Positions 1-64,000 of a stretch of 64,000 nucleotides of DNA are shown here, one piece after another. The position numbers were made by a program, and so were the translations under genes. Position 1 is the stretch's first letter; each line of letters opens with the position of its first letter. Under the pieces are notes generated by a model. The model saw nothing but the letters and a program-made list of their open reading frames with translations. It was not told the DNA's origin and did no database searches. The DNA comes from Aureococcus anophagefferens (lineage: Eukaryota > Sar > Pelagophyceae > Pelagomonadales > Pelagomonadaceae), in contig NW_008705573.1 in assembly GCF_000186865.1 (NCBI RefSeq), positions 426,108-490,107 on the forward strand. Direction: 5' to 3'.

Positions 1-727
1 TGAACATGCCCTTGCGGCAGAGCTGGAAGTTCTCCTCGGCGAACGTCTTGAACTCCATGCCCGCGTAGAGCTCCGTCAGCTCCTCGACGCTCTGCTCGCC
101 GGCGCCGGGCGCGGCGGCGGGCGGCGCCGCCGGCGCGGACTTGGCCGTCATGACGGGCTCCGCCTCCTTCGCGGGCGCGGACCCGAGGCACTCGGGCTTC
201 GTCCACGTCGTCTCCTTCGTCACGGTGTTGTAGTAGTACTCGCGCTTCGACGCCTCGTCGACCTTGCTGAGCCACTTGGCCGGGTCCGTCGCCGCCGCGG
301 CGGCGGCCTCGGGCGTGCTCTCCGCGCCCTTGTAGCCGGGCCTACGCGGTGCGCCGCGTCTCGTTTCTCGAGCGTTCCGGCGAGGACGCGGCGGGACGCG
401 CGGCGGCGTCCACGACGTCTCCTGCGTCGTCTTGTTGTAGTAGTAGATCTTCCCCGAGCTCGGGTCCGTGCGCTCGTCCCAGTCCGAGGCGCCGCCCGGC
501 GACGGGCCCTGCGGTCGGCGGTGACGCGGCCGCGGCGCGCGCGCGCGCGTCCGGGCGCGGGCGCCGCGCGAGCTCCGAGGGCCACTCCCAGCGCGTCTCG
601 CCCGACGCGGCGTTCGCGTAGTACTTGCGGCCTGCGGTCGCGCGTCGGGGGGGGGGCGGCGGCGGCGGGGGGACTCGCCTGAGGAAGGATCATCGTGTTC
701 CATCCATCCGCCCCCGACGTCCGTCAT
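1..727 (-). CDS. Triple WW-domain protein, 5' part (runs off the left edge)
   Basis: The gene reads leftward from an ATG at 727 and continues past base 1. Exon 1 (727-679) joins exon 2 (from 631) to give a WW domain with DDPSSGRKYYANAASGE followed by RWEWP. Exon 3 (508-405) holds a second WW (WDERTDPSSGKIYYYNKTTQ, then ETSWTP). The exon from 341 holds a third (REYYYNTVTKETTWTKPE) followed by a Pro/Ala linker and ELYAGMEFKTFAEENFQLCR. WW domains bind proline-rich peptides; tandem sets occur in splicing and signalling adaptors. Intron 1 (678-632) starts GCGAGT, a GC-AG intron. Intron 3 (404-342) also starts GC and belongs to short family C. The donor of the middle intron (acceptor at 509) is not resolved. 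The function of the part outside the window is unknown. Confidence 0.7.
   Translation of the reverse strand, partial: MTDVGGGWMEHDDPSSGESPRRRRPPPDARPQAASTTRTPRRARRAGSGPRSSRGARARTRARAPRPRHRRPQGPSPGGASDWDERTDPSSGKIYYYNKTTQETSWTPPRVPPRPRRNARETRRGAPRRPGYKGAESTPEAAAAAATDPAKWLSKVDEASKREYYYNTVTKETTWTKPECLGSAPAKEAEPVMTAKSAPAAPPAAAPGAGEQSVEELTELYAGMEFKTFAEENFQLCRKGMF
342..404 (-). mobile_element. Short introner-like intron (family C) in the WW gene
   Basis: GC-AG intron placed by reading frame: it joins TSWTP to PGYKG, the usual Pro-Gly after a WW domain. Internal CCGCGTCC and a CTCGAGAAACGAG segment resemble other family C introns. The flanking duplication is decayed (5 of 8 bases). Confidence 0.5.
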
Positions 728-1010
728 GTTTCGCGACGCCTTTCCGGAACCCGGCGAGGCTCCGCGACCGGCGGCGGCTACGACCACGACGACGCGCGGG
801 TGGGGACGCCCGCGCCGCTCTCCGCGACTCCCAGTTATGGGTTCTGCGGGGCTGCCTTGTGTGGCTGGGAGATCGAGCGGCAGCCTTCTGTGTAGGATGG
901 TGTTGTGTACTGCATGTTGCAGAGCGCTCTACCAGGATCCCAGATCGCTCTCGAATCGTCGAGAGGCGAGATAGCTGCTCTGTTTGAATCGCAGCCAGCC
1001 TCCGAGAAGA

Positions 1011-2366
1011 ATGGACGGCGCCTTGTCATCCGGCCGATACAATAGGGAGAAGGACCATGGCAAGATAAATATGCAGCGCAACGAAACGCGCCCGGACGGC
1101 GGCACCAAGGACCGCCAGCGCCAGGATGGCGGCGGCAAGCGCGACGACGGCCAGCGCCGCGACGACGGCCGGCGCCGCGACGACAAGCGCGACGGCCAAC
1201 GCCGCGACGACAAGCGCCGCGACGACGACCGCGGCGAGCGCCGCGGCGACGACCGGTCGCGGTCGCGCGAGCGCCGCCGCGACGGCGACCGGGACCGCCG
1301 CGATGGCAAGGACCAGCGCCGCGACGGCAAGGACCACCGCCGCGGCGACCAGGACCAGCGCCGCGGCGGCGGCGACCGCCGCGGCGACCAGGACCGCAGC
1401 CGCCGCGACGACGCGCGCCGCCGCGCGGATCCCGCGGCGGTCTGGGGCGCCGCGCCCGCGGACGCCGCGCTTCCAACCAAGGCCGACGACCCGCGCGCGA
1501 CGGGCCCGCTCGGCAAGGCGCAGCGCGCGGCCCTGGGCCTCGGCGTCGCCACGGGCCGGAACACGGAGTCCTTCGACCCCGCGTCGACCCTCGTGCGGCC
1601 GTCGATGCGCGTCATCGTCGCGAGCAAGAAGGCCGCGACGTACGACAAGCCCCTGCGGCACGACGACGTCGTCATCGTGCCCGAGTTCTTCTGCGACGAG
1701 GACGACATGGCGCTCTACTACACGCTCGTCGAGGAGATGCGCGCGGCCCAGGACGCGGCGCCGGCGGGCAAGCGCAACGGGCCCGAGTGGCAGTCGTGGC
1801 ACGAGGGCGCGCACCTCATCTCCAAGGACCCGTCGGGCTCCGCGACGTACCGCGACATCGAGCAGCGCATGGGCGACTACTTCAAGCTCCGGCCGAACTC
1901 ACGGGGCACGCGCTTCAACTGGTACAACAACCCGTCGGACTGGAAGCCCTTCCACCACGACTCCGCGGCCTTCAACCCGCAGCGCGCGCGGAACCAGAAC
2001 GTCACCGTGGGCGTGTCCTTCGGCGACACGCGCGAGCTCGCCTTCGTCGACGCGAACGACCCGACGAAGCGCTTCTACTTCCCGCAGACGAACGGCTCGC
2101 TCTTCTACTTCGGCCGCGACGTCAACCTGCGCTTCAAGCACGGCGTCAACTACCAGAAGGAGGCGGACCGGTCGGGCAAGGGGCGAATCTCCATCATCCT
2201 CTGGGGCTGGGCCGACGCCGTCGACGAGGCCGGCTCGCCGCCCATGCTCACGAACGACGCGCGGAACGGCTTCGACAACCGCCGCAAGCCCGACCGCCGC
2301 GACGGCCCGCGCCGCGACGACCGCCGCCCGCGCGACGACCGCCGCCGCGACGACCGCTCGCGGTGA
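1011..2366 (+). CDS. AlkB-like 2OG-Fe(II) dioxygenase with an Arg/Asp-rich N-terminal tail
   Basis: The product is 451 residues from the ATG at 1011; an in-frame ATG at 984 is possible. Residues about 25-150 are low-complexity Arg/Asp/Gly repeats, like RD/RS tails of RNA-associated proteins. The rest is an AlkB-type 2-oxoglutarate/iron oxygenase fold. Visible ligands are His315-x-Asp317 in PFHHDSAAFN, distal His377 in RFKHGVN, and the 2OG-binding Arg392 in KGRISIILWG. The TRFNWYNNPSDWKPF stretch before the HxD is typical of eukaryotic AlkB homologues. The family removes alkyl groups from nucleic acids by oxidation; whether DNA, RNA or protein is the substrate here cannot be read from the sequence. 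The charged tail suggests RNA (inference). Confidence 0.8.
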   Translation: MDGALSSGRYNREKDHGKINMQRNETRPDGGTKDRQRQDGGGKRDDGQRRDDGRRRDDKRDGQRRDDKRRDDDRGERRGDDRSRSRERRRDGDRDRRDGKDQRRDGKDHRRGDQDQRRGGGDRRGDQDRSRRDDARRRADPAAVWGAAPADAALPTKADDPRATGPLGKAQRAALGLGVATGRNTESFDPASTLVRPSMRVIVASKKAATYDKPLRHDDVVIVPEFFCDEDDMALYYTLVEEMRAAQDAAPAGKRNGPEWQSWHEGAHLISKDPSGSATYRDIEQRMGDYFKLRPNSRGTRFNWYNNPSDWKPFHHDSAAFNPQRARNQNVTVGVSFGDTRELAFVDANDPTKRFYFPQTNGSLFYFGRDVNLRFKHGVNYQKEADRSGKGRISIILWGWADAVDEAGSPPMLTNDARNGFDNRRKPDRRDGPRRDDRRPRDDRRRDDRSR

Positions 2367-2541
2367 GGGAAGGTGGGTCGTCGTCGCGACGCCTGGGAGG
2401 CCTATGTTTACCCTTGTTGAAGTCGATGACGCCTCTAGTGGCAAAACGAGTTCGCATTAAAGATCGCACACATCACCAGCTCTCCCGTCGCTCGCGCGCC
2501 GCCCGAAAGCTCGCCTCGCAGCAATAGGCATCGTCGCACCG

Positions 2542-3120
2542 ATGGCTGCGCACCTCGCGATGCAGGCCGCGCGGCGCGCTGCGCCCGCGGCGCGCCGCTT
2601 CATCGCCACGGGCGACGCCGCGGCCGCCTCGGGCCTGAGCCTGCAGAGGGCGCGGCCCTGGCTCAATGGCGACGGCCCGGCGGGCAGCGACTCGTCGAAC
2701 CAGGCGAGCGACCACGCCGTGGCCCTCGGCGACCTCTTCGCCGGCAAGCGCGTCGCGGTCTTCGGCGTGCCCGCGCCGTTCACGGGAACCTGCACGGAGC
2801 AGCACGTGCCCGGCTACGCGGCGCTCGCGGGCGACTTCGAGGCCAAGGGCGTCGACGTCGTCTGCTTCAGCGTCGCCTGCCCCTACGCCATGCGCGGCTG
2901 GCAGCAGGCCATGGGCGTCGACGAGACCGCCATGACGTTCCTCGCCGACGACCTCGGCGCGGTCACGGCGGCCTGGGGCGTCGCCAAGGACTACAGCGGC
3001 ACGAGCCTCGGCCCGCGGTCCGAGCGCTTCTCCATGCTCGTCGACGACGGCACGGTCAAAGCGTTCACCATCGTCGACGACGCCGCGGCCGACGCCGCCT
3101 GGCTCCTCTCGAAATGCTAG
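2542..3120 (+). CDS. Peroxiredoxin, Prx5/redoxin type, probably organellar
   Basis: The product is 192 residues. The first ~25 residues are Arg/Ala-rich with no acids (AARRAAPAARRFIATG), fitting a mitochondrial presequence. The peroxidatic site is VPAPFTGTCTEQHVPGY with Cys84, matching the Prx5 P-x-x-F-T-x-x-C pattern. FSVACPYAMRGWQ carries a second Cys where many atypical two-Cys members have none or one, and the protein ends in Cys (LLSKC). The family reduces peroxides using thioredoxin or glutathione-linked donors. It is a single exon of normal family length. It converges on the MLO-like gene, with 28 bp between stop codons. Confidence 0.9.
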   Translation: MAAHLAMQAARRAAPAARRFIATGDAAAASGLSLQRARPWLNGDGPAGSDSSNQASDHAVALGDLFAGKRVAVFGVPAPFTGTCTEQHVPGYAALAGDFEAKGVDVVCFSVACPYAMRGWQQAMGVDETAMTFLADDLGAVTAAWGVAKDYSGTSLGPRSERFSMLVDDGTVKAFTIVDDAAADAAWLLSKC

Positions 3121-3148
3121 GGACGCCGCTTCCCCTAGTCGCGGAGTC

Positions 3149-5193
3149 TTAGCCGCGCACCATCACCCCGGACCCTCGCGGCGAGGGGTCTCCGATGCGG
3201 CTCTCGGAGCCGTGGCGGGCCAGGGGGATCTCGTGGAAGTCGAGCGCGACGACGCGGCGCGGCGACTCGTGGGACGCGAGGGGCGTGTCCGGCGTCGGCG
3301 CCCTTGCCGGCGTCCCGAAGAGGTCCGACGCGTGCGCGCCGATGGCGCTGAACCTACCAAGTGCGTCGGTGGCGGTTTTGCGTCGATTTTTTGTCTCGAA
3401 AATTGTCGCGGTCGCAGGACGCTGCGCTGAACTTTCCTCTGCCCACTAAGTAACTCCGAAACTCGTCAAAATCCAGCTCCGCGTCCGTGGCCATCTCCGT
3501 GAAGAGCCGCTCCGCGAACTTCTTCGAGACGCGCGTCTCCTCGAGGGACGCCAGGAGGACTTCGAAGTTGTCGAAGCTCATCGTCGGCTTCGCGGCGAGG
3601 CCCGTGAGCTGGCGCGAGAGCCCCCGCCGCGCGAGGCCCCGGCGCGCCGGCTTCGCGACCGCGCCGCACGCGTCCTCGAAGAAGTCGGCGAGCGCGGCCT
3701 CGGACCGGTCCGGCCGGCCGCGCCAGAAGGCGAGGAACGCGGACCGGTACTCCGCGACGTCCCGCGCCGCGGCGTTCGCCCGCTCGAGGGCCCGGTCGAC
3801 GAGGTCCGGCTTCGGGTCCGTGATCGCCGAGACGAGGACGGCCCGCGACACGTGGTCGACGAGGCTCGCCCACGCGAGGACGAGCGGCGCGAGGCAGGCA
3901 AACGAGAGCCGCGCGCGCGTCCAGGCCGCGGGCAGCTCGTCCAGCGGGTAGCGCGCGTAGCGCAGGAGGAACAGGGAGAAGAGCAGCGCGCGGCAGCCGA
4001 CGAGCGTCGCCGCGACGGCGTCGCCGCCGTCGCGGTGCGCCGTCGCGTGGTCGTCGTGCGGCGGCGCGGGCCGCGTGACGTCGCGCGCGCGCCTGTGTGG
4101 AAATCAACCACTGGTTTGGGGGGTCCCCACCAAACTTCAGAACTCTCTATCTCGGTCAAATCGAAGTCGATTCGGCCGATTTTTGGACGGATCGATTGCT
4201 CTCGTCGAGTTCTCGAAGCACAGCGAAAGAGTCTGGTCCAAACCGTTCGATTACGCGCACATTGAAGTCGGGTTGAAGATTTGATTTCCACACAGGCGCG
4301 CGCGCGCGGCTCCGCTCGTCGCGGTCGAGGCGCGCGGCGCGCAGCAGGTCGCCGTCGCCCGCGAGGCCCGCGACGCGCTCCAGGCGCGCGAGGCGCCGCC
4401 GGCCGGACGCGTCGACGACCGCCTGGGCCCCGAGGACGGCCCACGCGGCCGCGACGTAGGCGAGGACCTCGTCGCGCGCCGCGAGCGACCCGGCGACGGC
4501 GGGCAGGACCGGCGCCGCGGCGGCGGCCGCGCAGAACGCCACCAGCGTCGCCTTGAAACGGAGCGGCGCCTCGAGCAGCTCGATGACGTACTCGTAGGTC
4601 GCGTCGGCGAAGTACGCGGCGAAGTCGACGGACAGCGGCAGCTTCTCGACGCTCAGGAACCGCCGCCGGAGGCCGATGAAGCGCGCGACGTTTCGCCAGT
4701 CCTCCAGCGGCAGGCCCCGTTGCGTCGCCTCGTGGAACGGCCCCGCGCAGATCGCGTCGAGGTCCAGCCCCTCCATCTCGTGGACGCGCCGCTCGATGGC
4801 GTCGGCGCCCGCGAGCAACCCGACGCAGACGCCGAAGGACGTGAGCGCCATGAAGAAGAGGAGCGTGTGCGCGAATTCGAAGCTGAGCTTCGCCTCGTGC
4901 GGAACGTCGACGAGCTGCTCGGCCATGCTCAGCGCGAAGCCGAGGAAGCCCATGAGCGTGAGCTCGCCCTTGACCTTCTCCACGATGACCCGGCGCGTCT
5001 CGTCGGCGGCGTGGTGGAGTTTATGTTCGAAGAGCTCGAAGGCCGTCGTGAACACGACGAGGCCGCCGAGCCAGAGGCAGATGGGGCGGCCGTCGACGGC
5101 GCCCGGCGGGCCGAGCTCGAAGAGCGACGCGTGGTGGTGGCGGTGCTCCGCGACGGGCGGCGGCCGCAGGCCCACCAGTCTTAGAAGCCCCAT
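3149..5193 (-). CDS. MLO-like seven-span membrane protein with a C-terminal EF-hand-like tail
   Basis: Exons are 5193-4292, 4092-3433 and 3353-3149; frames close exactly and give 588 residues. The N-terminal part contains FELFEHKLHHAADETR followed by KVKGELTLMGFLGFALS, close to the first cytoplasmic loop of plant MLO proteins (E..lHH, then K.K.ELM.LGF). Several hydrophobic spans follow. Near the C-terminus is MATDAELDFDEFRSYL, an EF-hand-like segment, then a Ser/Pro tail. MLO proteins are calmodulin-linked membrane proteins, some with calcium-channel activity; the role in algae is not established. Both introns are introner elements (family A at 4093-4295, family C at 3354-3432). The start at 5193 is the first ATG of the conserved frame. 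Its promoter is shared with the divergent hydrolase at 5448. Confidence 0.7.
3354..3432 (-). mobile_element. Short introner-like intron (family C) with a perfect target duplication
   Basis: On the sense strand the intron is GTTCAGCG followed by CAGCGTCCTGCGACCG, ending ACTTGGTAG, then GTTCAGCG again as the start of the next exon. The two 8-bp copies are at 3425-3432 and 3346-3353. Removal restores GRGKFSAIGAH. The 71-bp body (3354-3424) matches the intron at 49500 at both ends. Confidence 0.85.
4093..4295 (-). mobile_element. Introner element, family A, copy 1
   Basis: A 203-bp insert with perfect terminal inverted repeats CTGTGTGGAAATCAA and TTGATTTCCACACAG, flanked by GCGCGCGC on both sides (4085-4092 and 4296-4303). 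It lies inside the MLO-like gene in sense orientation. Frame closes only if the donor is the second GT of the terminal repeat (intron 4291-4093, 199 nt), leaving 12 extra coding bases. Confidence 0.92.
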
Positions 5194-5447
5194 CGATCCT
5201 GGGGGCTGCTCTCGATGCGACGTTCTCCCCAAGGCAGACCTACCAGTCGGAGCAGGCCACCATTTGATGTCGATCCTGGAACGGGCTGCTCCTCGTCGGC
5301 ACCGTGAAGTGACAGGGTGAATGTTTCCCCAAAGGTGCCGCTCGGTTGTGACGATGGGACGACTGTGTGAGGTCGTCGCGCCGCGCGTTGCAAAGCGACA
5401 CCGGTGACGACCACACCGCCGCCGCCGCGCTGTTGCAAAGCGTCGCA

Positions 5448-6434
5448 ATGGCGCACGCCTGGGCCAGCGCGATGCACACGCGGTTCACGCGGTCCGGCGT
5501 CGCCTACGCCGTCCGGTCGACGGCAAAGGCTCAACCCACCTCCCCCACGGTGCTCTTCGCCCACGGCACGGGCCTCGCCAAGGAGATCTGGCACCCCGTG
5601 CAGCGGCGCCTCGAGGACGCGGACTACCACGGCGTCGGCTGCGACCTGCCGTGGCAGGGCGAGTCGCGGCGGGGCTTCGCTCCGTCGCCGCATCGAAGCG
5701 GGAGCGCGCGGCGCGGCGTCCCGCGAAAACGCGTCGAAAAGACTTGTGCGTAGGTCTGGCTGCGGCCCGTCGAGGGCGACTGGGCCGCCGAGTGCCCCGC
5801 GGCGCTGCTGGAGGTGCTCGACGACGCGGCGCCCGCGGGGCCCGTCGTCGGCGTGGGCCACTCGCTGGGCGGCGCGTCGCTCGTGCTCGCGGAGCTGAAG
5901 CGGCCGGGCACGTTCGCCGCGCTGGTCCTCGCGGAGCCCGTGCTCCTGCCCTGGTGGACGAAGCCCGTCGTCGCCGTCGCGGGCACGCCCGTCGCGAATT
6001 CGACGGCGAAGCGGCGGGACGCGTGGCCCGACCGCGCGGCCTGCGTCGCGTCCATCGCGCGGGGCGTCGGCCGGCGCTGGCCCGCGGACGTCGTCGAGGA
6101 CTACGTCGACGGCTGCGCCGTCGAGCGGCGCGACGGCTCGTTCGCGCTCCGCTGCGCGCGCGAGGACGAGGCGGCCATCTTCCGGAGCTGCGGCGACACG
6201 GGCGCCATATCGCGGCTGGGGAAAATCGGCTGCCCGACGACGGTGTGCGCGGGCGCGCTGTCGCCCTTCCCGCTGAACGTCGAGCCGGCGACGGCGTACT
6301 ACGCGAAGCTCGCGGCGAAGTTCCCCGACGCGGCCTTCGTCGCGATCCCGGACTCGGACCACAACATCCCCATGGAGCGCGCCGACGCCCTCGCGGACCT
6401 CGTGCGGCGGCGCGTCGAGGAGGTAGGCGGGTAA
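5448..6434 (+). CDS. Alpha/beta-hydrolase fold enzyme
   Basis: Exons 5448-5705 and 5754-6434 give 312 residues. The first exon has the oxyanion-loop motif FAHGTGLAKEIW. The second has the nucleophile elbow GVGHSLGGASL (catalytic Ser) and the C-terminal DSDHNIPMERA (catalytic His). The substrate is unknown; the layout resembles small esterases or lipases of the HGTG/GHSLGG type. There is no clear signal peptide. The 48-nt intron is placed by frame and by the family C pattern (GCGCGGCG then CGGCGTCC); an earlier donor is possible. It is divergent from the MLO-like gene, 254 bp start to start. Confidence 0.8.
5706..5753 (+). mobile_element. Short family C-type intron (GC-AG)
   Basis: Begins GCGCGGCG, then CGGCGTCCCGCG, and ends GTGCGTAG. 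The duplication is badly decayed (GTCTGGCT on the right, 4 of 8). Splice choice rests on phase 0 at both ends and position of the CGGCGTCC motif. Confidence 0.5.
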
Positions 6435-6619
6435 GGAGCGCAGATTAACCTAACGATTGAGTCGTGCATGCCCTCGCCTTCGGCGGCCCCGACGGCCGGC
6501 GCCTCCTCCGGTAGCCCCGGCGAGCGAAACGCCTGTCCATAGGTGCGGAGAATCCAATCGAGCACCGACGCTCGACGCGAGAGACGACTGCCGCTGCTCT
6601 TCTTGAGCGCGGCTAGCAC

Positions 6620-7825
6620 ATGCCCGAGGAGCCGCTCGAGGTGACCGCGCCCACGGCGACGCCCGCGCCCGAAGCAACGATCGAGGACGCGCAGACCTTC
6701 GTCATGTTGGCGCGGGAGACGACGCTGGACCTCCTGGTCCACGTGAACGCCCTGCTCCCTTGCCTAGTCGTCTGGTGGACGCTCGTCATCGTCGAGAGCG
6801 CCTACCTGGCCGTCTTCTGCTACGAGTTCGTCCTCGTCGCCGGCCCGCTGCTGACGCTCTGGCTCCGCGGCGACGCGCCGAGCGCGGCGGCGACGCGGAA
6901 GAAGGTGGCGACGCTCGGCCGGTCGCTGTCGCGGCCCTACGAGTGGAAGCGCTGCGCGCTGATCACGACGGGGAGCCTGTGCGTCGTCGGCTTCGGCGGC
7001 TTCTTCGTCTACCTCGCCGCGCTCCAGCGCGAGCTCGACGACCTCGGCATCACGAAGGAGATCAAGTCGGGGACGCGGGACAAGGGCCTCTACCGGGGCA
7101 CGACGCTCCGCGACGGCGCGCTGCTCTTTTTGGGCGTCTGGTTCTGCACCGTGAACCCCGTGCTCGAGGAGCTCTTCTGGCGGGGCTACTGCTACGCGGA
7201 GGTCGGCCGCACGCTCAACGGCCGCCCGCCGGACGACTCCGGCGCGGACGCGTCGCTGAACTCGGACCCGTCGGACGACGACGACTGGAAGCCGCGGAGC
7301 CGGAACGCGCGGACGCGGCGCGCGCTGCTCAACGCCGCGGAGCAGACGGGTTTCAGCCGCTGGCTCACGAGCGTTTACTTCGGCAGTTTCCACGGAGTGG
7401 TGGTCCACGTCTTCGTGGGCTGGGAGGTCGCGCTGCTCTGCTTTTGCGCTTTGGCCCTCGCGTCGCGGGTCTGGATCTGGCTCGGCGAGCGCGCGCCCTT
7501 CGGCTTCCCCTTTGTGGTGGCGTTCCACGCGGGCGCGGACGTCGCCGTCGTCCTGATCGTCTCGGCCTGCGACTTCGGCTGGACCTACGAGGCGGCCTAC
7601 GTCGTCGCGCTCGTGTCCTGCGGCCTCCTGGCCTGCTGCGGCGCGGGCTTGCTCTACGTCGCCTGGCGCAACGAGTCGTTCCCGCGCGTGCCCTGCGCCC
7701 GCGGCGGCGACGACGACGACCTCGACGCGGCGCTCGCGCGCGACCTGGGCCCCGGCGGCCGCATCCCCATGCCGACGCACCGCTCGGCGTCGGGCTCCGT
7801 CGACATCCAGGGCGGCATCGTCTAG
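6620..7825 (+). CDS. CPBP-family intramembrane metalloprotease (CAAX protease/Abi type)
   Basis: The product is 401 residues with about seven or eight hydrophobic spans. Motif 1 is PVLEELFWRGYCYAEVGR, with Glu183-Glu184 and Arg188 (EExxxR). Motif 2 is YFGSFHGVV (FxxxH, His258). A third polar site is FHAGADV (His303). These match the CPBP family, which includes the Ras-converting CAAX protease and many plastid and bacterial relatives. A charged Asp/Ser/Arg loop separates motifs 1 and 2. There is no CAAX-enzyme-specific N-terminus I can recognise, so the substrate is unknown. It is intronless, ATG at 6620. Confidence 0.85.
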   Translation: MPEEPLEVTAPTATPAPEATIEDAQTFVMLARETTLDLLVHVNALLPCLVVWWTLVIVESAYLAVFCYEFVLVAGPLLTLWLRGDAPSAAATRKKVATLGRSLSRPYEWKRCALITTGSLCVVGFGGFFVYLAALQRELDDLGITKEIKSGTRDKGLYRGTTLRDGALLFLGVWFCTVNPVLEELFWRGYCYAEVGRTLNGRPPDDSGADASLNSDPSDDDDWKPRSRNARTRRALLNAAEQTGFSRWLTSVYFGSFHGVVVHVFVGWEVALLCFCALALASRVWIWLGERAPFGFPFVVAFHAGADVAVVLIVSACDFGWTYEAAYVVALVSCGLLACCGAGLLYVAWRNESFPRVPCARGGDDDDLDAALARDLGPGGRIPMPTHRSASGSVDIQGGIV

Positions 7826-7845
7826 GCTCTTTATTTAGATGTGGC

Positions 7846-8731
7846 TCAGATGTTCGACTCGTCCGCGAGCGGCGCCTTCTTCGCGGGTTTCTTCGCGGGT
7901 TTCTTGGCCGGTTTCGCGTCGTCGCCGGCGGCTTCGGCGACGGGCGCCTTCTTCGCGGCAGGCGCCTTCTTCGCTGGTGGAGCCCTCTTGGCCGGCGCGT
8001 CGCCGTCGGCCGCCGCCGGTGCCTTCTTCGCTGCTGGAGCCTTCTTGGCCGGCGCGTCGCCGTCGGCCGCCGGCGCCTTCTTGATCGCCTTCTTCGGAGG
8101 CGGAGGATTGATGAACGTGTCGATCTTCTTCGCGTCCATGTTCAGCAATTCGGCACACAGGCGCGGTCCGCCGCGCCGCGGCCGGGGCGACCTTCGACGC
8201 CCCGCGCGGATTGGAACCGCGCGGTCCGAGTCCCGGCAACTCCCGCTTACACCACGCGCCACCCCGCCGCGGCGCCTACTCCTTGGGCTCCTTCTTCGCC
8301 GCCTTCTTCTTCGGCGGCGGCGGGTTGATGAAGGCGTCGATCTTCTTCGCGTCCATGTTGAGGAGCTCGAGGTCGCCGAACTTGTCGAGGAGCTTCTTCT
8401 GGTCGCCCTCGCTGTACGGCTCGAGCTTGGCGTCGAGGGCCGCGCCGTTGGCGCTCGTGAAGGCCGCGTCGAGCTGCGACGGGTCGACGAAGACCGTCGA
8501 GTAGGCCTCGCGGTCCCAGCCCATGGGGCCGTCGAAGATCGACGAGCCGTCCAGGCTGTCCTCGGGCATGGGGCCGGCCGTGCCGAGGCCGCCGGGCAGG
8601 AAGGCCGGGTACGAGTCGTCGACGTTGCCCATCTGGCCGTTGTTGTGGACGACGACGGCCGACGCCTTGGGCGCGGCCCGCGGCGCGAACGCGGCGACGG
8701 GCGCGACGAGGAGCGCGGCGGACAGCTTCAT
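7846..8731 (-). CDS. Plastid-targeted protein with a duplicated C-terminal module
   Basis: The main reading frame (8731-8276, 151 residues) starts MKLSAALLVAPVAAFAPRAA: a signal peptide then Ala-Phe-Ala-Pro, the bipartite import signal of stramenopile plastids. It ends LELLNMDAKKIDAFINPPPP plus a Lys tail. About 90 bp further on, the same strand again encodes ELLNMDAKKIDTFINPPPP, now followed by a ~75-residue Lys/Ala/Pro tail with three APAAKKAP-type repeats, ending at 7846. The two modules differ mostly at third codon positions. Either the second copy is an alternative last exon, or it is a remnant or part of a second gene; no acceptor AG sits directly before it. The family of the main body is not recognised. 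Confidence 0.6.
8202..8224. repeat. Perfect GC hairpin between the duplicated tail modules
   Basis: CCGCGCGG, a 7-base loop, then CCGCGCGG: an 8-bp stem lying between the first stop codon and the second module. It may be a transcript-end structure or simply GC-rich DNA. Confidence 0.5.
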
Positions 8732-9124
8732 GTTTGCTGCGGAGGGGGCGGACGCGTGAGCGTCGCGGCGCGCGATGGCGGTGGTTCTCTCGCGATTTGG
8801 CGCAGCCCTCGTCCCCGCCGCGGCTCAAATCGAGGCCCGGGCGAAGCGGCAGCGGCAGAGCGCCGCGCGGGCCCGGAAGAGCGCCGAAGCGGGATTTTTT
8901 CACCTCCATTTCTCTGTGTGCTATCGTGCGACGCTCTCTTGCCCTCGCTGCCCTCTCGGATGAGACTGCGGCTCTGCTAATGTGGACGACGGACGCGGAC
9001 ATTGATTATGCCCCAGTGCAAGCCACAGGATGATCGGGCGGTTTTGGCCGGGGGTGCCCGAAAAAAAAGAGCCTCGTCCGGCGCCGCCGGTGCGCCGCGG
9101 TCACACTCCCTGGGCCACCACGCG
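8732..9124. other. Intergenic stretch without a supported gene
   Basis: This lies between the start of the plastid protein gene and the stop of snurportin, both on the minus strand. It should hold the plastid gene's promoter. An open frame at 8775-8963 (+) has no recognisable content and is not called. Runs of T (near 8896) and A (near 9060) are visible. Confidence 0.4.
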
Positions 9125-10310
9125 CTACCCAACCCCGTTACCCCGCGCCACGGCGACGACGTCCGCGATGCCCAGGGGCCGCGTCTTGTGCCGCAGGGCG
9201 AAGGCGATCTTGCTCGCCGAGTCCGGCAGCGCGCGTTTGTTCGAGCACCGCCGGTCGAAGGCCGCGGCGACGCCGTCGCCCGCGGGCACGAGCTGGAAGC
9301 GCGCGAGCTCGCCCTCGGCGAAGGCCTCGGCCGCGGCGGCCGCGCGGGGCACGGCCGTGCCGTCGAGCGTCCGCAGCTCGCCGCGCTCGTGGCGCAGCAC
9401 CACGAACAAACTCTCGTCGTCGGCCGCGAAGTACCGCGTGCACGCCGCGTCCTTGAAGAGCGCCACGAGGGGCGTCGGCCCGAGGGCGTAGTGGCCCTGC
9501 TTCGCGTAGAAGAGGAGGCCGTCGCGGAGGTAGGGCAGGGGCCCGCCGTGCGCCGCCAGCACGCCGTCGCCGTCCGCGTCGAAGTACGGCGCGGGGGCCA
9601 ACGCGTAAGGCGCCGCCTCCTCCGGCGGCTCCAGCTCGCCGAGCTTCGTCCGGAGCCAGTAGAAGCGGAACTCCGCCGTGCAGTCGTAGAGGCTGTAGCC
9701 CCCCCAGGTCATCACGTCCACGACGAAATACGTACTCGACGGCTCGTAGAAGACGCACTCGAGCACGGTGGCCTGGTCGTCCTTCGTCGCCGTCTGCGGC
9801 GACCCGGAGGGCACGGCGCTGCGCCAGCGGTGGAGCACGTCGCCGTGGGGGAGCCTCGACGCGGTCTTGCCCCGCGACGCGACGACCAGGCACCGCTTGC
9901 CCTCGGGCCGCGGCACGACGTACCAGCCGCCGCCGTGGGCGTCGCCCTTGCCGTTGAGGTCCGGCCTACGGATGACGTTTCATAAGCGTGGCGCTTGGGC
10001 GGACGCCGCTTCCGCGCGGGATCTCGACGAGCCACTCCGGGATGCAAAACTCGAGCGACCACTTCGCCGCGCGCTCCTTCGCCTCGCGGTCCGCGCGCCG
10101 CCGCTTGAGCTCCGCCTTGCTGAGCGTCGCGTCGACGTCCATGCGCGGCGCCTCGGGCTCCGGCGCGGCGAGGGCCCGCGCGTGGTCCGCGAGGTTGCGC
10201 CGCGCGTCGCGCTGCCGCTGGAGCGCCTCCGCGCGCCGCCGGTCCTGGCAGAGCGCGAGCCGGTCCCGCGACAGCGGTTTCCGCGACGGCGCGGAAGCCA
10301 TCGCTGCCAT
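9125..10310 (-). CDS. SNUPN: Snurportin-1, import adaptor for m3G-capped snRNPs
   Basis: Exons 10310-10018 and 9965-9125 give 377 residues. The N-terminus resembles an importin-beta-binding domain (DRRRAEALQRQRDARRNLAD). Then come EWLVEIPPDLNGKGDAHGG and WYVVPRPEGKRCLVVASRGKT. The cap-binding core includes YFVVDVMTWGGYSLYDCTAE with EFRFYWLRTKL, and DGLLFYAKQGHYALGPTPLV, which align well with animal snurportin-1. The protein carries spliceosomal snRNPs into the nucleus. The 52-nt intron starts GC and restores the conserved 'IP-DL' spacing. The gene is divergent from the NEK kinase, 216 bp between start codons. Confidence 0.93.
9966..10017 (-). mobile_element. Short family C-type intron (GC-AG) in snurportin
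   Basis: Starts GCGCGGAA, then GCGGCGTCC, and ends CATCCGTAG. The frame requires this donor (phase 2). The flanking copies are only weakly alike, so insertion origin is inferred from the shared motif. Confidence 0.5.
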
Positions 10311-10526
10311 CGCTGCGGATGGGGCGCGCGACGAGGCTCGCGCGATCGATTGTTGAGAGGCCTGATGCAATGCGACGGAAACCAAAGTGGTGCAGTTCTC
10401 GTTGAACAATTTGTTGACCCACACGACCGGTGCGATGCGCGCCGGAAGCTGCCCCGTGCTCGAACTGTGAGCCGAGCCGGCCGACACGCAACACCTTCTG
10501 AGCACGCCGCGCCGCAAAACACCCTC

Positions 10527-12992
10527 ATGGAGGGCTTCGACGTCCTGAAGGTGCTGGGCTCCGGGTCCTTCGGGCGGGCCATGCTCTGCAGGGACCGGCG
10601 CAGCGGCGAGGAGGTCGTCGTCAAGGAGATCAAGTGCGAGGACGCGAAGGCGTTGGCCGAGGCCAAGAGCGAGGCGGACCTCATGGCCCAGCACGAGCAC
10701 AGCAACATCTGCCGCTACGTCGCGTCCTTCGCCGACGAGCCGTCGCAAAAGTTCTACCTCGTCATGGAGTACGCCGACGGCGGCGACCTCGCCGGCGCGA
10801 TCAACCGCCGGCGGAGCGCGGGCCGGTACTGGCCCGAGGCCGACGCCATGTCCATCTTCGTCATGTGCCTCGTCGCCGTCCGCCACTGCCACGCGAAGCG
10901 CATCGTCCATCGCGACATCAAAGCGGCGAACGTCTTCCTCACGAAGGCGGGCGTCGTCAAGCTCGGCGACTTCGGCGTGTCCAAGCGGCTCCGGGGCCGC
11001 GAGGGCGCGACGGTGCTCGCCCAGACCCAGGTCGGCACGCCCTACTACCTCTCGCCGGAGATCTTCGAGGGCCAGGCCTACGGGTTCAAGAGCGACGTCT
11101 GGTCGCTCGGCGTGCTGCTCTACGAGGTGCTGGCGCTGAAGGTCCCCTTCGAGGCGCGGTCCATGGCCGCGCTCTGCCGCCTGGTCACGGGCGCGAAGGA
11201 CCCGAAGCCGCTGCCGCCGGCGTACTCGCCGCAGGCGGCGGCGCTCGTGAAGCAGCTCCTCGCGCGCGACCCAAGCCGCCGGCCGTCCGCGGACCGCGTG
11301 TTGCGGACGAGCGACTACGTGCGGTCGCACGTCCAGTCCGTGCTCTCGCACACCATGGGCGGCCACGCGCTCAACCTGAGCCGCGACGCCGTGCGGCGCG
11401 ACGACGGCCTCGCCGCGGACCGGCGGAAGCGCGAAAGGCGCCGCGCGGCCAAGGCCGCGGAGAAGCTCAAGGAGCGGCCCAAGTGGCGCGGCGTCGTGAG
11501 CGACGACGACGACGCGGCGCCGCCGCCGGAGAGCGCCGACGACGGCGGCGACGCGCGGCCGCCGCCGGCCGCGGAGCCGCGGCCGCCGCGGTCGCGGTGG
11601 CGCGACGGCGGCGAGCGGCCCCAATATCGCGGCGTCGTCGACGACGAGAAGCCCGAGTGGCGCGGCGTCGCCGACGGCGGCGACGACCGCGACGAGGAGG
11701 ACTGGCGGCCGCCGCTGCCCATCGGCGGCGCCGTCGCGCTCCCGGAGGCTCTCAAGGACGAGTACGACCGGCGCCAGGCCGAGGTGCGGCGCAACAAGGA
11801 GAAGATCCACGGGCCGCCGGCGACGCCGACGCGCGCGCCGCCGCGGCCCGCGTCCGAGGGCTCGCGCGTCGTCGCGAGCCCGATCCGGCGCCTCGACGAC
11901 GGCGACGACGCGCGGCGCCGCGGCGCCGCAAACCGCCGCAGGGCCGAGGAGCGGCGCGTGCTCTTCGCCGACGACTACGACTACCCCGCCGAGCCGCCGG
12001 AGCGGCCGAAGCCCGCCGTCGACGCCGACGCGGCCGCGCGCCAGTTTCACGAGAACCGCGCGCGCGCGCGCGAGGCGAAGCGCCGCTTCCGCCTGGAGCA
12101 GGAGCGCGGCGACGCGCCTCCGGACACGCCGGCGGCGGCGCTCCTCACGGCCGACGAGGTCCGCGCGCGCAAGGCCGCCCTGGAGCGGGAGACGCGGGAG
12201 CGCCGGGAGCAGGCGCTGCGCCAGTTTCACGAGAACAACTCGAAAGCGCGCGAGGTCGCGCGGCGCGTGCGCGCGGACCTGGAGCGCAACGAGGCGCCCG
12301 TGCGCGTCGGCGACGACGACTTCTACGACGCGCAGACCGACGCGTCGCCGCGGAAGAACGCGCGGGAGATCCGCGAGGACGGCCGCGCGGAGAGGGACCG
12401 GAAGATCCGCGCGCACGAGGAGCTGCTGCGCCAGGAGCGCGACCGGCTCCGCGAGGCGCGCCAGGCCGCGCCCGCGGCGGCGAACGCCGTGCTCCAGTTC
12501 GACTTCGGCCCGCCCAGGAAGAACGTCCGCCGGCGCCGGCCGCGGTCGCTCGAGCCGCGCGCCGAGGCGCCGCCGGCCGTCGAGTCGCCCGTCGTCGAGG
12601 GGGGCTTCGTCGTCGTCGAGGCGCCGCCCGTCGAGGCGCCGCCGGCCGTCGCGCGCGCGGCCGCGCCGGACGCCGCGCCGCGCCGCCGCCGCCGCCGCCG
12701 CTGGGACGACGCGTCGGCGGAGCGCGAGCCCGCGGACGAGAACGCGACGCCGCCGGACGCGCAGGCGGGCATGTTCAAGGCCCTCGACGGCATGTGGGAG
12801 CAGGTCGCCAAGGCCGCGGCCGCGCGGAACCGCGGGCCGCCGCCGCCGCCGCCGCCGCTCGCGCGCTCGCGCGACGACGCCGACGTGCGGTCGACGCCGC
12901 CGACGCGCGCGCAGGAGCCCGGCGACATCGCGGCGCTGAACGCGGCGCTGAACGCGGCGCTCGCGTCGCCGCGCAACGGCGACTCGGACTAA
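10527..12992 (+). CDS. NEK-family Ser/Thr protein kinase with a long charged tail
   Basis: The product is 821 residues. The kinase domain occupies about 4-270: glycine loop GSGSFGRAML, Lys33, catalytic loop VHRDIKAANVFL (His128-Arg-Asp130), DFG at Asp148, activation segment QTQVGTPYYLSPEI, then KSDVWSLGVLLYEV. All catalytic residues are present. HRDIKAAN with GTPYYLSPE is typical of NIMA-related kinases, which act in cilia and mitosis. The tail is rich in Arg, Asp and Pro and contains two copies of a Q-F-H-E-N module (RQFHENRARAREAKRR and RQFHENNSKAREVARR). There is no intron. The ATG at 10527 starts directly before the kinase domain. Confidence 0.93.
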   Translation: MEGFDVLKVLGSGSFGRAMLCRDRRSGEEVVVKEIKCEDAKALAEAKSEADLMAQHEHSNICRYVASFADEPSQKFYLVMEYADGGDLAGAINRRRSAGRYWPEADAMSIFVMCLVAVRHCHAKRIVHRDIKAANVFLTKAGVVKLGDFGVSKRLRGREGATVLAQTQVGTPYYLSPEIFEGQAYGFKSDVWSLGVLLYEVLALKVPFEARSMAALCRLVTGAKDPKPLPPAYSPQAAALVKQLLARDPSRRPSADRVLRTSDYVRSHVQSVLSHTMGGHALNLSRDAVRRDDGLAADRRKRERRRAAKAAEKLKERPKWRGVVSDDDDAAPPPESADDGGDARPPPAAEPRPPRSRWRDGGERPQYRGVVDDEKPEWRGVADGGDDRDEEDWRPPLPIGGAVALPEALKDEYDRRQAEVRRNKEKIHGPPATPTRAPPRPASEGSRVVASPIRRLDDGDDARRRGAANRRRAEERRVLFADDYDYPAEPPERPKPAVDADAAARQFHENRARAREAKRRFRLEQERGDAPPDTPAAALLTADEVRARKAALERETRERREQALRQFHENNSKAREVARRVRADLERNEAPVRVGDDDFYDAQTDASPRKNAREIREDGRAERDRKIRAHEELLRQERDRLREARQAAPAAANAVLQFDFGPPRKNVRRRRPRSLEPRAEAPPAVESPVVEGGFVVVEAPPVEAPPAVARAAAPDAAPRRRRRRRWDDASAEREPADENATPPDAQAGMFKALDGMWEQVAKAAAARNRGPPPPPPPLARSRDDADVRSTPPTRAQEPGDIAALNAALNAALASPRNGDSD

Positions 12993-13043
12993 CGTCTATT
13001 TTGGTACGAGGAGTCTCTCGGATTTTAAGACGCCATGGGAGCC

Positions 13044-13745
13044 CTATCGCATTAGGAGGAGCGCGTAGGCGAAGCCGAAGCAGCGCGCCGCCCACGGGCC
13101 GTGCCCCCCCGCGAGGCCGACGGCGTAGTCCGCCGCGGCGACGCACGCGAGCAACGCGAGCCGGTCCGTCGCGACGTCGTCCTTCCGGAGCAGCGGCGGC
13201 GGCGCGGGCGCCGACTCGTCCATGTCGGGCTTCGAAACGGGGAATGTCGCCTCCTCGGCGGCGTCGTCCTCCCAGGCGTCGTCCTCGACCGACCAGTTGC
13301 CGCGCAGCGACCGCTCGGAACGGATCTGCTCGTCGTCCTCGTTGTCGCGGAACTCGAAGATGCTCGAGCGCTTGAGGTCCACGACGGGCGTGCGCCGGCC
13401 CGGCGACGTCCACGCGTGGCCGCGCGGGGGCCCGGGGGACTTTTTGTCGGACCGCGGCGGCGTCAGCGGCGCCAGTTTGGGGATCGTCGGCGCGTCCGCC
13501 GCGGCCGCGCGCGGGAGCATCGACGGCGGGTTCGGCGGCGACAAAGGGAGGCCCACGTCGTCGTCGGCGTCGTCGTCGGGGTTCCAGTGAATGCGCCGGT
13601 CGGGGAAGGACTGGACCTCGTTCGGCGACGGGCTTTTGCGCGGCGATTGGATCTTCGAGACCGGGAGGAATTGGAGCGGCCTAATCTTTCGCGATGGCGA
13701 CGAGCGCTTCTCAGAGGGCACGTGGGACGTTGCGACGGCCGTCAT
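13044..13745 (-). CDS. Unrecognised Ser/Pro-rich acidic protein with a C-terminal hydrophobic tail
   Basis: The product is 233 residues. It has many Ser-Pro sites (SPRKSPSPNE, PPRSDKKSPGPPRG, TSPGRRTPV), suggesting proline-directed phosphorylation, then an acidic stretch. The C-terminus is hydrophobic (RLALLACVAAADYAVG, then AARCFGFAYALLLMR), which could be a tail anchor. I recognise no family. Codon use matches its neighbours and it occupies an otherwise empty interval, so it is likely real. It converges on the NEK kinase, whose stop lies 51 bp away. Confidence 0.55.
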   Translation of the reverse strand: MTAVATSHVPSEKRSSPSRKIRPLQFLPVSKIQSPRKSPSPNEVQSFPDRRIHWNPDDDADDDVGLPLSPPNPPSMLPRAAAADAPTIPKLAPLTPPRSDKKSPGPPRGHAWTSPGRRTPVVDLKRSSIFEFRDNEDDEQIRSERSLRGNWSVEDDAWEDDAAEEATFPVSKPDMDESAPAPPPLLRKDDVATDRLALLACVAAADYAVGLAGGHGPWAARCFGFAYALLLMR

Positions 13746-13908
13746 CGTGTCTTGTGGGGCGACGCGGCGAGCCTCAAATCCTCAGAATACTCGAACGGTC
13801 AAAAGATCCGCGTCAAGCGAAGTGTGCTGCAACCCACCTGCAACAGCGCGATGAAATGCCGTGCGTGCGCGCACCAACGTCTGTTAACTACTCCCCACAC
13901 TAAGGGGC

Positions 13909-16728
13909 CTACCCATTAGCGTAGAGCCGCCGCCGCCGCTCGAGCGCCAGGTCCCCCTTCGCTCGCGACCGCAGCATGTCGTCGAGGTGCCGCAGCATGG
14001 ACTCGACGCGCTTCGCGACCTTGACGTGCGCGAGCGACACGAGGTTGTGGACGCCCCGGACGCGCTGCGCGACGTCGAAGAGGTGGCCGACGGACGAGAT
14101 CTTGCGCTTCGCGAGCTCGGCGATGGCCGGCCGCGCGTCGGCGACGGCCGCGCGCCAGAGCTGCGCGAGCGAGATGCCCCGGCGGCGCCAGCCCAACCCC
14201 GGCGCCTCCGCCAACTCGAGGAGCATCGCGTGGACGACGAAGGTCGACGCCTTCTCGTTGCGCACGTGGGAGACGCGCGTCGGCTTCTCCAGGGGCACGC
14301 CGCAGGCCGTCGGCGGCGCCTTGCCCGGGGACCGGTCGATGGCCGGTAAAGCGCCTTCCAAACGCGCGGCGATCTTCGCTTTAAAGGTCTCGTTCGGCCG
14401 GTCCGCCTTGAGGTTCGTCAGGCTCTCGCACGTGCGGCAGGTCCGAGCGCGCGCCGCGTCCGGGATGATGGCGTGGCAGCGGCGGCAGATCTCGTCGTCC
14501 CAGACCCAGCGCATCTTGTAGCCGCGCTTCGCGTCGGACTCGGGGAGCACGGACGCGTCCTGGGCCACGCCGCTCTCGAAGAGGCCGCCCGCCGCCGCGA
14601 CGACGGCCCCGACGGCGCGCCCCTCGCCCGACGACGCCATGAGCGCCCGCCGCCCGCGGCTCTTGCCCTTCTTGTTCTTGAAGCGGAGCGCGCCCTCGCG
14701 CAGCGCCAGCGTCAGCTTGATGTCCTTGACCTTGTTCAAGTCGCGGCGCGCCTCGGCCCGCTTGACGAGGCGGTCCGCGGACCCGTTGCTCACGTAGGGC
14801 GTCTCGTCGCGCTCGTGCTCGAGGCCGTGGGTCCGGTTGAAGTGCGTCCGCGCGTCGATGACGCTCGCCCGGCTCATCTCCGGCGACCGCCAGAGCTCGT
14901 CGTCCACGGGCAGCCCGTCGACCACCGTGCCCTCGTCGACGAACGCGTCCCAGGGGTCGCGCAGCAGCCCCCGCGCGAAGCACTTGAGGAGCAGCGCCTG
15001 CTCCTCCGACGACTTCTCGGACCGCTCGACGCGGTCGCCCGCGTTGCACCGCTTCACCTCGTCGTCGACCTCCAATAAGAACGTCCAGAAGGCCACGGGC
15101 AGCAACCGCTCGTCGCCCCGCTTCAGCGAGATGTACTCCTCGAGCGAGGGGTCCGCGAGCTCGAGCCGCGTGCCGACGACGCGCGACTTCAGAAACGGGC
15201 AGAACCCGGACGTGCCGTCGGGCACCGCGCCGGCCCGCCGCAGCACCTTGTCCAGCGATTCCACGAGGCGGCCCCAGTCGCCGTCCGCGAGGAAATACAC
15301 CAGGGCCCCCTGCACCTCCGGCTCGCCCGCGGACCGCAGGTGCCGCGCGACGTCGTTCTTGTAGGTCCGCGCGACGTACCAGCCCTTGAGCCCGTTCTTG
15401 ATCACGAGGATCGCCATGCCCCGCTTCCACGTCTCCTTGGCCCGGGCGACGTCGAGCGCGCGCCGCCGCCACTCGCGGACGACCTCCGCGACGAACCGCG
15501 TGTTCTTCCGCTTGTAGAGCTCGTTCGCGGCCAAACGCGCCTTCCGCAGCGCCTCGAGGCGCTGGCGCCGCTTCTTGAGCTTGTACTTGGCGCGCCAGCG
15601 CGCCGCCAGCCGGAGGCAGATCCAGTTGACGCGGATGGCGTGCGCGCGGTAGTTCCGGTAGGCCTTTTGGATGCAGAAGGCGAGCGGGTCGTAGAGCTCG
15701 GGCTTGAAGTTGTAGGACGCGAGCGACTCCTCGTCGTCGGTCTTGTGGAAGCGGAAGAAGTCGACGATGAAGCGCCCCTTCAAACCCAGGTCGCCCTGCG
15801 ACGACCGCACCGTCGCGCCCCGTAAAAAGCGCTGGATCTTCCACGCGGCCTTCGTCCGCCGTTGCAGATCCCGCGCCTGCGCCTCCTGGAGCGTCGCCTC
15901 CATCTTGCCGATGGCCGTGGAGATGCGCTCCGCGCGGTCCTCGAGGGCCATGAGGGGCCGCGGCGCCGAGGCGTCGCGCCCCTCCTTCTCCGCGAGCTCT
16001 TTGGCCTCGAGCGCTTGCGCGCGGACTTTCCGGAGCATCTTCTTGTGGACGACGATGGCGTTGCCGTTGAGCGTGCGCTTCTCGTCCTTGCGGCGGTTCG
16101 CGTGGAGGCGCTGGCGCTGCGTGACCGTGAGGTCGTTGCGCTTCATCATGAAGGACTCGTACGCGCTGAGGCCGAACGCGGCAGAGTCCAAGGATCCCAA
16201 GGTCGCGTCGTCCTCGGCCCCGCGCTCGCTCGGCGGGTCCAGCGCCCGCAGCTGGCGCTTCGTCAGGGCGTGGTCCGTCGCCGTCAGGGGCCGCCGCACG
16301 CACGTCGACCCGTCGGGCCCGTAGAAGCGCTTCACGCGGTCCGTCCGCGCGCGAGAGGCGAAGTCCGCGGCGACGGGCGGCGCGAGCTTCTCGGCCAGCG
16401 GCACGGGGTCGGGCACGCGCTCCAGCAGGTAGCCCCGCAGCAGCCGCTCCGCCGCCGTCTTCGGCTTGCCCAGCTCCGCCATCTGCTGCGCCGTCGACGG
16501 CCGGCTCAGGTTGCTGTCCAGAGACCCGAAGCTGCCCCGGCTCATCGTCGGCCGCCGCCGCGGCGCGTCGATGCCCAGGGACCGCAGGTCCGCCGTCGAC
16601 CGCAGGTCCGGCGTGCCCTTCGACACCTGCGACACATGCCGCAGCTGCTTGCGGCCGCCCGGAGGGCCATGGCGGCCCTCCATGGTGCCGCACTCAGCGC
16701 CCAGGCCCTGCAACGCCGGCCTGTTCAT
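13909..16728 (-). CDS. IQ-motif protein with a C-terminal zinc ribbon
   Basis: The product is 939 residues from the ATG at 16728; in-frame sequence upstream lacks a convincing start. Two IQ-like calmodulin-binding motifs are visible: KAAWKIQRFLRGATVRS (near residue 296) and AFCIQKAYRNYRAHAIR (near 349), followed by a basic helical region. Near residue 746 there is a CRRCHAIIPDAARARTCRTC four-Cys zinc ribbon. The rest is basic and helical with no recognised fold. IQ proteins of this shape often occur on the cytoskeleton or cilium (inference). It is divergent from the transporter at 16869 (140 bp). Confidence 0.75.
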   Translation of the reverse strand: MNRPALQGLGAECGTMEGRHGPPGGRKQLRHVSQVSKGTPDLRSTADLRSLGIDAPRRRPTMSRGSFGSLDSNLSRPSTAQQMAELGKPKTAAERLLRGYLLERVPDPVPLAEKLAPPVAADFASRARTDRVKRFYGPDGSTCVRRPLTATDHALTKRQLRALDPPSERGAEDDATLGSLDSAAFGLSAYESFMMKRNDLTVTQRQRLHANRRKDEKRTLNGNAIVVHKKMLRKVRAQALEAKELAEKEGRDASAPRPLMALEDRAERISTAIGKMEATLQEAQARDLQRRTKAAWKIQRFLRGATVRSSQGDLGLKGRFIVDFFRFHKTDDEESLASYNFKPELYDPLAFCIQKAYRNYRAHAIRVNWICLRLAARWRAKYKLKKRRQRLEALRKARLAANELYKRKNTRFVAEVVREWRRRALDVARAKETWKRGMAILVIKNGLKGWYVARTYKNDVARHLRSAGEPEVQGALVYFLADGDWGRLVESLDKVLRRAGAVPDGTSGFCPFLKSRVVGTRLELADPSLEEYISLKRGDERLLPVAFWTFLLEVDDEVKRCNAGDRVERSEKSSEEQALLLKCFARGLLRDPWDAFVDEGTVVDGLPVDDELWRSPEMSRASVIDARTHFNRTHGLEHERDETPYVSNGSADRLVKRAEARRDLNKVKDIKLTLALREGALRFKNKKGKSRGRRALMASSGEGRAVGAVVAAAGGLFESGVAQDASVLPESDAKRGYKMRWVWDDEICRRCHAIIPDAARARTCRTCESLTNLKADRPNETFKAKIAARLEGALPAIDRSPGKAPPTACGVPLEKPTRVSHVRNEKASTFVVHAMLLELAEAPGLGWRRRGISLAQLWRAAVADARPAIAELAKRKISSVGHLFDVAQRVRGVHNLVSLAHVKVAKRVESMLRHLDDMLRSRAKGDLALERRRRLYANG

Positions 16729-16868
16729 GGTGTGGTGCCGCGATGGTGCCGCCGCGGATGGGCTCTGGCTACTCTCGGGTGCTGTCTCACGAGCTGCTGC
16801 ATAGCCTACGATGATGCGATAGAGCTGCACAGCCTACGATGAGGCGATAGCGCTGCGGAGCCGCACGG

Positions 16869-18115
16869 ATGGCGTCGCAGCAAGAAACGGCTGCAAACGC
16901 CGCGCCGCAGCACGCGAAACGCTGGCGCATCGTCGCCGCCGCCTTCGTGACCATGGCCCACGCGCCGGGCCTCCACTACGCCTACGGCACGCTCATGGTG
17001 GCGCTGATGGAGGCCAACATCTCGACGAGCCGCGCTTTACTCGGCGGCGTCGGATCGCTGTCGACGGGCGCGATGCTCAGCGGCGCCTACGTCTCCGGGC
17101 GCCTGCAGTCGCGCTTCGGCGCGGCTCGAGTGGTGGCCGCCGGCGGCGCCGTCGCCGCCGCGGGGCTCGCGCTGTCCGCCGCGGCGACGGAGCTCTGGCA
17201 GCTCTACTCGCCTTCGGCCTCGTCGTTGGCCTCGGCCACTCGCTCGCGTTCCCGCCGTGCCCGGTAGCGGTCGCCGTCGCCTTCGCGGGCCGCGACGACG
17301 CGGCGCTCGCGTCGGGCGTCGCGACGGCGGGCTCCGGCGCGGGCACGGTCGTCCTCGGCGTCGCCGCACGCCTGCTCATCGTCGCCGCGGGCTGGCGCGC
17401 GACGTTCGGAGCCCTCGCGCTGTCGACCTCGATCTTCGTCGTGGGCCTCGCGGCGCCGACGCTGCGGAGGCCGCAGAATCGAAAGCCGGCGGCGCCGGTC
17501 CGGGAGACGAGGCCGCCGCAAACGCCGCCCCTGCTGACGCCGCGCCTGCGATTACTCTGCGGCATCGTTTTCACGTACGCGTTCGCCTGGGAGGTGCCGT
17601 TCGTGCACTTGGTCGCCTACGCCGGCGACGCGGGCCACGCCGCGGCGGCGGCGTCGTTGGTTGTGGTTTTCGTCGGCGCGGGCGGGTCCCTCGGCCGCGT
17701 CGCGGTCGCGCGCGCCGCCGACGCGAAAGGGGTTCAACCGACCTTTCGCGCGATGCTGCTCGCGACGGCCCTGGCGGACGCGGCGCTTCCCTTCGTCGTC
17801 GACTCCATCGCCGCGTGCTACGCTTACGCTTTGATCGTCGGCACCGCGGCCGGCGGCTGCATAGCGCTCACCACGCCCATGGCGCGGTCCTGCGTCGCCG
17901 CCGAGAGGCTCGCCGAGGCGTCCGGCGCGGTCTTCTCGTCCATGGCCTGCGGCCTCGTCGCCGGCCCGTTCCTCGCGGGCGTCGTCTACGACGTCGCGGG
18001 GTCCTACGACGCCGCGTTCTACGGCGCCGCGGCGCTGTGGCTCGCGGCCTTTGGGCTCTGCCGCGGCCTGGGACGAGGCGTCGCGCGACACCCCGTCGAA
18101 GCCCCCGGACGATAA
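16869..18115 (+). CDS. MFS transporter of the monocarboxylate (SLC16-like) type, interrupted by a one-base frameshift
   Basis: About 12 hydrophobic spans are encoded in two frames. Frame 1 (from ATG 16869) gives KRWRIVAAAFVTMAHAPGLHYAYGT and continues to AATELWQLY near 17206. The rest continues only in another frame as LAFGLVVGLGHSLAFPPCPVA and so on to the stop at 18115. The expected TACCTCGCC reads TACTCGCC at about 17204-17211, i.e. one C missing. No intron fits there. The start, loop 2-3 region (YVSGRLQSRFGAARVVAAGG) and C-half resemble monocarboxylate/oxalate-formate transporters. Either this is a recent disabling mutation or a sequencing/assembly error. Confidence 0.75.
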
Positions 18116-18125
18116 GCTGTAGTTT

Positions 18126-19497
18126 TTACCGGCAGATGCAGGAGCGGACGCGGCCGCGCTGGTTCCTCCCGCCGCCCTCCGTGGCCGGCCGCCGCTTGTC
18201 GTCCGCGGTCACGACGGTGCCCGCGGACGCGAGGGACTGGAGCGACGCCTCGTGGGACAGCTTCTTCCGCGGCGACTGCTTGCCCCCGTTCTTGAGGGCG
18301 TCGAGCGCCTCGAGGCCCTCGAGGAACTCCTGCGCGGTGAGGTCGCCGTTGCCGTCGTCGTCGATCTCGTCGAAGAGCGTCGAGAGCTCGAGGAGCGAGT
18401 GCTGCGAGAGGAACTTGCCGCGCGCGACGACGCGCCCGAAGGCGCCGATCTTGCCCGCCTCGCGCACCTTCTCGAAGAAGCGCTCCTTCTTGATGCCCCC
18501 GCGCCAGCAGACGGACTCGCGGAGCCGCCTCTCGCGGTCGCGCGCCGCGCGCCGCTCGTCCTCCCAGCTCTCCAGCGCCGTGTAGAACTCGTCGAAGCTC
18601 AGCGAGTTGGACCGGTCCTCGTCGATCATGTAGAAGATCTTCGTGAGCGCCGCGTCGGACAGGTTCGCGAGCTTCGACCTGTGTGGAAATCAACCGCTGG
18701 TGTGGGACGTCCCGACCAAACTCGAGAACTCTCTATCTCGATCAAATCGATGTCGATTCGGCTAATTTTTGGACGGATCGATTGCTCTCGTCGAGTTCTC
18801 GAAGCACAGCCGAAGAGTCCGGCACAATCCGTTCAATTACGCGCACATTGAAGTCGGGTTGAAGATTTGATTCCTGCCCGGGCTTCGACGCGTTCGGGAG
18901 CGCGGGCTCGAGCATGCCCAGGCCGCCCTTGCCCGTGCGCACGCAGTTCAGGAACTCCTGCAGGGAGAAGTCGAAGCCCCCGGCGACCTTGGCGCCGGGC
19001 GCCGTCTTGTGCTCCGCCGCCGCGGGCGTGCCGATGAGGCCGGGGATGAGCTGCGGCGCGTTCTTGCGGACGACGCGGTTCGTCGCCGTCGAGTAGGTGA
19101 GCTGGCGCGGCGCCGTGCAGGACGGCGACCCGCGCCAGCCCCGCTCGAGGCGGCGCACGTTCCAGCGGAACGACGCGCCCGAGTCCGCGACGACGCCCGG
19201 GATCCGCGCCGCGCTCGCGTCGTGCGACGGCACGACGGTCATCGACGAGTCAAAGGCCTCGAGGTAGGGGTCCACGGGGTCCAGCAGGGACGCGTCGTCG
19301 AGCGTCTTCCCCTCGTCCTGGAGCAGCATCTTCTTCCGCGCCCGGGCGACCATGCGCTCGCCCAGGCGGTCGCCGCACTGGAGCACCTGGTACTGCAGCG
19401 CGAGGTCCGACTCGACGCAGCGCGTCAGCCGCTGCTGCCGCGCGCGCACGAAGACCTCCAGCGCATCGAGCTCCGCCCGGTTCACGTCCTTGACCAT
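18126..19497 (-). CDS. EF-hand calcium-binding protein
   Basis: Exons 19497-18878 and 18678-18126 give 390 residues. The N-terminal half has a helical segment (RARQQRLTRCVESDLALQYQ) and no known domain. Two EF-hands lie in exon 2: FYMIDEDRSNSLSFDEFY and LFDEIDDDGNGDLTAQEFLE, the latter with all canonical ligands. A possible degenerate hand FDFSLQEFLNCV precedes the intron. The C-terminus is basic and Ser-rich. The intron is a family A introner with a GC donor; the frame joins exactly (KPG to SKLANLSD). The start at 19497 is the first ATG after noncoding sequence shared with the divergent channel gene at 19652. Confidence 0.85.
18679..18881 (-). mobile_element. Introner element, family A, copy 2 (GC donor)
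   Basis: 203 bp, flanked by perfect GCTTCGAC copies (18671-18678 and 18882-18889). The right end is decayed to TTGATTCCTGCCCGG, so the donor is GCAGGAATC instead of GTGGAAATC. The intron is 18877-18679 (199 nt), the same length as copy 1. Sense orientation. Confidence 0.92.
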
Positions 19498-19651
19498 GCG
19501 GCCGCGCACGACGCGCCGATCACACCGTCGTGCTCTCCATGATCGTTGTGTAAAGTTGTTATTCTTCACCACCAACTCTTCACCATCGCCCTGGTGCTTC
19601 CCATCTCGGGGCAGCGCTGGTGCGCTCTTAAGCCGCTCCGTCCGCGCCGCC

Positions 19652-22600
19652 ATGGGCGACGCCGCGCCGGCGAAGGAGGCCGACGACGCGGCGACGGGCG
19701 CGGACGACGCGAAGCAGGAGGACGACCACCGGCGCGACAGCCAGCAGCGCGTGCTGGCGGCGATGCAGCCGCGGCCGTCGCAGCCCATGGACACGGCGGC
19801 GAAGGAGGCGGCCATCTTCAAGGCCATGCACGGATCCCACGAGGACGTCGACGACCACGACATGGACATCCCCGCGATCCGCCTCGACCACAAGTCGACC
19901 ATCGGCGCCATGCGCTGGGCCAAGCTCCAGGCGCAGGTCGGCGACTCGTCGAAGGACTTCCAGCTCCTCGCCGCCGGCAAGGAGAACGACGAGGAGACGA
20001 TCACGAGCTCCGTCAAGTCGCGGAGCCGGCTGCGCTACGGCGCGCCGAACTTCATCTGGGCCGCGGGCAAGGTGGGGCCTGACGGCCGCCGCGCCGCGGA
20101 CCCGAACCAGGCTGCGCGCGAGGCCATGCACCGCGAGGGCACGATCCGCGCGACCATGTACCGCGCCCCGACGGGCGACGCGTCGAGCACGGGCGAGCTC
20201 AACCGCGAGGGCACGGTGCGGCTCCAGCCCGCGGACGGCGCGCGGCGGAGCGGCTGCGACGCGATCCCTGTGCTCTACCCCGACGGCCCGCTGCGGCTCC
20301 GGTGGGACGTCTGCCAGGTCTTCGCGCGCGCCGCGGCGTCCCGCATCCGCGACGATTTGCGAGAGACTCGGACCGCAGAAACGATGAACAATCGTCACCG
20401 ACGCGCGTCGTAGGCTCGCCTACGTTTCGGTGATGGTGCCCGTGCGCATCGGCCTCGACTACCCGGCCATCGGCGTCTGGTTCATGGTCGAGACGGCCAT
20501 CGACGTCTACTTCATCCTCGACATCCTGGTGAACTTCTTCACGGCGCTCTACGCGACGGAGATGGGCGAGAACGCGGCCGTCGTGGACCAGATGGCCGCC
20601 GTGGCCCACGGCGGCGCCAAGGTCACGGCGAACAAGCGGCGCATCGCGGCGGTCTACCTCCGGGGCTGGTTCATCATCGATTTGTTGGCGTGCGCGCCCG
20701 TCGACTACCTCCAGCGGGGCTCCGCGGACGCCATCGGCTGCTCCTACCACCCCGTGCGCCCCTGCACGTCGCGGGCGAACGCGGCGCCCCAGGGCCAGGC
20801 CTTCAAGCTCTTCAAGTTGTTGCGGACGTTCCGCGTGCTCAAGCTCTTCCGCTTGTTTCGGCTCAAGCGGCTCATGAAGAAGTACCAGGACGAGCTGCTC
20901 TACTGGCTGCCGCTCATCCAGGCGGGGAAGCTGCTCGTGATGCTCGTCTTCGCGAGCCACTGGATGGGCTGCGCCTACGCGTCCGTGTTCCCCTTCGGCG
21001 ACGACGTCACGCGGTCCGAGCGCTACGTCGCGTGCGTCTACTGGGCCATGCAGACCATCACGACCGTGGGCTACGGGGACATGGGGTCGCCGTTGCTGCG
21101 GTGCCGCCTCGTGGCCATCGTGTCCATGGCCGTGGGCGCGCTCCTCTTCGGCTGGCTCATCCAGTACGTGCTCACGGTGCTCGACCCGGACACGTTCGAG
21201 CGGAAGCAGCAGGCGAAGATCGAGCGCATCATGGCCTACCTGCGCGCGAACTCGCTGCCCATGGACCTCGCGCAGCGCGTCATCCGCCACGTGCGCCAGC
21301 AGAACTCGCGCCAGTCCGAGGCAGGGCAGCAAAAGAGAGCAAAATTCCCAACCTCAAAGCCTCCTATCTCGGCCGTTTCCCACTCGTTTTGGCTGATTTT
21401 TGTACGAGCGATCATCCCTCGGAGCGGTCTCGAAGCATGGATGCTTTCTCCGGAACGCGCGCGCGCGGAACACTCACGTTGAAGCGACGTTGAATCTCTC
21501 TTTTGCTGCCCAGGTCCGAGGACCGCGCGGTCCTCGAGGCGCTGCCGCGGCAGCTCCGGGGCGAGATCTTCCTCAATTTGTACGAGGAGCACGTCCGCAC
21601 GGTGCCGCTCTTCAACGGCGTCGGGCCCGCCTTCGTCGCCGACATCTGCGCGAAGCTGAGCCCGCTGACCATCCCCGCGGGCGAGGTCGTCTACGGCGTC
21701 GGCGACCTCGCGGACGAGGGCACGTACATCGTCGCGGCCGGCGTGGAACTCAAATCTTCAACCGGACTTCAATTTGAGCGTATGCGACGGTTTTGACGCA
21801 AGCGCTTCCATCGTGCTTCGAGAACTCGACGAGAGCACTCGAGTCGTCCAAACATGAGCCGAATCGATGTGACCGAGCTCGAGAGTTCCAAAGTTTGGCC
21901 CCGACGTCCCAGCCCACCGGTTGATTCCCACGCAGGTCGCGTCGGGCGAGGTGACCATGGCCGCGCGGCGGGTCAAGCCCCCGGGCAAGCGGGCCATGCA
22001 GCACATGAAGGCCCTGGGGCTCGTGGCCCAGCCGACGTCCGTCGCGCTCATCATCGAGCACGTCGGGCCCGGGTCCGTCTTCGGCGAGGGGTCGACGCTC
22101 GGCTGCTCGCGGCGCATCGACGAGGCCATCTCGCGGGGCCAGACGGAATTATTGACCATCCCCGGCGACGACTTCCGCCAGACGCTGAACCTCGTGCCGA
22201 AGCTGCGGTGGCGCGTGCTCAAGCGCTACGTCGAGTACCTCATCAAGTCCGTGTCCCAGGACAAGGTCAAGCTCTGCCACGCGCTCCTCGAGATGCAGCT
22301 CCCGGAGCTCGTCGAGGGGCGGACCTACGACGCGCCGGCGGGCGCCGGCGAGCTCGTGGGCCGCGCGCGCGGGCTCGCCATCGACGCCGAGTGGCGCGAG
22401 ATTTTGGTGGACCTGCGGGAGACGTGGGAGGCGCGCTTCACGAACCTCGAGCCCCTCATCACGTCGGCACCGTCGTCGCACGCCGCAGCGCCCGCGCCGG
22501 AGAAGCAGCCCCTGCCCCGGGAGACGCTGCGGGCCCAGGCCGCGCACGCGCGCGAGGCGCGGGGCAAGGCCGACGACGTCCACCGGCGCATCGACGGCCT

Positions 22601-22688
22601 CGAGGCCGAGGTCGCGAAGCTCCGGGACGACCTCGGCGCGAAGCTCGACCTGCTCCTGCGGAAGCCCGGGGCGCTCGAGCCCCTCTAA
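19652..22688 (+). CDS. Cyclic-nucleotide-gated/EAG-type K+ channel subunit with a degenerate nucleotide-binding domain
   Basis: Exons 19652-20325, 20414-21313, 21514-21742 and 21936-22688 give 851 residues; all phases close. Spans S1-S6 are visible. S4 is Arg/Lys-rich (FKLFKLLRTFRVLKLFRLFR). The pore is MQTITTVGYGDMG, the K+ filter, near residue 445. A C-linker (VIRHVRQQNSRQSEDRAVLEALP) leads to a CNBD-like region (SPLTIPAGEVVYGVGDLADEG, GPGSVFGEGSTLG). The phosphate-binding cassette lacks the conserved Arg-Thr-Ala, so nucleotide binding is doubtful. The tail has a coiled coil. Each of the three introns is a different introner family (C, B, A). It is tail to tail with the second channel gene, 41 bp apart. 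Confidence 0.9.
20326..20413 (+). mobile_element. Short introner-like intron (family C) in the K+ channel
   Basis: GC-AG intron: GCGCGCCG, then CGGCGTCCCGCATCCGCGAC, with AACAATCGTCACCGACG near the end and TAG last. Right copy is GCTCGCCT (6 of 8). Splicing gives VFALAYVSVMVPVRIG, the S1 helix. An AATCGTCACCGACG segment is identical in the 49500 intron. Confidence 0.85.
21322..21513 (+). mobile_element. Introner element, family B, copy 1
   Basis: 192 bp, ends CAGGGCAGCAAAAGAGA and TCTCTTTTGCTGCCCAG, flanked by perfect GTCCGAGG copies (21314-21321, 21514-21521). The intron is 21314-21513: the donor GT is the first two bases of the duplication and the acceptor is the element's CAG. Splicing restores the uninterrupted target (SRQSEDRAVL). 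Confidence 0.93.
21739..21935 (+). mobile_element. Introner element, family A, copy 3
   Basis: 197 bp, sense orientation, more diverged inside than copies 1 and 2. Duplications GTCGCGGC (21731-21738) and GTCGCGTC (21936-21943) match at 7 of 8. Intron 21743-21935 with donor GTGGAACTC, again four bases into the element; phase 0 at both ends (TYIVAAG to VASGEVTM). Confidence 0.9.
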
Positions 22689-22729
22689 CGTCCATGGTCC
22701 GAGAGAGTCTAAAGCGCGCAACGAGCGCG

Positions 22730-25700
22730 CTAGCGGTGGTGCCGCGTCGACGGCGGTGGTCGGTGCGTCGCCTTGGGCGAGTGCTGCTTCTTCATCGTCG
22801 CGTGGACGCCCCGCGTCGGCGCGATCTCGCCGCTCAGCGACGATAGCTCGTCGTCGTCGTCGTCCTCGGCGTGGTGCTCGGGCACGGAGCGCATGGACCC
22901 GGGCTGGACCATGACGTGCTTCGAGCTCGGGCCGCCCGCGCGCTGCGACGCGGCGCGGTTGCTCGCGCGCGAGCTCCGCGTGCCGTTGGTCATGGAGCCG
23001 CCGCCGACCATGGACGACCCCTTCTGGTAGATGTTCGCCAGCGAGTGGCGCACGCGCGCGGCGACGGTGCCCGCCTGCTCCGCGCGGTGCTTCGCGGCGA
23101 GCGACACGAAGAGGGGCGTCCGCGCGTCCTCGTCGTCGTCCGTCGACATGAGGCCCGCCGTGCCCTCGTTGAGGTGCGCGTTGAGGTGCAGCAGCTGGAG
23201 CCGGTCGATGCGGCTCCGCGCGACGCGCGTGATGTACTTTAAAATCTCCGGGTGGTCCTCCAACACCTCGTCCATGTCCTCCGAGGAGACGGTGTAGCTC
23301 GACATGAGGTGCTTGCACCGGATCGTCGCCGTGCGCTTCACCTTGAGGAGGCACGCGGCCTCGCCGAAGAAGCACCCGTCCGCGATGAGCTTCACGACCT
23401 GGTCGCCCACGGCCTCCACGAGCACCTCCGCCAGACCCTTGTCGATGAAGTACATGGCGTCGCCGTAGTCGCCCTCCTTCAACACGACGTCGCCCTCCGT
23501 CGTCACCGTCGGGTGCAGCGCGGGGGCCAGCGCTTCGGAGAACGCCTTCGGCGTCGTCCGCAGCAGCGGCACCTTGGGCACGAGATCGCGGATCTTGTAG
23601 TTGAGGATCTCGAGGCAGAGCTCCGGGTTCAGCCGCTCGAGGATCAGCGACTCGTCGAAGATGACGCCCTCCTTCCAGCGGTGGTGGTAGTAGTCGCGGA
23701 TGCGGTCCCGGAGCTCGCCCGGCAGCCTTAAACTCCGCATGTAGTCGTTCGTGCGCTGGAGCTGCTCCTCGAACTCCTGCATGGACACGTCCATGGACAC
23801 CAGGATGGACGTGATCGTCGACACGAAGATCGCGTTGAAGAAGCAGCCCGCGAAGACGCCCACGAGCGTCATCCACGACTCGATGACGCACCAGCCGTGG
23901 GAGCTCTCGCAGACCTGGGCCGTCGGGAACTCCTGGTAGGCCTGGCCCAGCACGAGCATCAGCGTCTTGTAGATGCCCCAGGTGTAGCAGTGGAGCACGG
24001 ACTTGACGGGCACGCCCGTGTGGGGCGCGACGACGTCCCAGCGCACGGCCCACGACGCGTAGGGGTACTTGTAGGCCTTGAGCAGGATGAACATGAGGCA
24101 GGACCCCCAGTGGGACAGCGTGAGCATCATGAAGAAGAGGCGCCACAGCTTCAGCGTCGCGTCGGACACGAAGATCTTGTAGAACTCCATGAACGCCATC
24201 AGATTCTCCCGGATCTTCTTCACGAGCTGCGACGCGCGGAGCAGCTTCACGAGCTTCGTCATGCGCACGAGCCGCAATAATTTCAAAATCTTCTTCGAGC
24301 CCATGACGCCGCCGCCGTCCTCCTTGCCCTCCGTCGCCGCGTCCATGACGCGGTCGATGGGCACGGAGCTCACGATGTCGATCAGCGCCCAGGTCTGGAA
24401 GTAGTTCTTTAAAGCCATCTTCCGGTCCATCACAACAACCCCCCGGTCGTCGACGTAGCCCACGTTGCAGTTCTTCACCACGTCCAGACAGAAGATGAGG
24501 TCGCACGCGAAGTTGATGTCCAGCAGCGCCGTGTTCACGCGGTCGAACGCGAGGCACAGGGGCAGCGTCATGAACACAAAAAGCAGGACGAACATCATCA
24601 AAATTTCGAAGTTCTCGATGATGTCGTTCTTCGGGTGGAACATCTTCAGGCCCAGGCACATCTGGTCCTCCTCGCCGACGGTCCGCACGAACTCCTCCGC
24701 GCCCGAGATCTCCAGCAGCTCCGCGCACTCCTTGCGGCCCGCGTCCAGCATGATCTGCGTCCGCCGCTCCTCGACGGAGACGACGAGCTCCACGAGCAGG
24801 TCGCCGTTGACGCCCGGCGGCGCGGGCCGCGCGCGGAGCACGTCGTCGACGAGCGACCGCGGCGCCTCCCTACCCAGCTCGAGGAGCACGTCCGTGAGCC
24901 GCTCCGCCGCGGACCCGTGGCCCGCGAAGGCGCCGGAGACCTGCAGCGCCGCGACGGCCTTGGAGATGCGCTTCCGGAACGAGTCCAAAAACTGGTCGAA
25001 GACCTCCTCGGCCTCCATCGCGCGCGAGTGGTTGTTCTCCGCGCCCTTGAGCGTCATGCCCCAGCGCACGCGGTGCGCCGCCTTGGGCAGCGCGCCCATG
25101 ACGGCCATGCCGTCGACGATGGTCTGGCGCATGCGGTTCCCGCCGTGGCGCGCGGCCTTGTCCTTGCCGAACGACTTCCGCGCGGGCGTCGACTTGAGGT
25201 TCCGCGCGGACGCGGCCGGCGACCCCTTGTCCTCGGGGACGTCGATGGCGTTCATGCCCAGCCGCGAGCCCATCTCGTGGAGCTCGTACGAGTTCTGCCG
25301 CTTGAGCATGTGGCCCGGGTTCGCGGGCCGCACGACGTCGTTCGACAGGGGGCCCACGACGTCGTTCGACAGCGGGCTGACGTCGTCGCCCTCCTCCTCC
25401 TCCTCCATCGATCGCATGGAGCTGGCGGAGCCCCGGATCGTCATGAGCGCGGACGGCGCGACGCGCGCCGACGGCTTCGGCGACGACCGCGCGCCGACGG
25501 AGTACTTCGCGCCGGCGCCGACCTCGAGCGCCGCGGCGGGCCGCGCGGCCTCGAACAGCTCGTCGCGGGACGTCTCCCCCTGGTTGATCCGGAAGTCGAG
25601 GTCGCGGTTCATGCCCGTCTTCCCCAGGCGCCGCGCGATCGACGTCCGCTTCCTCCCGCGGCGGCTCGTGAACGTGCGCCGCGGGGTCATGAGGCGCTCC

Positions 25701-26059
25701 GGGTTCGCGTGGAAGGTCTGCTGCAGCTTCTCCTCCGCCGTCTTCATCTCCTCGACGGAGCGGTGGCCGCCGGCGCGCGCCGGCTCCGCGGCGGCGCCGA
25801 CGGCGGGCGCGTCGTCGTCGCCGTCGTCCCAGGGCGTCACGGCGACGCCCTGGCCCGCGGCCTCGCGGACGAGGCTACTCAGCTCCTGGAAGTCGTCGAC
25901 GAGGGCGCTGAAGCCGCCGATGGACGCCTCCATGGCGATGACGCGCTCCGCGTCGCGCGGGCCGGACCGGAGCGACCGGCAGGCGGCGGTCACGGAAAAC
26001 TTGAGCGCCCGCAGGTGGGCCTCGAGCACGTCGGCGTCGCCGTCGCCGCCGAACGCCAT
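22730..26059 (-). CDS. CNG/HCN-type channel protein without a recognisable K+ filter
   Basis: The product is 1,109 residues, single exon, ATG at 26059. A long disordered N-terminus (1-440) precedes S1 (LMMFVLLFVFMTLPLCLAF, near 480). S4 is short and Lys/Arg-rich (KILKLLRLVRMTKLVKLLRA). The pore segment is CYTWGIYKTLMLVLGQAYQEF with no GYG. S6 follows (VFAGCFFNAIFVSTITSILV). The CNBD near 850-930 is intact: EGDYGDAMYFIDKG and FFGEAACLLKVKRTATIRC contain the Gly-Glu-Ala and Arg-Thr-Ala nucleotide contacts. So this protein pairs an odd pore with a good nucleotide site, the reverse of its neighbour. Whether they assemble together is inference. Confidence 0.88.
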   Translation of the reverse strand: MAFGGDGDADVLEAHLRALKFSVTAACRSLRSGPRDAERVIAMEASIGGFSALVDDFQELSSLVREAAGQGVAVTPWDDGDDDAPAVGAAAEPARAGGHRSVEEMKTAEEKLQQTFHANPERLMTPRRTFTSRRGRKRTSIARRLGKTGMNRDLDFRINQGETSRDELFEAARPAAALEVGAGAKYSVGARSSPKPSARVAPSALMTIRGSASSMRSMEEEEEGDDVSPLSNDVVGPLSNDVVRPANPGHMLKRQNSYELHEMGSRLGMNAIDVPEDKGSPAASARNLKSTPARKSFGKDKAARHGGNRMRQTIVDGMAVMGALPKAAHRVRWGMTLKGAENNHSRAMEAEEVFDQFLDSFRKRISKAVAALQVSGAFAGHGSAAERLTDVLLELGREAPRSLVDDVLRARPAPPGVNGDLLVELVVSVEERRTQIMLDAGRKECAELLEISGAEEFVRTVGEEDQMCLGLKMFHPKNDIIENFEILMMFVLLFVFMTLPLCLAFDRVNTALLDINFACDLIFCLDVVKNCNVGYVDDRGVVVMDRKMALKNYFQTWALIDIVSSVPIDRVMDAATEGKEDGGGVMGSKKILKLLRLVRMTKLVKLLRASQLVKKIRENLMAFMEFYKIFVSDATLKLWRLFFMMLTLSHWGSCLMFILLKAYKYPYASWAVRWDVVAPHTGVPVKSVLHCYTWGIYKTLMLVLGQAYQEFPTAQVCESSHGWCVIESWMTLVGVFAGCFFNAIFVSTITSILVSMDVSMQEFEEQLQRTNDYMRSLRLPGELRDRIRDYYHHRWKEGVIFDESLILERLNPELCLEILNYKIRDLVPKVPLLRTTPKAFSEALAPALHPTVTTEGDVVLKEGDYGDAMYFIDKGLAEVLVEAVGDQVVKLIADGCFFGEAACLLKVKRTATIRCKHLMSSYTVSSEDMDEVLEDHPEILKYITRVARSRIDRLQLLHLNAHLNEGTAGLMSTDDDEDARTPLFVSLAAKHRAEQAGTVAARVRHSLANIYQKGSSMVGGGSMTNGTRSSRASNRAASQRAGGPSSKHVMVQPGSMRSVPEHHAEDDDDDELSSLSGEIAPTRGVHATMKKQHSPKATHRPPPSTRHHR

Positions 26060-26595
26060 GGCCACCCGGGGGCCGCACCCGCGGGCGGCGGGAGCAGCAC
26101 CCGAAGTCCGGCGCTCAGCGCAGCCCCTCTCGAGCTCCCGTCGAAGCGCGAAGGTTAAAGTATCATCCTGATAATTTTATCGAGTTGACGTTGAATAGGG
26201 CGACCGACGACGATGGCGAAAGTGACGGACGAGTCCACTTGTCCCGCTGCGGGGCGGGCTTGGCTCGGCGTGTGGTGAGGAACCAGTAGGGGCTGTCCGA
26301 CGGCCAGTTCGCTTCCATTCCCGAGCAAGTCGCTGGCGTAGAAGCGGTGGCTGTGCGGTGAGGAGCAGCGTACCCGGGATAGTGCCGCGGCTCTGCTTGT
26401 CTCTCATTCCCGACCGAGGCGCTGGCGCAGGCGCGAAGGCTGGCGCGGCGTGCACCACTACGGGCTGCACGCCGACCCCCCCCGGCCACACAAACCACCC
26501 ACCGCTCCCTCGCAAAATCGACCCGCCCGCGTGATTGAGCTGGACTGCACGCGATCCAGTCCATTCTACGCCGCCAGCCGTCCCGCACGACGACC
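26060..26595. promoter_or_regulatory. Divergent intergenic region upstream of the channel and light-harvesting genes
   Basis: About 535 bp between two divergent start codons. An AT-richer patch lies at 26157-26200. No gene is supported here; a minus-strand open frame across 26163-26921 overlaps the light-harvesting gene and shows no family. It presumably carries promoters for both genes. Confidence 0.45.
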
Positions 26596-27240
26596 ATGAA
26601 GGCCTCGATGCTCCTCCTCGCGGCGCCCGCCATGGGCCTCGTCGCCCCCGTGACGAAGTCGGCGACGGCCCTCGGCGCGTCGGGCCTCGACGGCATGTAC
26701 GGCGGCGTGGAGGCCGGCGACCCCATGCCCGGCGCGGGCGCCTGGGACCCCATGTCCTTCGGCGAGCTCCACGACCTCGTCAAGGGCAGCGAGCACGCCG
26801 GCGTCATGCCCCACCCCCAGTGGCTCCGCGAGGCCGAGATCAAGCACGGCCGCGTCGCGATGCTCGCGTTTACCGGCGCGCTCGTGCAGTCGTACGGCAT
26901 GCACTTCCCGGGCACGCTCAACGGCGAGTACTACGAGGCGGGCGTGAACCCCTTCGAGGCGACGCCGTCGGCCTTCGCGACGTGCCCGACGGGCATGGCC
27001 CAGATCCTCCTCTTCATCGGCCTCACCGAGGGCTTCACGTTCCCCGAGGGCGCGTGGGCGGGAGCCATGACGCGCGACGCGGGCGACCTCGGCTACCGCT
27101 GGGACTGGGCGAACAAGAACGACCTCGAGGCCCAGAAGGTCACGGAGCTCAAGAACGGCCGCGCGGCGATGATCGGCATCATGGCCTTCTCCGCGGCCCA
27201 CTTCATCCCGGGCTCCGTGCCCTTCTTCTTCAACGCGTAG
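26596..27240 (+). CDS. Fucoxanthin chlorophyll a/c-type light-harvesting protein
   Basis: The product is 214 residues. It begins with a hydrophobic signal peptide and transit region (MKASMLLLAAPAMGLVAPVT). Helix 1 carries REAEIKHGRVAMLAFTG (Glu81...Arg86) and helix 3 carries TELKNGRAAMIGIMAF (Glu184...Arg189), the paired chlorophyll-ligating Glu-Arg motifs of the LHC superfamily. The middle helix (TGMAQILLFIGLTEGF) lies between. Length and motif spacing fit FCP antenna proteins of stramenopiles. It inserts in the thylakoid membrane and passes excitation energy to the photosystems. Which FCP subgroup it belongs to needs a tree. It is intronless. Confidence 0.95.
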   Translation: MKASMLLLAAPAMGLVAPVTKSATALGASGLDGMYGGVEAGDPMPGAGAWDPMSFGELHDLVKGSEHAGVMPHPQWLREAEIKHGRVAMLAFTGALVQSYGMHFPGTLNGEYYEAGVNPFEATPSAFATCPTGMAQILLFIGLTEGFTFPEGAWAGAMTRDAGDLGYRWDWANKNDLEAQKVTELKNGRAAMIGIMAFSAAHFIPGSVPFFFNA

Positions 27241-27382
27241 GGCGGCGCCGCGGCGAGAAGGCATATCGGGGGGGCTAAGGGCGCAGTCTTTCTCTCTTTC
27301 AGCACTCGGGTGTCTCGAGAGCCAGGCCGGGCTCCCGCCGCCGGCGGCGAAAAAGACGAAACGCACACGAAAGAGCGGTCCT

Positions 27383-28408
27383 TTACGGCGCCCCGCTGCC
27401 CGCGTCGTCGGGCGCCTCGAGCTTGACGCGGCGCTTGGCGCCCGTGGCCTTGAGCTGGACGAGGTGCGTGTTCGTGGGCTCGTCGTAGTCGAGGACGAGC
27501 GCCTCGCCGCCGAGCGCGGCGCCGAGCTGGACGCGCTTGCCCACCGTGTCGAAGTTCCAGAGGTACTTGCGGCGCGTCTCCGTCGGGAGGAGGACCTCGT
27601 AGGCCTCGTGGGCCGCCTTGAGCGCGGAGCGGGCCCGGTTGACGGACTCGCGGCGGCGGCTCGACGTCTCGAACTCGTGGCGGCGCTGCTGGGTCGCGTG
27701 GGCCTGCTTGACGTCGGGCGTCGAGCAGCCCTGGGCCGGCGCGAGGCCCAGCGCGTCGAGGTGGCGCGACTTGGCGCGCGCGTGCTTCGCGTGGCGCTCC
27801 GTGACGTCGCGCTGCGCGAGGCGGTCGAGCGCGCGCGCGGCCTCGTCGGCGACGTCGGCGTCGGGGGACCCGGCGAGCGTGCGGAAGACCTTGCGCGCCT
27901 CGGCGACGTCGCCCAGGAGCACGAAGACCTTGCCGAGGCGGAGCCGCGCCCGCGCGTTGTCGGGGTCCCGCTCGAGCGCCAGCGTCGACGCGCAGAGGGC
28001 CTGGCAGGCGTACTCGTCGCACTTCTCCGCGTCGTGGACGGCGGCGCTCAGGTAGGCCGCGGCCTCGTTGGCGTACTCGCGGCTCGCCTCCGCCGGGCTC
28101 TCGGCCGCGTCGCCGAGCGCGCGGAACGCGGCCGCGGCCTCCGCGTGCTTGCCCTCGCCGTAGAGCGCGCGGGCGCGGTCCTTGGCGTCGTCGGCGCCGT
28201 CCTCGCGCCGGGGCCGCGGGGACCGGTCCTTGCTCTCGCGGCGCCGGGACGACGAGGAGCGGCTCCGGGAACGTTGCCGTTTCCGCGAGCCCGACGGCGT
28301 CGTCGCCGAATTCGGCGGCGTGCCCGGGTCCGTGGTCGTGCAGCGGGGGCTCGTTGCAGACGGGATGCGCAGGGTCGCGGGCTTGTCGCCCTTGGGTTCG
28401 TCGCTCAT
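27383..28408 (-). CDS. TPR-like protein with a degenerate J-domain-like C-terminus
   Basis: The product is 341 residues from the ATG at 28408. The N-terminus is RS-rich (KRQRSRSRSSSSRRRES). The middle has TPR-like helices (ARALYGEGKHAEAAAAFRAL, ALERDPDNARARLRLGKVFV). Then HLDALGLAPAQGCSTPDVKQ and ALKAAHEAYEVLLPTETRRK resemble helices I and IV of a J-domain, but the HPD tripeptide needed to stimulate Hsp70 reads HEF. This points to a non-catalytic J-like fold, perhaps in RNA processing given the RS tail (inference). It converges on the light-harvesting gene. Confidence 0.6.
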   Translation of the reverse strand: MSDEPKGDKPATLRIPSATSPRCTTTDPGTPPNSATTPSGSRKRQRSRSRSSSSRRRESKDRSPRPRREDGADDAKDRARALYGEGKHAEAAAAFRALGDAAESPAEASREYANEAAAYLSAAVHDAEKCDEYACQALCASTLALERDPDNARARLRLGKVFVLLGDVAEARKVFRTLAGSPDADVADEAARALDRLAQRDVTERHAKHARAKSRHLDALGLAPAQGCSTPDVKQAHATQQRRHEFETSSRRRESVNRARSALKAAHEAYEVLLPTETRRKYLWNFDTVGKRVQLGAALGGEALVLDYDEPTNTHLVQLKATGAKRRVKLEAPDDAGSGAP

Positions 28409-28596
28409 AGCAGTCCACACCTCCAACTAGCGCAGTTTACGGACGCTCTCCGAAGCCGCCTGGTGGAACGTTATCTTAGCCAGGCTATCGATCGCTCGGC
28501 GCTGCGCCGGCCGTCAAACCGGCGCCCGGCAGTCCTCCGGCGGCACAGACACGTGGCAGCGAAAAGTTTTCCAGCAGCGATGGCTTCCTGAGCCTT

Positions 28597-29649
28597 TTAC
28601 TCGACCATGCCCGCCCCCTGTTTGAGCGCGGCCCGCGCGTCGCCGAGGACCGAGTCGACGATGGCCGCCGCGGGCCGCACGGACGTGACCAGTCCGCAGG
28701 CCGCGCCGGCCCACGTCGCGCCCCACTCGAGGCCCTCGCCGGTCGCTTGGACGCCGGCGTCGTGCTCCGCCCGGAGCTCCGCGCGCCCCGCGTCGTCCGC
28801 GGCGAGATACGCGGCCTCGAGCCTCGTGCTCCTGTTGACGACGGCGCGGCCCGGGAGGCCGCTCGAGTGGTGGTCGATGCCGCGGACCGCGTCGATGAAG
28901 GTGCCGAGCGTCGTGCCCGACGCACCACACGTCGTCTCGACGACGGCGCGTTTCTGGGAGGCGGTGTACGTCGACTCTCGGGCGGCGGCGAACGTCGTCC
29001 CGAGAACCCCGGCGTCGGCGCCGAGGACCAGCGCGGCCGCGAGGCCGCGACCGTCCGCGATACCTCCGGCGGCCGCGAGGAGCGTCGACCCGTGGCCCGC
29101 GGCGTCGAGCGCCGCGCGCGCCTGGGGCACGAGCGCGAAGGCCGACGCCGTCGGATGCGTGTGGCCGCCCGCGTCGGAGCCCTGGGCGACGACGACGTCG
29201 ACGCCCGCCTCCGCGTGCGCGACGGCGCCCTCCGAGTCGCCGCAGTTCGAGTAGAGCGTCGCGCCGGCGTTCTTGACGGCCGAAGCGTACGCGCCGCAGT
29301 CGCCGAAGCTCAGGTAGACGTGCTTCGGCCCGAGCTCCGCGAGGAGCGCCTCGAGCGTCCGCGGCGCGTAGCCGTCGAGCTGGCCGACGTTGAGCCCGAA
29401 GCCGAGCAGGTCGCGGTCGTGCGGCGCGGCGAGCGCGACGGCCCACTCCTCGCGCAGGAAGTCGAGCGACTCGCCGCCGGAGCCGACGAGGCCGACGGCG
29501 CCCGCCTCGGTCACCGCGGCCGCGAGAGCGCCGCCCGCGCAGCCGCCCATCGGTGCTAAAATGACCGGTGCGGCGCCGAGTTGCGTTGTGAAGCGCGTGC
29601 GGAGCGCGCGCGCCATGCTTGCGACCGCGAGGAGGAGCCACGGGCGCAT
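28597..29649 (-). CDS. Nitronate monooxygenase (2-nitropropane dioxygenase family)
   Basis: The product is 350 residues. Family hallmarks in order: VILAPMGGCAGGALAAAVTE near the start, GLVGSGG, VVVAQGSDAGGHTH, then LLAAAGGIADGRGLAAALVL and GVLGTTFAAARES. These line the FMN site of the TIM-barrel NMO/enoyl-reductase-like fold. The family oxidises alkyl nitronates with FMN. A short hydrophobic N-terminus (MRPWLLLAVASMARAL) could be a signal or organelle presequence. It is a single exon, divergent from the tweety-like gene (201 bp between start codons). Confidence 0.9.
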   Translation of the reverse strand: MRPWLLLAVASMARALRTRFTTQLGAAPVILAPMGGCAGGALAAAVTEAGAVGLVGSGGESLDFLREEWAVALAAPHDRDLLGFGLNVGQLDGYAPRTLEALLAELGPKHVYLSFGDCGAYASAVKNAGATLYSNCGDSEGAVAHAEAGVDVVVAQGSDAGGHTHPTASAFALVPQARAALDAAGHGSTLLAAAGGIADGRGLAAALVLGADAGVLGTTFAAARESTYTASQKRAVVETTCGASGTTLGTFIDAVRGIDHHSSGLPGRAVVNRSTRLEAAYLAADDAGRAELRAEHDAGVQATGEGLEWGATWAGAACGLVTSVRPAAAIVDSVLGDARAALKQGAGMVE

Positions 29650-29850
29650 GCAAAAGACTCGACAGTAACGATCGCTGCTACCGCTGCGTTTGCTACCGCT
29701 GCAAGCTCGGTTCGCGCTGCACGCGAGAGCAACGAGCGCTGCCTCGTGCCGGAGCTCCGGGAGAGGCGCCCCGAAGGTCATGTTGAACTGCATGTTACAT
29801 TTTCTTGCGGGTGGGCTGCCGGACATGCGCGCGCAATCCGATCCGAGTCG

Positions 29851-31477
29851 ATGCTTCCTACGAGGATGCTTCCTACGATGCTCCTCTCGATGCTCGTGCT
29901 GCCCCTGGCCTCCGCCGCCAGCGCGCACCGCGCCCTCAGCGGCGACGAGGAGGCGCGCACGGACCGGGTCGAGTACCTGACGGGCTTGAACCCCAAGTCG
30001 CCGGAGGAGCCCGAGGATGTGGTCACGGAGAGCTACGGCATGGCCCTGGTCAACCTCGGTATCACGGTCGCGATCATCGGCGGCGCGCTCATCTTCCTCA
30101 GCTTCCTGTGGAATCTCATCCACTGCTGCCGGCGCTGCTGCTGCAAGTGCAGCTGCTGCGCGTGCGTCGACACGTGCACCAAGGGCAAGGGCGGCCGCTA
30201 CCGCATCCTGCTGCTCTTTACGCTCCTCGGCCTCGCGGCCTCCATGACTTCCTTCAGCCACGGCGAGAAGACGCTCCAGGCCGGCGTCAAGAACGTCGCG
30301 GACGGTTTGGAAAGTCTGAGCGACCTCCTGAACCACCTCGACGACGTCATCGGCGACATGGCGGGCGCGACGGCGGACATGACGTCCGCCGTCCACGACG
30401 TCACGTGCTCCGGCGGTGAGCTCGACGAGTTCATGGACGAGATCCGCGCGGTCAACGACACGATCTACGACGTCTCGGGCATCTTCGGGGACATGCACGA
30501 GCCCGTGGACAACGCGGAGGACGCGGTCCGCGAGCACGGGCGGCGCTGGGTCGCCATCGTCATCCCCGCGGCCGTCGCGGCCCCCTTCTCGCTCTACCTC
30601 GTCCTCGCGCTCCTCGGCGTCGGCGCCAGCCGGTTCAGCAAGGCCGCGGGCGGCTGCTGCCTCAACCTCGGCTCGGCCTGGGCCGGCGGGCCGGGCCTGG
30701 GCGTCGCGCTACTCATCTTCGCCGTGCTCTTCGTCGTGTCCATCGCCATCGCGGACGTGTGCTGGCTCGGGCCCGCGGCCGTGCTCACGCAGGACAACGA
30801 GGACAACAAGTACATCGCGTACTACCTCAACTGCGAGGGCGAGAACCCGCTCGACGTCGACGTCTCCGCCATGTCCGACGCCGTCGACTCGCTCGAACAA
30901 TACACGAAGGATCTCGAGGCGCTCGGCGTCTGCACGGGGCTCGACAGCGCGGTCGCGACGATCGGCGAGTCGCTCGACACGCTCGAGGACAGCGTCGACG
31001 AGATCACGGACGAGGTGCTGAGCTGCAAGTACGCCGCGGCGTCCGGTCGAAGGGGCAACGTTCTCGCGCACGAAGCCTTCTTCCCACAGGTACATCCAGC
31101 CCATCATGGGCGACGTCGTCTACGACGGCCTCTGCGACAAGACCGTCGAGGGTTCGCACCGGCGTCCCCGTTCGAGAGCTTTCGACCGGGAAATCAAATC
31201 GCGCGCGGTAGGTCTCTACCAGGTCTGGGTCGTCGTCCTCGCGGGCGGCTGCTGCGTCTACGCGGCGCTGCTGCTCATGCCCTTCGCGCTCGCGGCCTTC
31301 AACCAGCAGGGCGCCGCGCGCGTCGATCCCGAAGCTCCGGCGCCGCAGGAGGCCGTCGCCGTCGCGAAGGTCGTCGGCGCGGGCGCCTCCGCGGGCTCGT
31401 ACGTCGCCGAGGGCAAGGTCGTCGCGAAGCAGCCCGGGGACTACGCCGCCGGGGCGCCGGCGCCGGCCCTCCCATAG
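29851..31477 (+). CDS. Tweety/prominin-like multi-span membrane protein
   Basis: Exons 29851-31028, 31090-31151 and 31212-31477 give 501 residues; phases close. A signal peptide (MLLSMLVLPLASAASA) is followed by five or so spans. After span 1 comes a Cys cluster CCRRCCCKCSCCACVDTC, likely palmitoylated. Long extracellular helices follow each pair of spans (ADGLESLSDLLNHLDDVIGD; EDSVDEITDEVLSCKYIQPI), the layout of tweety-homologue and prominin proteins. Animal tweety proteins sit in plasma membrane; function in algae is unknown. Both introns are short family C-type. The assignment to tweety rather than prominin is tentative. Confidence 0.65.
31029..31089 (+). mobile_element. Short family C-type intron
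   Basis: GTACGCCG then CGGCGTCCGGTCG, ending CCCACAG; right flank GTACATCC (5 of 8). Splicing restores SCKYIQPIMG. Confidence 0.65.
31152..31211 (+). mobile_element. Short family C-type intron
   Basis: GTTCGCAC then CGGCGTCCCC, followed by TTCGAGAGCTTTCGACCGGG, which matches the TTCGAGAGCATTTGACCGGG stretch of the 49500 intron, and ends GCGGTAG. Splicing gives VEGLYQVWVV. Confidence 0.75.
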
Positions 31478-31518
31478 TAGCGCCCCGATATACTACCGTG
31501 CTGCTCGTGTCGGTCCTA

Positions 31519-32559
31519 TTATCGCATGACCTCGTCGGCCCAGCCGCCGGCCTCGAGCTGGGCCTTGACCTCCCCCCAATTCTCGATCATGTCCGCGAGG
31601 GGCGTCGTGACGCTCTTGACGAGGAGGCTCGCGTTCGTCGCGTGGCTCCGGTCGACCTTGAGGAAGTCGTAGACGCGGCGCATCTCGCGGTCCGGGTCCG
31701 CGGCGAGGTCGCGGTAGCGCACGTAGAGCCTGGGCAGGAAAAAGAGTGATTCACGTTCGCTTCAACGTGAGTGTTCCGCGCGCGCGCGTTCCGGAAAAAG
31801 CATCCATGCTTCGAGACCCTTCCGAGAGATGATCGCTCGTCCAGAAATCAGCCGAAACGAGTGGAAAACGGCCGAGATAGGAGCCTTTGAAGTTGGGCAT
31901 GTCGCACCCTTTTCCCGCCCCGCGTAGCGCAGGTCGTCGAAGGGCACCGTCGCCCGCGCCCAGGCCAGGTAGGCCCCGAAGCTCGCGACGGCGGCGTCGA
32001 GCTCGCCGGCGACGTCGCCGCGCAGGGCGATGCGCTGCGCGTTGACGCGCGACGAGCACGCGGCGTCGCGGCAGTGCGTGGGCACCGCGCGCGTGCCGAG
32101 CTGCGAGCTCCGGTGCTTGAGCTTGTCGCTCACGTGCTTCGCCAGGCCCTGGCGCTCGAGGACGATGAATTTCACGCGGTGCGTGCGCACCCAGCGCGTG
32201 AGCGTCGCCAGGAGCGCGTCGGGCGCGTCGACGCGCGCGCCGCCCTGGCCGTCGAACCACTTGAAGCCGCGCGCGCGCGCGCGCTTCTTGCAGGGCTTGA
32301 GCGCGCCGGCGGCGTCGCCCGCGTTCGCCGCGGCGGCCTCGAGCGTGTCCGCGAGCGCGGCGGCGCGGGCGCCGGCGCTCTCGGCGAGCGTGACGCGCCC
32401 GAGGCGCAGGAGCGGCTCGCCGTCGCAGCAGATCTCCGGGTGGTCGTTGAGCATGGACCGCAGCCACTCCGTGCCGCTCCGCGGCGCCGACACCATGACG
32501 AAGAGCGTGTCGTCCGACGCCGCCGCCAGCGCGACGAGCAGCCCGAGCGCTCTCATCAT
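31519..32559 (-). CDS. Sulfotransferase (PAPS-dependent), secretory
   Basis: Exons 32559-31931 and 31729-31519 give 279 residues. The N-terminal hydrophobic stretch (MMRALGLLVALAAAS) is a signal peptide or anchor. Next comes VMVSAPRSGTEWLRSMLNDH, the 5'-phosphosulfate loop. The 3' end YRDLAADPDREMRRVYDFLK is the 3'-phosphate-side/dimer region (Y-x-D/E-L...P...v..if.FL) of sulfotransferases. Such Golgi enzymes move sulfate from PAPS to glycans or other acceptors. The intron is a family B introner using a GC donor. It is divergent from the IQ/B-box gene, only 101 bp between start codons. Confidence 0.88.
31730..31922 (-). mobile_element. Introner element, family B, copy 2 (GC donor)
   Basis: 193 bp, same orientation as its host. 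Ends CGGGGCGGGAAAAGGGTG and TTTTTCCTGCCCAG on the sense strand. Flanks GCGCTACG (31923-31930) and GCTCTACG (31722-31729) match at 7 of 8. The intron is 31930-31730; the donor is the GC that starts the duplication. Splicing restores DLLYVRYRDL. Confidence 0.92.
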
Positions 32560-32660
32560 GTAATTTGGGCAGCCTCGGGAAGCAAGGTTCAAGAAACCTG
32601 TGTTTGCCCCCGTAATCAACGCAAACGATTATGGGCAGCTAGCACATACCTAAAAACGAC

Positions 32661-35096
32661 ATGCGCGCGGCCGTCGTCCAGGACCCGCCCATGGCGGGTC
32701 CGTCGGCGAGCCTCTTCGGCACGCACCTCCACGTCCCCGGCCACCGCGTCGCGGCCCTCAAGGCGCGCCAGGAGCTGTTGGAGGCGCTCATGGCCGCCAA
32801 GAAGGCCGAGGCCGCCGAGGCCGAGGCCGAGGCGGCCCGCGAGGCCGCGGCGGCGGAGCGCGAGGCGCTGGCGCGGCGCCTCGCCCCCGCGGGCGACCGG
32901 CCGCGGACCTGGCACGGCAAGCGGCCCGCGCGCGACGGGACGCGGCCGCCGCGCGTCCGCGCGAAGCTCGAGCTCGCGCCGCTCCTCGCGTCCACGGGCG
33001 AAACAATCTTCGGCGAGCGGCCAGACGGCGGCGTGAGCTTCCCGGAGCTGCGACTCCCGAAAGCGTCGACGGGCACGCCCTTCGTGAATCGGCTCCCGCG
33101 CGCGGCGACCGCCGGCGAGGCCGCGCTCCGGGAGCGCGAGCGGGCGCAGATGGACGCCTTCCGGTCCGCGCGCGGCCTGAGCGAGCGCGACGTCCTCGAC
33201 CTGGAGCGCGCCGTGGCGCCGCGGCCGCGGACGACGGGCCAGGGCGTGCGCTTCGAGGACGCCGCGCGGCCGGCGACGGACGCGCGGACCGTCCGCTTCG
33301 ACGACGCCGCGCTCGCCGCGACGGCCGCGTCCCGAGACGCGCCGCGGTCCGCGCCGGCGCGCCACGAGGCGCTCACGGACGTCGCGAGCGGCCGCGTCGA
33401 CTGGTCGTCGATTTTAGACCGCGCGGAGGCCGTCGGCGGGTCCACGGCGAAACCCGTCGCGGACGCCGTCGGCCGCCTCGCGTCGGCCTTCGAGGACGCG
33501 CGCGCGGCCGACGGGCGCGTCGAGGACCTGCTGCGCGAGGCCAAGGGCATGGACCTCATGGTCGATTCGAGGGATGGCGCGGGGAAGATGAAGAAGTGGG
33601 GCGCGACGCACCTCTTCCGATTTCTGGAAACTGTGGGCGCGTCGCTCCGATGCGCCGCGTTCCTCCGCTGGAGGACGACCGCCGAGGACGCGCGGCGCCA
33701 CGCGCTGGAGCGCGAGTACCGGCGGTACCAGGGGTCGCGGCGCCTGGCCTGGCTCTGGCACGAGGCGCTCCAGCGGACGTACGCGATTTTTTGGGTCCGG
33801 TGGACGCAGGTCGTCGCGCGGCTCATCGTCGAGGAGCGCGTGGGCCTGCAGACCGTCATCGCGTCTCAATTGCAGCACCTCTTCCGCGTGCACCAGGCCA
33901 AGTTGATCGTGGAGGCCATCAAGCAGGCGAAGCAGGCGGCGCTCGAGCGCGCGGCCGCGCGGCGGCTCCAGTCGGGATGGCGGCGGCGCGCGGCCGTGAA
34001 GCGCTTCCGGGTCGTGCTCAACCAGCACCGGCGCCTGAGCCGCTCCATCGTGATCCAGTGCTTCGCGCGGCGGCGCTTCGCGCGCGACGAGCTCCGGCGG
34101 CTGCGGACGGAGAAATATATCTACGACATGTGCGCGCGGATCCAGTGCCTCTTCCGCTGCGTCCGCGCCTGGCGCCGGGCGAAGGTGCGGCGGCGGAAGC
34201 GCGACGAGCTCTGGGCGACGTGCCGCATCCAGCGCGTCTGGCGGGGCCACCTCGGCCGCGTGAAGTTCCGCGACTACCGCGAGAAGCTGCGGGTCGACGG
34301 CATCGTCACGCGCTTCCAGAGCGTCATCCGCATGTGCATGGTCTGCAACCGCATGGAGAAGCTCCAGCTCCTGGCCAAGCAGTACGCCATCGCCCGCGAG
34401 TACGCGGCGATCAAGATGCAGGCGCTCTGGCGCGGGAAGCGCGCGCGGACGATGACGAAGATCCAGACCAAGGGCATCCAGCAGCGCAAGCGGCGCGACT
34501 TCGTCATGGCGCGGCGCATCCAGCAGTGCGGCCGGGCCTACGCGGCGCGCAAGGTGCTCTACCGGCTCCAGCTGGAGAAGCGCGACCGCCAGATCGCCGC
34601 CGCGAAGCAGTGGAAGGCCGTCTACTCCGAGGAGGAGAAGCTCAACGTCTACATGAACGAGGACACGGGCGAGGTCCAGGTCTCCGAGCCCGCGCAAGGC
34701 TACGTCGACAAGGAGGGGAACCTGCACCTCGAGAGCGGCGAGGTCGTGCCGAACCCGCTGCTCCACATGACGGACGAGGAGCGGCGCGCGCTCAAGGAGA
34801 AGCAGCGCTGCTCCGAGTGCGAGCTCAACGACTCGAGCCGCCTCTGCGACCAGTGCGGCGACCAGTTCTGCGCCGCGTGCTGGGTCCTCGTCCACGTCGG
34901 GCCGGGCAAGCGCAAGGACCACACCTTCGTGCCCATCAACCGCCCGGAGTGCGCCGAGTGCCTCGAGGAGTGGGCCCAGCGCCACTGCGCGAACTGCGAC
35001 ATGGACTTCTGCTTCAACTGCTACGAGCGCACGCACAAGGGCAAGACGAACCGGCGACACAAGTGGACCAAGATCTCCGACGTGGAATATACGTAG
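32661..35096 (+). CDS. Multi-IQ protein with two C-terminal B-box zinc fingers
   Basis: The product is 811 residues, single exon. An Ala/Glu-rich coiled coil (VAALKARQELLEALMAAKKA) opens the protein. From about 400 to 650 there are at least six IQ-type repeats (AARRLQSGWRRRAAVKR, IVIQCFARRRFARDE, ARIQCLFRCVRAWRR, CRIQRVWRGHLGRVK, IKMQALWRGKRARTM, RRIQQCGRAYAARKV), which bind calmodulin-like proteins. From 716 there are two B-box-like zinc fingers: CSECELNDSSRLCDQCGDQF and CAECLEEWAQRHCANCDMDF. The combination suggests a scaffold on microtubules or cilia (inference). It converges on the giant receptor gene, with 3 bp between stops. Confidence 0.85.
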   Translation: MRAAVVQDPPMAGPSASLFGTHLHVPGHRVAALKARQELLEALMAAKKAEAAEAEAEAAREAAAAEREALARRLAPAGDRPRTWHGKRPARDGTRPPRVRAKLELAPLLASTGETIFGERPDGGVSFPELRLPKASTGTPFVNRLPRAATAGEAALRERERAQMDAFRSARGLSERDVLDLERAVAPRPRTTGQGVRFEDAARPATDARTVRFDDAALAATAASRDAPRSAPARHEALTDVASGRVDWSSILDRAEAVGGSTAKPVADAVGRLASAFEDARAADGRVEDLLREAKGMDLMVDSRDGAGKMKKWGATHLFRFLETVGASLRCAAFLRWRTTAEDARRHALEREYRRYQGSRRLAWLWHEALQRTYAIFWVRWTQVVARLIVEERVGLQTVIASQLQHLFRVHQAKLIVEAIKQAKQAALERAAARRLQSGWRRRAAVKRFRVVLNQHRRLSRSIVIQCFARRRFARDELRRLRTEKYIYDMCARIQCLFRCVRAWRRAKVRRRKRDELWATCRIQRVWRGHLGRVKFRDYREKLRVDGIVTRFQSVIRMCMVCNRMEKLQLLAKQYAIAREYAAIKMQALWRGKRARTMTKIQTKGIQQRKRRDFVMARRIQQCGRAYAARKVLYRLQLEKRDRQIAAAKQWKAVYSEEEKLNVYMNEDTGEVQVSEPAQGYVDKEGNLHLESGEVVPNPLLHMTDEERRALKEKQRCSECELNDSSRLCDQCGDQFCAACWVLVHVGPGKRKDHTFVPINRPECAECLEEWAQRHCANCDMDFCFNCYERTHKGKTNRRHKWTKISDVEYT

Positions 35097-35099
35097 TTT

Positions 35100-38000
35100 T
35101 TAGTACGGACACTCCGGGTTCCTCCGCTTGGAGCCGCCGGGCGTGCGCGGCGTGCCCGGCGACCGCGGGCTCATGGGGTTGGCCGTCATCGGCGTGCCCG
35201 GCTCCGCGGCGAAGGCGTCCCAGCCGACGCGGGTCGGGTCGCCGGACCGCGGGCTCAGCGGGTTGAACGTCGGCGGCGGCGGCGCCGCGCCGGCGTCCCC
35301 GCCGGACCCCCCGGTGTGGCTCCAGTCGACGAGCGCGGACGCGCGCTTCGGCTTCGCCGCCGCTTTTTCGGCCACGCGGCCCATCTCGATGGCCGCGAAG
35401 TCGTCCGCGGCCCGCTGATGCTTCGCTTTTTCGGCGGCGTCCGCGGGTTCGACGCCGCGGTGCTTCATGATCGTCGAGAGGCGCCGGCCCGTGGAGCGCA
35501 TCGTGTCCTCGAGGGCCGAGTTGCGCTTCCGCGTCGCGGCCCGGCGCGTCGAATCGCCGCGGCGCTCGTGCCACTTCTCGCGGTGGTCCGGGGGTGGAAC
35601 TCGACGGTACCGTACGGAGAGGCGCCGCGCGAGCTCGGAGCCGCCCTGCCAGAGCGTGATGGAGATAAACAGCAGCACGATGACGCCGACGAGGTTCACG
35701 ATCGTCGACACGTCGACGGCGCGCCTTCCCGAGGACCCGCCGCCCGTGAGGTCGACGCCGACCACGGCCGTCAGGATCTGGGAGCAAAAGGGCGTGAACG
35801 TGAAGACCTCCTCGAAGAGGACCTCCTGCCAGGACACGGGTAGCGTCACGAAGCCCGACACGAGGAAGATCGTCGCGCGGACCTGAAGCGTCGGCCGCCA
35901 CGTCGCGTCCGCTAGAATCCGCTTCAGCGCCTCCGGCGACGTGTCGGGGGCCTCCTCGTGGAGCGTGCCCAGGCAGTGGCGGCCTATCCTCGTCTCGTGG
36001 AGCTCCTCGTGCCACAGCGCTAAAAAGTAGGTCGCCACGGACGGCAGCTTCGTCTCGAAGGGGTAGCGCGACAACGACGTCGGATCCTCGAACTTCTCGA
36101 AGTGCTCCGCGAGGAGCGACGGCAGCGCGTAGCCGAAGAACAAGACCTCCAGGGGCGAGATGACGGCGTAGTAGAGCGCCAGGGACACGGACACGGTGTA
36201 GAGCCAGACGATCGTGCGCCCCCGGCCCATGTCGGACCCGTAGGCCACCAGATAAAAGCCGATGTAGAGCAGCAGGACCACTTCCGCGGCGATGGCTCCG
36301 ACGTACCGCGCCTTCGTCGGCACGTCGACGGCCGCGTCCTCGTCGAAGGAGGTGATGGAATGACGATAAATATTGCGCTCCGCGGGCCCGAGCTTCGAGA
36401 GGCGCTCGAGTTCGAAGAGCTTCGCGCCCTTCAACGCGCGCGTCTTCTCCGGCGTGTCCCCTTTAATGGCGCTGAGCTCCTCGTCCCAGACCAGGGCCCG
36501 CAGGATGTGCCGCTGGAGGATGGCCCTGACCGTGGCCCGGAAGACCGCGCGGTCCTCCACGAAATCCCACTCGTTGCGGAGCCGGCTCCGGAGCCGCTTC
36601 AGCGAGACGCGCGCGCTCTCCTCGAAGGCGCCGTCGATGGCGCGCTGGAGCTCCTCGTCGCGCGCGACGACGGCCTCGGCGACGGCGGGGGCGAGCTTCC
36701 GCACCGTCTCCTCGAGCGCCGCGGATTTGTGGCGCAGGGACCGCGTCTCGCCGAGACTCTCGCCGACGTTGCGGCGGAACGCCGCGAGGCGCCGCCGGAA
36801 GTAGGTCGTCCACTTCTTCGCCCGCTTCCGCGCCGTCGCTTTGGGCGTCTCGCAGTGGCGCGCGACGGCCGCGTCGACGTCGGGCCGCGCGAGCCCCTCG
36901 GGCACGAAGCTGAAGCTCGGCTCGTCGAGCGCGTCCAACGTGCGGTGGCTCTTCTCCGCCTCCGGCTTCTCCCCGGCTTTCTCCCGCGCGTGGGCGAAGG
37001 GCGACGGCGCGGCGACGTAGGTGTCGAAGATGACGTCGAGGACGGCGATGAGCGGGAGGAGGAGCGCCATGGTCAGCGCCAGCGTAAAATAGTGCTCCGT
37101 CGTCGCCGTCGCGGTCGCGTTCGGCGCGCGGTAGACGCAGGACCCGCTGCAGCGGTCCCACTTGCACATGCGCCGCGTCTTGAAGACGCCGCCCGGGTTC
37201 AGGTTCACGTACTGGAGGCAGCCCCGCCGCGTGCTTTCGCCGTCGCAGCCCGGGTCCGGGTACGTCATCGCGGTCGAAAGCGCGACGCCCCACAGGAAGA
37301 GCAAGATCTCGACGCCGAGCTTGAGCGCGCGCAGGGGCCGCGACAGGCCGTCGGAGTGGACGTAGTAGATGTTGAGGAGCGCGTGGTTCTTCTTGAGCAG
37401 CGTCGTCGCCTTGGCGAAGAACGACGCCTCGACGATGACGTCGAGCGACTCGCGCGACCCGAAGTACGCGAGCTGGTCCGTCGACGCGCCGAAGTCGTCG
37501 CGCTGCTTCCTGAGCATGCGCGACCGCAGCGACGGCGGCGGCACCGCGGCGTCCCGCCGATCCAGGACGCGGCCGCCCGCCGCGACGAGGCCGACCGCGG
37601 CCGCGAGGCCCAGGAGCGCGAGCAGGATCGCCGCGGACCGGCCCAGGTCCGGCACGGACACGAAGGAGCCGACGTAGGCCGCCGACGACGCGACGGCGTC
37701 CGTCTCGACGCGGTAGTCGCCGGGCCGGTTGACCCGCGCGGCGCACGCGCACGACACGACGCCCGTGTCGCTCGTCGACGTCTCGCAGGCCTTGCCCCAG
37801 TCGCCGTCCTTCCTGCGCCGGAAGCAGCGGTGTTTCTCGCCGGGGCAGCGCAGCTCGAAGGCGCCCGCCGCGCCGTCGCAGTGCTGCGATACGACCGCGC
37901 CGTCGGCGCACGTGTGGTTCACGTCGCCGACGAAACCGCAGGGGCAGGTCAGGTTCGCCGTCTCCCTGCCCTCGGCGAGCGTCGAGGCCCGGGCGAGGTC

Positions 38001-41000
38001 GAGGCGCACGCGCAGCGACTCGTTGCCGCCGCCGAAGACGCCGAAGTGCGTCGTGGCCCCGGGCCGCGGCGCGAGCGACGGCGCGACCGTCGGCGACCGC
38101 GTCGGCGCGGACGACGGCGCGAGCGTCGGCGACGCGGACGACGGCGCGAGCGACGTCGGCGCCGACGACGGGACTAGGGTCGTCGACGCGGACGACGGAG
38201 ACCGCGTCGGCGATCGAGACGACGGCTTCGGCGACGGCCGCGGCGACGGCTTCGACGACGGCGCCGGCGACGGCGCGCCGTCGTCGTCGTCCTCGCGGGC
38301 GACGTCGCCGCCGTCGTCGTCGTCCTCGCGGGCGACGTCGTCGTCGTAGAGGTCCGCGAGGACGACGACGACGGCGTCGCCGGGCCCGCCGATGGCGTCC
38401 GGGAGCGCGACGGCGCGGCCGCCGCGCGGGCTCGACACCGCGTTGGGCACGCCGGGCGTCGCGTTCAGCGGGAGCGCCGCGCTGGTCACGTCGATGCGGT
38501 CCGAGGAGACGACCACGGGGTCCTCGCCGGCGACGGCGCCGGCGGTCGCCGCGACGGCGACGTCGTCGAGCACGGCCGCGACGGCGACGCGCGTCGCCGA
38601 CGGCTCCGCGGGCGCCTCGATGTTCAGCCGCCGGCGCCGGCGCGCGTCGTCGTTGTCGAGCAGCGCGCTCATGGCCACGACGCAGGACTCGGCCGTCGTC
38701 TCCGCGAAGCCGACGGCGCGCGACCGCGCCGCGACTTTCGCCGTCGCGTTGAGCGCCGTCGCCGCGGCGGCCTCGCCGAGCAGGACGCCGCCGTCGGCCG
38801 CCGCGGCCGCCGCGACGGCCGACGCGCTCTGCTCGAGGAGCGCGGCGTCGTCGTCGAGGGCGTCGACGACGGCGTCCATGGCCTCGAGGAGCGTCGACAG
38901 CAAACTCGGGTCCGCGGCGCCCGCCGCGGCGACGACGGTCTGCGCGACGGCCTCCGAGTTGCCCAGGGCCGCGGCCTCGTCGAGGCGGTCCGCCGCGAGG
39001 GCCGCGAGGGTCTCCGGCGCCGGCGGCGCGCAGAGCACGACCGTCTCGGCGCCGCTCGAGCCGCCGAGGCTGTCGTAGGCGACGACGGCGACGACGACGG
39101 CGCCCTCCTTGAGGACGACGCCCTCGAGCTGGGGCTCGAGCGTCGGCGCGCGCAGCGTCGCGCCGCCGGCCTTGAAGGCGTAGGTCAGCGGCGCGTCCGC
39201 GGTGACCCAGGACCGCGTCTCGAGCGCGAAGAGCGTCTCGAGCGCGACCCCGGACTCCGGCGCCGCGACGACGACGCCGCTCGTCGGCGGCGCGGCGGCG
39301 ACGAAGGCGACGCGCGCGGCGCCGGCGACGGCCGAGCCGCCGTAGGTCGCCGAGAGCTCGAGCGCGTAGGCGCCGCCGGCGACGAGGGCCCCCTTGGGGA
39401 GCACGAGCGCGTGCGTCCGCGGCCGCGCGGGCCCGCGGACGGCCGGCCGCGTCGCCGCGACGGCCTCCAGGGCCGCGCCGTCGGCGAGGGCGCCGGCGAC
39501 GACGGCCCAGGTGCTGTTGAGGCCGAGCGCGGCGTCGACGGCGCGCCCGAGGCTCGACGGGTCCACGTCGCCCGACAGCGACAGCCGCAGAGTAGACGCG
39601 ACGCGCGGCGGCACCGCGGACGCGGCGACGCGCGGCGGGTCCGCGGCGACGACGTCGATGAGCGCCGTCGCCGCGCCGTGCGTCCCGTCGGCCGCCGTCG
39701 CGTTGACGCGGAACGTGTAGAGCCCCGCGTCCAGCGACACGTCGAGCGCCTCGCCCGTCGCGTCCTCCAACACGAGCTCGTCGCAGGTCCAGGTGAACGC
39801 GAGCCCCGCGTTTGCGCCCGTCGCGCCGGGGACGTCCTCGTCGTAGGACTCGGACGCCGAGAGGCGGAGCGGGGACGACGCGGGGACGACGCGGTCGCCG
39901 CCGTCGACGACGGCGACGACGGCCGACCGCGCGACGACGACGCTGAGCGCCGTCGACGTGTTCGACGCCGCGTGCTGGGCGTCGCGCACGACGAGCGTGA
40001 GCGCGTGCGTGCCCACGCTCAACGCGAAGGGCGGCAGCTTGAAGTAGCGGGGGTCGCGCGACGTCGACGCGAGGCCGCCCGCGAGGGCCCAGTCGTAGAC
40101 GACGGCGCGGTCCCGGGCCGCGCGGCCGTCGCAGGACGTCGCCAGCGCGCTCGCCGTGACGCTCAGCGCCTGGGGCCGCGCCGTCGCCTGGCGCAGGCCG
40201 CCGACGACCGTGACGACGGGCGGCGTGTCGTGCCGGACGGCGACGGCGTGCGCGGCGCTCGTCGCGGAAAAGCCGAGGAAGTTGGCCAGCGTGAGCGTCA
40301 GGGTCACGGCCTCGCAGCCCAGGGACGACAGCGTCGCCGACGCGACGGCGAAGGTCGCCGGGTCCGCGGCCGCGTTTTCGACCGCGGCCGCGATCCCGCC
40401 CGCGCCGACGCACGTCGCGTTCCAGTCGCGGACGACGAAGGCGCGGCCGCCGGAGCCCGTGGACTGGTCGCCGGAGACCTCGAAGCCGCCCTCGCAGACG
40501 GCCGCGGACGTCGGCCCCTGGAGCACGACGCTCGGCACGAGCGGCGTCGCCGGCGGCGCGAGGACCGCGGACGAGTTCGACGCACAGGGCACGCAGTCGC
40601 AGCGCGAAAATACGGCGTCGTCGCAGGGCGCCTTGAGCACGCCGGGCTTGAGCGCGACGGTGACGCCGGGGACGACGGCGAGCGCCGACGACACGAGGAC
40701 GTTGAGCGTCGACGCGTCCGTCCAGTCGCACTGCGCCACATCGCCGTCGGCCATGTCGAGCAGCGCCGCGCAGCCAAAGGCCTCGCCCGCGGCGAAGCCG
40801 CCGAGGTCCGTCGGCGCGTCGAAGGCGACCGTCAGCGCCGCGCCCGTGCTCGTGAACGCCGCGGCGGCCAAACGCGGCGGCGGCCCCGCGTAGGACCCGG
40901 CCGCGACGGCGTCGCAGGGCGTCGGCGTCGGCGCGGCGCTCGGCGCGTCCGCGGCGACGGGCGCGGCCGTCGTCGGCGCCGGCGACGCGGCCGCCGTCGG

Positions 41001-44000
41001 CGTCGCCGTCGGCGCGCGCGTCGCGCACTCGTTCTCGTGCCACGCGATCGCGCCGGCGCCGTAGGCCGCGGACAGCGCGTCCGCGTCGCCGTCGCCGTCG
41101 ACGTCGGCTGCGGCAACGGAGTGGGCGCCGTCCGCCAACGTCGTGATGATGCGGGTCGTGAAGGACTGCGAGCCGTCGTTTTCGTACCAGGAGACCGTGT
41201 CGTCGCCGTAGGACGACGACAGCGCGTCGATGTCGCCGTCGCCGTCGACGTCGAACGCGAAGACAGTGTTGGCTTGGTCCGCCGCGTCCGCAATAACCAG
41301 CTCTGCGAAGGACTGGGACCCGTCGTTCTCGTACCACGCCACCGTGTCGTCGTCGGCGGACGCCGAGAGCGCGTCCGCGTCGCCGTCGCCGTCCACGTCG
41401 ATCGCGAAGACGGAGTAGGCGGCGTCCGCCGCGTTCGTGACGACGCGCGCCGTAAAGCTCTGCGACCCGTCGTTCTCGTACCACGCGATCGTGTTGTCTA
41501 GCTGGGACGCCGAGAGCACGTCGACGTCGCCGTCGCCGTCCACGTCGATCGCGACGACGCTGCGGACGTCATCCGCCGAACTCGTGAGGTCGGCCTTTGC
41601 GAAGGCCTGGGCCCCGTCGTTTTCGTACCACGCGACCGTGTCGTCGACGAAACTCGCCGAGAGGGCGTCCACGTCGCCGTCGCCGTCCACGTCGATGGCA
41701 AACACTGATTGGGCGGCGTCCGCGAGCGTCGTAATGACGCGTTCCGCGAAGGACTGGGACCCGTCGTTCTCGTACCACGCGACCGTGTCGTCCCCGTTGG
41801 ACGCCGAGAGCGCGTCCGCGTCGCCGTCGCCGTCCACGTCGATCGCGAAGACGTTTCGGGCCCCTTCTGCCAGCGTGGTGAGGATGCGCTCGGTGAAGGA
41901 CTGGGAGCCGTCGTTCTCGAACCACGCGACGGTGTCGTCGCTGTAGGACGCCGACAGGACATCGTCGACGCCGTCGCCGTCGACGTCGAACGCGTAAACG
42001 CCAAAGGCGCCCGTCGCCGAGTTGCTGATGGTGTGCTGTAAAAATGAGACGCTCGTGCAGAAAGTCGTCGGCCGCGGCGTTGGGGCAGCGCTCGTCGGCG
42101 CGAGGCTCGTCGTCGGCGTGGTACTCGCAGACGGCACCGCCGTAGGCGCGGCCGTCTCGGCAGACGGCACCGCCGTAGGCGCGGCCGTCTCGCAGTCGTC
42201 CTCGTACCACGCGACCGTGTCGTCGTCGGCGGACGCCGAGAGCGCGTCGACATCGCCGTCGCCGTCGACGTCGATGGCGTAGACGGAGCGGGGGCGGTCC
42301 GGTGTGCCAAAGACGCGCTCCGTGAAGGACTGCGACCCGTCGTTCTCGTACCACGCGACCGTGTCGTCGCTGGGAGACGCCGAGAGCGGGTCGACATCGC
42401 CGTCGCCATCGAGGTCGATCGCGAAGACGGCATAGGCCCCGCCGGCGGATGCCGAGATGATGCGCTTCGTGAAGGACTGGGCGCCGTCGTTCTCGTACCA
42501 GGCGACCGTGTTGTCGGAGCCGGAGGCTGAAAGCACGTCGACGTCGCCGTCCCCGTCGACGTCGATCGCGAAGACGGAGGTGGCAAAGTCCGCCGTGGTA
42601 GAGATGATGCGCTCCGTGAAGGACTGCGCATCGCCGTTCTCGTACCACGCGACCGTGTCGTCGTAGCGGGACGCGGCCAGCAGGTCGACGTCGCCGTCGC
42701 CGTCGATGTCGACGGGGAAGACGGACATGGCGCCGTCGGCGAGCGTCGTGATGACGCGCTCGGTGAACGACTGGGTCCCGTCGTTCTCGTACCACGCGAC
42801 CGTGTCGTCGGTTTTGGACGCCGACAGCGCGTCCGCGTCGCCGTCGCCGTCGACGTCGATCGCGTAGACGGAATCGGCGGCGTCTGCCGTGTACGTGATG
42901 ACGCGCTCGGTAAAGGGCTCCGACGCATCGTTCTCGTACCACGCGACCGTGTCGTCCATGTAGGACGCCGACAGCGCGTCGACGTCGCCGTCGCCGTCGA
43001 CGTCGATGGCGAAGACGGACAGGACGTTGTCCGCGAGCGTCGTGATGATGCGCTCCGTGAAGGACTGGGACCCGTCGTTTTCGTACCAGGAGACCGTGTT
43101 GTCGCTGTAGGACGCCGACAGCACGTCGACGTCGTCGTCGCCGTCGACGTCGATGGCGAAGACGGAGTAGGCACCGTCCGCCGAGTCGGTGACGACGCGC
43201 CCGGCGAAGGAGACGCTGGCGCAGCTGACCATCGGCCGCGGCGTCGGAGAGGGAGAGGGCGCGCGGGTCGTCGTCGGCGCCGTCGTGGGAGCGAGCGTGC
43301 TCGTGGGTGCGAACGTGCCGCAGTCGTTCTCGTACCACGCGACCGAAGCGCCGTCGCCGTACACCGACAGCGCGTCGACGTCGCCGTCGGCGTCGACGTC
43401 GATGGCGACGAGGGAACCGGCGCCGACCGACGAGATCAGGCGCTCCGTGAACGACTGGGCGCCGTCGTTCTCGTACCACGTCGCCACGGAACTGGTGGAA
43501 GAGAGCGCGTCCACGTCGCCGTCGCCGTCGACGTCGATCGCGAAGACGGAGACGGCGTAGACCGCGTGCGTCGCGATGACGCGCTCCGTGAAGGCATTGG
43601 ACACGCGGATGTAGAAACTTGCGCCCCAATTCTGGCCATCGCCCGAGTCAGCGCACGCGTCGTAGTTCCCGCAGCCGTGCGCGTCGTCGAAGTAGATGCC
43701 TCCGCAGCTCGCTTCCGCGCACCGCGTCTGGCACGCGACCAAGCTGTCGCCCGCGCCGCCCTGTCCCACGATGAAGTCGCTCCAGCCGCCGCAGGTCGCG
43801 TCGCTCGACGGGCAGATGCGCTCAAAGGACGCGTAACCGTCGCAATGGCCGTCGATCTGCGCGAACGCGCCGCCGCCGTTCTCGTGCCACGCGACCGTGT
43901 TGCCCAAGTAAGCCGCCGACAGGACGTCGACGTCGCCGTCGCCGTCGGCGTCGGCGGCGGAGACGAACCAGGCGCCGTTCGCCGAGTTTGTGAGGACGTG

Positions 44001-46829
44001 CTCCGTGAAGGACTGCGAGCCGCCGTTCTCGTACCACGCGACCGTGTCGTCGTAGTAGGATGCCGACAGGACGTCCACGTCGCCGTCGCCGTCGACGTCG
44101 ATTGCGAAGACGGACATGGCGCCGTCCGCCATATTGGTGACCATGCGTTCGGTGAAGGACTGGGAGCCGTCGTTCTCGTACCACGCGACCGTGTCGTCCG
44201 TGGCGGACGCCGACAGGACGTCGACGTCGCCGTCGCCGTCGACGTCGATCGCGAAGACGGACATGGCGGCGCCGGCGACCGTCGTAAGGATCCGCTCGGA
44301 GAAGGACTCGGACCCGTCGTTCTCGTACCACGCGACCGTGTCGTCAAGTTTGGACGCCGACAGCGCGTCGACGTCGCCGTCGCCGTCGACGTCGATGGCG
44401 AAGACGGAGGCGGCGTCGTCCGCGAGCCACGAGATGATGTGCTCGGTGAAGGACTGGGAGCCGTCGTTCTCGTACCAGACGACCGTGTCGGCGGCGAAGG
44501 CCGCCAGCGCGTCCACGTCGCCGTCGGCGTCGACGTCGATCGCGAAGACCGAGTTGCCGCCGCCGGCGGTCGTCGCGACGATGTGCTCCGCGAAGGCGAC
44601 GGACGCGCAGGTGATCGTCGGCCGAGGCGTCGGAGCGGCCGCGGGCGCCGCGGTCGGCGCGTGCGACGCGCAGTCGTTCTCGTACCACGCGACCGTGTCG
44701 TTCTTGATGGACGCGGACAGCGCGTCGACGTCGCCGTCGCCGTCGACGTCGAGCGCGAAGACGAACCGGGCGCCGGCCGCGAGCGTCGTGACGACGTGCT
44801 CGGCGCCGCCGTCGGCGCCGTCGTTCTCGTACCACGCGACCGTGTCGTCGTAGTAGGACGCGGCCAGCACGTCGACGTCGCCGTCGCCGTCGATGTCGAC
44901 GGGGAAGACGGACATGGCGCCGTCGGCGAGCGTCGTGATGATGCGCTCGGTGAACGACTGGGAGCCGTCGTTCTCGTACCACGCGATCGTGTCGTCGTCG
45001 GTCGACGCGGCAAGCGCGTCGACGTCGCCGTCGCCGTCGAGGTCGACGTGGACGACGTCCGTGGCGCCGGTCGCGGCCGCCGTGATGACGTGGTGCGAGA
45101 AGGACTCGGACCCGTCGTTCTCGAACCAGACGATGGCGTTGGCTTCGTACGCCGCGACGATTAGGTCCAGGTCGCCGTCGCCGTCGACGTCCGACGCGTC
45201 GACGTCGATGGCGTAGGCGAGGGTCGTCGCGACGATGCGCTCCGTGAAGGACTGGGACCCGTCGTTCGCGTGCCAGGCCACCGTGTCGTCGAGCATCGAC
45301 GCCGCGACCACGTCGACGTCGCCGTCGCCGTCCACGTCGACGCCGGCGGCGGCGACGGCGTTCTCCGCGAGCGTCGTGATGACGCGCTTCGTGAAAGACT
45401 GGGACCCGTCGTTCTCGTACCAGAGCACCGCGTCGTCGTTGCCGTTCACCGTCAGCACGTCGAGGTCGCCGTCGCCGTCGACGTCGACGGCCGCGACGGC
45501 CGCCGCGCTGGGGGAGTCGTCGCCGACGTCGCGCGCCGCGAAGGACTGCGAGCCGTCGTTCTCGTACCACGCGACGGCGTCGTCCGTGAACGAGGCCAGC
45601 GCGTCCGCGTCGCCGTCGCCGTCGACGTCGACCGCGCGGACGGCGCGGGGGCCCGGCGAGGCCGTCGACACGACGCGCTCGGCGAAGGCGACGGCCGCGC
45701 AGGACGCCGTCGGCCGCGGCGTCGGCGGGGCCGTGACGGCGCCGTTCTCGTACCAGGCCAGGAAGCCGCCCGCGCCGGACGACACGCCGCCGACGAGCGC
45801 GTCGACGTCGCCGTCGCCGTCGAGGTCGCCGGGCGCGGCGACGGCCGGCGACTGCCCGCTCTCGAGCGCGTCGCCGAGGGCCCGCGCGGTGAAGGCGACG
45901 TCGCCGTACGAGTCCAGGTCGTGCTCGAGCCAGTAGTTGTGGTAGACGCTGAACTCTGCGGGGAGGAGGTCGACGTCGCCGTCGCCGTCGAGGTCCGCCG
46001 CGGCGAGGGACCGCGCCGTGCCCGCGCCCGCGGTCGCGGTGTGTTTCGCGAAGCCCGCGTAGGGCAGCCCGTTCTCGTACCAGAGGAACGCGAAGTCGCT
46101 CGCCGCGACGGCCAGCACGTCGGGCGCGCCGTCGGCGTCGACGTCCGCGGCGCCGACGTGGATCGCGCCGTCGGCGTCGCCGTCGACGACCACTTCGGCG
46201 TCGAAGTTCCCGGCGCCGTCGTTCGCGAAGTAGCGCACCGTGTCGTCCGAGTAAGAGGCCGCGACCAGGTCGAGGTCGCCGTCGCCGTCGACGTCGGCGG
46301 CGTGGACGGAGTAGGCGCCGTAGGCGGCGGCCGCGACGACGTAAGTCGTCCCCTCGGCCTCGTACCAGGCGACCGCGTCGTCGTTGAACGCGACGGCGAC
46401 GAACTCGACGGCGCCGTCGCCGTCGACGTCCGCGGCCGCGACCGTGTAGGGGCCCGCGGCGTCGGCGATGTGCGCGTAGGCGAACTGCTCGGACCCGTCG
46501 TTCGCGTACCAGCCGAGGTCGCCGGCGCCGACGGAGCCCGCGACGACGTCGACGTCGCCGTCGCCGTCGACGTCCGCGGCGAAGACCGAGAAGACGAGGC
46601 CGCGGGCCTCGTCGCCGACGATGTCCAGCCGGACCGAGCCCGCCGCCGGATCGTACCAGTAGATCTCGCCCCGCACGTAGCTCGCGGCGAGCGCGTCGTT
46701 GCCGCCGTCGCCGTCGACGTCGACGACGACGGCGGCGTAGTGGTAGTTTGTGCCGAATGCCTCGAGCTCGTGCGCGACGAAGTCGAGGCCCGCGGCGACG
46801 GCGCAGCACGCGAGGAGCAGGCGGAGCAT
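35100..46829 (-). CDS. Giant FG-GAP propeller / REJ-like membrane receptor (3,909 residues, single exon)
   Basis: The true ATG is 46829, followed by a signal peptide (MLRLLLACCAVAAG). Residues ~25-1930 are 35 FG-GAP/VCBS blades of ~47 residues, each with a DVDGDGDVD-type calcium loop and a D-T-V-A-W-Y-E-N-D-G strand. They fall into five blocks of seven, separated by Thr/Pro linkers (APTPRP) that lie between two Cys, so five seven-bladed propellers. Residues ~1970-2800 resemble a REJ/PKD-like region. A Ser/Pro stalk and a Cys-rich juxtamembrane segment follow, then about seven spans from ~3065 (ILLALLGLAAAVGLVAAGG) to ~3727, with a charged loop between. The layout recalls polycystin-1/REJ receptors. 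The ligand is unknown; carbohydrate or cell adhesion is inference. Confidence 0.85.
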   Translation of the reverse strand: MLRLLLACCAVAAGLDFVAHELEAFGTNYHYAAVVVDVDGDGGNDALAASYVRGEIYWYDPAAGSVRLDIVGDEARGLVFSVFAADVDGDGDVDVVAGSVGAGDLGWYANDGSEQFAYAHIADAAGPYTVAAADVDGDGAVEFVAVAFNDDAVAWYEAEGTTYVVAAAAYGAYSVHAADVDGDGDLDLVAASYSDDTVRYFANDGAGNFDAEVVVDGDADGAIHVGAADVDADGAPDVLAVAASDFAFLWYENGLPYAGFAKHTATAGAGTARSLAAADLDGDGDVDLLPAEFSVYHNYWLEHDLDSYGDVAFTARALGDALESGQSPAVAAPGDLDGDGDVDALVGGVSSGAGGFLAWYENGAVTAPPTPRPTASCAAVAFAERVVSTASPGPRAVRAVDVDGDGDADALASFTDDAVAWYENDGSQSFAARDVGDDSPSAAAVAAVDVDGDGDLDVLTVNGNDDAVLWYENDGSQSFTKRVITTLAENAVAAAGVDVDGDGDVDVVAASMLDDTVAWHANDGSQSFTERIVATTLAYAIDVDASDVDGDGDLDLIVAAYEANAIVWFENDGSESFSHHVITAAATGATDVVHVDLDGDGDVDALAASTDDDTIAWYENDGSQSFTERIITTLADGAMSVFPVDIDGDGDVDVLAASYYDDTVAWYENDGADGGAEHVVTTLAAGARFVFALDVDGDGDVDALSASIKNDTVAWYENDCASHAPTAAPAAAPTPRPTITCASVAFAEHIVATTAGGGNSVFAIDVDADGDVDALAAFAADTVVWYENDGSQSFTEHIISWLADDAASVFAIDVDGDGDVDALSASKLDDTVAWYENDGSESFSERILTTVAGAAMSVFAIDVDGDGDVDVLSASATDDTVAWYENDGSQSFTERMVTNMADGAMSVFAIDVDGDGDVDVLSASYYDDTVAWYENGGSQSFTEHVLTNSANGAWFVSAADADGDGDVDVLSAAYLGNTVAWHENGGGAFAQIDGHCDGYASFERICPSSDATCGGWSDFIVGQGGAGDSLVACQTRCAEASCGGIYFDDAHGCGNYDACADSGDGQNWGASFYIRVSNAFTERVIATHAVYAVSVFAIDVDGDGDVDALSSTSSVATWYENDGAQSFTERLISSVGAGSLVAIDVDADGDVDALSVYGDGASVAWYENDCGTFAPTSTLAPTTAPTTTRAPSPSPTPRPMVSCASVSFAGRVVTDSADGAYSVFAIDVDGDDDVDVLSASYSDNTVSWYENDGSQSFTERIITTLADNVLSVFAIDVDGDGDVDALSASYMDDTVAWYENDASEPFTERVITYTADAADSVYAIDVDGDGDADALSASKTDDTVAWYENDGTQSFTERVITTLADGAMSVFPVDIDGDGDVDLLAASRYDDTVAWYENGDAQSFTERIISTTADFATSVFAIDVDGDGDVDVLSASGSDNTVAWYENDGAQSFTKRIISASAGGAYAVFAIDLDGDGDVDPLSASPSDDTVAWYENDGSQSFTERVFGTPDRPRSVYAIDVDGDGDVDALSASADDDTVAWYEDDCETAAPTAVPSAETAAPTAVPSASTTPTTSLAPTSAAPTPRPTTFCTSVSFLQHTISNSATGAFGVYAFDVDGDGVDDVLSASYSDDTVAWFENDGSQSFTERILTTLAEGARNVFAIDVDGDGDADALSASNGDDTVAWYENDGSQSFAERVITTLADAAQSVFAIDVDGDGDVDALSASFVDDTVAWYENDGAQAFAKADLTSSADDVRSVVAIDVDGDGDVDVLSASQLDNTIAWYENDGSQSFTARVVTNAADAAYSVFAIDVDGDGDADALSASADDDTVAWYENDGSQSFAELVIADAADQANTVFAFDVDGDGDIDALSSSYGDDTVSWYENDGSQSFTTRIITTLADGAHSVAAADVDGDGDADALSAAYGAGAIAWHENECATRAPTATPTAAASPAPTTAAPVAADAPSAAPTPTPCDAVAAGSYAGPPPRLAAAAFTSTGAALTVAFDAPTDLGGFAAGEAFGCAALLDMADGDVAQCDWTDASTLNVLVSSALAVVPGVTVALKPGVLKAPCDDAVFSRCDCVPCASNSSAVLAPPATPLVPSVVLQGPTSAAVCEGGFEVSGDQSTGSGGRAFVVRDWNATCVGAGGIAAAVENAAADPATFAVASATLSSLGCEAVTLTLTLANFLGFSATSAAHAVAVRHDTPPVVTVVGGLRQATARPQALSVTASALATSCDGRAARDRAVVYDWALAGGLASTSRDPRYFKLPPFALSVGTHALTLVVRDAQHAASNTSTALSVVVARSAVVAVVDGGDRVVPASSPLRLSASESYDEDVPGATGANAGLAFTWTCDELVLEDATGEALDVSLDAGLYTFRVNATAADGTHGAATALIDVVAADPPRVAASAVPPRVASTLRLSLSGDVDPSSLGRAVDAALGLNSTWAVVAGALADGAALEAVAATRPAVRGPARPRTHALVLPKGALVAGGAYALELSATYGGSAVAGAARVAFVAAAPPTSGVVVAAPESGVALETLFALETRSWVTADAPLTYAFKAGGATLRAPTLEPQLEGVVLKEGAVVVAVVAYDSLGGSSGAETVVLCAPPAPETLAALAADRLDEAAALGNSEAVAQTVVAAAGAADPSLLSTLLEAMDAVVDALDDDAALLEQSASAVAAAAAADGGVLLGEAAAATALNATAKVAARSRAVGFAETTAESCVVAMSALLDNDDARRRRRLNIEAPAEPSATRVAVAAVLDDVAVAATAGAVAGEDPVVVSSDRIDVTSAALPLNATPGVPNAVSSPRGGRAVALPDAIGGPGDAVVVVLADLYDDDVAREDDDDGGDVAREDDDDGAPSPAPSSKPSPRPSPKPSSRSPTRSPSSASTTLVPSSAPTSLAPSSASPTLAPSSAPTRSPTVAPSLAPRPGATTHFGVFGGGNESLRVRLDLARASTLAEGRETANLTCPCGFVGDVNHTCADGAVVSQHCDGAAGAFELRCPGEKHRCFRRRKDGDWGKACETSTSDTGVVSCACAARVNRPGDYRVETDAVASSAAYVGSFVSVPDLGRSAAILLALLGLAAAVGLVAAGGRVLDRRDAAVPPPSLRSRMLRKQRDDFGASTDQLAYFGSRESLDVIVEASFFAKATTLLKKNHALLNIYYVHSDGLSRPLRALKLGVEILLFLWGVALSTAMTYPDPGCDGESTRRGCLQYVNLNPGGVFKTRRMCKWDRCSGSCVYRAPNATATATTEHYFTLALTMALLLPLIAVLDVIFDTYVAAPSPFAHAREKAGEKPEAEKSHRTLDALDEPSFSFVPEGLARPDVDAAVARHCETPKATARKRAKKWTTYFRRRLAAFRRNVGESLGETRSLRHKSAALEETVRKLAPAVAEAVVARDEELQRAIDGAFEESARVSLKRLRSRLRNEWDFVEDRAVFRATVRAILQRHILRALVWDEELSAIKGDTPEKTRALKGAKLFELERLSKLGPAERNIYRHSITSFDEDAAVDVPTKARYVGAIAAEVVLLLYIGFYLVAYGSDMGRGRTIVWLYTVSVSLALYYAVISPLEVLFFGYALPSLLAEHFEKFEDPTSLSRYPFETKLPSVATYFLALWHEELHETRIGRHCLGTLHEEAPDTSPEALKRILADATWRPTLQVRATIFLVSGFVTLPVSWQEVLFEEVFTFTPFCSQILTAVVGVDLTGGGSSGRRAVDVSTIVNLVGVIVLLFISITLWQGGSELARRLSVRYRRVPPPDHREKWHERRGDSTRRAATRKRNSALEDTMRSTGRRLSTIMKHRGVEPADAAEKAKHQRAADDFAAIEMGRVAEKAAAKPKRASALVDWSHTGGSGGDAGAAPPPPTFNPLSPRSGDPTRVGWDAFAAEPGTPMTANPMSPRSPGTPRTPGGSKRRNPECPY
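41030..46760 (-). repeat. Coding tandem repeat: 35 units of about 141 bp
   Basis: The FG-GAP blades are also near-repeats at DNA level; units such as GTCGACGTCGACGGCGACGG recur throughout. Units 1-7 (most 5') are the most diverged; units 12-34 are very alike. Such a tract should be prone to unequal exchange and to assembly collapse. Confidence 0.9.
43575..43870 (-). other. PAN/apple-like Cys-rich insert inside the third propeller
   Basis: Between blades 19 and 20 the protein contains about 95 residues unlike FG-GAP: CDGYASFERICPSSDATCGG, VACQTRCAEASCGGIYF, CGNYDACADSGDGQNW. Eight or more Cys and the C-x3-C...C pattern resemble a PAN/apple domain. It sits as a loop between blades 5 and 6. Confidence 0.6.
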
Positions 46830-46989
46830 CACGCTTCACGCCGGCGGCCCCGGCCGCACGAGTCACTCCGGCGATCGCGTGGGCTGCCCTCGATCACTCA
46901 CCATCATTCCCCGTTCCTTCTAGTTTACTGCAATCTAGTATCGTTAACCTCAACACGAGGTGCAACCGGGCAGCCCGCTCGGCCTGCAA

Positions 46990-48233
46990 ATGGCCCACAG
47001 TTCGACCTCCCCCGTGGCTGGCCGCTCCGTGCCGATGCGCTTCGCGGACCTGCCGGACGAGCTGAAGGACGCCGTCGCGCGCTTCCTGGACCTGGCCGCC
47101 GTCGGCGCCGCGCGCCAGGCGCGGCAGCTGCTCGGCGACGCCCCGTTCCGGCGCATCTTCGAGGCCAAATACGGGCGGAAATCTCTCTTCCGGCTCAAGC
47201 AGCCGAGGCCCTTCACGTCCTACGAGAACCTGCTCTACGAGCGCGCGGGCGCGCGGCGCCGGGACCTGGCCGTCGTGCCGGGCGTCTTCCGCTACGAGGG
47301 GCACAGCGTCGACCGCAAGGGCCGCGTGAGGTCCAGGGCAGGACAAGGGTGATTCAACGTCGCTTCAACGTGAGTGTTCCGCGCGCGCGCGTTCTGGAAA
47401 AAGCATCCACACTTCGAGACCGTTCCGAGAGATGATCGCTCGTCCAAAAATCAGCCGAAACGAGTGGAAAATGGCCGAGAGAGGAGCCTTTGAAGTTGGG
47501 AATTTCGCACTCTTGTCCTGCCCAGGTGAGCTCGCGCGGCACGCTGGTCTTCGACGAGACCCACTTCTTCACGGGCTGCGTGCGCCACGCGCGCCAGGGC
47601 GACGGCGCGAGCCTCGAGGGCACGGGCATGGGCAACCTCTGCGCGGACATCTCGCCGAGCGCGGGCAAGCGGCTCTGGGCCTTGGCCTGGAAGGAGCGCG
47701 TCGAGCGAAGCGTGGGCGCGTACACCTACGTCGGCGCGCTGAGGCACCTGCCGGACGGTCGTTTGAGCTGGGTGGGGAAGTTCTCCTGGATCGGGAGGGA
47801 GCGCGGCGCGTTCAGCTACGTCCTCGAGCGCGCGCGCGACGCGGCGCCCGGCGACGGCGCCCCGCTCTCGGGGGACGCGCCTGGCGCGGATGGCGATGGC
47901 GTCCACGGCGGGCTAGGTTGTGTGTTCGTTTACGCGACCGCGCAGGCGGCGCTCTTCCGGGTCCGCGCCTCCGCGAGGATCTGGTCCCAGAGCGTGAGGG
48001 CCCAGAGCACCTCGGCGCGGTCGAGTACGCCGTCGACGTCCAAGTCGGCCTCGCCGGCGACGTGCTGGAACGTCTCGACCGTGAGTTCGATCGGCGCCGT
48101 CTTCGCCGGGCGCCGCGCCTCCTCGACGGCGAGTAGCGCCGCCCAGAGCTCGTTCCGACTCCAGGCGCCGCTCGAGTCGACGTCGTGCGTGCGGAAGATC
48201 TCGTCGACGTCGTCCTCCCGCGCGGACCAGTAG
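46990..48233 (+). CDS. F-box-like protein (3' end uncertain)
   Basis: Exon 1 (46990-47325) encodes MRFADLPDELKDAVARFLDL and AAVGAARQARQLLGDAPFRR, an F-box-like start (LP.EL...I..fLdl.....). Exon 2 begins at 47526 with VSSRGTLVFDETHFFTG and contains LWALAWKERVERSVGAYTYV and GKFSWIGRERGAFSYVLERA. These look like beta-strand repeats of a substrate domain. F-box proteins recruit targets to SCF ubiquitin ligases. The frame stays open to 48233 and overlaps the convergent EF-hand gene by 300 bp. Coding character fades after about 47900, so the real end is probably near there through an unseen intron or a frameshift. The intron is a family B introner. Confidence 0.6.
47334..47525 (-). mobile_element. 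Introner element, family B, copy 3 (inserted in antisense orientation)
   Basis: 192 bp, ends CAGGGCAGGACAAGGGTG and GCACTCTTGTCCTGCCCAG. Flanks GTGAGGTC (47326-47333) and GTGAGCTC (47526-47533) match at 7 of 8. Its inside is the reverse complement of copies 1 and 2 relative to the host gene, yet it still forms a GT-AG intron (47326-47525) in phase 0. Confidence 0.92.
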
Positions 48234-48721
48234 GAGAACCACCGCGCGACCGCCTCGAGGTCGTCCGCGCGTATCCTCGCCCCGGCATCGACGGCGAATC
48301 CCGCGACGACGAAGCCCGCGGGGTCGACGGCGGCGGCGCCGGGGTCGAGGGCGACGGCGCACGCGACCGGGGCCGCCGAGGCGGGCGCCGAATACGCCGC
48401 GGCGCCGCCCCGCGCCGTCGTCACGCGCGCCATGACGTACTTCGCGGCGTCCGCCGAGCACGCGTAGCTCTCGGCGCGGAAGCCCAGGCGCTTCTCCCGC
48501 GGCAGAAACATGTGCGCGACGCGCTCGTCGAGCACCTGGCGAAGGCCCGCCTCGTCGACCCCGCCCCCCGCCGCCCCCTGGACCTCCAAGAACCGGTCCA
48601 TGAGCGCCTTCGTGCGTTTTTTTTTCGCGTCTTCGCGTCGTTTAGCCGCATTGGCGTTTTTTATTTGCGTATGAATCGTCTTCGCTCTTTTCGTACGCCC
48701 GTGCATCCCCCCAAATCCCAT
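47930..48721 (-). CDS. EF-hand protein
   Basis: The product is 263 residues. It begins with a basic stretch (MGFGGMHGRTKRAKTIHTQI). Two EF-hands lie in the C-terminal half: THDVDSSGAWSRNELWAALL (D-x-D-x-S...E) and GEADLDVDGVLDRAEVLWAL. The middle has no recognised fold. Calcium sensing is likely; the pathway is unknown. It is divergent from the GH43-like gene at 48849 (127 bp apart) and convergent with, and possibly overlapped by, the F-box-like gene. Confidence 0.8.
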   Translation of the reverse strand: MGFGGMHGRTKRAKTIHTQIKNANAAKRREDAKKKRTKALMDRFLEVQGAAGGGVDEAGLRQVLDERVAHMFLPREKRLGFRAESYACSADAAKYVMARVTTARGGAAAYSAPASAAPVACAVALDPGAAAVDPAGFVVAGFAVDAGARIRADDLEAVARWFSYWSAREDDVDEIFRTHDVDSSGAWSRNELWAALLAVEEARRPAKTAPIELTVETFQHVAGEADLDVDGVLDRAEVLWALTLWDQILAEARTRKSAACAVA

Positions 48722-48848
48722 TGTCTCGCGTTGCGCACGAAGAGGCTGCCCGAGGAATGCACAATGCTTGGCGGATGTCCGTTAGATATGTCCGTTTGGT
48801 GATACTTGAACTCCGTTGACTCGTCCTTGAACATTCGCTCGCGACAAA

Positions 48849-50291
48849 ATGGGCAGCCCAGAACGCGCGATGCTCCTCGCGCTGCTCTCGTGCCAGGCCG
48901 CTGCAAATGTCGCTGCAAATGATGCGACCTGGCACGAGAGCAGCGCGAATGATGCGACCTGGCGCGAGAGCAGCGCGACATCCGTTACCAACGCGACGCT
49001 GCGCTATCTCTCCGGCGGCGTCGTGCCCATCCTGAACGGCTCGACGCCGGGCATGGTGCCCAAAGTCGGCAACAACACGCTCGGCGTCGAGGACGGTACC
49101 ATCGTCGTCGTCGACGGCATGCTCCACATGTTCCCGACGGAGATGCACTGCGGCTGGACGAAGACGCGCGTCGTCCACTTCACCGCGCCGCTCGACGACA
49201 ACCTGACGTGGACGTTCCGCGGCGGCGTCACGCCCTACGGCCACGGCGTCTGCGACGTCGACGACCACCACGCGAAGCTCTGGAGCGGGTCGCCCCAGTG
49301 GGAGGCGCCGCGGCCCGGCGAGCCGGAGGGGCGGTGGTACATGTCGGTCGTGGGGTACAACGAGGACTGCGAGGACAAGGCGGGCGGCACGGACGGTCGC
49401 ATCCTCATGTTCCGCAGCGCGACCGCCGGCCGGGGCGGCATCGACGGCCCCTACGAGGAGCTCGACGACATCTTGAAAGCGGACGGGCTCGTGCCGATGG
49501 CGGGCGCCAGCGTCCTGCGGCCGTGACGATTTTCGAGAGCATTTGACCGGGGAAACGACGAACAATCGTCACCGACGTGCTTGGTAGGCGGGCGCCCAGG
49601 CCTGGGAGGACTGGGGCTACCCGCGAGGGCTGCCCTGCGCGTTCAAGACGGGGGGCAACAACTGCTCCTTCCCGGAGCGGATCGTCGAGGACGCCATCTG
49701 CTCGTTCTCGCCGTCGTACCATGCGCAGCGTCCGCCGACGGGCATGCTCGCCCGGACACGCGCATCGATAGGTACCGCAGCGCGCTCCCGGACGATCCGC
49801 CGGGCCGGCTCTGGGCGTTCTACGGGAGCGGCTGGGACACGGGCCAGTGCTACTCGGACGCCGGCGTGCTCGGCCCCTGGACGCGCGCGCCGACGGGCAA
49901 CCCGCGGCCCATCGGCAACTGGTCCGACGGCGGACCCGAGAACCCGCTGGTCTTCAAATCGCGGTCGGGCGTCTACCTCCTGATCTGGGCGGCGAATCTG
50001 CTCCAGGTCGAGCACGGCCTGGCCTTCGCGTGGTCCAAGGACGGCGTCAACTGGGAGGACAACACGGGCGGCGGCATCCGCACGGGCAAGGCCGGCTACA
50101 TGATCCCCGTGTCGCCGCCGGGGCACGTGGCCTTTCGCACGCCGCTCGCGCTCGTCGAGCACGAGGAGCGCGACAACTTCTTCACGTTATTCTTCACGGC
50201 GTTCGAGAACGACCACGCCAATCCGGCCGCGCCGATCGGCGGCTACGAGAACGCGTACGCGAGCGAAGTCGAGCTCGTGCTCACGTTCTAA
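48849..50291 (+). CDS. Secreted GH43-like five-bladed propeller protein
   Basis: Exons 48849-49499, 49588-49715 and 49772-50291 give 432 residues; all phases close. A signal peptide (MLLALLSCQAAA) precedes a short duplicated N-x-T/S-rich segment (ANDATWHESSANDATWRESS). The body shows propeller-style strands: GVEDGTIVVVDGMLHMFPTE, GRWYMSVVGYNEDCEDKAGG, GRLWAFYGSGWDTGQCYSDA, PENPLVFKSRSGVYLLIWAA, AFAWSKDGVNWEDNTGGG. This resembles glycoside hydrolase families 43/62/117-like proteins; catalytic acids cannot be assigned with confidence. It presumably acts on cell-wall or extracellular glycans. The last codons lie in a 34-bp tandem repeat. Confidence 0.65.
48878..48947. repeat. Perfect 20-bp inverted repeat at the signal peptide of the GH43-like gene
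   Basis: CGCGCTGCTCTCGTGCCAGG at 48878-48897 and its exact reverse complement CCTGGCACGAGAGCAGCGCG at 48928-48947, with a 30-base loop. Confidence 0.9.
48918..48977 (+). repeat. 30-bp direct tandem duplication, two copies
   Basis: Two adjacent copies of AATGATGCGACCTGGC(A/G) followed by CGAGAGCAGCGCG (48918-48947, 48948-48977), one mismatch. It adds ten in-frame residues. Confidence 0.9.
49500..49587 (+). mobile_element. Short introner-like intron (family C) with a perfect target duplication
   Basis: GC-AG intron. GCGGGCGC (49500-49507) then CAGCGTCCTGCGGCCG, ending GTGCTTGGTAG; GCGGGCGC again at 49588-49595. Splicing restores LVPMAGAQAWEDWG. Its two ends match the 3354-3432 intron nearly base for base. 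Confidence 0.88.
49716..49771 (+). mobile_element. Short family C-type intron
   Basis: GTACCATGCG then CAGCGTCCGCCGACG, ending ATCGATAG; right flank GTACCGCA. Splicing restores FSPSYRSALPDDP. The motif is two bases further in than usual, suggesting a small indel. Confidence 0.65.
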
Positions 50292-50395
50292 CGTGACTTC
50301 GGTCGAGCTCGTGCTCACGTTCTAACGTGACTTCGGTCGAGCTCGTGCTCGCGTTCGAACGTGACTGCGATCGGGCTCGTGCTCACAACGTTACT
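50268..50395. repeat. 34-bp tandem repeat, about four copies, between two convergent genes
   Basis: Units start at 50268, 50302, 50336 and about 50370 (last one degraded). The unit starts GTCGAGCTCGTGCTC and contains the inverted repeat CACGTT-CT-AACGTG. Unit 1 covers the stop codon of the GH43-like gene and the array ends at the stop of the next gene, so it fills the whole 99-bp gap. Confidence 0.9.
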
Positions 50396-51704
50396 TCGTC
50401 GCCCGCGTCGCGATGAGGAGGTCTCCGCGGATGTCGCGCTGGACCCGCAGCGTGTCGTCGAGGTAGAGGATGTCGCCCCAGCCCTCGCCGACGGGCGGCA
50501 GCGGCACCTTGGTGCCGCGCCACTGGAGGTAGCAGGACGAGAACTTGAAGTCGAAGCGCCGGCCCGCGGCGTCGTCCGGGCTCGGCGCGATGGACGAGCC
50601 GACGAAGAGCTTCGAGTCGTTGTCGAAGAGGACCGTGTTCTCGAGGTCGCCCGCGGCCACGTCGATGGTCTGGGACACGCCCGTGCAGGGCCCCGCGGCG
50701 AAGAGGCCCTTGTCCATGGCGAAGTTCAGCTCGCGCTCCGTCGTCCAGAGCAGGTCCCAGGCGCCGGAGAAGAGCGGGCTCTCCGCGGGGCGCGGCGTCG
50801 GGTTCGCGGCCTCGAGGAGCGCCAGGAGCTCGTCGAAGCGGTCCCGGTCGTCCATGACGCCGCTCGTCGTCGCGCGGCACAGGGCCAGGAGCTCGTCCTT
50901 CGGCGAGGGCGGCGCCGCGGCGGCGCCGTAGGTCGTCCGCAGGTAGTCGACGATGTCCGCGGACTCGCCGAGCGCGGCGCCCGTGTTCGGGTCGACGAGG
51001 TACGGGCACCGGCTGCTCCCGGCGAGCGCCTCGAGGGCCGCGCGGCGCGGGCTGCCCTTGCCCGCCGACCGCAGGACGTAGGGGATGTCGAGCTCGCACA
51101 GCGCCTCGCGCACGAGGCGGCAGAACTGGTTCCCGTCGTAGGAGTAGAGCTCGAGCAGCTTCGCCGGCGCCGCCGCGGGCGCCGCGGGCGACACGGCGGC
51201 GCCGCGGCCGAAGCGGAGCGCCGTCGCCGCGAGCGACGGCGCCGCGCCGCCGCCGTCCGCGAGCGCCTCCGGCGCCGCGCCGCGCTTGGCCGCGAGGTAC
51301 GCGACGATGGCCTCGGACTCGTAGAGCACCCGCTCGCCGTCGACGAGCAGCGGGAACTGCTCCTTGCCGCCGAGCGCCCTGGCCGCGGCGCGGTGCCGCG
51401 ACCCGCGGCCGCAGGGGTAGATCTCGACCTCGAGGTCCAGGGCCGTGACGGCCTCGCGCGCGCGCCGGCAGAACGGGCACGCCTCGAACTCGTAGAGCTT
51501 CGGCAGCGATTCCGGCGACTCGTAGGGCGCGAGGCCCTCGAGCACCGTCGTCGACTGGCCCACGGCGAAGGGCATGCGCGCCATGGACGCGAGCCCCGAC
51601 GTCGCGACGTCCAGCGGCGAGACGGCGAGGGACGAGGCGCCGGCGACCAGGAGCGGGAGCAGGCGAATGGTGGTGCGGCGCGCTGCGGGCAGCGGCGAGG
51701 GCAT
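50391..51704 (-). CDS. Fusion of two GST/glutaredoxin-like domains with a plastid-lipid-associated (fibrillin) domain
   Basis: The product is 437 residues, single exon. A hydrophobic N-terminus (IRLLPLLVAGASSLAVSP) suggests plastid or secretory targeting. Domain 1 (~65-135) is thioredoxin-fold: YEFEACPFCRRAREAVTALD, with CPFC, then QFPLLVDGERVLYESEAIVA. Domain 2 (~185-265) repeats it: ELYSYDGNQFCRLVREALCE, lacking the first Cys, then CPYLVDPNTGAALGESADIV. Domain 3 is PAP/fibrillin: SGAWDLLWTTERELNFAMDK and GVSQTIDVAAGDLENTVLFD, with FDFKFSSCYLQWRG near the end. Tandem GST_N proteins and fibrillins are each known in plastids; the fusion links thiol redox to lipid bodies or thylakoids (inference). 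Confidence 0.85.
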   Translation of the reverse strand: MPSPLPAARRTTIRLLPLLVAGASSLAVSPLDVATSGLASMARMPFAVGQSTTVLEGLAPYESPESLPKLYEFEACPFCRRAREAVTALDLEVEIYPCGRGSRHRAAARALGGKEQFPLLVDGERVLYESEAIVAYLAAKRGAAPEALADGGGAAPSLAATALRFGRGAAVSPAAPAAAPAKLLELYSYDGNQFCRLVREALCELDIPYVLRSAGKGSPRRAALEALAGSSRCPYLVDPNTGAALGESADIVDYLRTTYGAAAAPPSPKDELLALCRATTSGVMDDRDRFDELLALLEAANPTPRPAESPLFSGAWDLLWTTERELNFAMDKGLFAAGPCTGVSQTIDVAAGDLENTVLFDNDSKLFVGSSIAPSPDDAAGRRFDFKFSSCYLQWRGTKVPLPPVGEGWGDILYLDDTLRVQRDIRGDLLIATRATK

Positions 51705-51880
51705 TGTGGCGCTGCGCCGGTGCGCTGCGAGGAGCACTTTGCAGCAAGCACGACGATCGGCGGCAGCGCTCGTGGCCAGCTCAAAGCCGGAGACGACTGC
51801 CGCAGGATCGGCCAATCGCCGAATCCAAGGCCGCGATTGAACTCGTCGTCGTCGGCGCGGGCGTCCGCCGCGTCCATCAC

Positions 51881-52876
51881 GCGATGCCATCGACGCGGCT
51901 GCTCATGCAGCTCCTGGCGCTCGTCGCGACGGTGTCCGCCTACGCAGCGCCCTGCGACACGCCACCCCTGTTCCTGACGCGCGCGGCGCTGAGGTTCCTG
52001 TCCGTCGTCGCCACGGCGTCCGCCTTCTCGGCGACGAAGGCGCCGACGACCATCACCGAGTTCGGCGTGACGTCGAGCGACGGCTACCGCCTGAGCGTCC
52101 TCGAGGCGTCGGGCGCGGCGCCGCGGAGCCGCGCCGTGCTTTTGCTCCACGGGCGGACGTGGAGCAGCGAGCCCGTGTGGCGCGAGACGGGCGTGCTCGG
52201 CGCGCTCGGCGACCGGGACCACTACGCCATGGACTTCCGCGGCTTCGGCCGCACGCCGGAGCGCGGCGCGGATTCTCTATTAAGACCGTCGACGTGCGCC
52301 GACGACGTCCGGACCGTCGTCGCGGCGCTGCGGAGCCGGGGCTACGACGCCGTCGACGTCGTCGGCTGGAGCTACGGCGCCCTCGTCGCGCAGCTCGTCG
52401 CCGACGTTGCGGACCGGCTCGTGCTGTACGCGTCCGTCTGGGACGAGGCGGGCGAGTACTGCTCGGAGTTTAGCAAGTGGACGTGCGACGAGTTCGGCTG
52501 CTCGGCGCCGAACGCGCGGGGCCCGCAGAGCCTCGAGAACTGCCTGAGCGACTTCACGATCCCCGGGTCCATCTCCGAGGAGAAGGCCATGGCCTTCGGG
52601 CTGTGCGCGCTCGAGGCGGACCCGATCTGCGTCGACTGGGCGGACCTGCAGGAGTTCGAGGTCGACCTCGCCGCGATCACGTGCCCGACGCTCGTCGTCC
52701 ACGGCGACCGCGACCCCGAGGCGCCCGTGAAGGAGCAGCGGGCCCTCTTTGCGAAGCTCGGCGCGGCTCGGAAGGAGTTCGCGACCATCGACACCGCGGA
52801 CCACGTCGCCCACGTCCTCGACACGTCCCGGGACGCGTGGACGAAGACGGTGACGGCCTTCCTCGATAGCGCGTAA
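51881..52876 (+). CDS. Secretory or organellar alpha/beta hydrolase
   Basis: The product is 331 residues. The N-terminus is hydrophobic (MQLLALVATVSAYAAPC, then FLSVVATASAFSATKAP), the second stretch ending in Ala-Phe-Ser as in plastid bipartite signals. Core motifs: VLLLHGRTWSSEPVWRETGV (oxyanion loop), MDFRGFGRTPE, nucleophile elbow DVVGWSYGALVAQL (G-W-S-Y-G), acid VVHGDRDPEAPV and His in IDTADHVAHVLDTS. All three catalytic residues are present. The substrate is unknown. It is a single exon; divergent from the fusion gene with 176 bp between starts. Confidence 0.87.
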   Translation, partial: AMPSTRLLMQLLALVATVSAYAAPCDTPPLFLTRAALRFLSVVATASAFSATKAPTTITEFGVTSSDGYRLSVLEASGAAPRSRAVLLLHGRTWSSEPVWRETGVLGALGDRDHYAMDFRGFGRTPERGADSLLRPSTCADDVRTVVAALRSRGYDAVDVVGWSYGALVAQLVADVADRLVLYASVWDEAGEYCSEFSKWTCDEFGCSAPNARGPQSLENCLSDFTIPGSISEEKAMAFGLCALEADPICVDWADLQEFEVDLAAITCPTLVVHGDRDPEAPVKEQRALFAKLGAARKEFATIDTADHVAHVLDTSRDAWTKTVTAFLDSA

Positions 52877-52946
52877 CAATTCACATAGCCCCGCGCCGCC
52901 GGCGACGACGAAGGCGGCCAGCCTCGACGGCGCGTAAGAGTCCGCG

Positions 52947-54573
52947 TCACCTTAGCCCCGCGCCGCCGGCGAAGACGGGGTCCCAGCGGCGGACGTCGCG
53001 GTGCTTGCCGACGAGCGCGCCCCGGCCCGCGTCCGCGCGCGCGTCGAAGACGCTCCAGATCATGAGGACCTCGTCGGAGCCCACGGACGCGACGCGCGAG
53101 AAGTCCGGCGACTGCGCGAGCGCGAGCACGCGCGCCGTGTGCTTGCGCATCTCGATGAGCTTGTCCAGGGACCGTTTCGCCGCGTCCCAGCGCCAGACGC
53201 AGAGCTGGTTCTGCGAGAAGCCGTGCGACGACAGGAGCTGGCCCGTGTCCTTGGACCACGCGAGGCCCGTGACCTGCGTGCCTGTCGCTTTCGACTCGAG
53301 CACGGCGCCCGACGACGCGTTCCAGAGCTTCACGGTCTGGTCCAGCGTGCCGCCGCCCGTCGCGAGGAGCGACCGCTTGTCCGGGGACCAGGCGATGGCC
53401 TTGACGGCCGCGGCGTGGGCCTTGGAGGCGACGCGGGGCTCCGGCCGCGAGCAGCGCGCGTCCCAGAGGCACAGCAGGTTCTCGTTGCCGCCGGAGGCGA
53501 GCGTCCGCCCGTCGGGGCTCCACGCCAACCCGCAGACCTCCTGCGTGTGCTTGGACCGCAGCGCCGTCTTCGGGAAGCCGGGGCACCGCAGGTCCAGGTC
53601 CCAGATGCAGCTGTCGCGCGACCCCGTCGTCAGCGTCCGCGTCTCCGGGTTCCACGCGAGGACGCCGCAGCGGCCGTCGTGGACCCAGCCCAGATCGCGC
53701 ACGGGCGCGCCCGTCTCGAAGTCGAAGACCATGAGCGCCGCGTCGCCGCCGCCGTGCGCCGCGACGGCGACGTGGTCGCCGCGCGGCGCCCAGGAAACGG
53801 CCGTGACGTCGTCGCCCATGTCGCAGAGCCGCCGCACGCTGCGGTCCGTCGAAAAGGCGTAGTTCGTGCGCACCGCGTCCATCGTGTAGACCTAAGGGGT
53901 GCGTCGATCTTTCCCAGCCAAAATCTCTCGAACGTCGTCGCGGGACGCCGGCGGAGACGTCGGAGCCCAGGCCGATGGCGATGTGGTCCTTCGCGCTCCA
54001 CGACAGCACGTTGCAGTAGAAGTCGTCGTTGATGTCCGGCGCGTCCAGGATCGCGTGGGGCACGGCGCTGAAGTTCGACGCGAGGGGCTGCGTCCGAGGG
54101 GTCGCGGGGCCCGCGCCGAACGCCGGCTCCGTCGCGCGCGAGCCCGCGGGCGCCGCGAAGACGCGCGCCTTCTGCGGGCTGAGGAGCGCCGACAGCGCCG
54201 ACGCCCGCTTCTCGCGGTCGTCGCGCTCGACGGAGAAGTGCGCGGCGCCGCTGCGGAGCGCCTCGAAGCGCGCGGCGCCGTCGTCGCGCCGCGGCTCGGG
54301 CGCGAGCGTCGCCCGCGCGCGCGACTCGCGGCACGCGCGCTCGACGTCGACGCCGATGGACGGCACGAAGCGATCGTCGGGCGTGACGACGTGCGTGCGC
54401 TTCGCGTCGGTGGAGTGCGCGCCGTCGACGGACCGCGGCCGCTTTTTCGACACCGTGCGCAGCGCGTCGTTCGCGCCGCCGTCGTCGCCGCGCGCGCGTG
54501 CGCGCTGCGGGCTCAGCAACACGTCCGTTTCCACCCAATTCGTCTCCATCCTGCAGCCAACGGCGTCGTCCAT
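52947..54573 (-). CDS. Cdc20/Cdh1-family WD40 activator of the anaphase-promoting complex
   Basis: Exons 54573-53959 and 53891-52947 give 519 residues. The N-terminal half has a C-box-like DDRFVPSIG and a SALLSPQKARVF segment. The family signature AILDAPDINDDFYCNVLSWS leads into seven WD40 repeats, e.g. VTAVSWAPRGDHVAVAAHGG, GLAWSPDGRTLASGGNENLL, AIAWSPDKRSLLATGGGTLD. The C-terminus is Leu-Arg instead of the usual Ile-Arg tail that docks on the APC/C. It selects cell-cycle proteins for ubiquitination. Cdc20 and Cdh1 cannot be separated by eye. The intron interrupts the first blade and splicing restores GLGSDVYTMDA. Confidence 0.92.
53892..53958 (-). mobile_element. Short family C-type intron in the Cdc20/Cdh1 gene
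   Basis: Sense strand: GTCTCCGC then CGGCGTCCCGCGACGACG, TTCGAGAGATTTTGGCTGGG, ending CCCCTTAG; right flank GTCTACAC (6 of 8). Phase 0 at both ends. A donor 12 bases later is also in frame but gives a poorer match to the WD40 family. Confidence 0.75.
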
Positions 54574-54683
54574 ATCGATTGAGCAGTCGGGCCGATTTGG
54601 TGCACCTTTGCAACGGGCGGACCCGTCGCGCCTCGTCCGCGACGCCGGACTCCGCCAGAAGCCCACAAGCCACTAGGATTACC

Positions 54684-56384
54684 TCACGAGACGACATCCA
54701 CGTCCACGGAAAACCGATGGCCGTCGACGTCCGCGACCGCGAGCACGTAGGGCGCGCCGTCGACCGCCGCCGGCGCGTCGACCTCGAACGCGGCCTCGCG
54801 GAAATGCGCCGGAAACTGGAGCTCGCCGCTCGCCACGACGCCCCCGGCGGCCGTCTCGAGGCTCCAGGAGCCCGGCGCCTGGGCGTTGCGCTTGAAGGGC
54901 GCGTGCGCGAAAAACGAGAGCCGCGAGCCGTCGAGCGTCGCGCGAGACGCGCGCGGACCGTCGTAGAAGTGCTCCGCGGAGTAGACCTTCCAGCCCGCGC
55001 GCACGAGCCGCTCGCAGCCGTCGTCCTCGATGCGCTCGCAGGCGCCGACGAAGCGGCCCGTGTTGGAAAACTCGAGCGACCACGCGACGTCCTTCTCCGG
55101 CGTGATTTGGACGAGCTGCGCGTCGAACGCTATTCCGTCGGCCGGCGCGAGGTGCCGCGGCCACCACGTCGCCAGCACGTTGCCGTCGGGGAGCAGGTCC
55201 GCGTCCCCGAAGACCTCGGCGTAGCCCGCGGGGAACCGCGCGGCCGTCGGGTAGCCGTCGACGGGGGAGTAGGACCACGCCAGCGTCGCCGTGCCCGCGG
55301 CCGCGTCGATGGCCACGCGCTTCACGCTGGAGATCTCCGGGAAGGGCCCGCCCCGGGCGTTGTCGAAGAGGAGCAGCGTCGACTCGCCGAAGAGCTCCGC
55401 GTTGTGCTGCCCGTACCACAGGCTCTCGACCGCGTCGCCCGCTTCGTCGATCAATTTGAGCGTCGAGTTCGCGCCGCCGGCGACCCAGACGGGCGCGCCC
55501 GCCGCCAGGTCCCACAATAGGACGCTGTCGCTGTCGCGGCAGCTCACGAGAACGAGCGTGTCCTCTTTAAGGAGCTGCGCGTGGTTCGCGTCGACGCAGC
55601 CGTCCACGGAGTGCTTCTCGAGCGTCGCGCCGTCGCGCGCCCGCCGCTTCTGCACGCCCCAGACCGCGGGCGACCAGTAGGCGTCGTCCTCGCCGCCGTC
55701 GTTGCCCCAGGCGAGCTGGACGTCGTGGCTCGACTCCGCGATCAACTCGTTGAGCGGTTCCGGCGCGGCGCCGTCGGAAAAGTCCCAGACGTAGGGCCGG
55801 CCCGCCTCCTCGTCCCAGACGTTCGAGTAGGCGAGCACCGTCGTCGCGCTCGCGAGCTTCACGGCGTCGAAGTGCGTCGACCCGGGGCCGTCGTCGAGGC
55901 CGTCCGTCGGCGCGGCCGCGAGCAACGTCCCGTCGCCGCGGAAGACGACGAGGTAGCTCGCGTACACGGACCGCGACGCCTCGGGCAGGTAGAGCGCGAA
56001 GGCGACGCGGAAATCGGCGGCGTCGCCCCGGAGCCGCGACGGCGAGAAGCGCGCCGTCGTCGCCGCGGGGAGGTATTGCTCCGCGGCGTCGTCGTCGCTC
56101 ACGTTCCGCGCGCGGAAGAAGTCGCGGACCGCGGGGACCGCCAAAAATGCGCGCCCGGGCGACGTGCAGGTCACGTAGTCGCCGTCGCCGTCGGCGACGC
56201 ACCGGGGCGCCGACTCGGCGGCCGCGGTGGCGAGGCCCGCGGGGCGGGGCGTGCGGAGGGCGACGACGGCGACGGCGACGGTCACGAGGACGCCCGACGT
56301 GACCAGGATGCCCCGCCGGCGGGGGATGGCGCCGTCGTCGTTGATCTCCGTGTAGGGCGCGTCCCGAAACGGATAGAGCCACAT
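54684..56384 (-). CDS. Arylsulfotransferase (ASST)-like type II membrane protein
   Basis: The product is 566 residues from the ATG at 56384. A short cytoplasmic tail is followed by one span (GILVTSGVLVTVAVAVVAL). The luminal part has propeller strands: VDANHAQLLKEDTLVLVSCR, LWDLAAGAPVWVAGGANST, LWYGQHNAELFGESTLLLFD (the Q-H-[DN]-A...L-F-D-N signature of arylsulfotransferase_2), DADLLPDGNVLATWWPRH. The family moves sulfate between phenolic compounds without PAPS, or has lost catalysis. In bacteria the active His sits in an N-H-D/Q-H motif; here N-H-A and Q-H-N are candidates. It is divergent from the orphan gene at 56531. Confidence 0.78.
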   Translation of the reverse strand: MWLYPFRDAPYTEINDDGAIPRRRGILVTSGVLVTVAVAVVALRTPRPAGLATAAAESAPRCVADGDGDYVTCTSPGRAFLAVPAVRDFFRARNVSDDDAAEQYLPAATTARFSPSRLRGDAADFRVAFALYLPEASRSVYASYLVVFRGDGTLLAAAPTDGLDDGPGSTHFDAVKLASATTVLAYSNVWDEEAGRPYVWDFSDGAAPEPLNELIAESSHDVQLAWGNDGGEDDAYWSPAVWGVQKRRARDGATLEKHSVDGCVDANHAQLLKEDTLVLVSCRDSDSVLLWDLAAGAPVWVAGGANSTLKLIDEAGDAVESLWYGQHNAELFGESTLLLFDNARGGPFPEISSVKRVAIDAAAGTATLAWSYSPVDGYPTAARFPAGYAEVFGDADLLPDGNVLATWWPRHLAPADGIAFDAQLVQITPEKDVAWSLEFSNTGRFVGACERIEDDGCERLVRAGWKVYSAEHFYDGPRASRATLDGSRLSFFAHAPFKRNAQAPGSWSLETAAGGVVASGELQFPAHFREAAFEVDAPAAVDGAPYVLAVADVDGHRFSVDVDVVS

Positions 56385-56530
56385 CTCTTTGTGGCGGCGC
56401 GGCGCCCTCGACGATGAGGCGTATGCCAAAGCGTCGAGGTCGAGGCGGCGGGCGCCCGGGCGCCGGCGGACCAGTCCCGACTGGTCGGAGGCCCGGTTGT
56501 GGCAGAAGTGCCGTGGAAAGCGATGGGACC

Positions 56531-57778
56531 ATGAAGTTCGTCGTCGCGCCGCTCCTCGTGGTCGCCATGGGGAATAGCCTCAGCGACGTCGCCGCAGAAA
56601 CCGCCGCGAACGCCTCGTTCCCCCTCGCCGACGTGACGACGCTCGACGCGCCCCTGGCGCTCCGGATCACGGGGAGCGGCGCGGCGGACGGGCGCTACCT
56701 CCTCCGAGAAGGTGTTCCCGTCGCGGGCCTCCGCTGCGCGAAACGCGACGGCGTCTACTGGGAGAACGAGGCCAACGCGTACGTGCTCGAGGCGCGCGAC
56801 GGCTCGGCGACGAAATGGTCGATCGCGAATGCCACCGACGCCGCCGCCGACGCGTGGCTCTACGGCTCCGACTCGGCCGGGTGCGACCCGACCGAGTTCG
56901 CCTGGCTCCCGAACGCGGGCGTCGACGGACACGTCAGCGTCGACCGCGCGCGCGCGGACTGCTACTACGAGACCCGCCATTACGAGACCTGGAACTCGCC
57001 CTGGGGCTCCTTCGGGATCGCCACGAAGGTCGTCGAGAGCAAGTATCTGGTGTGCGGCATCGACAAGGAAGCGCGGCTCTTCACCACGACCGTCGGGCGC
57101 GAGGTGCACCAGGGGAAGAAGGGCGACGAGCAGCCGCGCGCGTTCTTCGCGGGCGAACTCTGCGCCGCGACGGACGAGCCGTCCGCCGCGGCGTGCGTCG
57201 ACGCGCTCTGCTCCGGGGAGCCCGCGGAAGGCCGGGGCACGTGCCCGGGACGCGTCGACCGCTCCGTCAGGGGGGGCACGGACAAGAAGTCGAAGGGCGT
57301 GAGCCAATTGACGATCACGGTGATTACCGCGTTGTTCGTCGCGGGGCTCTTCCTCGCGGCGGCGACGCGCGCGTCCTGCTCGCTCCGCGTCGCCGAGCAC
57401 CGGCGCAGGCAGAAGATCCACCCCCTCGGCGGGGAGGACGAGCACCCCGTCTACCCGTCGCTCGAGCGCGTCCGCCGCGCGCGCGTCGAGGGCCGGGACC
57501 TGGGGGACGGCGACTGGGATCCGCGGCTGACTCCCGAGGCCGTCGCCGTGCGGCGCCGCGGCGATCCGCGGCACATCGACCTCGTCGAGGCCAGGCTGGC
57601 GATCGCGGCGGCGCGCGGAGAGGACGCGGCGCCTCTTCCGGGTCGCGAAGAGGCGCCTCCGCGGCTCACGATCGTCGAGGCCCTCGCCGGCGGCCGCCTC
57701 CGCGCGCGCGGCGCGCACGAAGACGACGCCGCTGCCTCCCCTCCCGCGCAAGTACCCGCGCGCGAGGAACCTGTATAA
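56531..57778 (+). CDS. Orphan type I membrane protein, paralogue 1
   Basis: The product is 415 residues. Signal peptide MKFVVAPLLVVAMGNSLS; one copy of an ~85-residue module: LALRITGSGAADGRYLLREG, CAKRDGVYWENEANAYVLEA, AWLYGSDSAGCDPTEFAWLP. Then ARADCYYETRHYETW and a second Cys-rich part (GELCAATDEPSAAACVDALC). A span (LTITVITALFVAGLFLAAAT) and a basic tail with YPSLERVRRARVEGRD follow. I know no family for this module; the W-x-Y-G-S-D...G-C-D-P pattern is its clearest mark. Its neighbour is a tandem duplicate. An extracellular ligand-binding role is possible but unproven. Confidence 0.75.
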   Translation: MKFVVAPLLVVAMGNSLSDVAAETAANASFPLADVTTLDAPLALRITGSGAADGRYLLREGVPVAGLRCAKRDGVYWENEANAYVLEARDGSATKWSIANATDAAADAWLYGSDSAGCDPTEFAWLPNAGVDGHVSVDRARADCYYETRHYETWNSPWGSFGIATKVVESKYLVCGIDKEARLFTTTVGREVHQGKKGDEQPRAFFAGELCAATDEPSAAACVDALCSGEPAEGRGTCPGRVDRSVRGGTDKKSKGVSQLTITVITALFVAGLFLAAATRASCSLRVAEHRRRQKIHPLGGEDEHPVYPSLERVRRARVEGRDLGDGDWDPRLTPEAVAVRRRGDPRHIDLVEARLAIAAARGEDAAPLPGREEAPPRLTIVEALAGGRLRARGAHEDDAAASPPAQVPAREEPV

Positions 57779-57780
57779 AA
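57773..57780 (+). promoter_or_regulatory. TATA-box candidate for paralogue 2
   Basis: GTATAAAA, about 145 bp before the ATG at 57925, overlapping the stop codon of paralogue 1 (the TAA is inside it). Confidence 0.4.
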
Positions 57781-57924
57781 TGCGTGTATTTTTCGGCGGG
57801 AGTCCTGCACGGCACCATGGGTTCAATTTGTGAGCGACTCTCATTGACGGAGATTTCACCTGTGTCACACTCGGATCCGCCGAGCATCGCGTCGATTCAT
57901 TTTCCCGGCATGGTTCAAACCTCG

Positions 57925-59234
57925 ATGAAGTTCCTGGCTTTAGCCATCGCCGCCACGACCTTCACGACCGCCGACCACGTCCCTCTCACCATCTCCGTCC
58001 TCGGGACGGGCCTCGACGAGCTCGACGGCCTCTATATTCGAGATGGCCCGGAGAACATTGCGCACGGCGACTGCCTCAAAGCCGACGGCGTCCTCTGGCG
58101 CAACGGCGATGCCGTCATCGAGGGCACGGACAAAGCCTGGCGCATCGCGGCCAACGGCGTGTGGTACTTCGAGGCCGCGGTGACGGGGTGCGATCCCGGC
58201 TCTGGCCTCGCGTGGTCCGAGAACGCGGGCGCGTCGACGCCCCTCGACGCGCCCGTCGTCGTCGCCGTCGCGCGCGAAGCAGCGCCGACCGGCGACTTGG
58301 CGACGCTCGCCGCGCCGCTGGCGCTCCGGGTGGCGGGCGCGGGCGACGCGGACGGCCGCTACGTCTTGCGCCGCGGCGCGCCCGTCGTGGGCCTCCTCTG
58401 CTCGCGCTTCGACGGCGTCTACTGGGCCCACGACTCCCGCGACTACGTCCTCGAGGCCGGCGACGCGGCCATGGTCTGGACCATCGCCGCCGCGGGCGAG
58501 GACTGGCTCTACGGGTCCGACGCGCCGGGATGCGACCCGTCGACGATGGCGTGGGTCGCGAACCCGGAGGAGGAAGCATACGGCGAGCCCCTGGTGACAC
58601 CCGTCGTCACAACGGCCCGGGCCGACTGCTACTACGAGACGCGCCAGTACGAGACTTTAGCTGGGGGGCCTCGACGAAGGTCCGCGAGACGACGTACAAG
58701 GTCTGCGGCATCGACGCGGCCCTCTTCGCGGCGCGCGAGACTCTAGAGTCTGCGGGGCGCGGCAGCGACGACGAGCGGCTGTTCGGCGACCTCTGCGCCG
58801 CGACCGACGAGGCGTCCGCGGCCGCGTGCGTCGCCGCGCTCTGCTCGGCGGAACCCTCCGAGGGCGAGTCCTCGTGCCCCGAGATCCAGCACCCGCCCGA
58901 CGCCATCGTCGTCACGAAGCGCGAGACGAAGGACCGCTCCATGACAGACGCGGGCCTCACCGCGTCGCTGGTCCTCGCCGGCCTCTTCCTCATGTTCGCG
59001 GCCCTGATCGTCCGCCTGCGCGTCCACGAGCTCCACCGCATCAAGAAGGTCCAGCCCCTCGGCTTCACCGTCGAGCACTACCCGTCGCTCGAGGCCGGGC
59101 GCATCGAGATCCTGGCCGTGGAGGGCGACGCCGCGCGGCGCGAGGTCCAGCTCGTCGGCGACGCGCGGCACATCGCCGTCGTCGAGGCGCTCGTGCGCGA
59201 CCGCGCGGCGGCGCGCGGCGACGCTTCCGTCTAA
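57925..59234 (+). CDS. Orphan type I membrane protein, paralogue 2, with two modules and a one-base frameshift
   Basis: Signal peptide MKFLALAIAATTFTTA. It carries two copies of the module found once in paralogue 1: LTISVLGTGLDELDGLYIRD...AAVTGCDPGSGLAWSENAG, then LALRVAGAGDADGRYVLRRG...DWLYGSDAPGCDPSTMAWVA. The frame is good up to CYYETRQYET (about 58653), where one base is missing, and continues in another frame as FSWGASTKVRETTYKVCGID to a span (ASLVLAGLFLMFAALIVRLR) and the tail EHYPSLEAGRIEILAVEGDA. The full product would be about 436 residues. Either a recent pseudogene or a sequence error. Confidence 0.72.
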
Positions 59235-59257
59235 CATATTGTATGTACTGGGCGCCT

Positions 59258-60073
59258 TCACTCGAGCGTGTCCCCCGAGGGCCGCGGGTCGAGGTCGTCG
59301 ACGCTCGAGAAGCTCTCCGCGTAGGGCAGCGACGCGGCGACGGTCGTCGGCACCGTCGGCGCGACGCGGAGCGCGCGCACGGGCGCGTCGGCGGGCGTGG
59401 CGACGGCGATGGCCTCGACGGCGTCGGCGACGTCGTGGGGCGGCGGCCGCGGCGCGGCCGACATGTCGCGGAGCTCCGTCCCTTGGAACGAGTCGTCGAG
59501 CACGAAGCACTCGGCGTTCGCCGCCCCCACGGCCGGCGCGACGGGCGGCGTCGCCGGGCCCAGCGGCGGGCGGTAGGTCACGGAGAGCACCAAAGTGCCG
59601 CGCGGGTCGATCTCGAGCGACGCCGCGGACAGCTCGGGATCCGCCAGGGGCACCTCGCCGTGGCCCAGCGAGATGGACTCGGCCGTGTAGCACTCGCTGT
59701 AGATGGTCACCACGAGCTTGCAGAGGGGGAGGACCGCCTCGTGGGGCAGGGGCACGGACACGACGCCGCGCTGCTCGCTCCACACGGGCCGCGTGCCGCC
59801 GTCGTGGCAGATCTTCGACTCGCCCTTGGCGAGGACGGCGTTGCTCGCGATCTCGACGACCTCGACGAGCGTCTTGAGGTCCTGCGTGCCCGTCCACGTC
59901 GCGTCGACGAGGTCCTCGGCGTAGTGGAGCGCGACGACGAGGTGCGCGCACGACGCCGAACGCTGCGCGGCCGCCACGGCCGCCGCGGACGCGTCCTCGT
60001 CCTCGTCCTCGGCGAGGCGCACGGCGATGTAGCCCGCGATGAAGAGGGACCCGAGCACGGCCATCTCCGCCAT
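59258..60073 (-). CDS. C2-like domain protein with an N-terminal membrane anchor
   Basis: The product is 271 residues. Hydrophobic N-terminus (MAEMAVLGSLFIAGYIAVRL), then a beta-rich part: HLVVALHYAEDLVDATWTGT, RPVWSEQRGVVSVPLPHEAV, CKLVVTIYSECYTAESISLG, TLVLSVTYRPPLGPATPPV. Strand order and spacing resemble a C2 domain (lipid or calcium binding), but the calcium-binding Asp set is incomplete. The C-terminus is Pro/Asp-rich and disordered. It is divergent from the GH18-like gene. Confidence 0.5.
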   Translation of the reverse strand: MAEMAVLGSLFIAGYIAVRLAEDEDEDASAAAVAAAQRSASCAHLVVALHYAEDLVDATWTGTQDLKTLVEVVEIASNAVLAKGESKICHDGGTRPVWSEQRGVVSVPLPHEAVLPLCKLVVTIYSECYTAESISLGHGEVPLADPELSAASLEIDPRGTLVLSVTYRPPLGPATPPVAPAVGAANAECFVLDDSFQGTELRDMSAAPRPPPHDVADAVEAIAVATPADAPVRALRVAPTVPTTVAASLPYAESFSSVDDLDPRPSGDTLE

Positions 60074-60382
60074 GGTTGCTGCTTGGCCGCTTCGAAAGGC
60101 TGCCGGTGGGAGGAGGTTTTCTTTTCGCGTTTCCGCGGCGCCGGCGCGCCCCGCGGGGTTCTTTCGGGCTCGAGGTGCGTCCGGGCCCGGTGCGAAGGCG
60201 TCGGGGAGCAGGCGACGGGAGGGCGTGCGTCGGGCACGACGCGCGCGAGCGGACACGACGCGGATGCGGGCCTGTCAGCCTTCGATTCGGCCGAGGTGAT
60301 GCCGCGGCACCATGGGCCAAAATGCCGTCTTCAATTGGTCGTCTTGACGTTTCGGGCATCGCCATCTCGAGTGTGGGCAGCC
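60074..60382. promoter_or_regulatory. Divergent promoter region
   Basis: 309 bp between the starts of the C2-like and GH18-like genes. It contains pyrimidine-rich GGAGGAGGTTTTCTTTTCGC near 60110. I see no gene. Confidence 0.4.
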
Positions 60383-61354
60383 ATGTTCCGCCTCTCGATC
60401 CTCCTCTGCGCGTCGGCGGTAAGCGACGCCATCAAGCACCGCAACGTGACCTTCTGGTACACGCCCGCCGCCTACGGCGGCGGGGACATCGCGACCCTCG
60501 TCGAGCTGCTCACGAACCACAGCGACACCGTGGGCTCCGTCATCCTCGAGTGCAAGCACAGCATCAACTCGTCGCACCCGCTCGGCGTCAACTGCGCCGA
60601 GCCCTACGACGAGCTCGACAAGACCTGCAAGTCCTGGACCGACACGTGCCTCAGGACCGCGGAGGGCCTCACGGCCGCGAACATCAACGTCGAGCTCTTG
60701 GTGGCCGGCCCCGACGGCGCGGGCAGCGGCCCCGCGACGAACTGGACGCCGGCGGCCTTCGAGCCGGCAAACGCGACGATCTTCGCCAAGACCATGATCG
60801 ACGTCGCGAAGCGCTTCAACGCCACGGGCGTCAACGTCGACTCGGAGCCCGACCAGGGCGGCGGCCCGACGATCCGCCCGGAACCGTACGCGGCCTACCT
60901 GGCGACGCTCAAGCCCCTCCTCAACGCCGCGGGCCTGCGCCTGACGGCGGACGTCGCCGCGTGGTGCGCCATGACGAAGGACTACGCGCTCCTCGCGCCG
61001 CACGTCGACCGCCTGCTCAACATGGAACAGTACAACGCGAATTCCATGGACGGCTGGCTCAAGGGCGACGCCTACGGCGGCTACTACGAGCAGTTCCTCG
61101 AGGCGGCGCCCGTCGACAAGGTCGGCCCGGGCCTCGGCATCTGGGCCGCCGCCTGCGGCAAGAACGCGAGCGGCGCGGCCGTGCCGTGCTGGACCACGCT
61201 CGAGGAGAGCGGCGCGCCGCGCGTGGACCGCATGATCGCCGACAACGTCCCGGAGATGGCCATGTTCCGCCTCATGTGGATCGGCGGCGCGCACCAGCCC
61301 GCGGCCTGGTGGTGGCCGCTCCTCGACAAGTTCGCGACCAGCCCGCTCAACTAG
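60383..61354 (+). CDS. Secreted GH18-like (chitinase-like) protein
   Basis: The product is 323 residues. Signal peptide MFRLSILLCASAVSDA. The barrel shows strand beta-1 (KHRNVTFWYTPAAYGG), then NVELLVAGPDG, beta-4 with NATGVNVDSEPD (Asp153-x-Glu155 in the place of the GH18 DxxDxDxE motif), beta-6 MEQYNANSMDGWLKG, and the last strand AMFRLMWIGGAHQPAAWWWP. The Asp-x-Glu is kept but the first two Asp of the motif are not, so activity could be weak, altered or lost. Four or more N-glycosylation sites and paired Cys fit secretion. A chitinase-like lectin is the alternative. Single exon. Confidence 0.65.
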   Translation: MFRLSILLCASAVSDAIKHRNVTFWYTPAAYGGGDIATLVELLTNHSDTVGSVILECKHSINSSHPLGVNCAEPYDELDKTCKSWTDTCLRTAEGLTAANINVELLVAGPDGAGSGPATNWTPAAFEPANATIFAKTMIDVAKRFNATGVNVDSEPDQGGGPTIRPEPYAAYLATLKPLLNAAGLRLTADVAAWCAMTKDYALLAPHVDRLLNMEQYNANSMDGWLKGDAYGGYYEQFLEAAPVDKVGPGLGIWAAACGKNASGAAVPCWTTLEESGAPRVDRMIADNVPEMAMFRLMWIGGAHQPAAWWWPLLDKFATSPLN

Positions 61355-61450
61355 GCGCGGGACTCTCGGTCGAGGCGCCGGCGCCCGCGATAAGTGGCCA
61401 CGCGTTAACGCCTGTTGAGAGGCCGGAGCACGGCACCGAGCAGTTCAAAA

Positions 61451-62152
61451 TTACATTTTAACGCAGTAACAGAATGGCGTTGGTACGAGAACGCAGGTGA
61501 ACGGTATCGTGCCGTAGCAGGCGAGCGTGCCGTGCTCGTGGTCGACGATGACCCACTCCCCGTTTTTTACGCCAAAGTCCCCTCGACTGATCCAGGAGTG
61601 ATCCGCGGACCGTTCGCAGCCAGTGGAAACGATGCAGGAAAGTAAAGGGACGACGATGCAGAGACAGAAGATGCACGGCATGCAGATGCAGTTGTCGTCC
61701 ATCGGAACGTTGTACGAAATGCAACAGCCAGGGGGGACGCAGTCACAGATGCCCATCGGAATGCACTTGTGCCACCCGTGGAGGGCTGGGTTCTCCGCGC
61801 TGTACTGTGCCGGCGATAGACTCCGGCTATACGCCAGTGCCTCGTCGATTCGAATCGTCCTCCATTTCCCGGAACGGGAACGGAGCCTGGAGTGGACCCG
61901 ATCTCGGCCGCGCGAGCACCGGTCCACGCTCGAATGCAGGGCTGGCTGCGTCGAGATCACCGTTGCTTCGGCTACGACCATCTCCTCTGGTGACACCATG
62001 CGCGCCTCTGCGAGCCGCGGGCCCACGGTCCCCTCGTCGTCCTCGTCGTCGTCGCTGTCGTCGACGTCCCGCACGACGTTCGGGTTGCGCCGCGGCGGAG
62101 GCGCGACGGCGTCGGACGCCACCAGCTCTGTCTCAGGCGCGACCCGGGCCAT
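61451..62152 (-). CDS. Unrecognised Cys-rich protein, lower GC than its neighbours
   Basis: The product is 233 residues. The N-terminal third is acidic (RDVDDSDDDEDDEGTVGP). The C-terminal half is hydrophobic and Cys-rich: KCIPMGICDCVPPGCCISYN, NCICMPCIFCLCIVVPLLSC, TLACYGTIPFTCVLVPTPFC. It may be a membrane-associated Cys cluster protein of the PLAC8 kind, but I cannot match it. The DNA here is visibly less GC-biased, with mixed third positions, unlike genes on both sides. It could be a young or transferred gene. Confidence 0.5.
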   Translation of the reverse strand: MARVAPETELVASDAVAPPPRRNPNVVRDVDDSDDDEDDEGTVGPRLAEARMVSPEEMVVAEATVISTQPALHSSVDRCSRGRDRVHSRLRSRSGKWRTIRIDEALAYSRSLSPAQYSAENPALHGWHKCIPMGICDCVPPGCCISYNVPMDDNCICMPCIFCLCIVVPLLSCIVSTGCERSADHSWISRGDFGVKNGEWVIVDHEHGTLACYGTIPFTCVLVPTPFCYCVKM

Positions 62153-62362
62153 CGACCCGGCTTACACTGCCCGCCGCAATGCCGCAACGCTCATCAGCGC
62201 AGCTCGTGCAGTGGGCAGTGAGGAAGCCAGCAGTTCAATGTTAGAATTCGAAATCCCACTGCTTGCATATTATTATTATTATTCTTTATTTAGCGTCGGA
62301 GAAGCCGCATGCACAAGAGCACACACGGCCTATAGGTCCCGGACGGAGGAAGTTATTCACAC

Positions 62363-64000
62363 TTACCTCAGATCCGGGTAGTCGTCGTCGTCGTCGTCGT
62401 CGATCTGGGCCGCCTTCCGGATCCAGCTGATGAGCTCGGGCTCGCGGGAGTCGTCGGAGTCGGAGCCGCTGCCCGCGGCCGCGGAGAACGAGCCCCCCTC
62501 GCGGTCGAAGAGCTGGCGCGCGGCGCTCGGGCTCGCGTCGAGCCAGGGCGGCGGCGGCGCCGGGGTGGCGTAGGCCGGCTCCGGCGGCGGCGGCGGCGGG
62601 TCGTCGGCGCCCTCCGGGGCGGCGGCGCCGGCGCCCTCCGGCGACGGTCCCCGGCCGAGCTGGCGCTCCGCGATGTGGCGCTCGAAGGCCGTCATCGTCG
62701 ACGCGACGTCCTCCGGCGGCGCGGACCGCCGGAGCGGGCTCGCGCGCCGCCCCGCGTCCGGGTCGAGGACGCTGAGGAGCGACGCGGGCGACCCGCTCCG
62801 GCCGCGCTCCGCGGCCGAGTGCGTGTGCGCGGACGACGCCGTCAGGTCGTCGTAGGCCGCCATGTTGTCGCTCGCGCTCGACGGCGCGTCCTCCGGCGCC
62901 TCGGAGGGCGGCGGCTCCTCGACGACGACCGCGGCGACGACGGACTCGTCGTCGTCCGACGGCGGCGGGCGCGCGCCGTCCGCCTCCGGCGGCGCCGCCT
63001 CGTCGATGACCTCGGGGGCCAGCACCGTCGGTTCTTCCTCGATGACTTCGGGGGCCAGCACCGACGCGTCCTCCTCGCTCGCCTCGGCCTCGCTCGCCTC
63101 CGCGGCGCGGTCCTCGGCCGCGGCGGCGGCCCGATGGAACGGCGCGACGACGGGGCTGGCTCCTCCGGGGCCGTCGTCGAAGAATGGGTGCTCGTGGATC
63201 TCGATCTCGCCGTCGCTGTCGAGCTCCATGTCCTCCTCGGCGAAGAACGGCGTCCGCACCTCCGGCTCGGACGCGTCGGACGCGTCGTCGCCGTCGGCGG
63301 GCCAAAACGCGGTCTTGGTCTCCTCGGGCGGCGGCCGCGGCGGCCGGCTCCCGAAGAGCTTGGCGCGGTTCGCCTCCTCGTCGTCGTCCGAGTCGCTCGC
63401 CTCCGACGACGACTCGCTCGGGGGCGGCGCCGCGTAGGGCGCGTAGGCCGGCGCGGGCCTCCCGAGCTCGACGTCGCCGGGGGCCTCCGCGCGCTTAGCC
63501 GGCGGCGCGGGCTTGCGCCGCGTGACCTTCCAGGCGACGAGCGCCGCCAGCGTGCCGCAGGACAGGATGAGGCACGCCGCGCCGACGACGCCGACGATGG
63601 CCGCGGTGCCGATCTCCTCGTCGTCGTCGTCGCCGGCGCGCCCGCCGGCCGCGTCGTCGTCCATGGCGTCGACGAAGGCGACGACGGGCGCGGGCGTCGG
63701 GGCCGCCACGGGCCGCGGCGTCGGGGCCGCCACGGGCCGCGGCGTCGGCGGCGCGACCGGCCGTCCCGTCGTCGGCGCCGCGACCGGTCGTCCCGTCGCC
63801 GCGGCCGGCGAGCCCGTCGTCGGCGCGGGCGACGGGAAGGTCGGCCCGTAGGTGGGCCCCGCCGTGGGCCGCGGCGGCGTCGGCGCGGGCGTCGGCGCGA
63901 CGAAGGACGGCGCGTAGGTCGGCCCCGCCGCGGGCCGCGGCGCCGCGGCCGTCGGCGCGGCCGTCGGCGCGGCGGTCGGCGCGGGCGCGCCCGCGACGAC
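62363..64000 (-). CDS. Mucin-like type I membrane protein, C-terminal part (5' end beyond the window)
   Basis: The frame is open to the right edge. The outer part is Thr/Pro repeats (RPVAAPTPRPVAAPTPAP, TAGPTYGPTFPSPAPT), like the linkers of the giant receptor and typical of O-glycosylated stalks. One span follows (AAIVGVVGAACLILSCGTLA, then ALVAWKVTRRK). The cytoplasmic tail (about 400 residues) is acidic with a repeated SVLAPEVIEEEPTVLAPEVI unit and ends QIDDDDDDDYPDLR. The extracellular head lies outside the window. A cell-wall or surface receptor is likely (inference). Confidence 0.75.
   Translation of the reverse strand, partial: VVAGAPAPTAAPTAAPTAAAPRPAAGPTYAPSFVAPTPAPTPPRPTAGPTYGPTFPSPAPTTGSPAAATGRPVAAPTTGRPVAPPTPRPVAAPTPRPVAAPTPAPVVAFVDAMDDDAAGGRAGDDDDEEIGTAAIVGVVGAACLILSCGTLAALVAWKVTRRKPAPPAKRAEAPGDVELGRPAPAYAPYAAPPPSESSSEASDSDDDEEANRAKLFGSRPPRPPPEETKTAFWPADGDDASDASEPEVRTPFFAEEDMELDSDGEIEIHEHPFFDDGPGGASPVVAPFHRAAAAAEDRAAEASEAEASEEDASVLAPEVIEEEPTVLAPEVIDEAAPPEADGARPPPSDDDESVVAAVVVEEPPPSEAPEDAPSSASDNMAAYDDLTASSAHTHSAAERGRSGSPASLLSVLDPDAGRRASPLRRSAPPEDVASTMTAFERHIAERQLGRGPSPEGAGAAAPEGADDPPPPPPEPAYATPAPPPPWLDASPSAARQLFDREGGSFSAAAGSGSDSDDSREPELISWIRKAAQIDDDDDDDYPDLR

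Follow-up and report, generated by a model that had tools for sequence, protein, structure and literature searches.

A putative family of ~80-nt introners that would take its splice donor from the duplicated target site

The origin of introns is an old open question, of which introners are the best live example. The introners of Aureococcus anophagefferens described by Huff, Zilberman & Roy (2016) have been attributed to DNA transposons with target-site duplications (TSDs), as related in passages of PMC7789003, PMC9481584 and PMC9860276; passages of the first add that they always carry direct and terminal inverted repeats of constant length, together with canonical splice motifs. In the passages of PMC9860276 considered here, Gozashti et al. 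(2022) report median lengths of 30-654 nt for introner families, and a family 4 of Aureococcus sp. whose element contains both splice sites and leaves 12 additional nucleotides in the mRNA. Similar passages describe introners in which the acceptor comes from the element and the donor from the TSD (Symbiodinium microadriaticum, PMC9860276), as well as repeated introns that carry direct and inverted repeats and many of whose sites are non-canonical (Amoebophrya, PMC7789003).

The window analysed here, which is the whole stretch of 64,000 nt, contains introns that belong to a genome-wide family of ~80-nt non-coding elements. The most likely reading, with a probability of roughly 0.9, is that the introns stem from a miniature non-autonomous DNA element, whose copies would provide the TAG acceptor, with the GC or GT (GY) donor provided by the TSD. 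As with the introners of Huff et al., the host is the same species or a close relative, the target is duplicated and a DNA transposon is the probable origin, but the elements differ in their length of ~80 nt, in having only an inverted repeat that is buried, and in donors that are mainly GC. Family 4 of Gozashti et al., whose host is, as far as can be told, apparently of the same genus, shares the 8-bp TSD and the four element bases before an internal GT, and has an intron of 77 nt in the passages of PMC9860276, so that the present family is very probably the same or a sister one, matched by description and not by sequence; however, the reading frames here would place the donor at the start of the TSD, with nothing added. 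The Symbiodinium introners, which share the origin of both splice sites, differ in their 4-bp TSD and clear terminal inverted repeats (passages of PMC9860276), and those of Amoebophrya in direct repeats of 3-5 nt and highly varied splice sites (passages of PMC7789003), whereas the introns here start with GC, GT or perhaps rarely GA and end in AG. A sequence-only reading of this DNA had regarded the short introns as far shorter than usual introners, which does not hold against the 30-654 nt cited above, although they are shorter than the other introner families in the window, whose ~200 nt fit the characteristic introner length near 210 bp given in passages of PMC9481584.

Members in the window and in the genome

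Seven introns of the window are considered members, firm or likely:

3354..3432, minus strand: GT-AG intron of 79 nt in a gene that reads as EF-hand-like in translation (not from a tool match); element 3354-3424; TSD GTTCAGCG upstream (3425-3432) and downstream (3346-3353)
20326..20413, plus strand: GC-AG intron of 88 nt in an ion-channel gene; element 20334-20413; TSD GCGCGCCG/GCTCGCCT, 6/8
31029..31089, plus strand: likely old copy, GTACGCCG-CGGCGTCC...CACAG, GT-AG, 61 nt
31152..31211, plus strand: degenerate copy that shares its gene with the previous one, GTTCGCAC-CGGCGTCCCCGTTCGAGAG...GGTAG, GT-AG, 60 nt
49500..49587, plus strand: best intact copy, GC-AG, 88 nt; element 49508-49587; TSD GCGGGCGC, 8/8
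49716..49771, plus strand: likely old copy in the gene of the previous one, GTACCATGCG-CAGCGTCC...GATAG, GT-AG, 56 nt
53892..53958, minus strand: degenerate copy in a WD40 gene, which reads as Cdc20-like in translation; TSD GTCTCCGC/GTCTACAC, 6/8; GT-AG, 67 nt

The family profile gives five matches with E < 0.001 in the window. The best intact copy reaches 87 bits, with 40 scored genome matches at 84-100% identity, and its gene (48849-50291) becomes an open frame once both introns are removed. The elements at 20334-20413 (61.3 bits, frame concordant) and 3354-3424 (56.5 bits, TSD 8/8) come next; a Pfam Ion_trans stretch spans the junction in the predicted spliced product of the former, and the latter, with an open frame after excision, recurs at C1:2377471 with 97% identity and an identical TSD. 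In the degenerate copies the profile matches a core, at 31169-31197 (17.3 bits, E 0.0003) and at 53909-53949 (27.2 bits), the second with TSD and frame in agreement and an open frame after excision. Copy L112, elsewhere in the genome, has ends similar to those of 31152..31211. The two likely old copies combine a frame change, a TSD of 5/8 and the motif at +9 (31029..31089) or +11 (49716..49771); the first has no profile match and hence is not firm, and its excision together with 31152-31211 gives an open frame, while protein P0126 (98% identical, 40% of the query) continues through the last residues of the second and diverges further upstream, as compared by eye. A candidate near 342 starts with GC in a compatible frame, but its TSD matches at just 3/8, and it is unproven. 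The exact 8-bp duplications and the bodies that had been described for 3354-3432 and 49500-49587 are confirmed, but the count of about ten introns is reduced to five firm members, matched by the profile, and two likely ones. The idea that many small introns are old copies gains a little from 6 of the 21 frame-change sites in the window, which carry the motif at +9 to +11, in a motif-blind set that is too noisy and need not consist of introns throughout.

The octamer CRGCGTCC occurs 48 times in the window, as compared to 28.4 +/- 5.1 in shuffles. Seven of these places fall in the seven introns and the remaining 41 are unclassified, and the octamer alone was rejected as a diagnostic. With 30 permuted motifs as controls, the exact octamer is found 4 times where the start is G(C/T/A), the end is AG and the TSD matches at 6/8 or better, versus a mean of 0.47 (largest 3), and 4 places versus a mean of 0.03 are obtained when frame-concordant coding flanks are added. 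Looser conditions are less specific: relaxing the TSD to 5/8 or better yields 7 versus a mean of 2.3, with one permuted motif reaching 9, and one octamer mismatch with a TSD of at least 6/8 gives 19 versus 7.5 (largest 17). The strong evidence of a family beyond chance is the genome-wide matches, not the window octamer.

In the genome, the consensus ends are CRGCGTCC...CTTGGTAG, where the element starts with CAGCGTCC and finishes with CTTGGTAG. One 5′-end pattern fits 233 places and both exact ends are found at 34, with no match for the backwards control in either case. The short intron family is real and larger than had been proposed from the window, and the predicted enrichment of the motif at +9 is present genome-wide; as for its occurrence elsewhere, the bare octamer is common (41 of 48 window places), whereas the longer motif with its flanks is not. 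An end-to-end alignment of 49 copies, selected by their ends, has a mean column identity of 87%, as expected of introners, which are introns alike end to end in one genome. Body length ranges from 55 to 121 nt in the 40 copies fetched among the 5′-end matches listed (100 of 233), with an uncertain element end in a few, such as L129. The TSD is of 8 bp, rarely 9 bp: in 140 near-full copies it matches at 8/8 in 77, 7/8 in 27 and 6/8 in 18, as compared to 0.5% of 8/8 matches in random pairings. A mismatch profile along the TSD (no difference at position 1 in 124 pairs, versus 9-17 differing pairs at positions 3-8) was discarded as evidence, the pairs having been pre-chosen for an upstream G start.

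These data also bear on whether the introns could be unrelated, ordinary ones sharing a splicing-enhancer motif near the donor. The 5′ octamer is indeed the best conserved part after the TAG, with 2.3% mismatches versus 10.6% at positions 9-24 and 6.4% at positions 52-77 in 33 near-full copies, which were not chosen by the octamer but by a filter mildly favouring intact 5′ ends. However, the end-to-end alignment of the 49 end-chosen copies and the TSDs already refute a shared enhancer, whose probability is practically negligible.

Source of the splice donor

The family allows the donor rule to be read from sequence alone, since two otherwise frame-equivalent rules become separable where upstream flanks have gained a base or two. 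Frames come from a coding model whose training set was 20 long, unannotated open frames of the window; their GC3 spans 0.52 to 0.97, so that some of them are probably spurious. Among 105 copies examined, which exclude 13 partial profile matches, 90 are frame-concordant at -8, and 94 have confident frames, the other 11 being left out for a weak coding score on either side. The frame-compatible start of these 94 is GC in 54, GT in 38 and GA in 2, so that TSD plus element equals the intron, with the frame restored, from a GY start in 92 of them; composition would predict 8.4 GG and 16.8 CG starts, of which none is observed. One of the GA copies, L019 (GAACGAGT), could instead use a GT at target position 7. 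In the 85 copies in frame at -8, GY occurs at -5 in only 8 and at -11 in 10, and among the 5′-end matches listed (100 of 233) it lies at -8 in 97 and at -9 in 3, under a search pattern that admitted only G or C at -9. The sequence-only reading had not noted the predominance of GC donors or their derivation from the TSD.

On the other hand, Gozashti et al. drew for their Aureococcus sp. introner, in the passages of PMC9860276 considered here, an element that carries both splice sites. Applied to this family, the donor would be the internal GT of CAGC|GTCC, and 12 nt would stay in the mRNA, adding four residues. The GT at element positions 5-6 is invariant in 38 copies picked through their core, the 4 + 8 bp arithmetic and the 77-nt example of those passages fit the family, and both rules are frame-equivalent in 85 of the 94 copies. 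Yet an internal donor needs no GY at the start of the TSD, where GY is near-universal, and in copy L113 the internal GT is replaced by GC. Moreover, the frame requires a start at -9 or -10 in 9 of the 94 copies (L016, L033, L064, L066, L073, L087, L104, L107 and L109, taking the upstream in-frame start), GY is present there in all nine, and the internal donor breaks the frame in every one. The TSD is well kept in L016, L064, L066 and L109 and poorly kept in L087, L107 and L033; L087, L073 and L109 also have GY at the in-frame position 3 nt downstream. Read in this way, the frames appear to contradict the +12-nt rule here, and an internal donor seems very unlikely.

Protein comparisons are in line with splicing at the predicted junctions. 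In six predicted spliced products a Pfam match spans the junction (M17, CobW, UbiA, M20, ion channel and Na/H exchanger), with the CobW junction falling in the P-loop. The aminopeptidase P0001 (99% identical) crosses its junction without extra residues, which also counts against an internal donor, though it could derive from a strain without the insertion; P0018 (99% identical) starts at the Met that lies within the TSD, as if taken from a contig left unspliced. Such matches suggest that interrupted and uninterrupted forms of one gene may both occur. Homology was nevertheless rejected as a judge between the two rules, because a rule with no insertion always restores the ancestral protein, and the reading frame was therefore used instead. 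In addition, homologues of the window gene vary in length at the junction: by eye, at the first one, P0122 and P0125 are as long as the TSD-rule product, P0121 is two residues longer and P0123 about six.

Mobilization and target choice

Inverted repeats, of which none had seemed obvious, are present 15 nt inward from each element end. In 76 copies of 80 nt, positions 16-26 pair with their mirror at 81% (GTGACGATTTT), as compared to 25% after shuffling and 10-44% in other registers, and the outer positions 1-15 pair at only 38%. The element is short (~80 nt), non-coding and in high copy number, with a TSD of fixed length (8 bp, a few of 9 bp), as in MITEs, but it is not a textbook MITE because the outermost 15 bp at one end do not form an inverted repeat with those at the other. 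RNAalifold finds three pairs in the family, without covariation, and the buried repeat is therefore treated as a DNA feature.

A transposase acting in trans probably moves the element. The long autonomous relative that had been anticipated does not appear among the copies looked at: all 29 newly fetched of 43 core-matching places have their TAG within 60 nt of the core, and the 40 copies fetched from the 5′-end matches listed (100 of 233) include none. Two transposase families were searched in the genome, MULE (PF10551), with 0 matches and a control positive in 3 of 14 genomes, and hAT (PF05699), with 0 matches there and likewise 0 in the control genomes. The 8-bp TSD is that of the hAT superfamily. 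hAT ends follow the consensus YARNG, which the 5′ end fits (CAGCG) and the 3′ end, read inward as CTACC, does not.

Coding flanks lie on the element's own strand in 103 of the 105 copies, the exceptions being one non-coding and one scored antisense, although 46 of 652 window positions are scored non-coding. This near-absence of copies outside sense coding sequence is more than selection on splicing alone would explain. Such a location would be understandable if intron RNA were reverse-spliced into transcripts that were then reverse-transcribed. However, the first 8 nt of the intron follow the target, not the family, and reverse splicing should not duplicate the target at both ends; in its simple form this pathway is already refuted by the 8-bp duplications, and it is highly improbable.

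From what the DNA itself shows (a repeated family with TSDs, located in sense coding sequence, with GY starts that suit the frame and an inverted repeat buried inside the element), the following pathway can be proposed. A miniature, non-autonomous cut-and-paste DNA element of ~80 nt would insert with the copying of 8 bp (sometimes 9) of target. Its terminal TAG would become the acceptor and the first dinucleotide of the duplicated target the donor, if GC or GT (perhaps rarely GA), and excision of TSD and element would restore the original coding sequence exactly. Antisense copies and those in non-GY targets would stay unspliced and be removed by selection. Most new introns would be GC-AG because coding DNA here has ~3x more GC than GT dinucleotides. 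The repeated element, its TSD, the sense coding location and the in-frame excision support the proposal of miniature introners, and the introns are presumably spliced in vivo.

Selection, rather than the choice of the transposase, would impose the GY start. A target preference of the transposase could likewise account for a near-universal GY at target position 1. In its favour, only L019 of the 94 copies is readable with GY at position 4 or 7 instead, and non-coding copies, which could reveal neutral targets, are almost absent. Nevertheless, a symmetric transposition complex should give a palindromic preference, and the only clearly non-coding copy (L122) has a non-GY target. Two longer families obey the same GY rule in the copies listed. 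In the second, among the matches listed (100 of 343), target position 1 is G in 100 of 100, followed by C in 49 and T in 51, but position 8 is C in only 47. In the perfectly symmetric one, with 21 complete pairs among the matches listed (100 of 615) and exact duplications in 18 of the 21, GY lies at one end only in 16 and at both in 5. A target preference is therefore rather unlikely, and selection on splicing remains the preferred source of the GY start.

GC-AG introns

In the passages of PMC3033335 considered here, 39.6% of EST-supported introns of A. anophagefferens are GC-AG, an excess whose origin was "an enigma" in 2011, as compared to 22.2% in Micromonas pusilla and 2.7% in Micromonas RCC299. 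TSD-derived donors offer an origin for it, because new introns would inherit whatever GY a GC-rich target offers, and the same explanation could apply to M. pusilla, also an introner species, with 3,566 introners in passages of PMC9860276. The passages considered of PMC9860276, PMC9481584 and PMC3033335 do not state this cause of the excess in Aureococcus, nor do those of PMC7789003, PMC13326754 and PMC3488318; Huff et al. (2016) may state it.

A more tentative idea, possible but doubtful, is that the conserved CRGCGTCC found 8-10 nt inside the intron positions the donor, so that the spliceosome of this alga would accept nearly every GC or GT immediately upstream as a cutting site, and that such introners remodelled its splicing. 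If so, the donor would need little consensus beyond its two letters, and the remodelling would have rendered GC donors, per available site, about half as acceptable as GT ones and given rise to the record GC-AG share. In any case, gene models may go wrong at such introns: the deposited A. anophagefferens protein P0021 lacks ~50 residues around one insertion, and differs elsewhere too.

Structure and copy number of the short introners

The sequence-only reading had singled out two small introns with perfect 8-bp target-site duplications (TSDs) and matching bodies, and inspection of both agreed with that description. The family of short introners, elements of about 80 nt running from CRGCGTCC to TAG, is real: in the 49-Mb genome (86 contigs), of which the window covers 64 kb at ~71% G+C, both exact element ends were found together at 34 places and the backwards control gave 0. 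The 5′-end pattern alone, in a search demanding G or C nine bases upstream of the element (-9), occurred at 233 places (control, 0). The best intact window copy, used as a DNA query, returned 331 candidates, and all 40 that were scored match at 84-100%. Eleven core matches lie within the reach of the 5′-end listing, and by eye 4 of them also fit its pattern; this suggests, as a rough estimate, ~640 well-kept copies. A rough extrapolation from the window, with three full-length copies in 64 kb, and from ~200 kb flanking known copies, with six extra ones, would give ~1,500-2,300, the DNA beside known copies being a non-random sample.

Window features considered here
4093-4295, longer introner
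21290-21540, longer introner
31700-31960, longer introner
47290-47560, longer introner
40997-46500, open region with a 147-bp repeat
48849-50291, gene carrying the query copy
49500-49587, plus strand, short introner used as query

A full-length copy has 80 nt, CAGCGTCCTGCGGCCGTGACGATTTTCGAGAG...AAAATCGT(C/T)ACCGACG...CTTGGTAG. Among 140 near-full copies the TSD matches at 8/8 positions in 77, 7/8 in 27 and 6/8 in 18, and random pairing of their flanks yields 8/8 in 0.5%; a 9-bp duplication fits better in a few copies (L064 and L109, 9/9; L016, L066 and L156, 8/9). Among 29 copies selected by the core alone, the exact CRGCGTCC start is present in 25 and the TAG end in all 29 (by eye). The earlier reading had noted no obvious inverted repeats, but one is present: across 76 copies that are 80 nt long, pairing between positions 16-26 and the mirrored positions reaches 81% (shuffled, 25%; other registers, 10-44%). 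The outer 15 positions, 38% paired, are not inverted repeats, and the simplest reading would be an element with terminal repeats that have diverged at the very tips, one tip having become a splice acceptor. In 33 near-full copies chosen without regard to the 5′ end, deviating cells amount to 2.3% at positions 1-8, 10.6% at 9-24 and 6.4% at 52-77, with 0/99 deviations in the TAG end; the conserved octamer could be needed by the transposase or could serve as a splicing signal.

In L142 (121 nt) and L130 (103 nt) a TTCGAGAG...GGGAAAA block is tandemly repeated. Two others, L093 (C7:802920-803380) and L094 (C7:809100-809560), show an identical insertion with identical printed flanks 6 kb apart, either a duplication after intron gain or an assembly artefact. 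The open region at 40997-46500 holds more than 20 copies of its 147-bp repeat, 60-83% alike, the source of many other CGGCGTCC matches in the window.

Donor sites and the excess of GC-AG introns

With an 8-bp TSD, two donor rules keep an equal frame: a donor at the TSD start, adding 0 nt, or the internal GT (CAGC/GTCC), adding 12 nt, as drawn for Aureococcus sp. by Gozashti et al. (PMC9860276). For 94 of 105 copies the frame could be called with confidence on either side; their frame-compatible TSD-side start is GC in 54, GT in 38 and GA in 2, and neither GG nor CG was observed (expected counts, 8.4 and 16.8). The position -8 is specific: 85 of the 94 are in frame there, and among these GC or GT (GY) is present 8 times at -5 and 10 times at -11. 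The remaining nine need a start at -9 or -10, where GY is present in 9/9 and the internal donor is out of frame in 9/9; in three of them the next in-frame position downstream is likewise GY, and in three (L087, L107 and L033) the TSD is poorly kept. Judged on predicted frames, the GY-start bias and the nine shifted frames separate the TSD-start rule from the internal-GT rule. Without any coding filter, GY lies at -8 in 97 and at -9 in 3 of the 100 places listed out of 233.

Intron positions +3 to +8 are near background composition. Per available site, GT is used 8.7-fold and GC 4.1-fold over background, i.e. GT about twice as readily, and GC-AG introns are the majority, despite this lower use, because GC sites are three times commoner. 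Iwata and Gotoh (PMC3033335), working from transcript alignments, put the GC-AG share of A. anophagefferens introns at 39.6%. They reported that the 5′ end of its U1 is normal and that among 61 species its fraction of information deficit is the largest, and they termed the origin of the GC-AG introns an ‘enigma’. Donors consisting of whatever GY the target offered would give this pattern, a link that Huff et al. (2016) may already have made.

Genomic location and the longer families

The codon model used to score coding potential had as its training set 20 long open window frames, some probably spurious. By this measure the flanks are coding on the strand of the element in 103 of 105 copies (L002 scored antisense), and when TSD and element are excised the best frame is identical on either side in 90 of the 105. 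Of 652 window positions, 606 score as coding. Non-coding copies are thus fewer than expected from random insertion and neutral survival, and splicing selection alone cannot explain their scarcity. The only clearly non-coding copy, L122 (C46:154140-154610), has a non-GY target, GGGCAGAT/AGGCAGCT.

The two longer families of the window (~200 nt) end, by eye, in CTGTGTGGAAATCAA / TTGATTTCCACACAG and in CRGGGC... / ...TGCCCAG, with an 8-bp TSD starting GY, and their ends match at 615 (symmetric family) and 343 places genome-wide. Among 100 listed of the 615 there are 21 complete pairs, 18 with an exact 8-bp duplication; GY stands at one end in 16 and at both in 5, the chance expectation for one or both ends being ~34%. 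As a symmetric element cannot sense the gene strand, this one-sided requirement would point to splicing. In the second family the dinucleotide directly after the element is GC in 49 and GT in 51 of the 100 places listed out of 343, and a mirrored preference is absent at position 8.

Predicted products and related systems

Predicted excision gives open frames in 5/5 window gene regions tested, and in six predicted spliced products a Pfam match spans the junction.

Pfam matches across predicted junctions (slash, junction)
M17 aminopeptidase
CobW, junction in the P-loop, GA/GKT
UbiA, YRPI/PSG
M20
Ion channel
Na/H exchanger

For the aminopeptidase, one database protein (P0001, 99% identical) crosses the junction with 0 residues added, and could instead derive from a strain without the insertion; another (P0018, 99%) starts at a Met within the TSD, which is what unspliced DNA or RNA would give. 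At the first junction of gene 48849-50291, P0122 and P0125 have the TSD-rule length, P0121 has 2 residues more and P0123 ~6 more, and P0126 (98%) shows read-through at the end of the second intron, so that these homologues are not decisive for the donor rule.

In Symbiodinium introners (Gozashti et al., PMC9860276) the acceptor is likewise carried by the element and the donor comes from the TSD. The short introners probably belong to family 4 of Aureococcus sp. in that paper, or to a sister family; the splice rule given there for family 4 differs. They also depart, on both points, from the constant-length terminal repeats and canonical splice motifs described for A. anophagefferens introners (PMC7789003).

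In the L003 aminopeptidase gene (C54:15975-19048), the deposited A. anophagefferens model P0021 lacks ~50 residues around the introner, perhaps because the gene predictor avoided a GC donor; this model differs from the gene at other places too. Long stretches of P0021 are identical to a gene of this genome, as would fit A. anophagefferens or a very close relative. Four relatives (P0023, P0024, P0025 and P0067) start with MISTQ, which fits read-through of a long introner end, TTG ATT TCC ACA CAG, with TTG as start, probably a separate insertion elsewhere in the same gene in a related alga.
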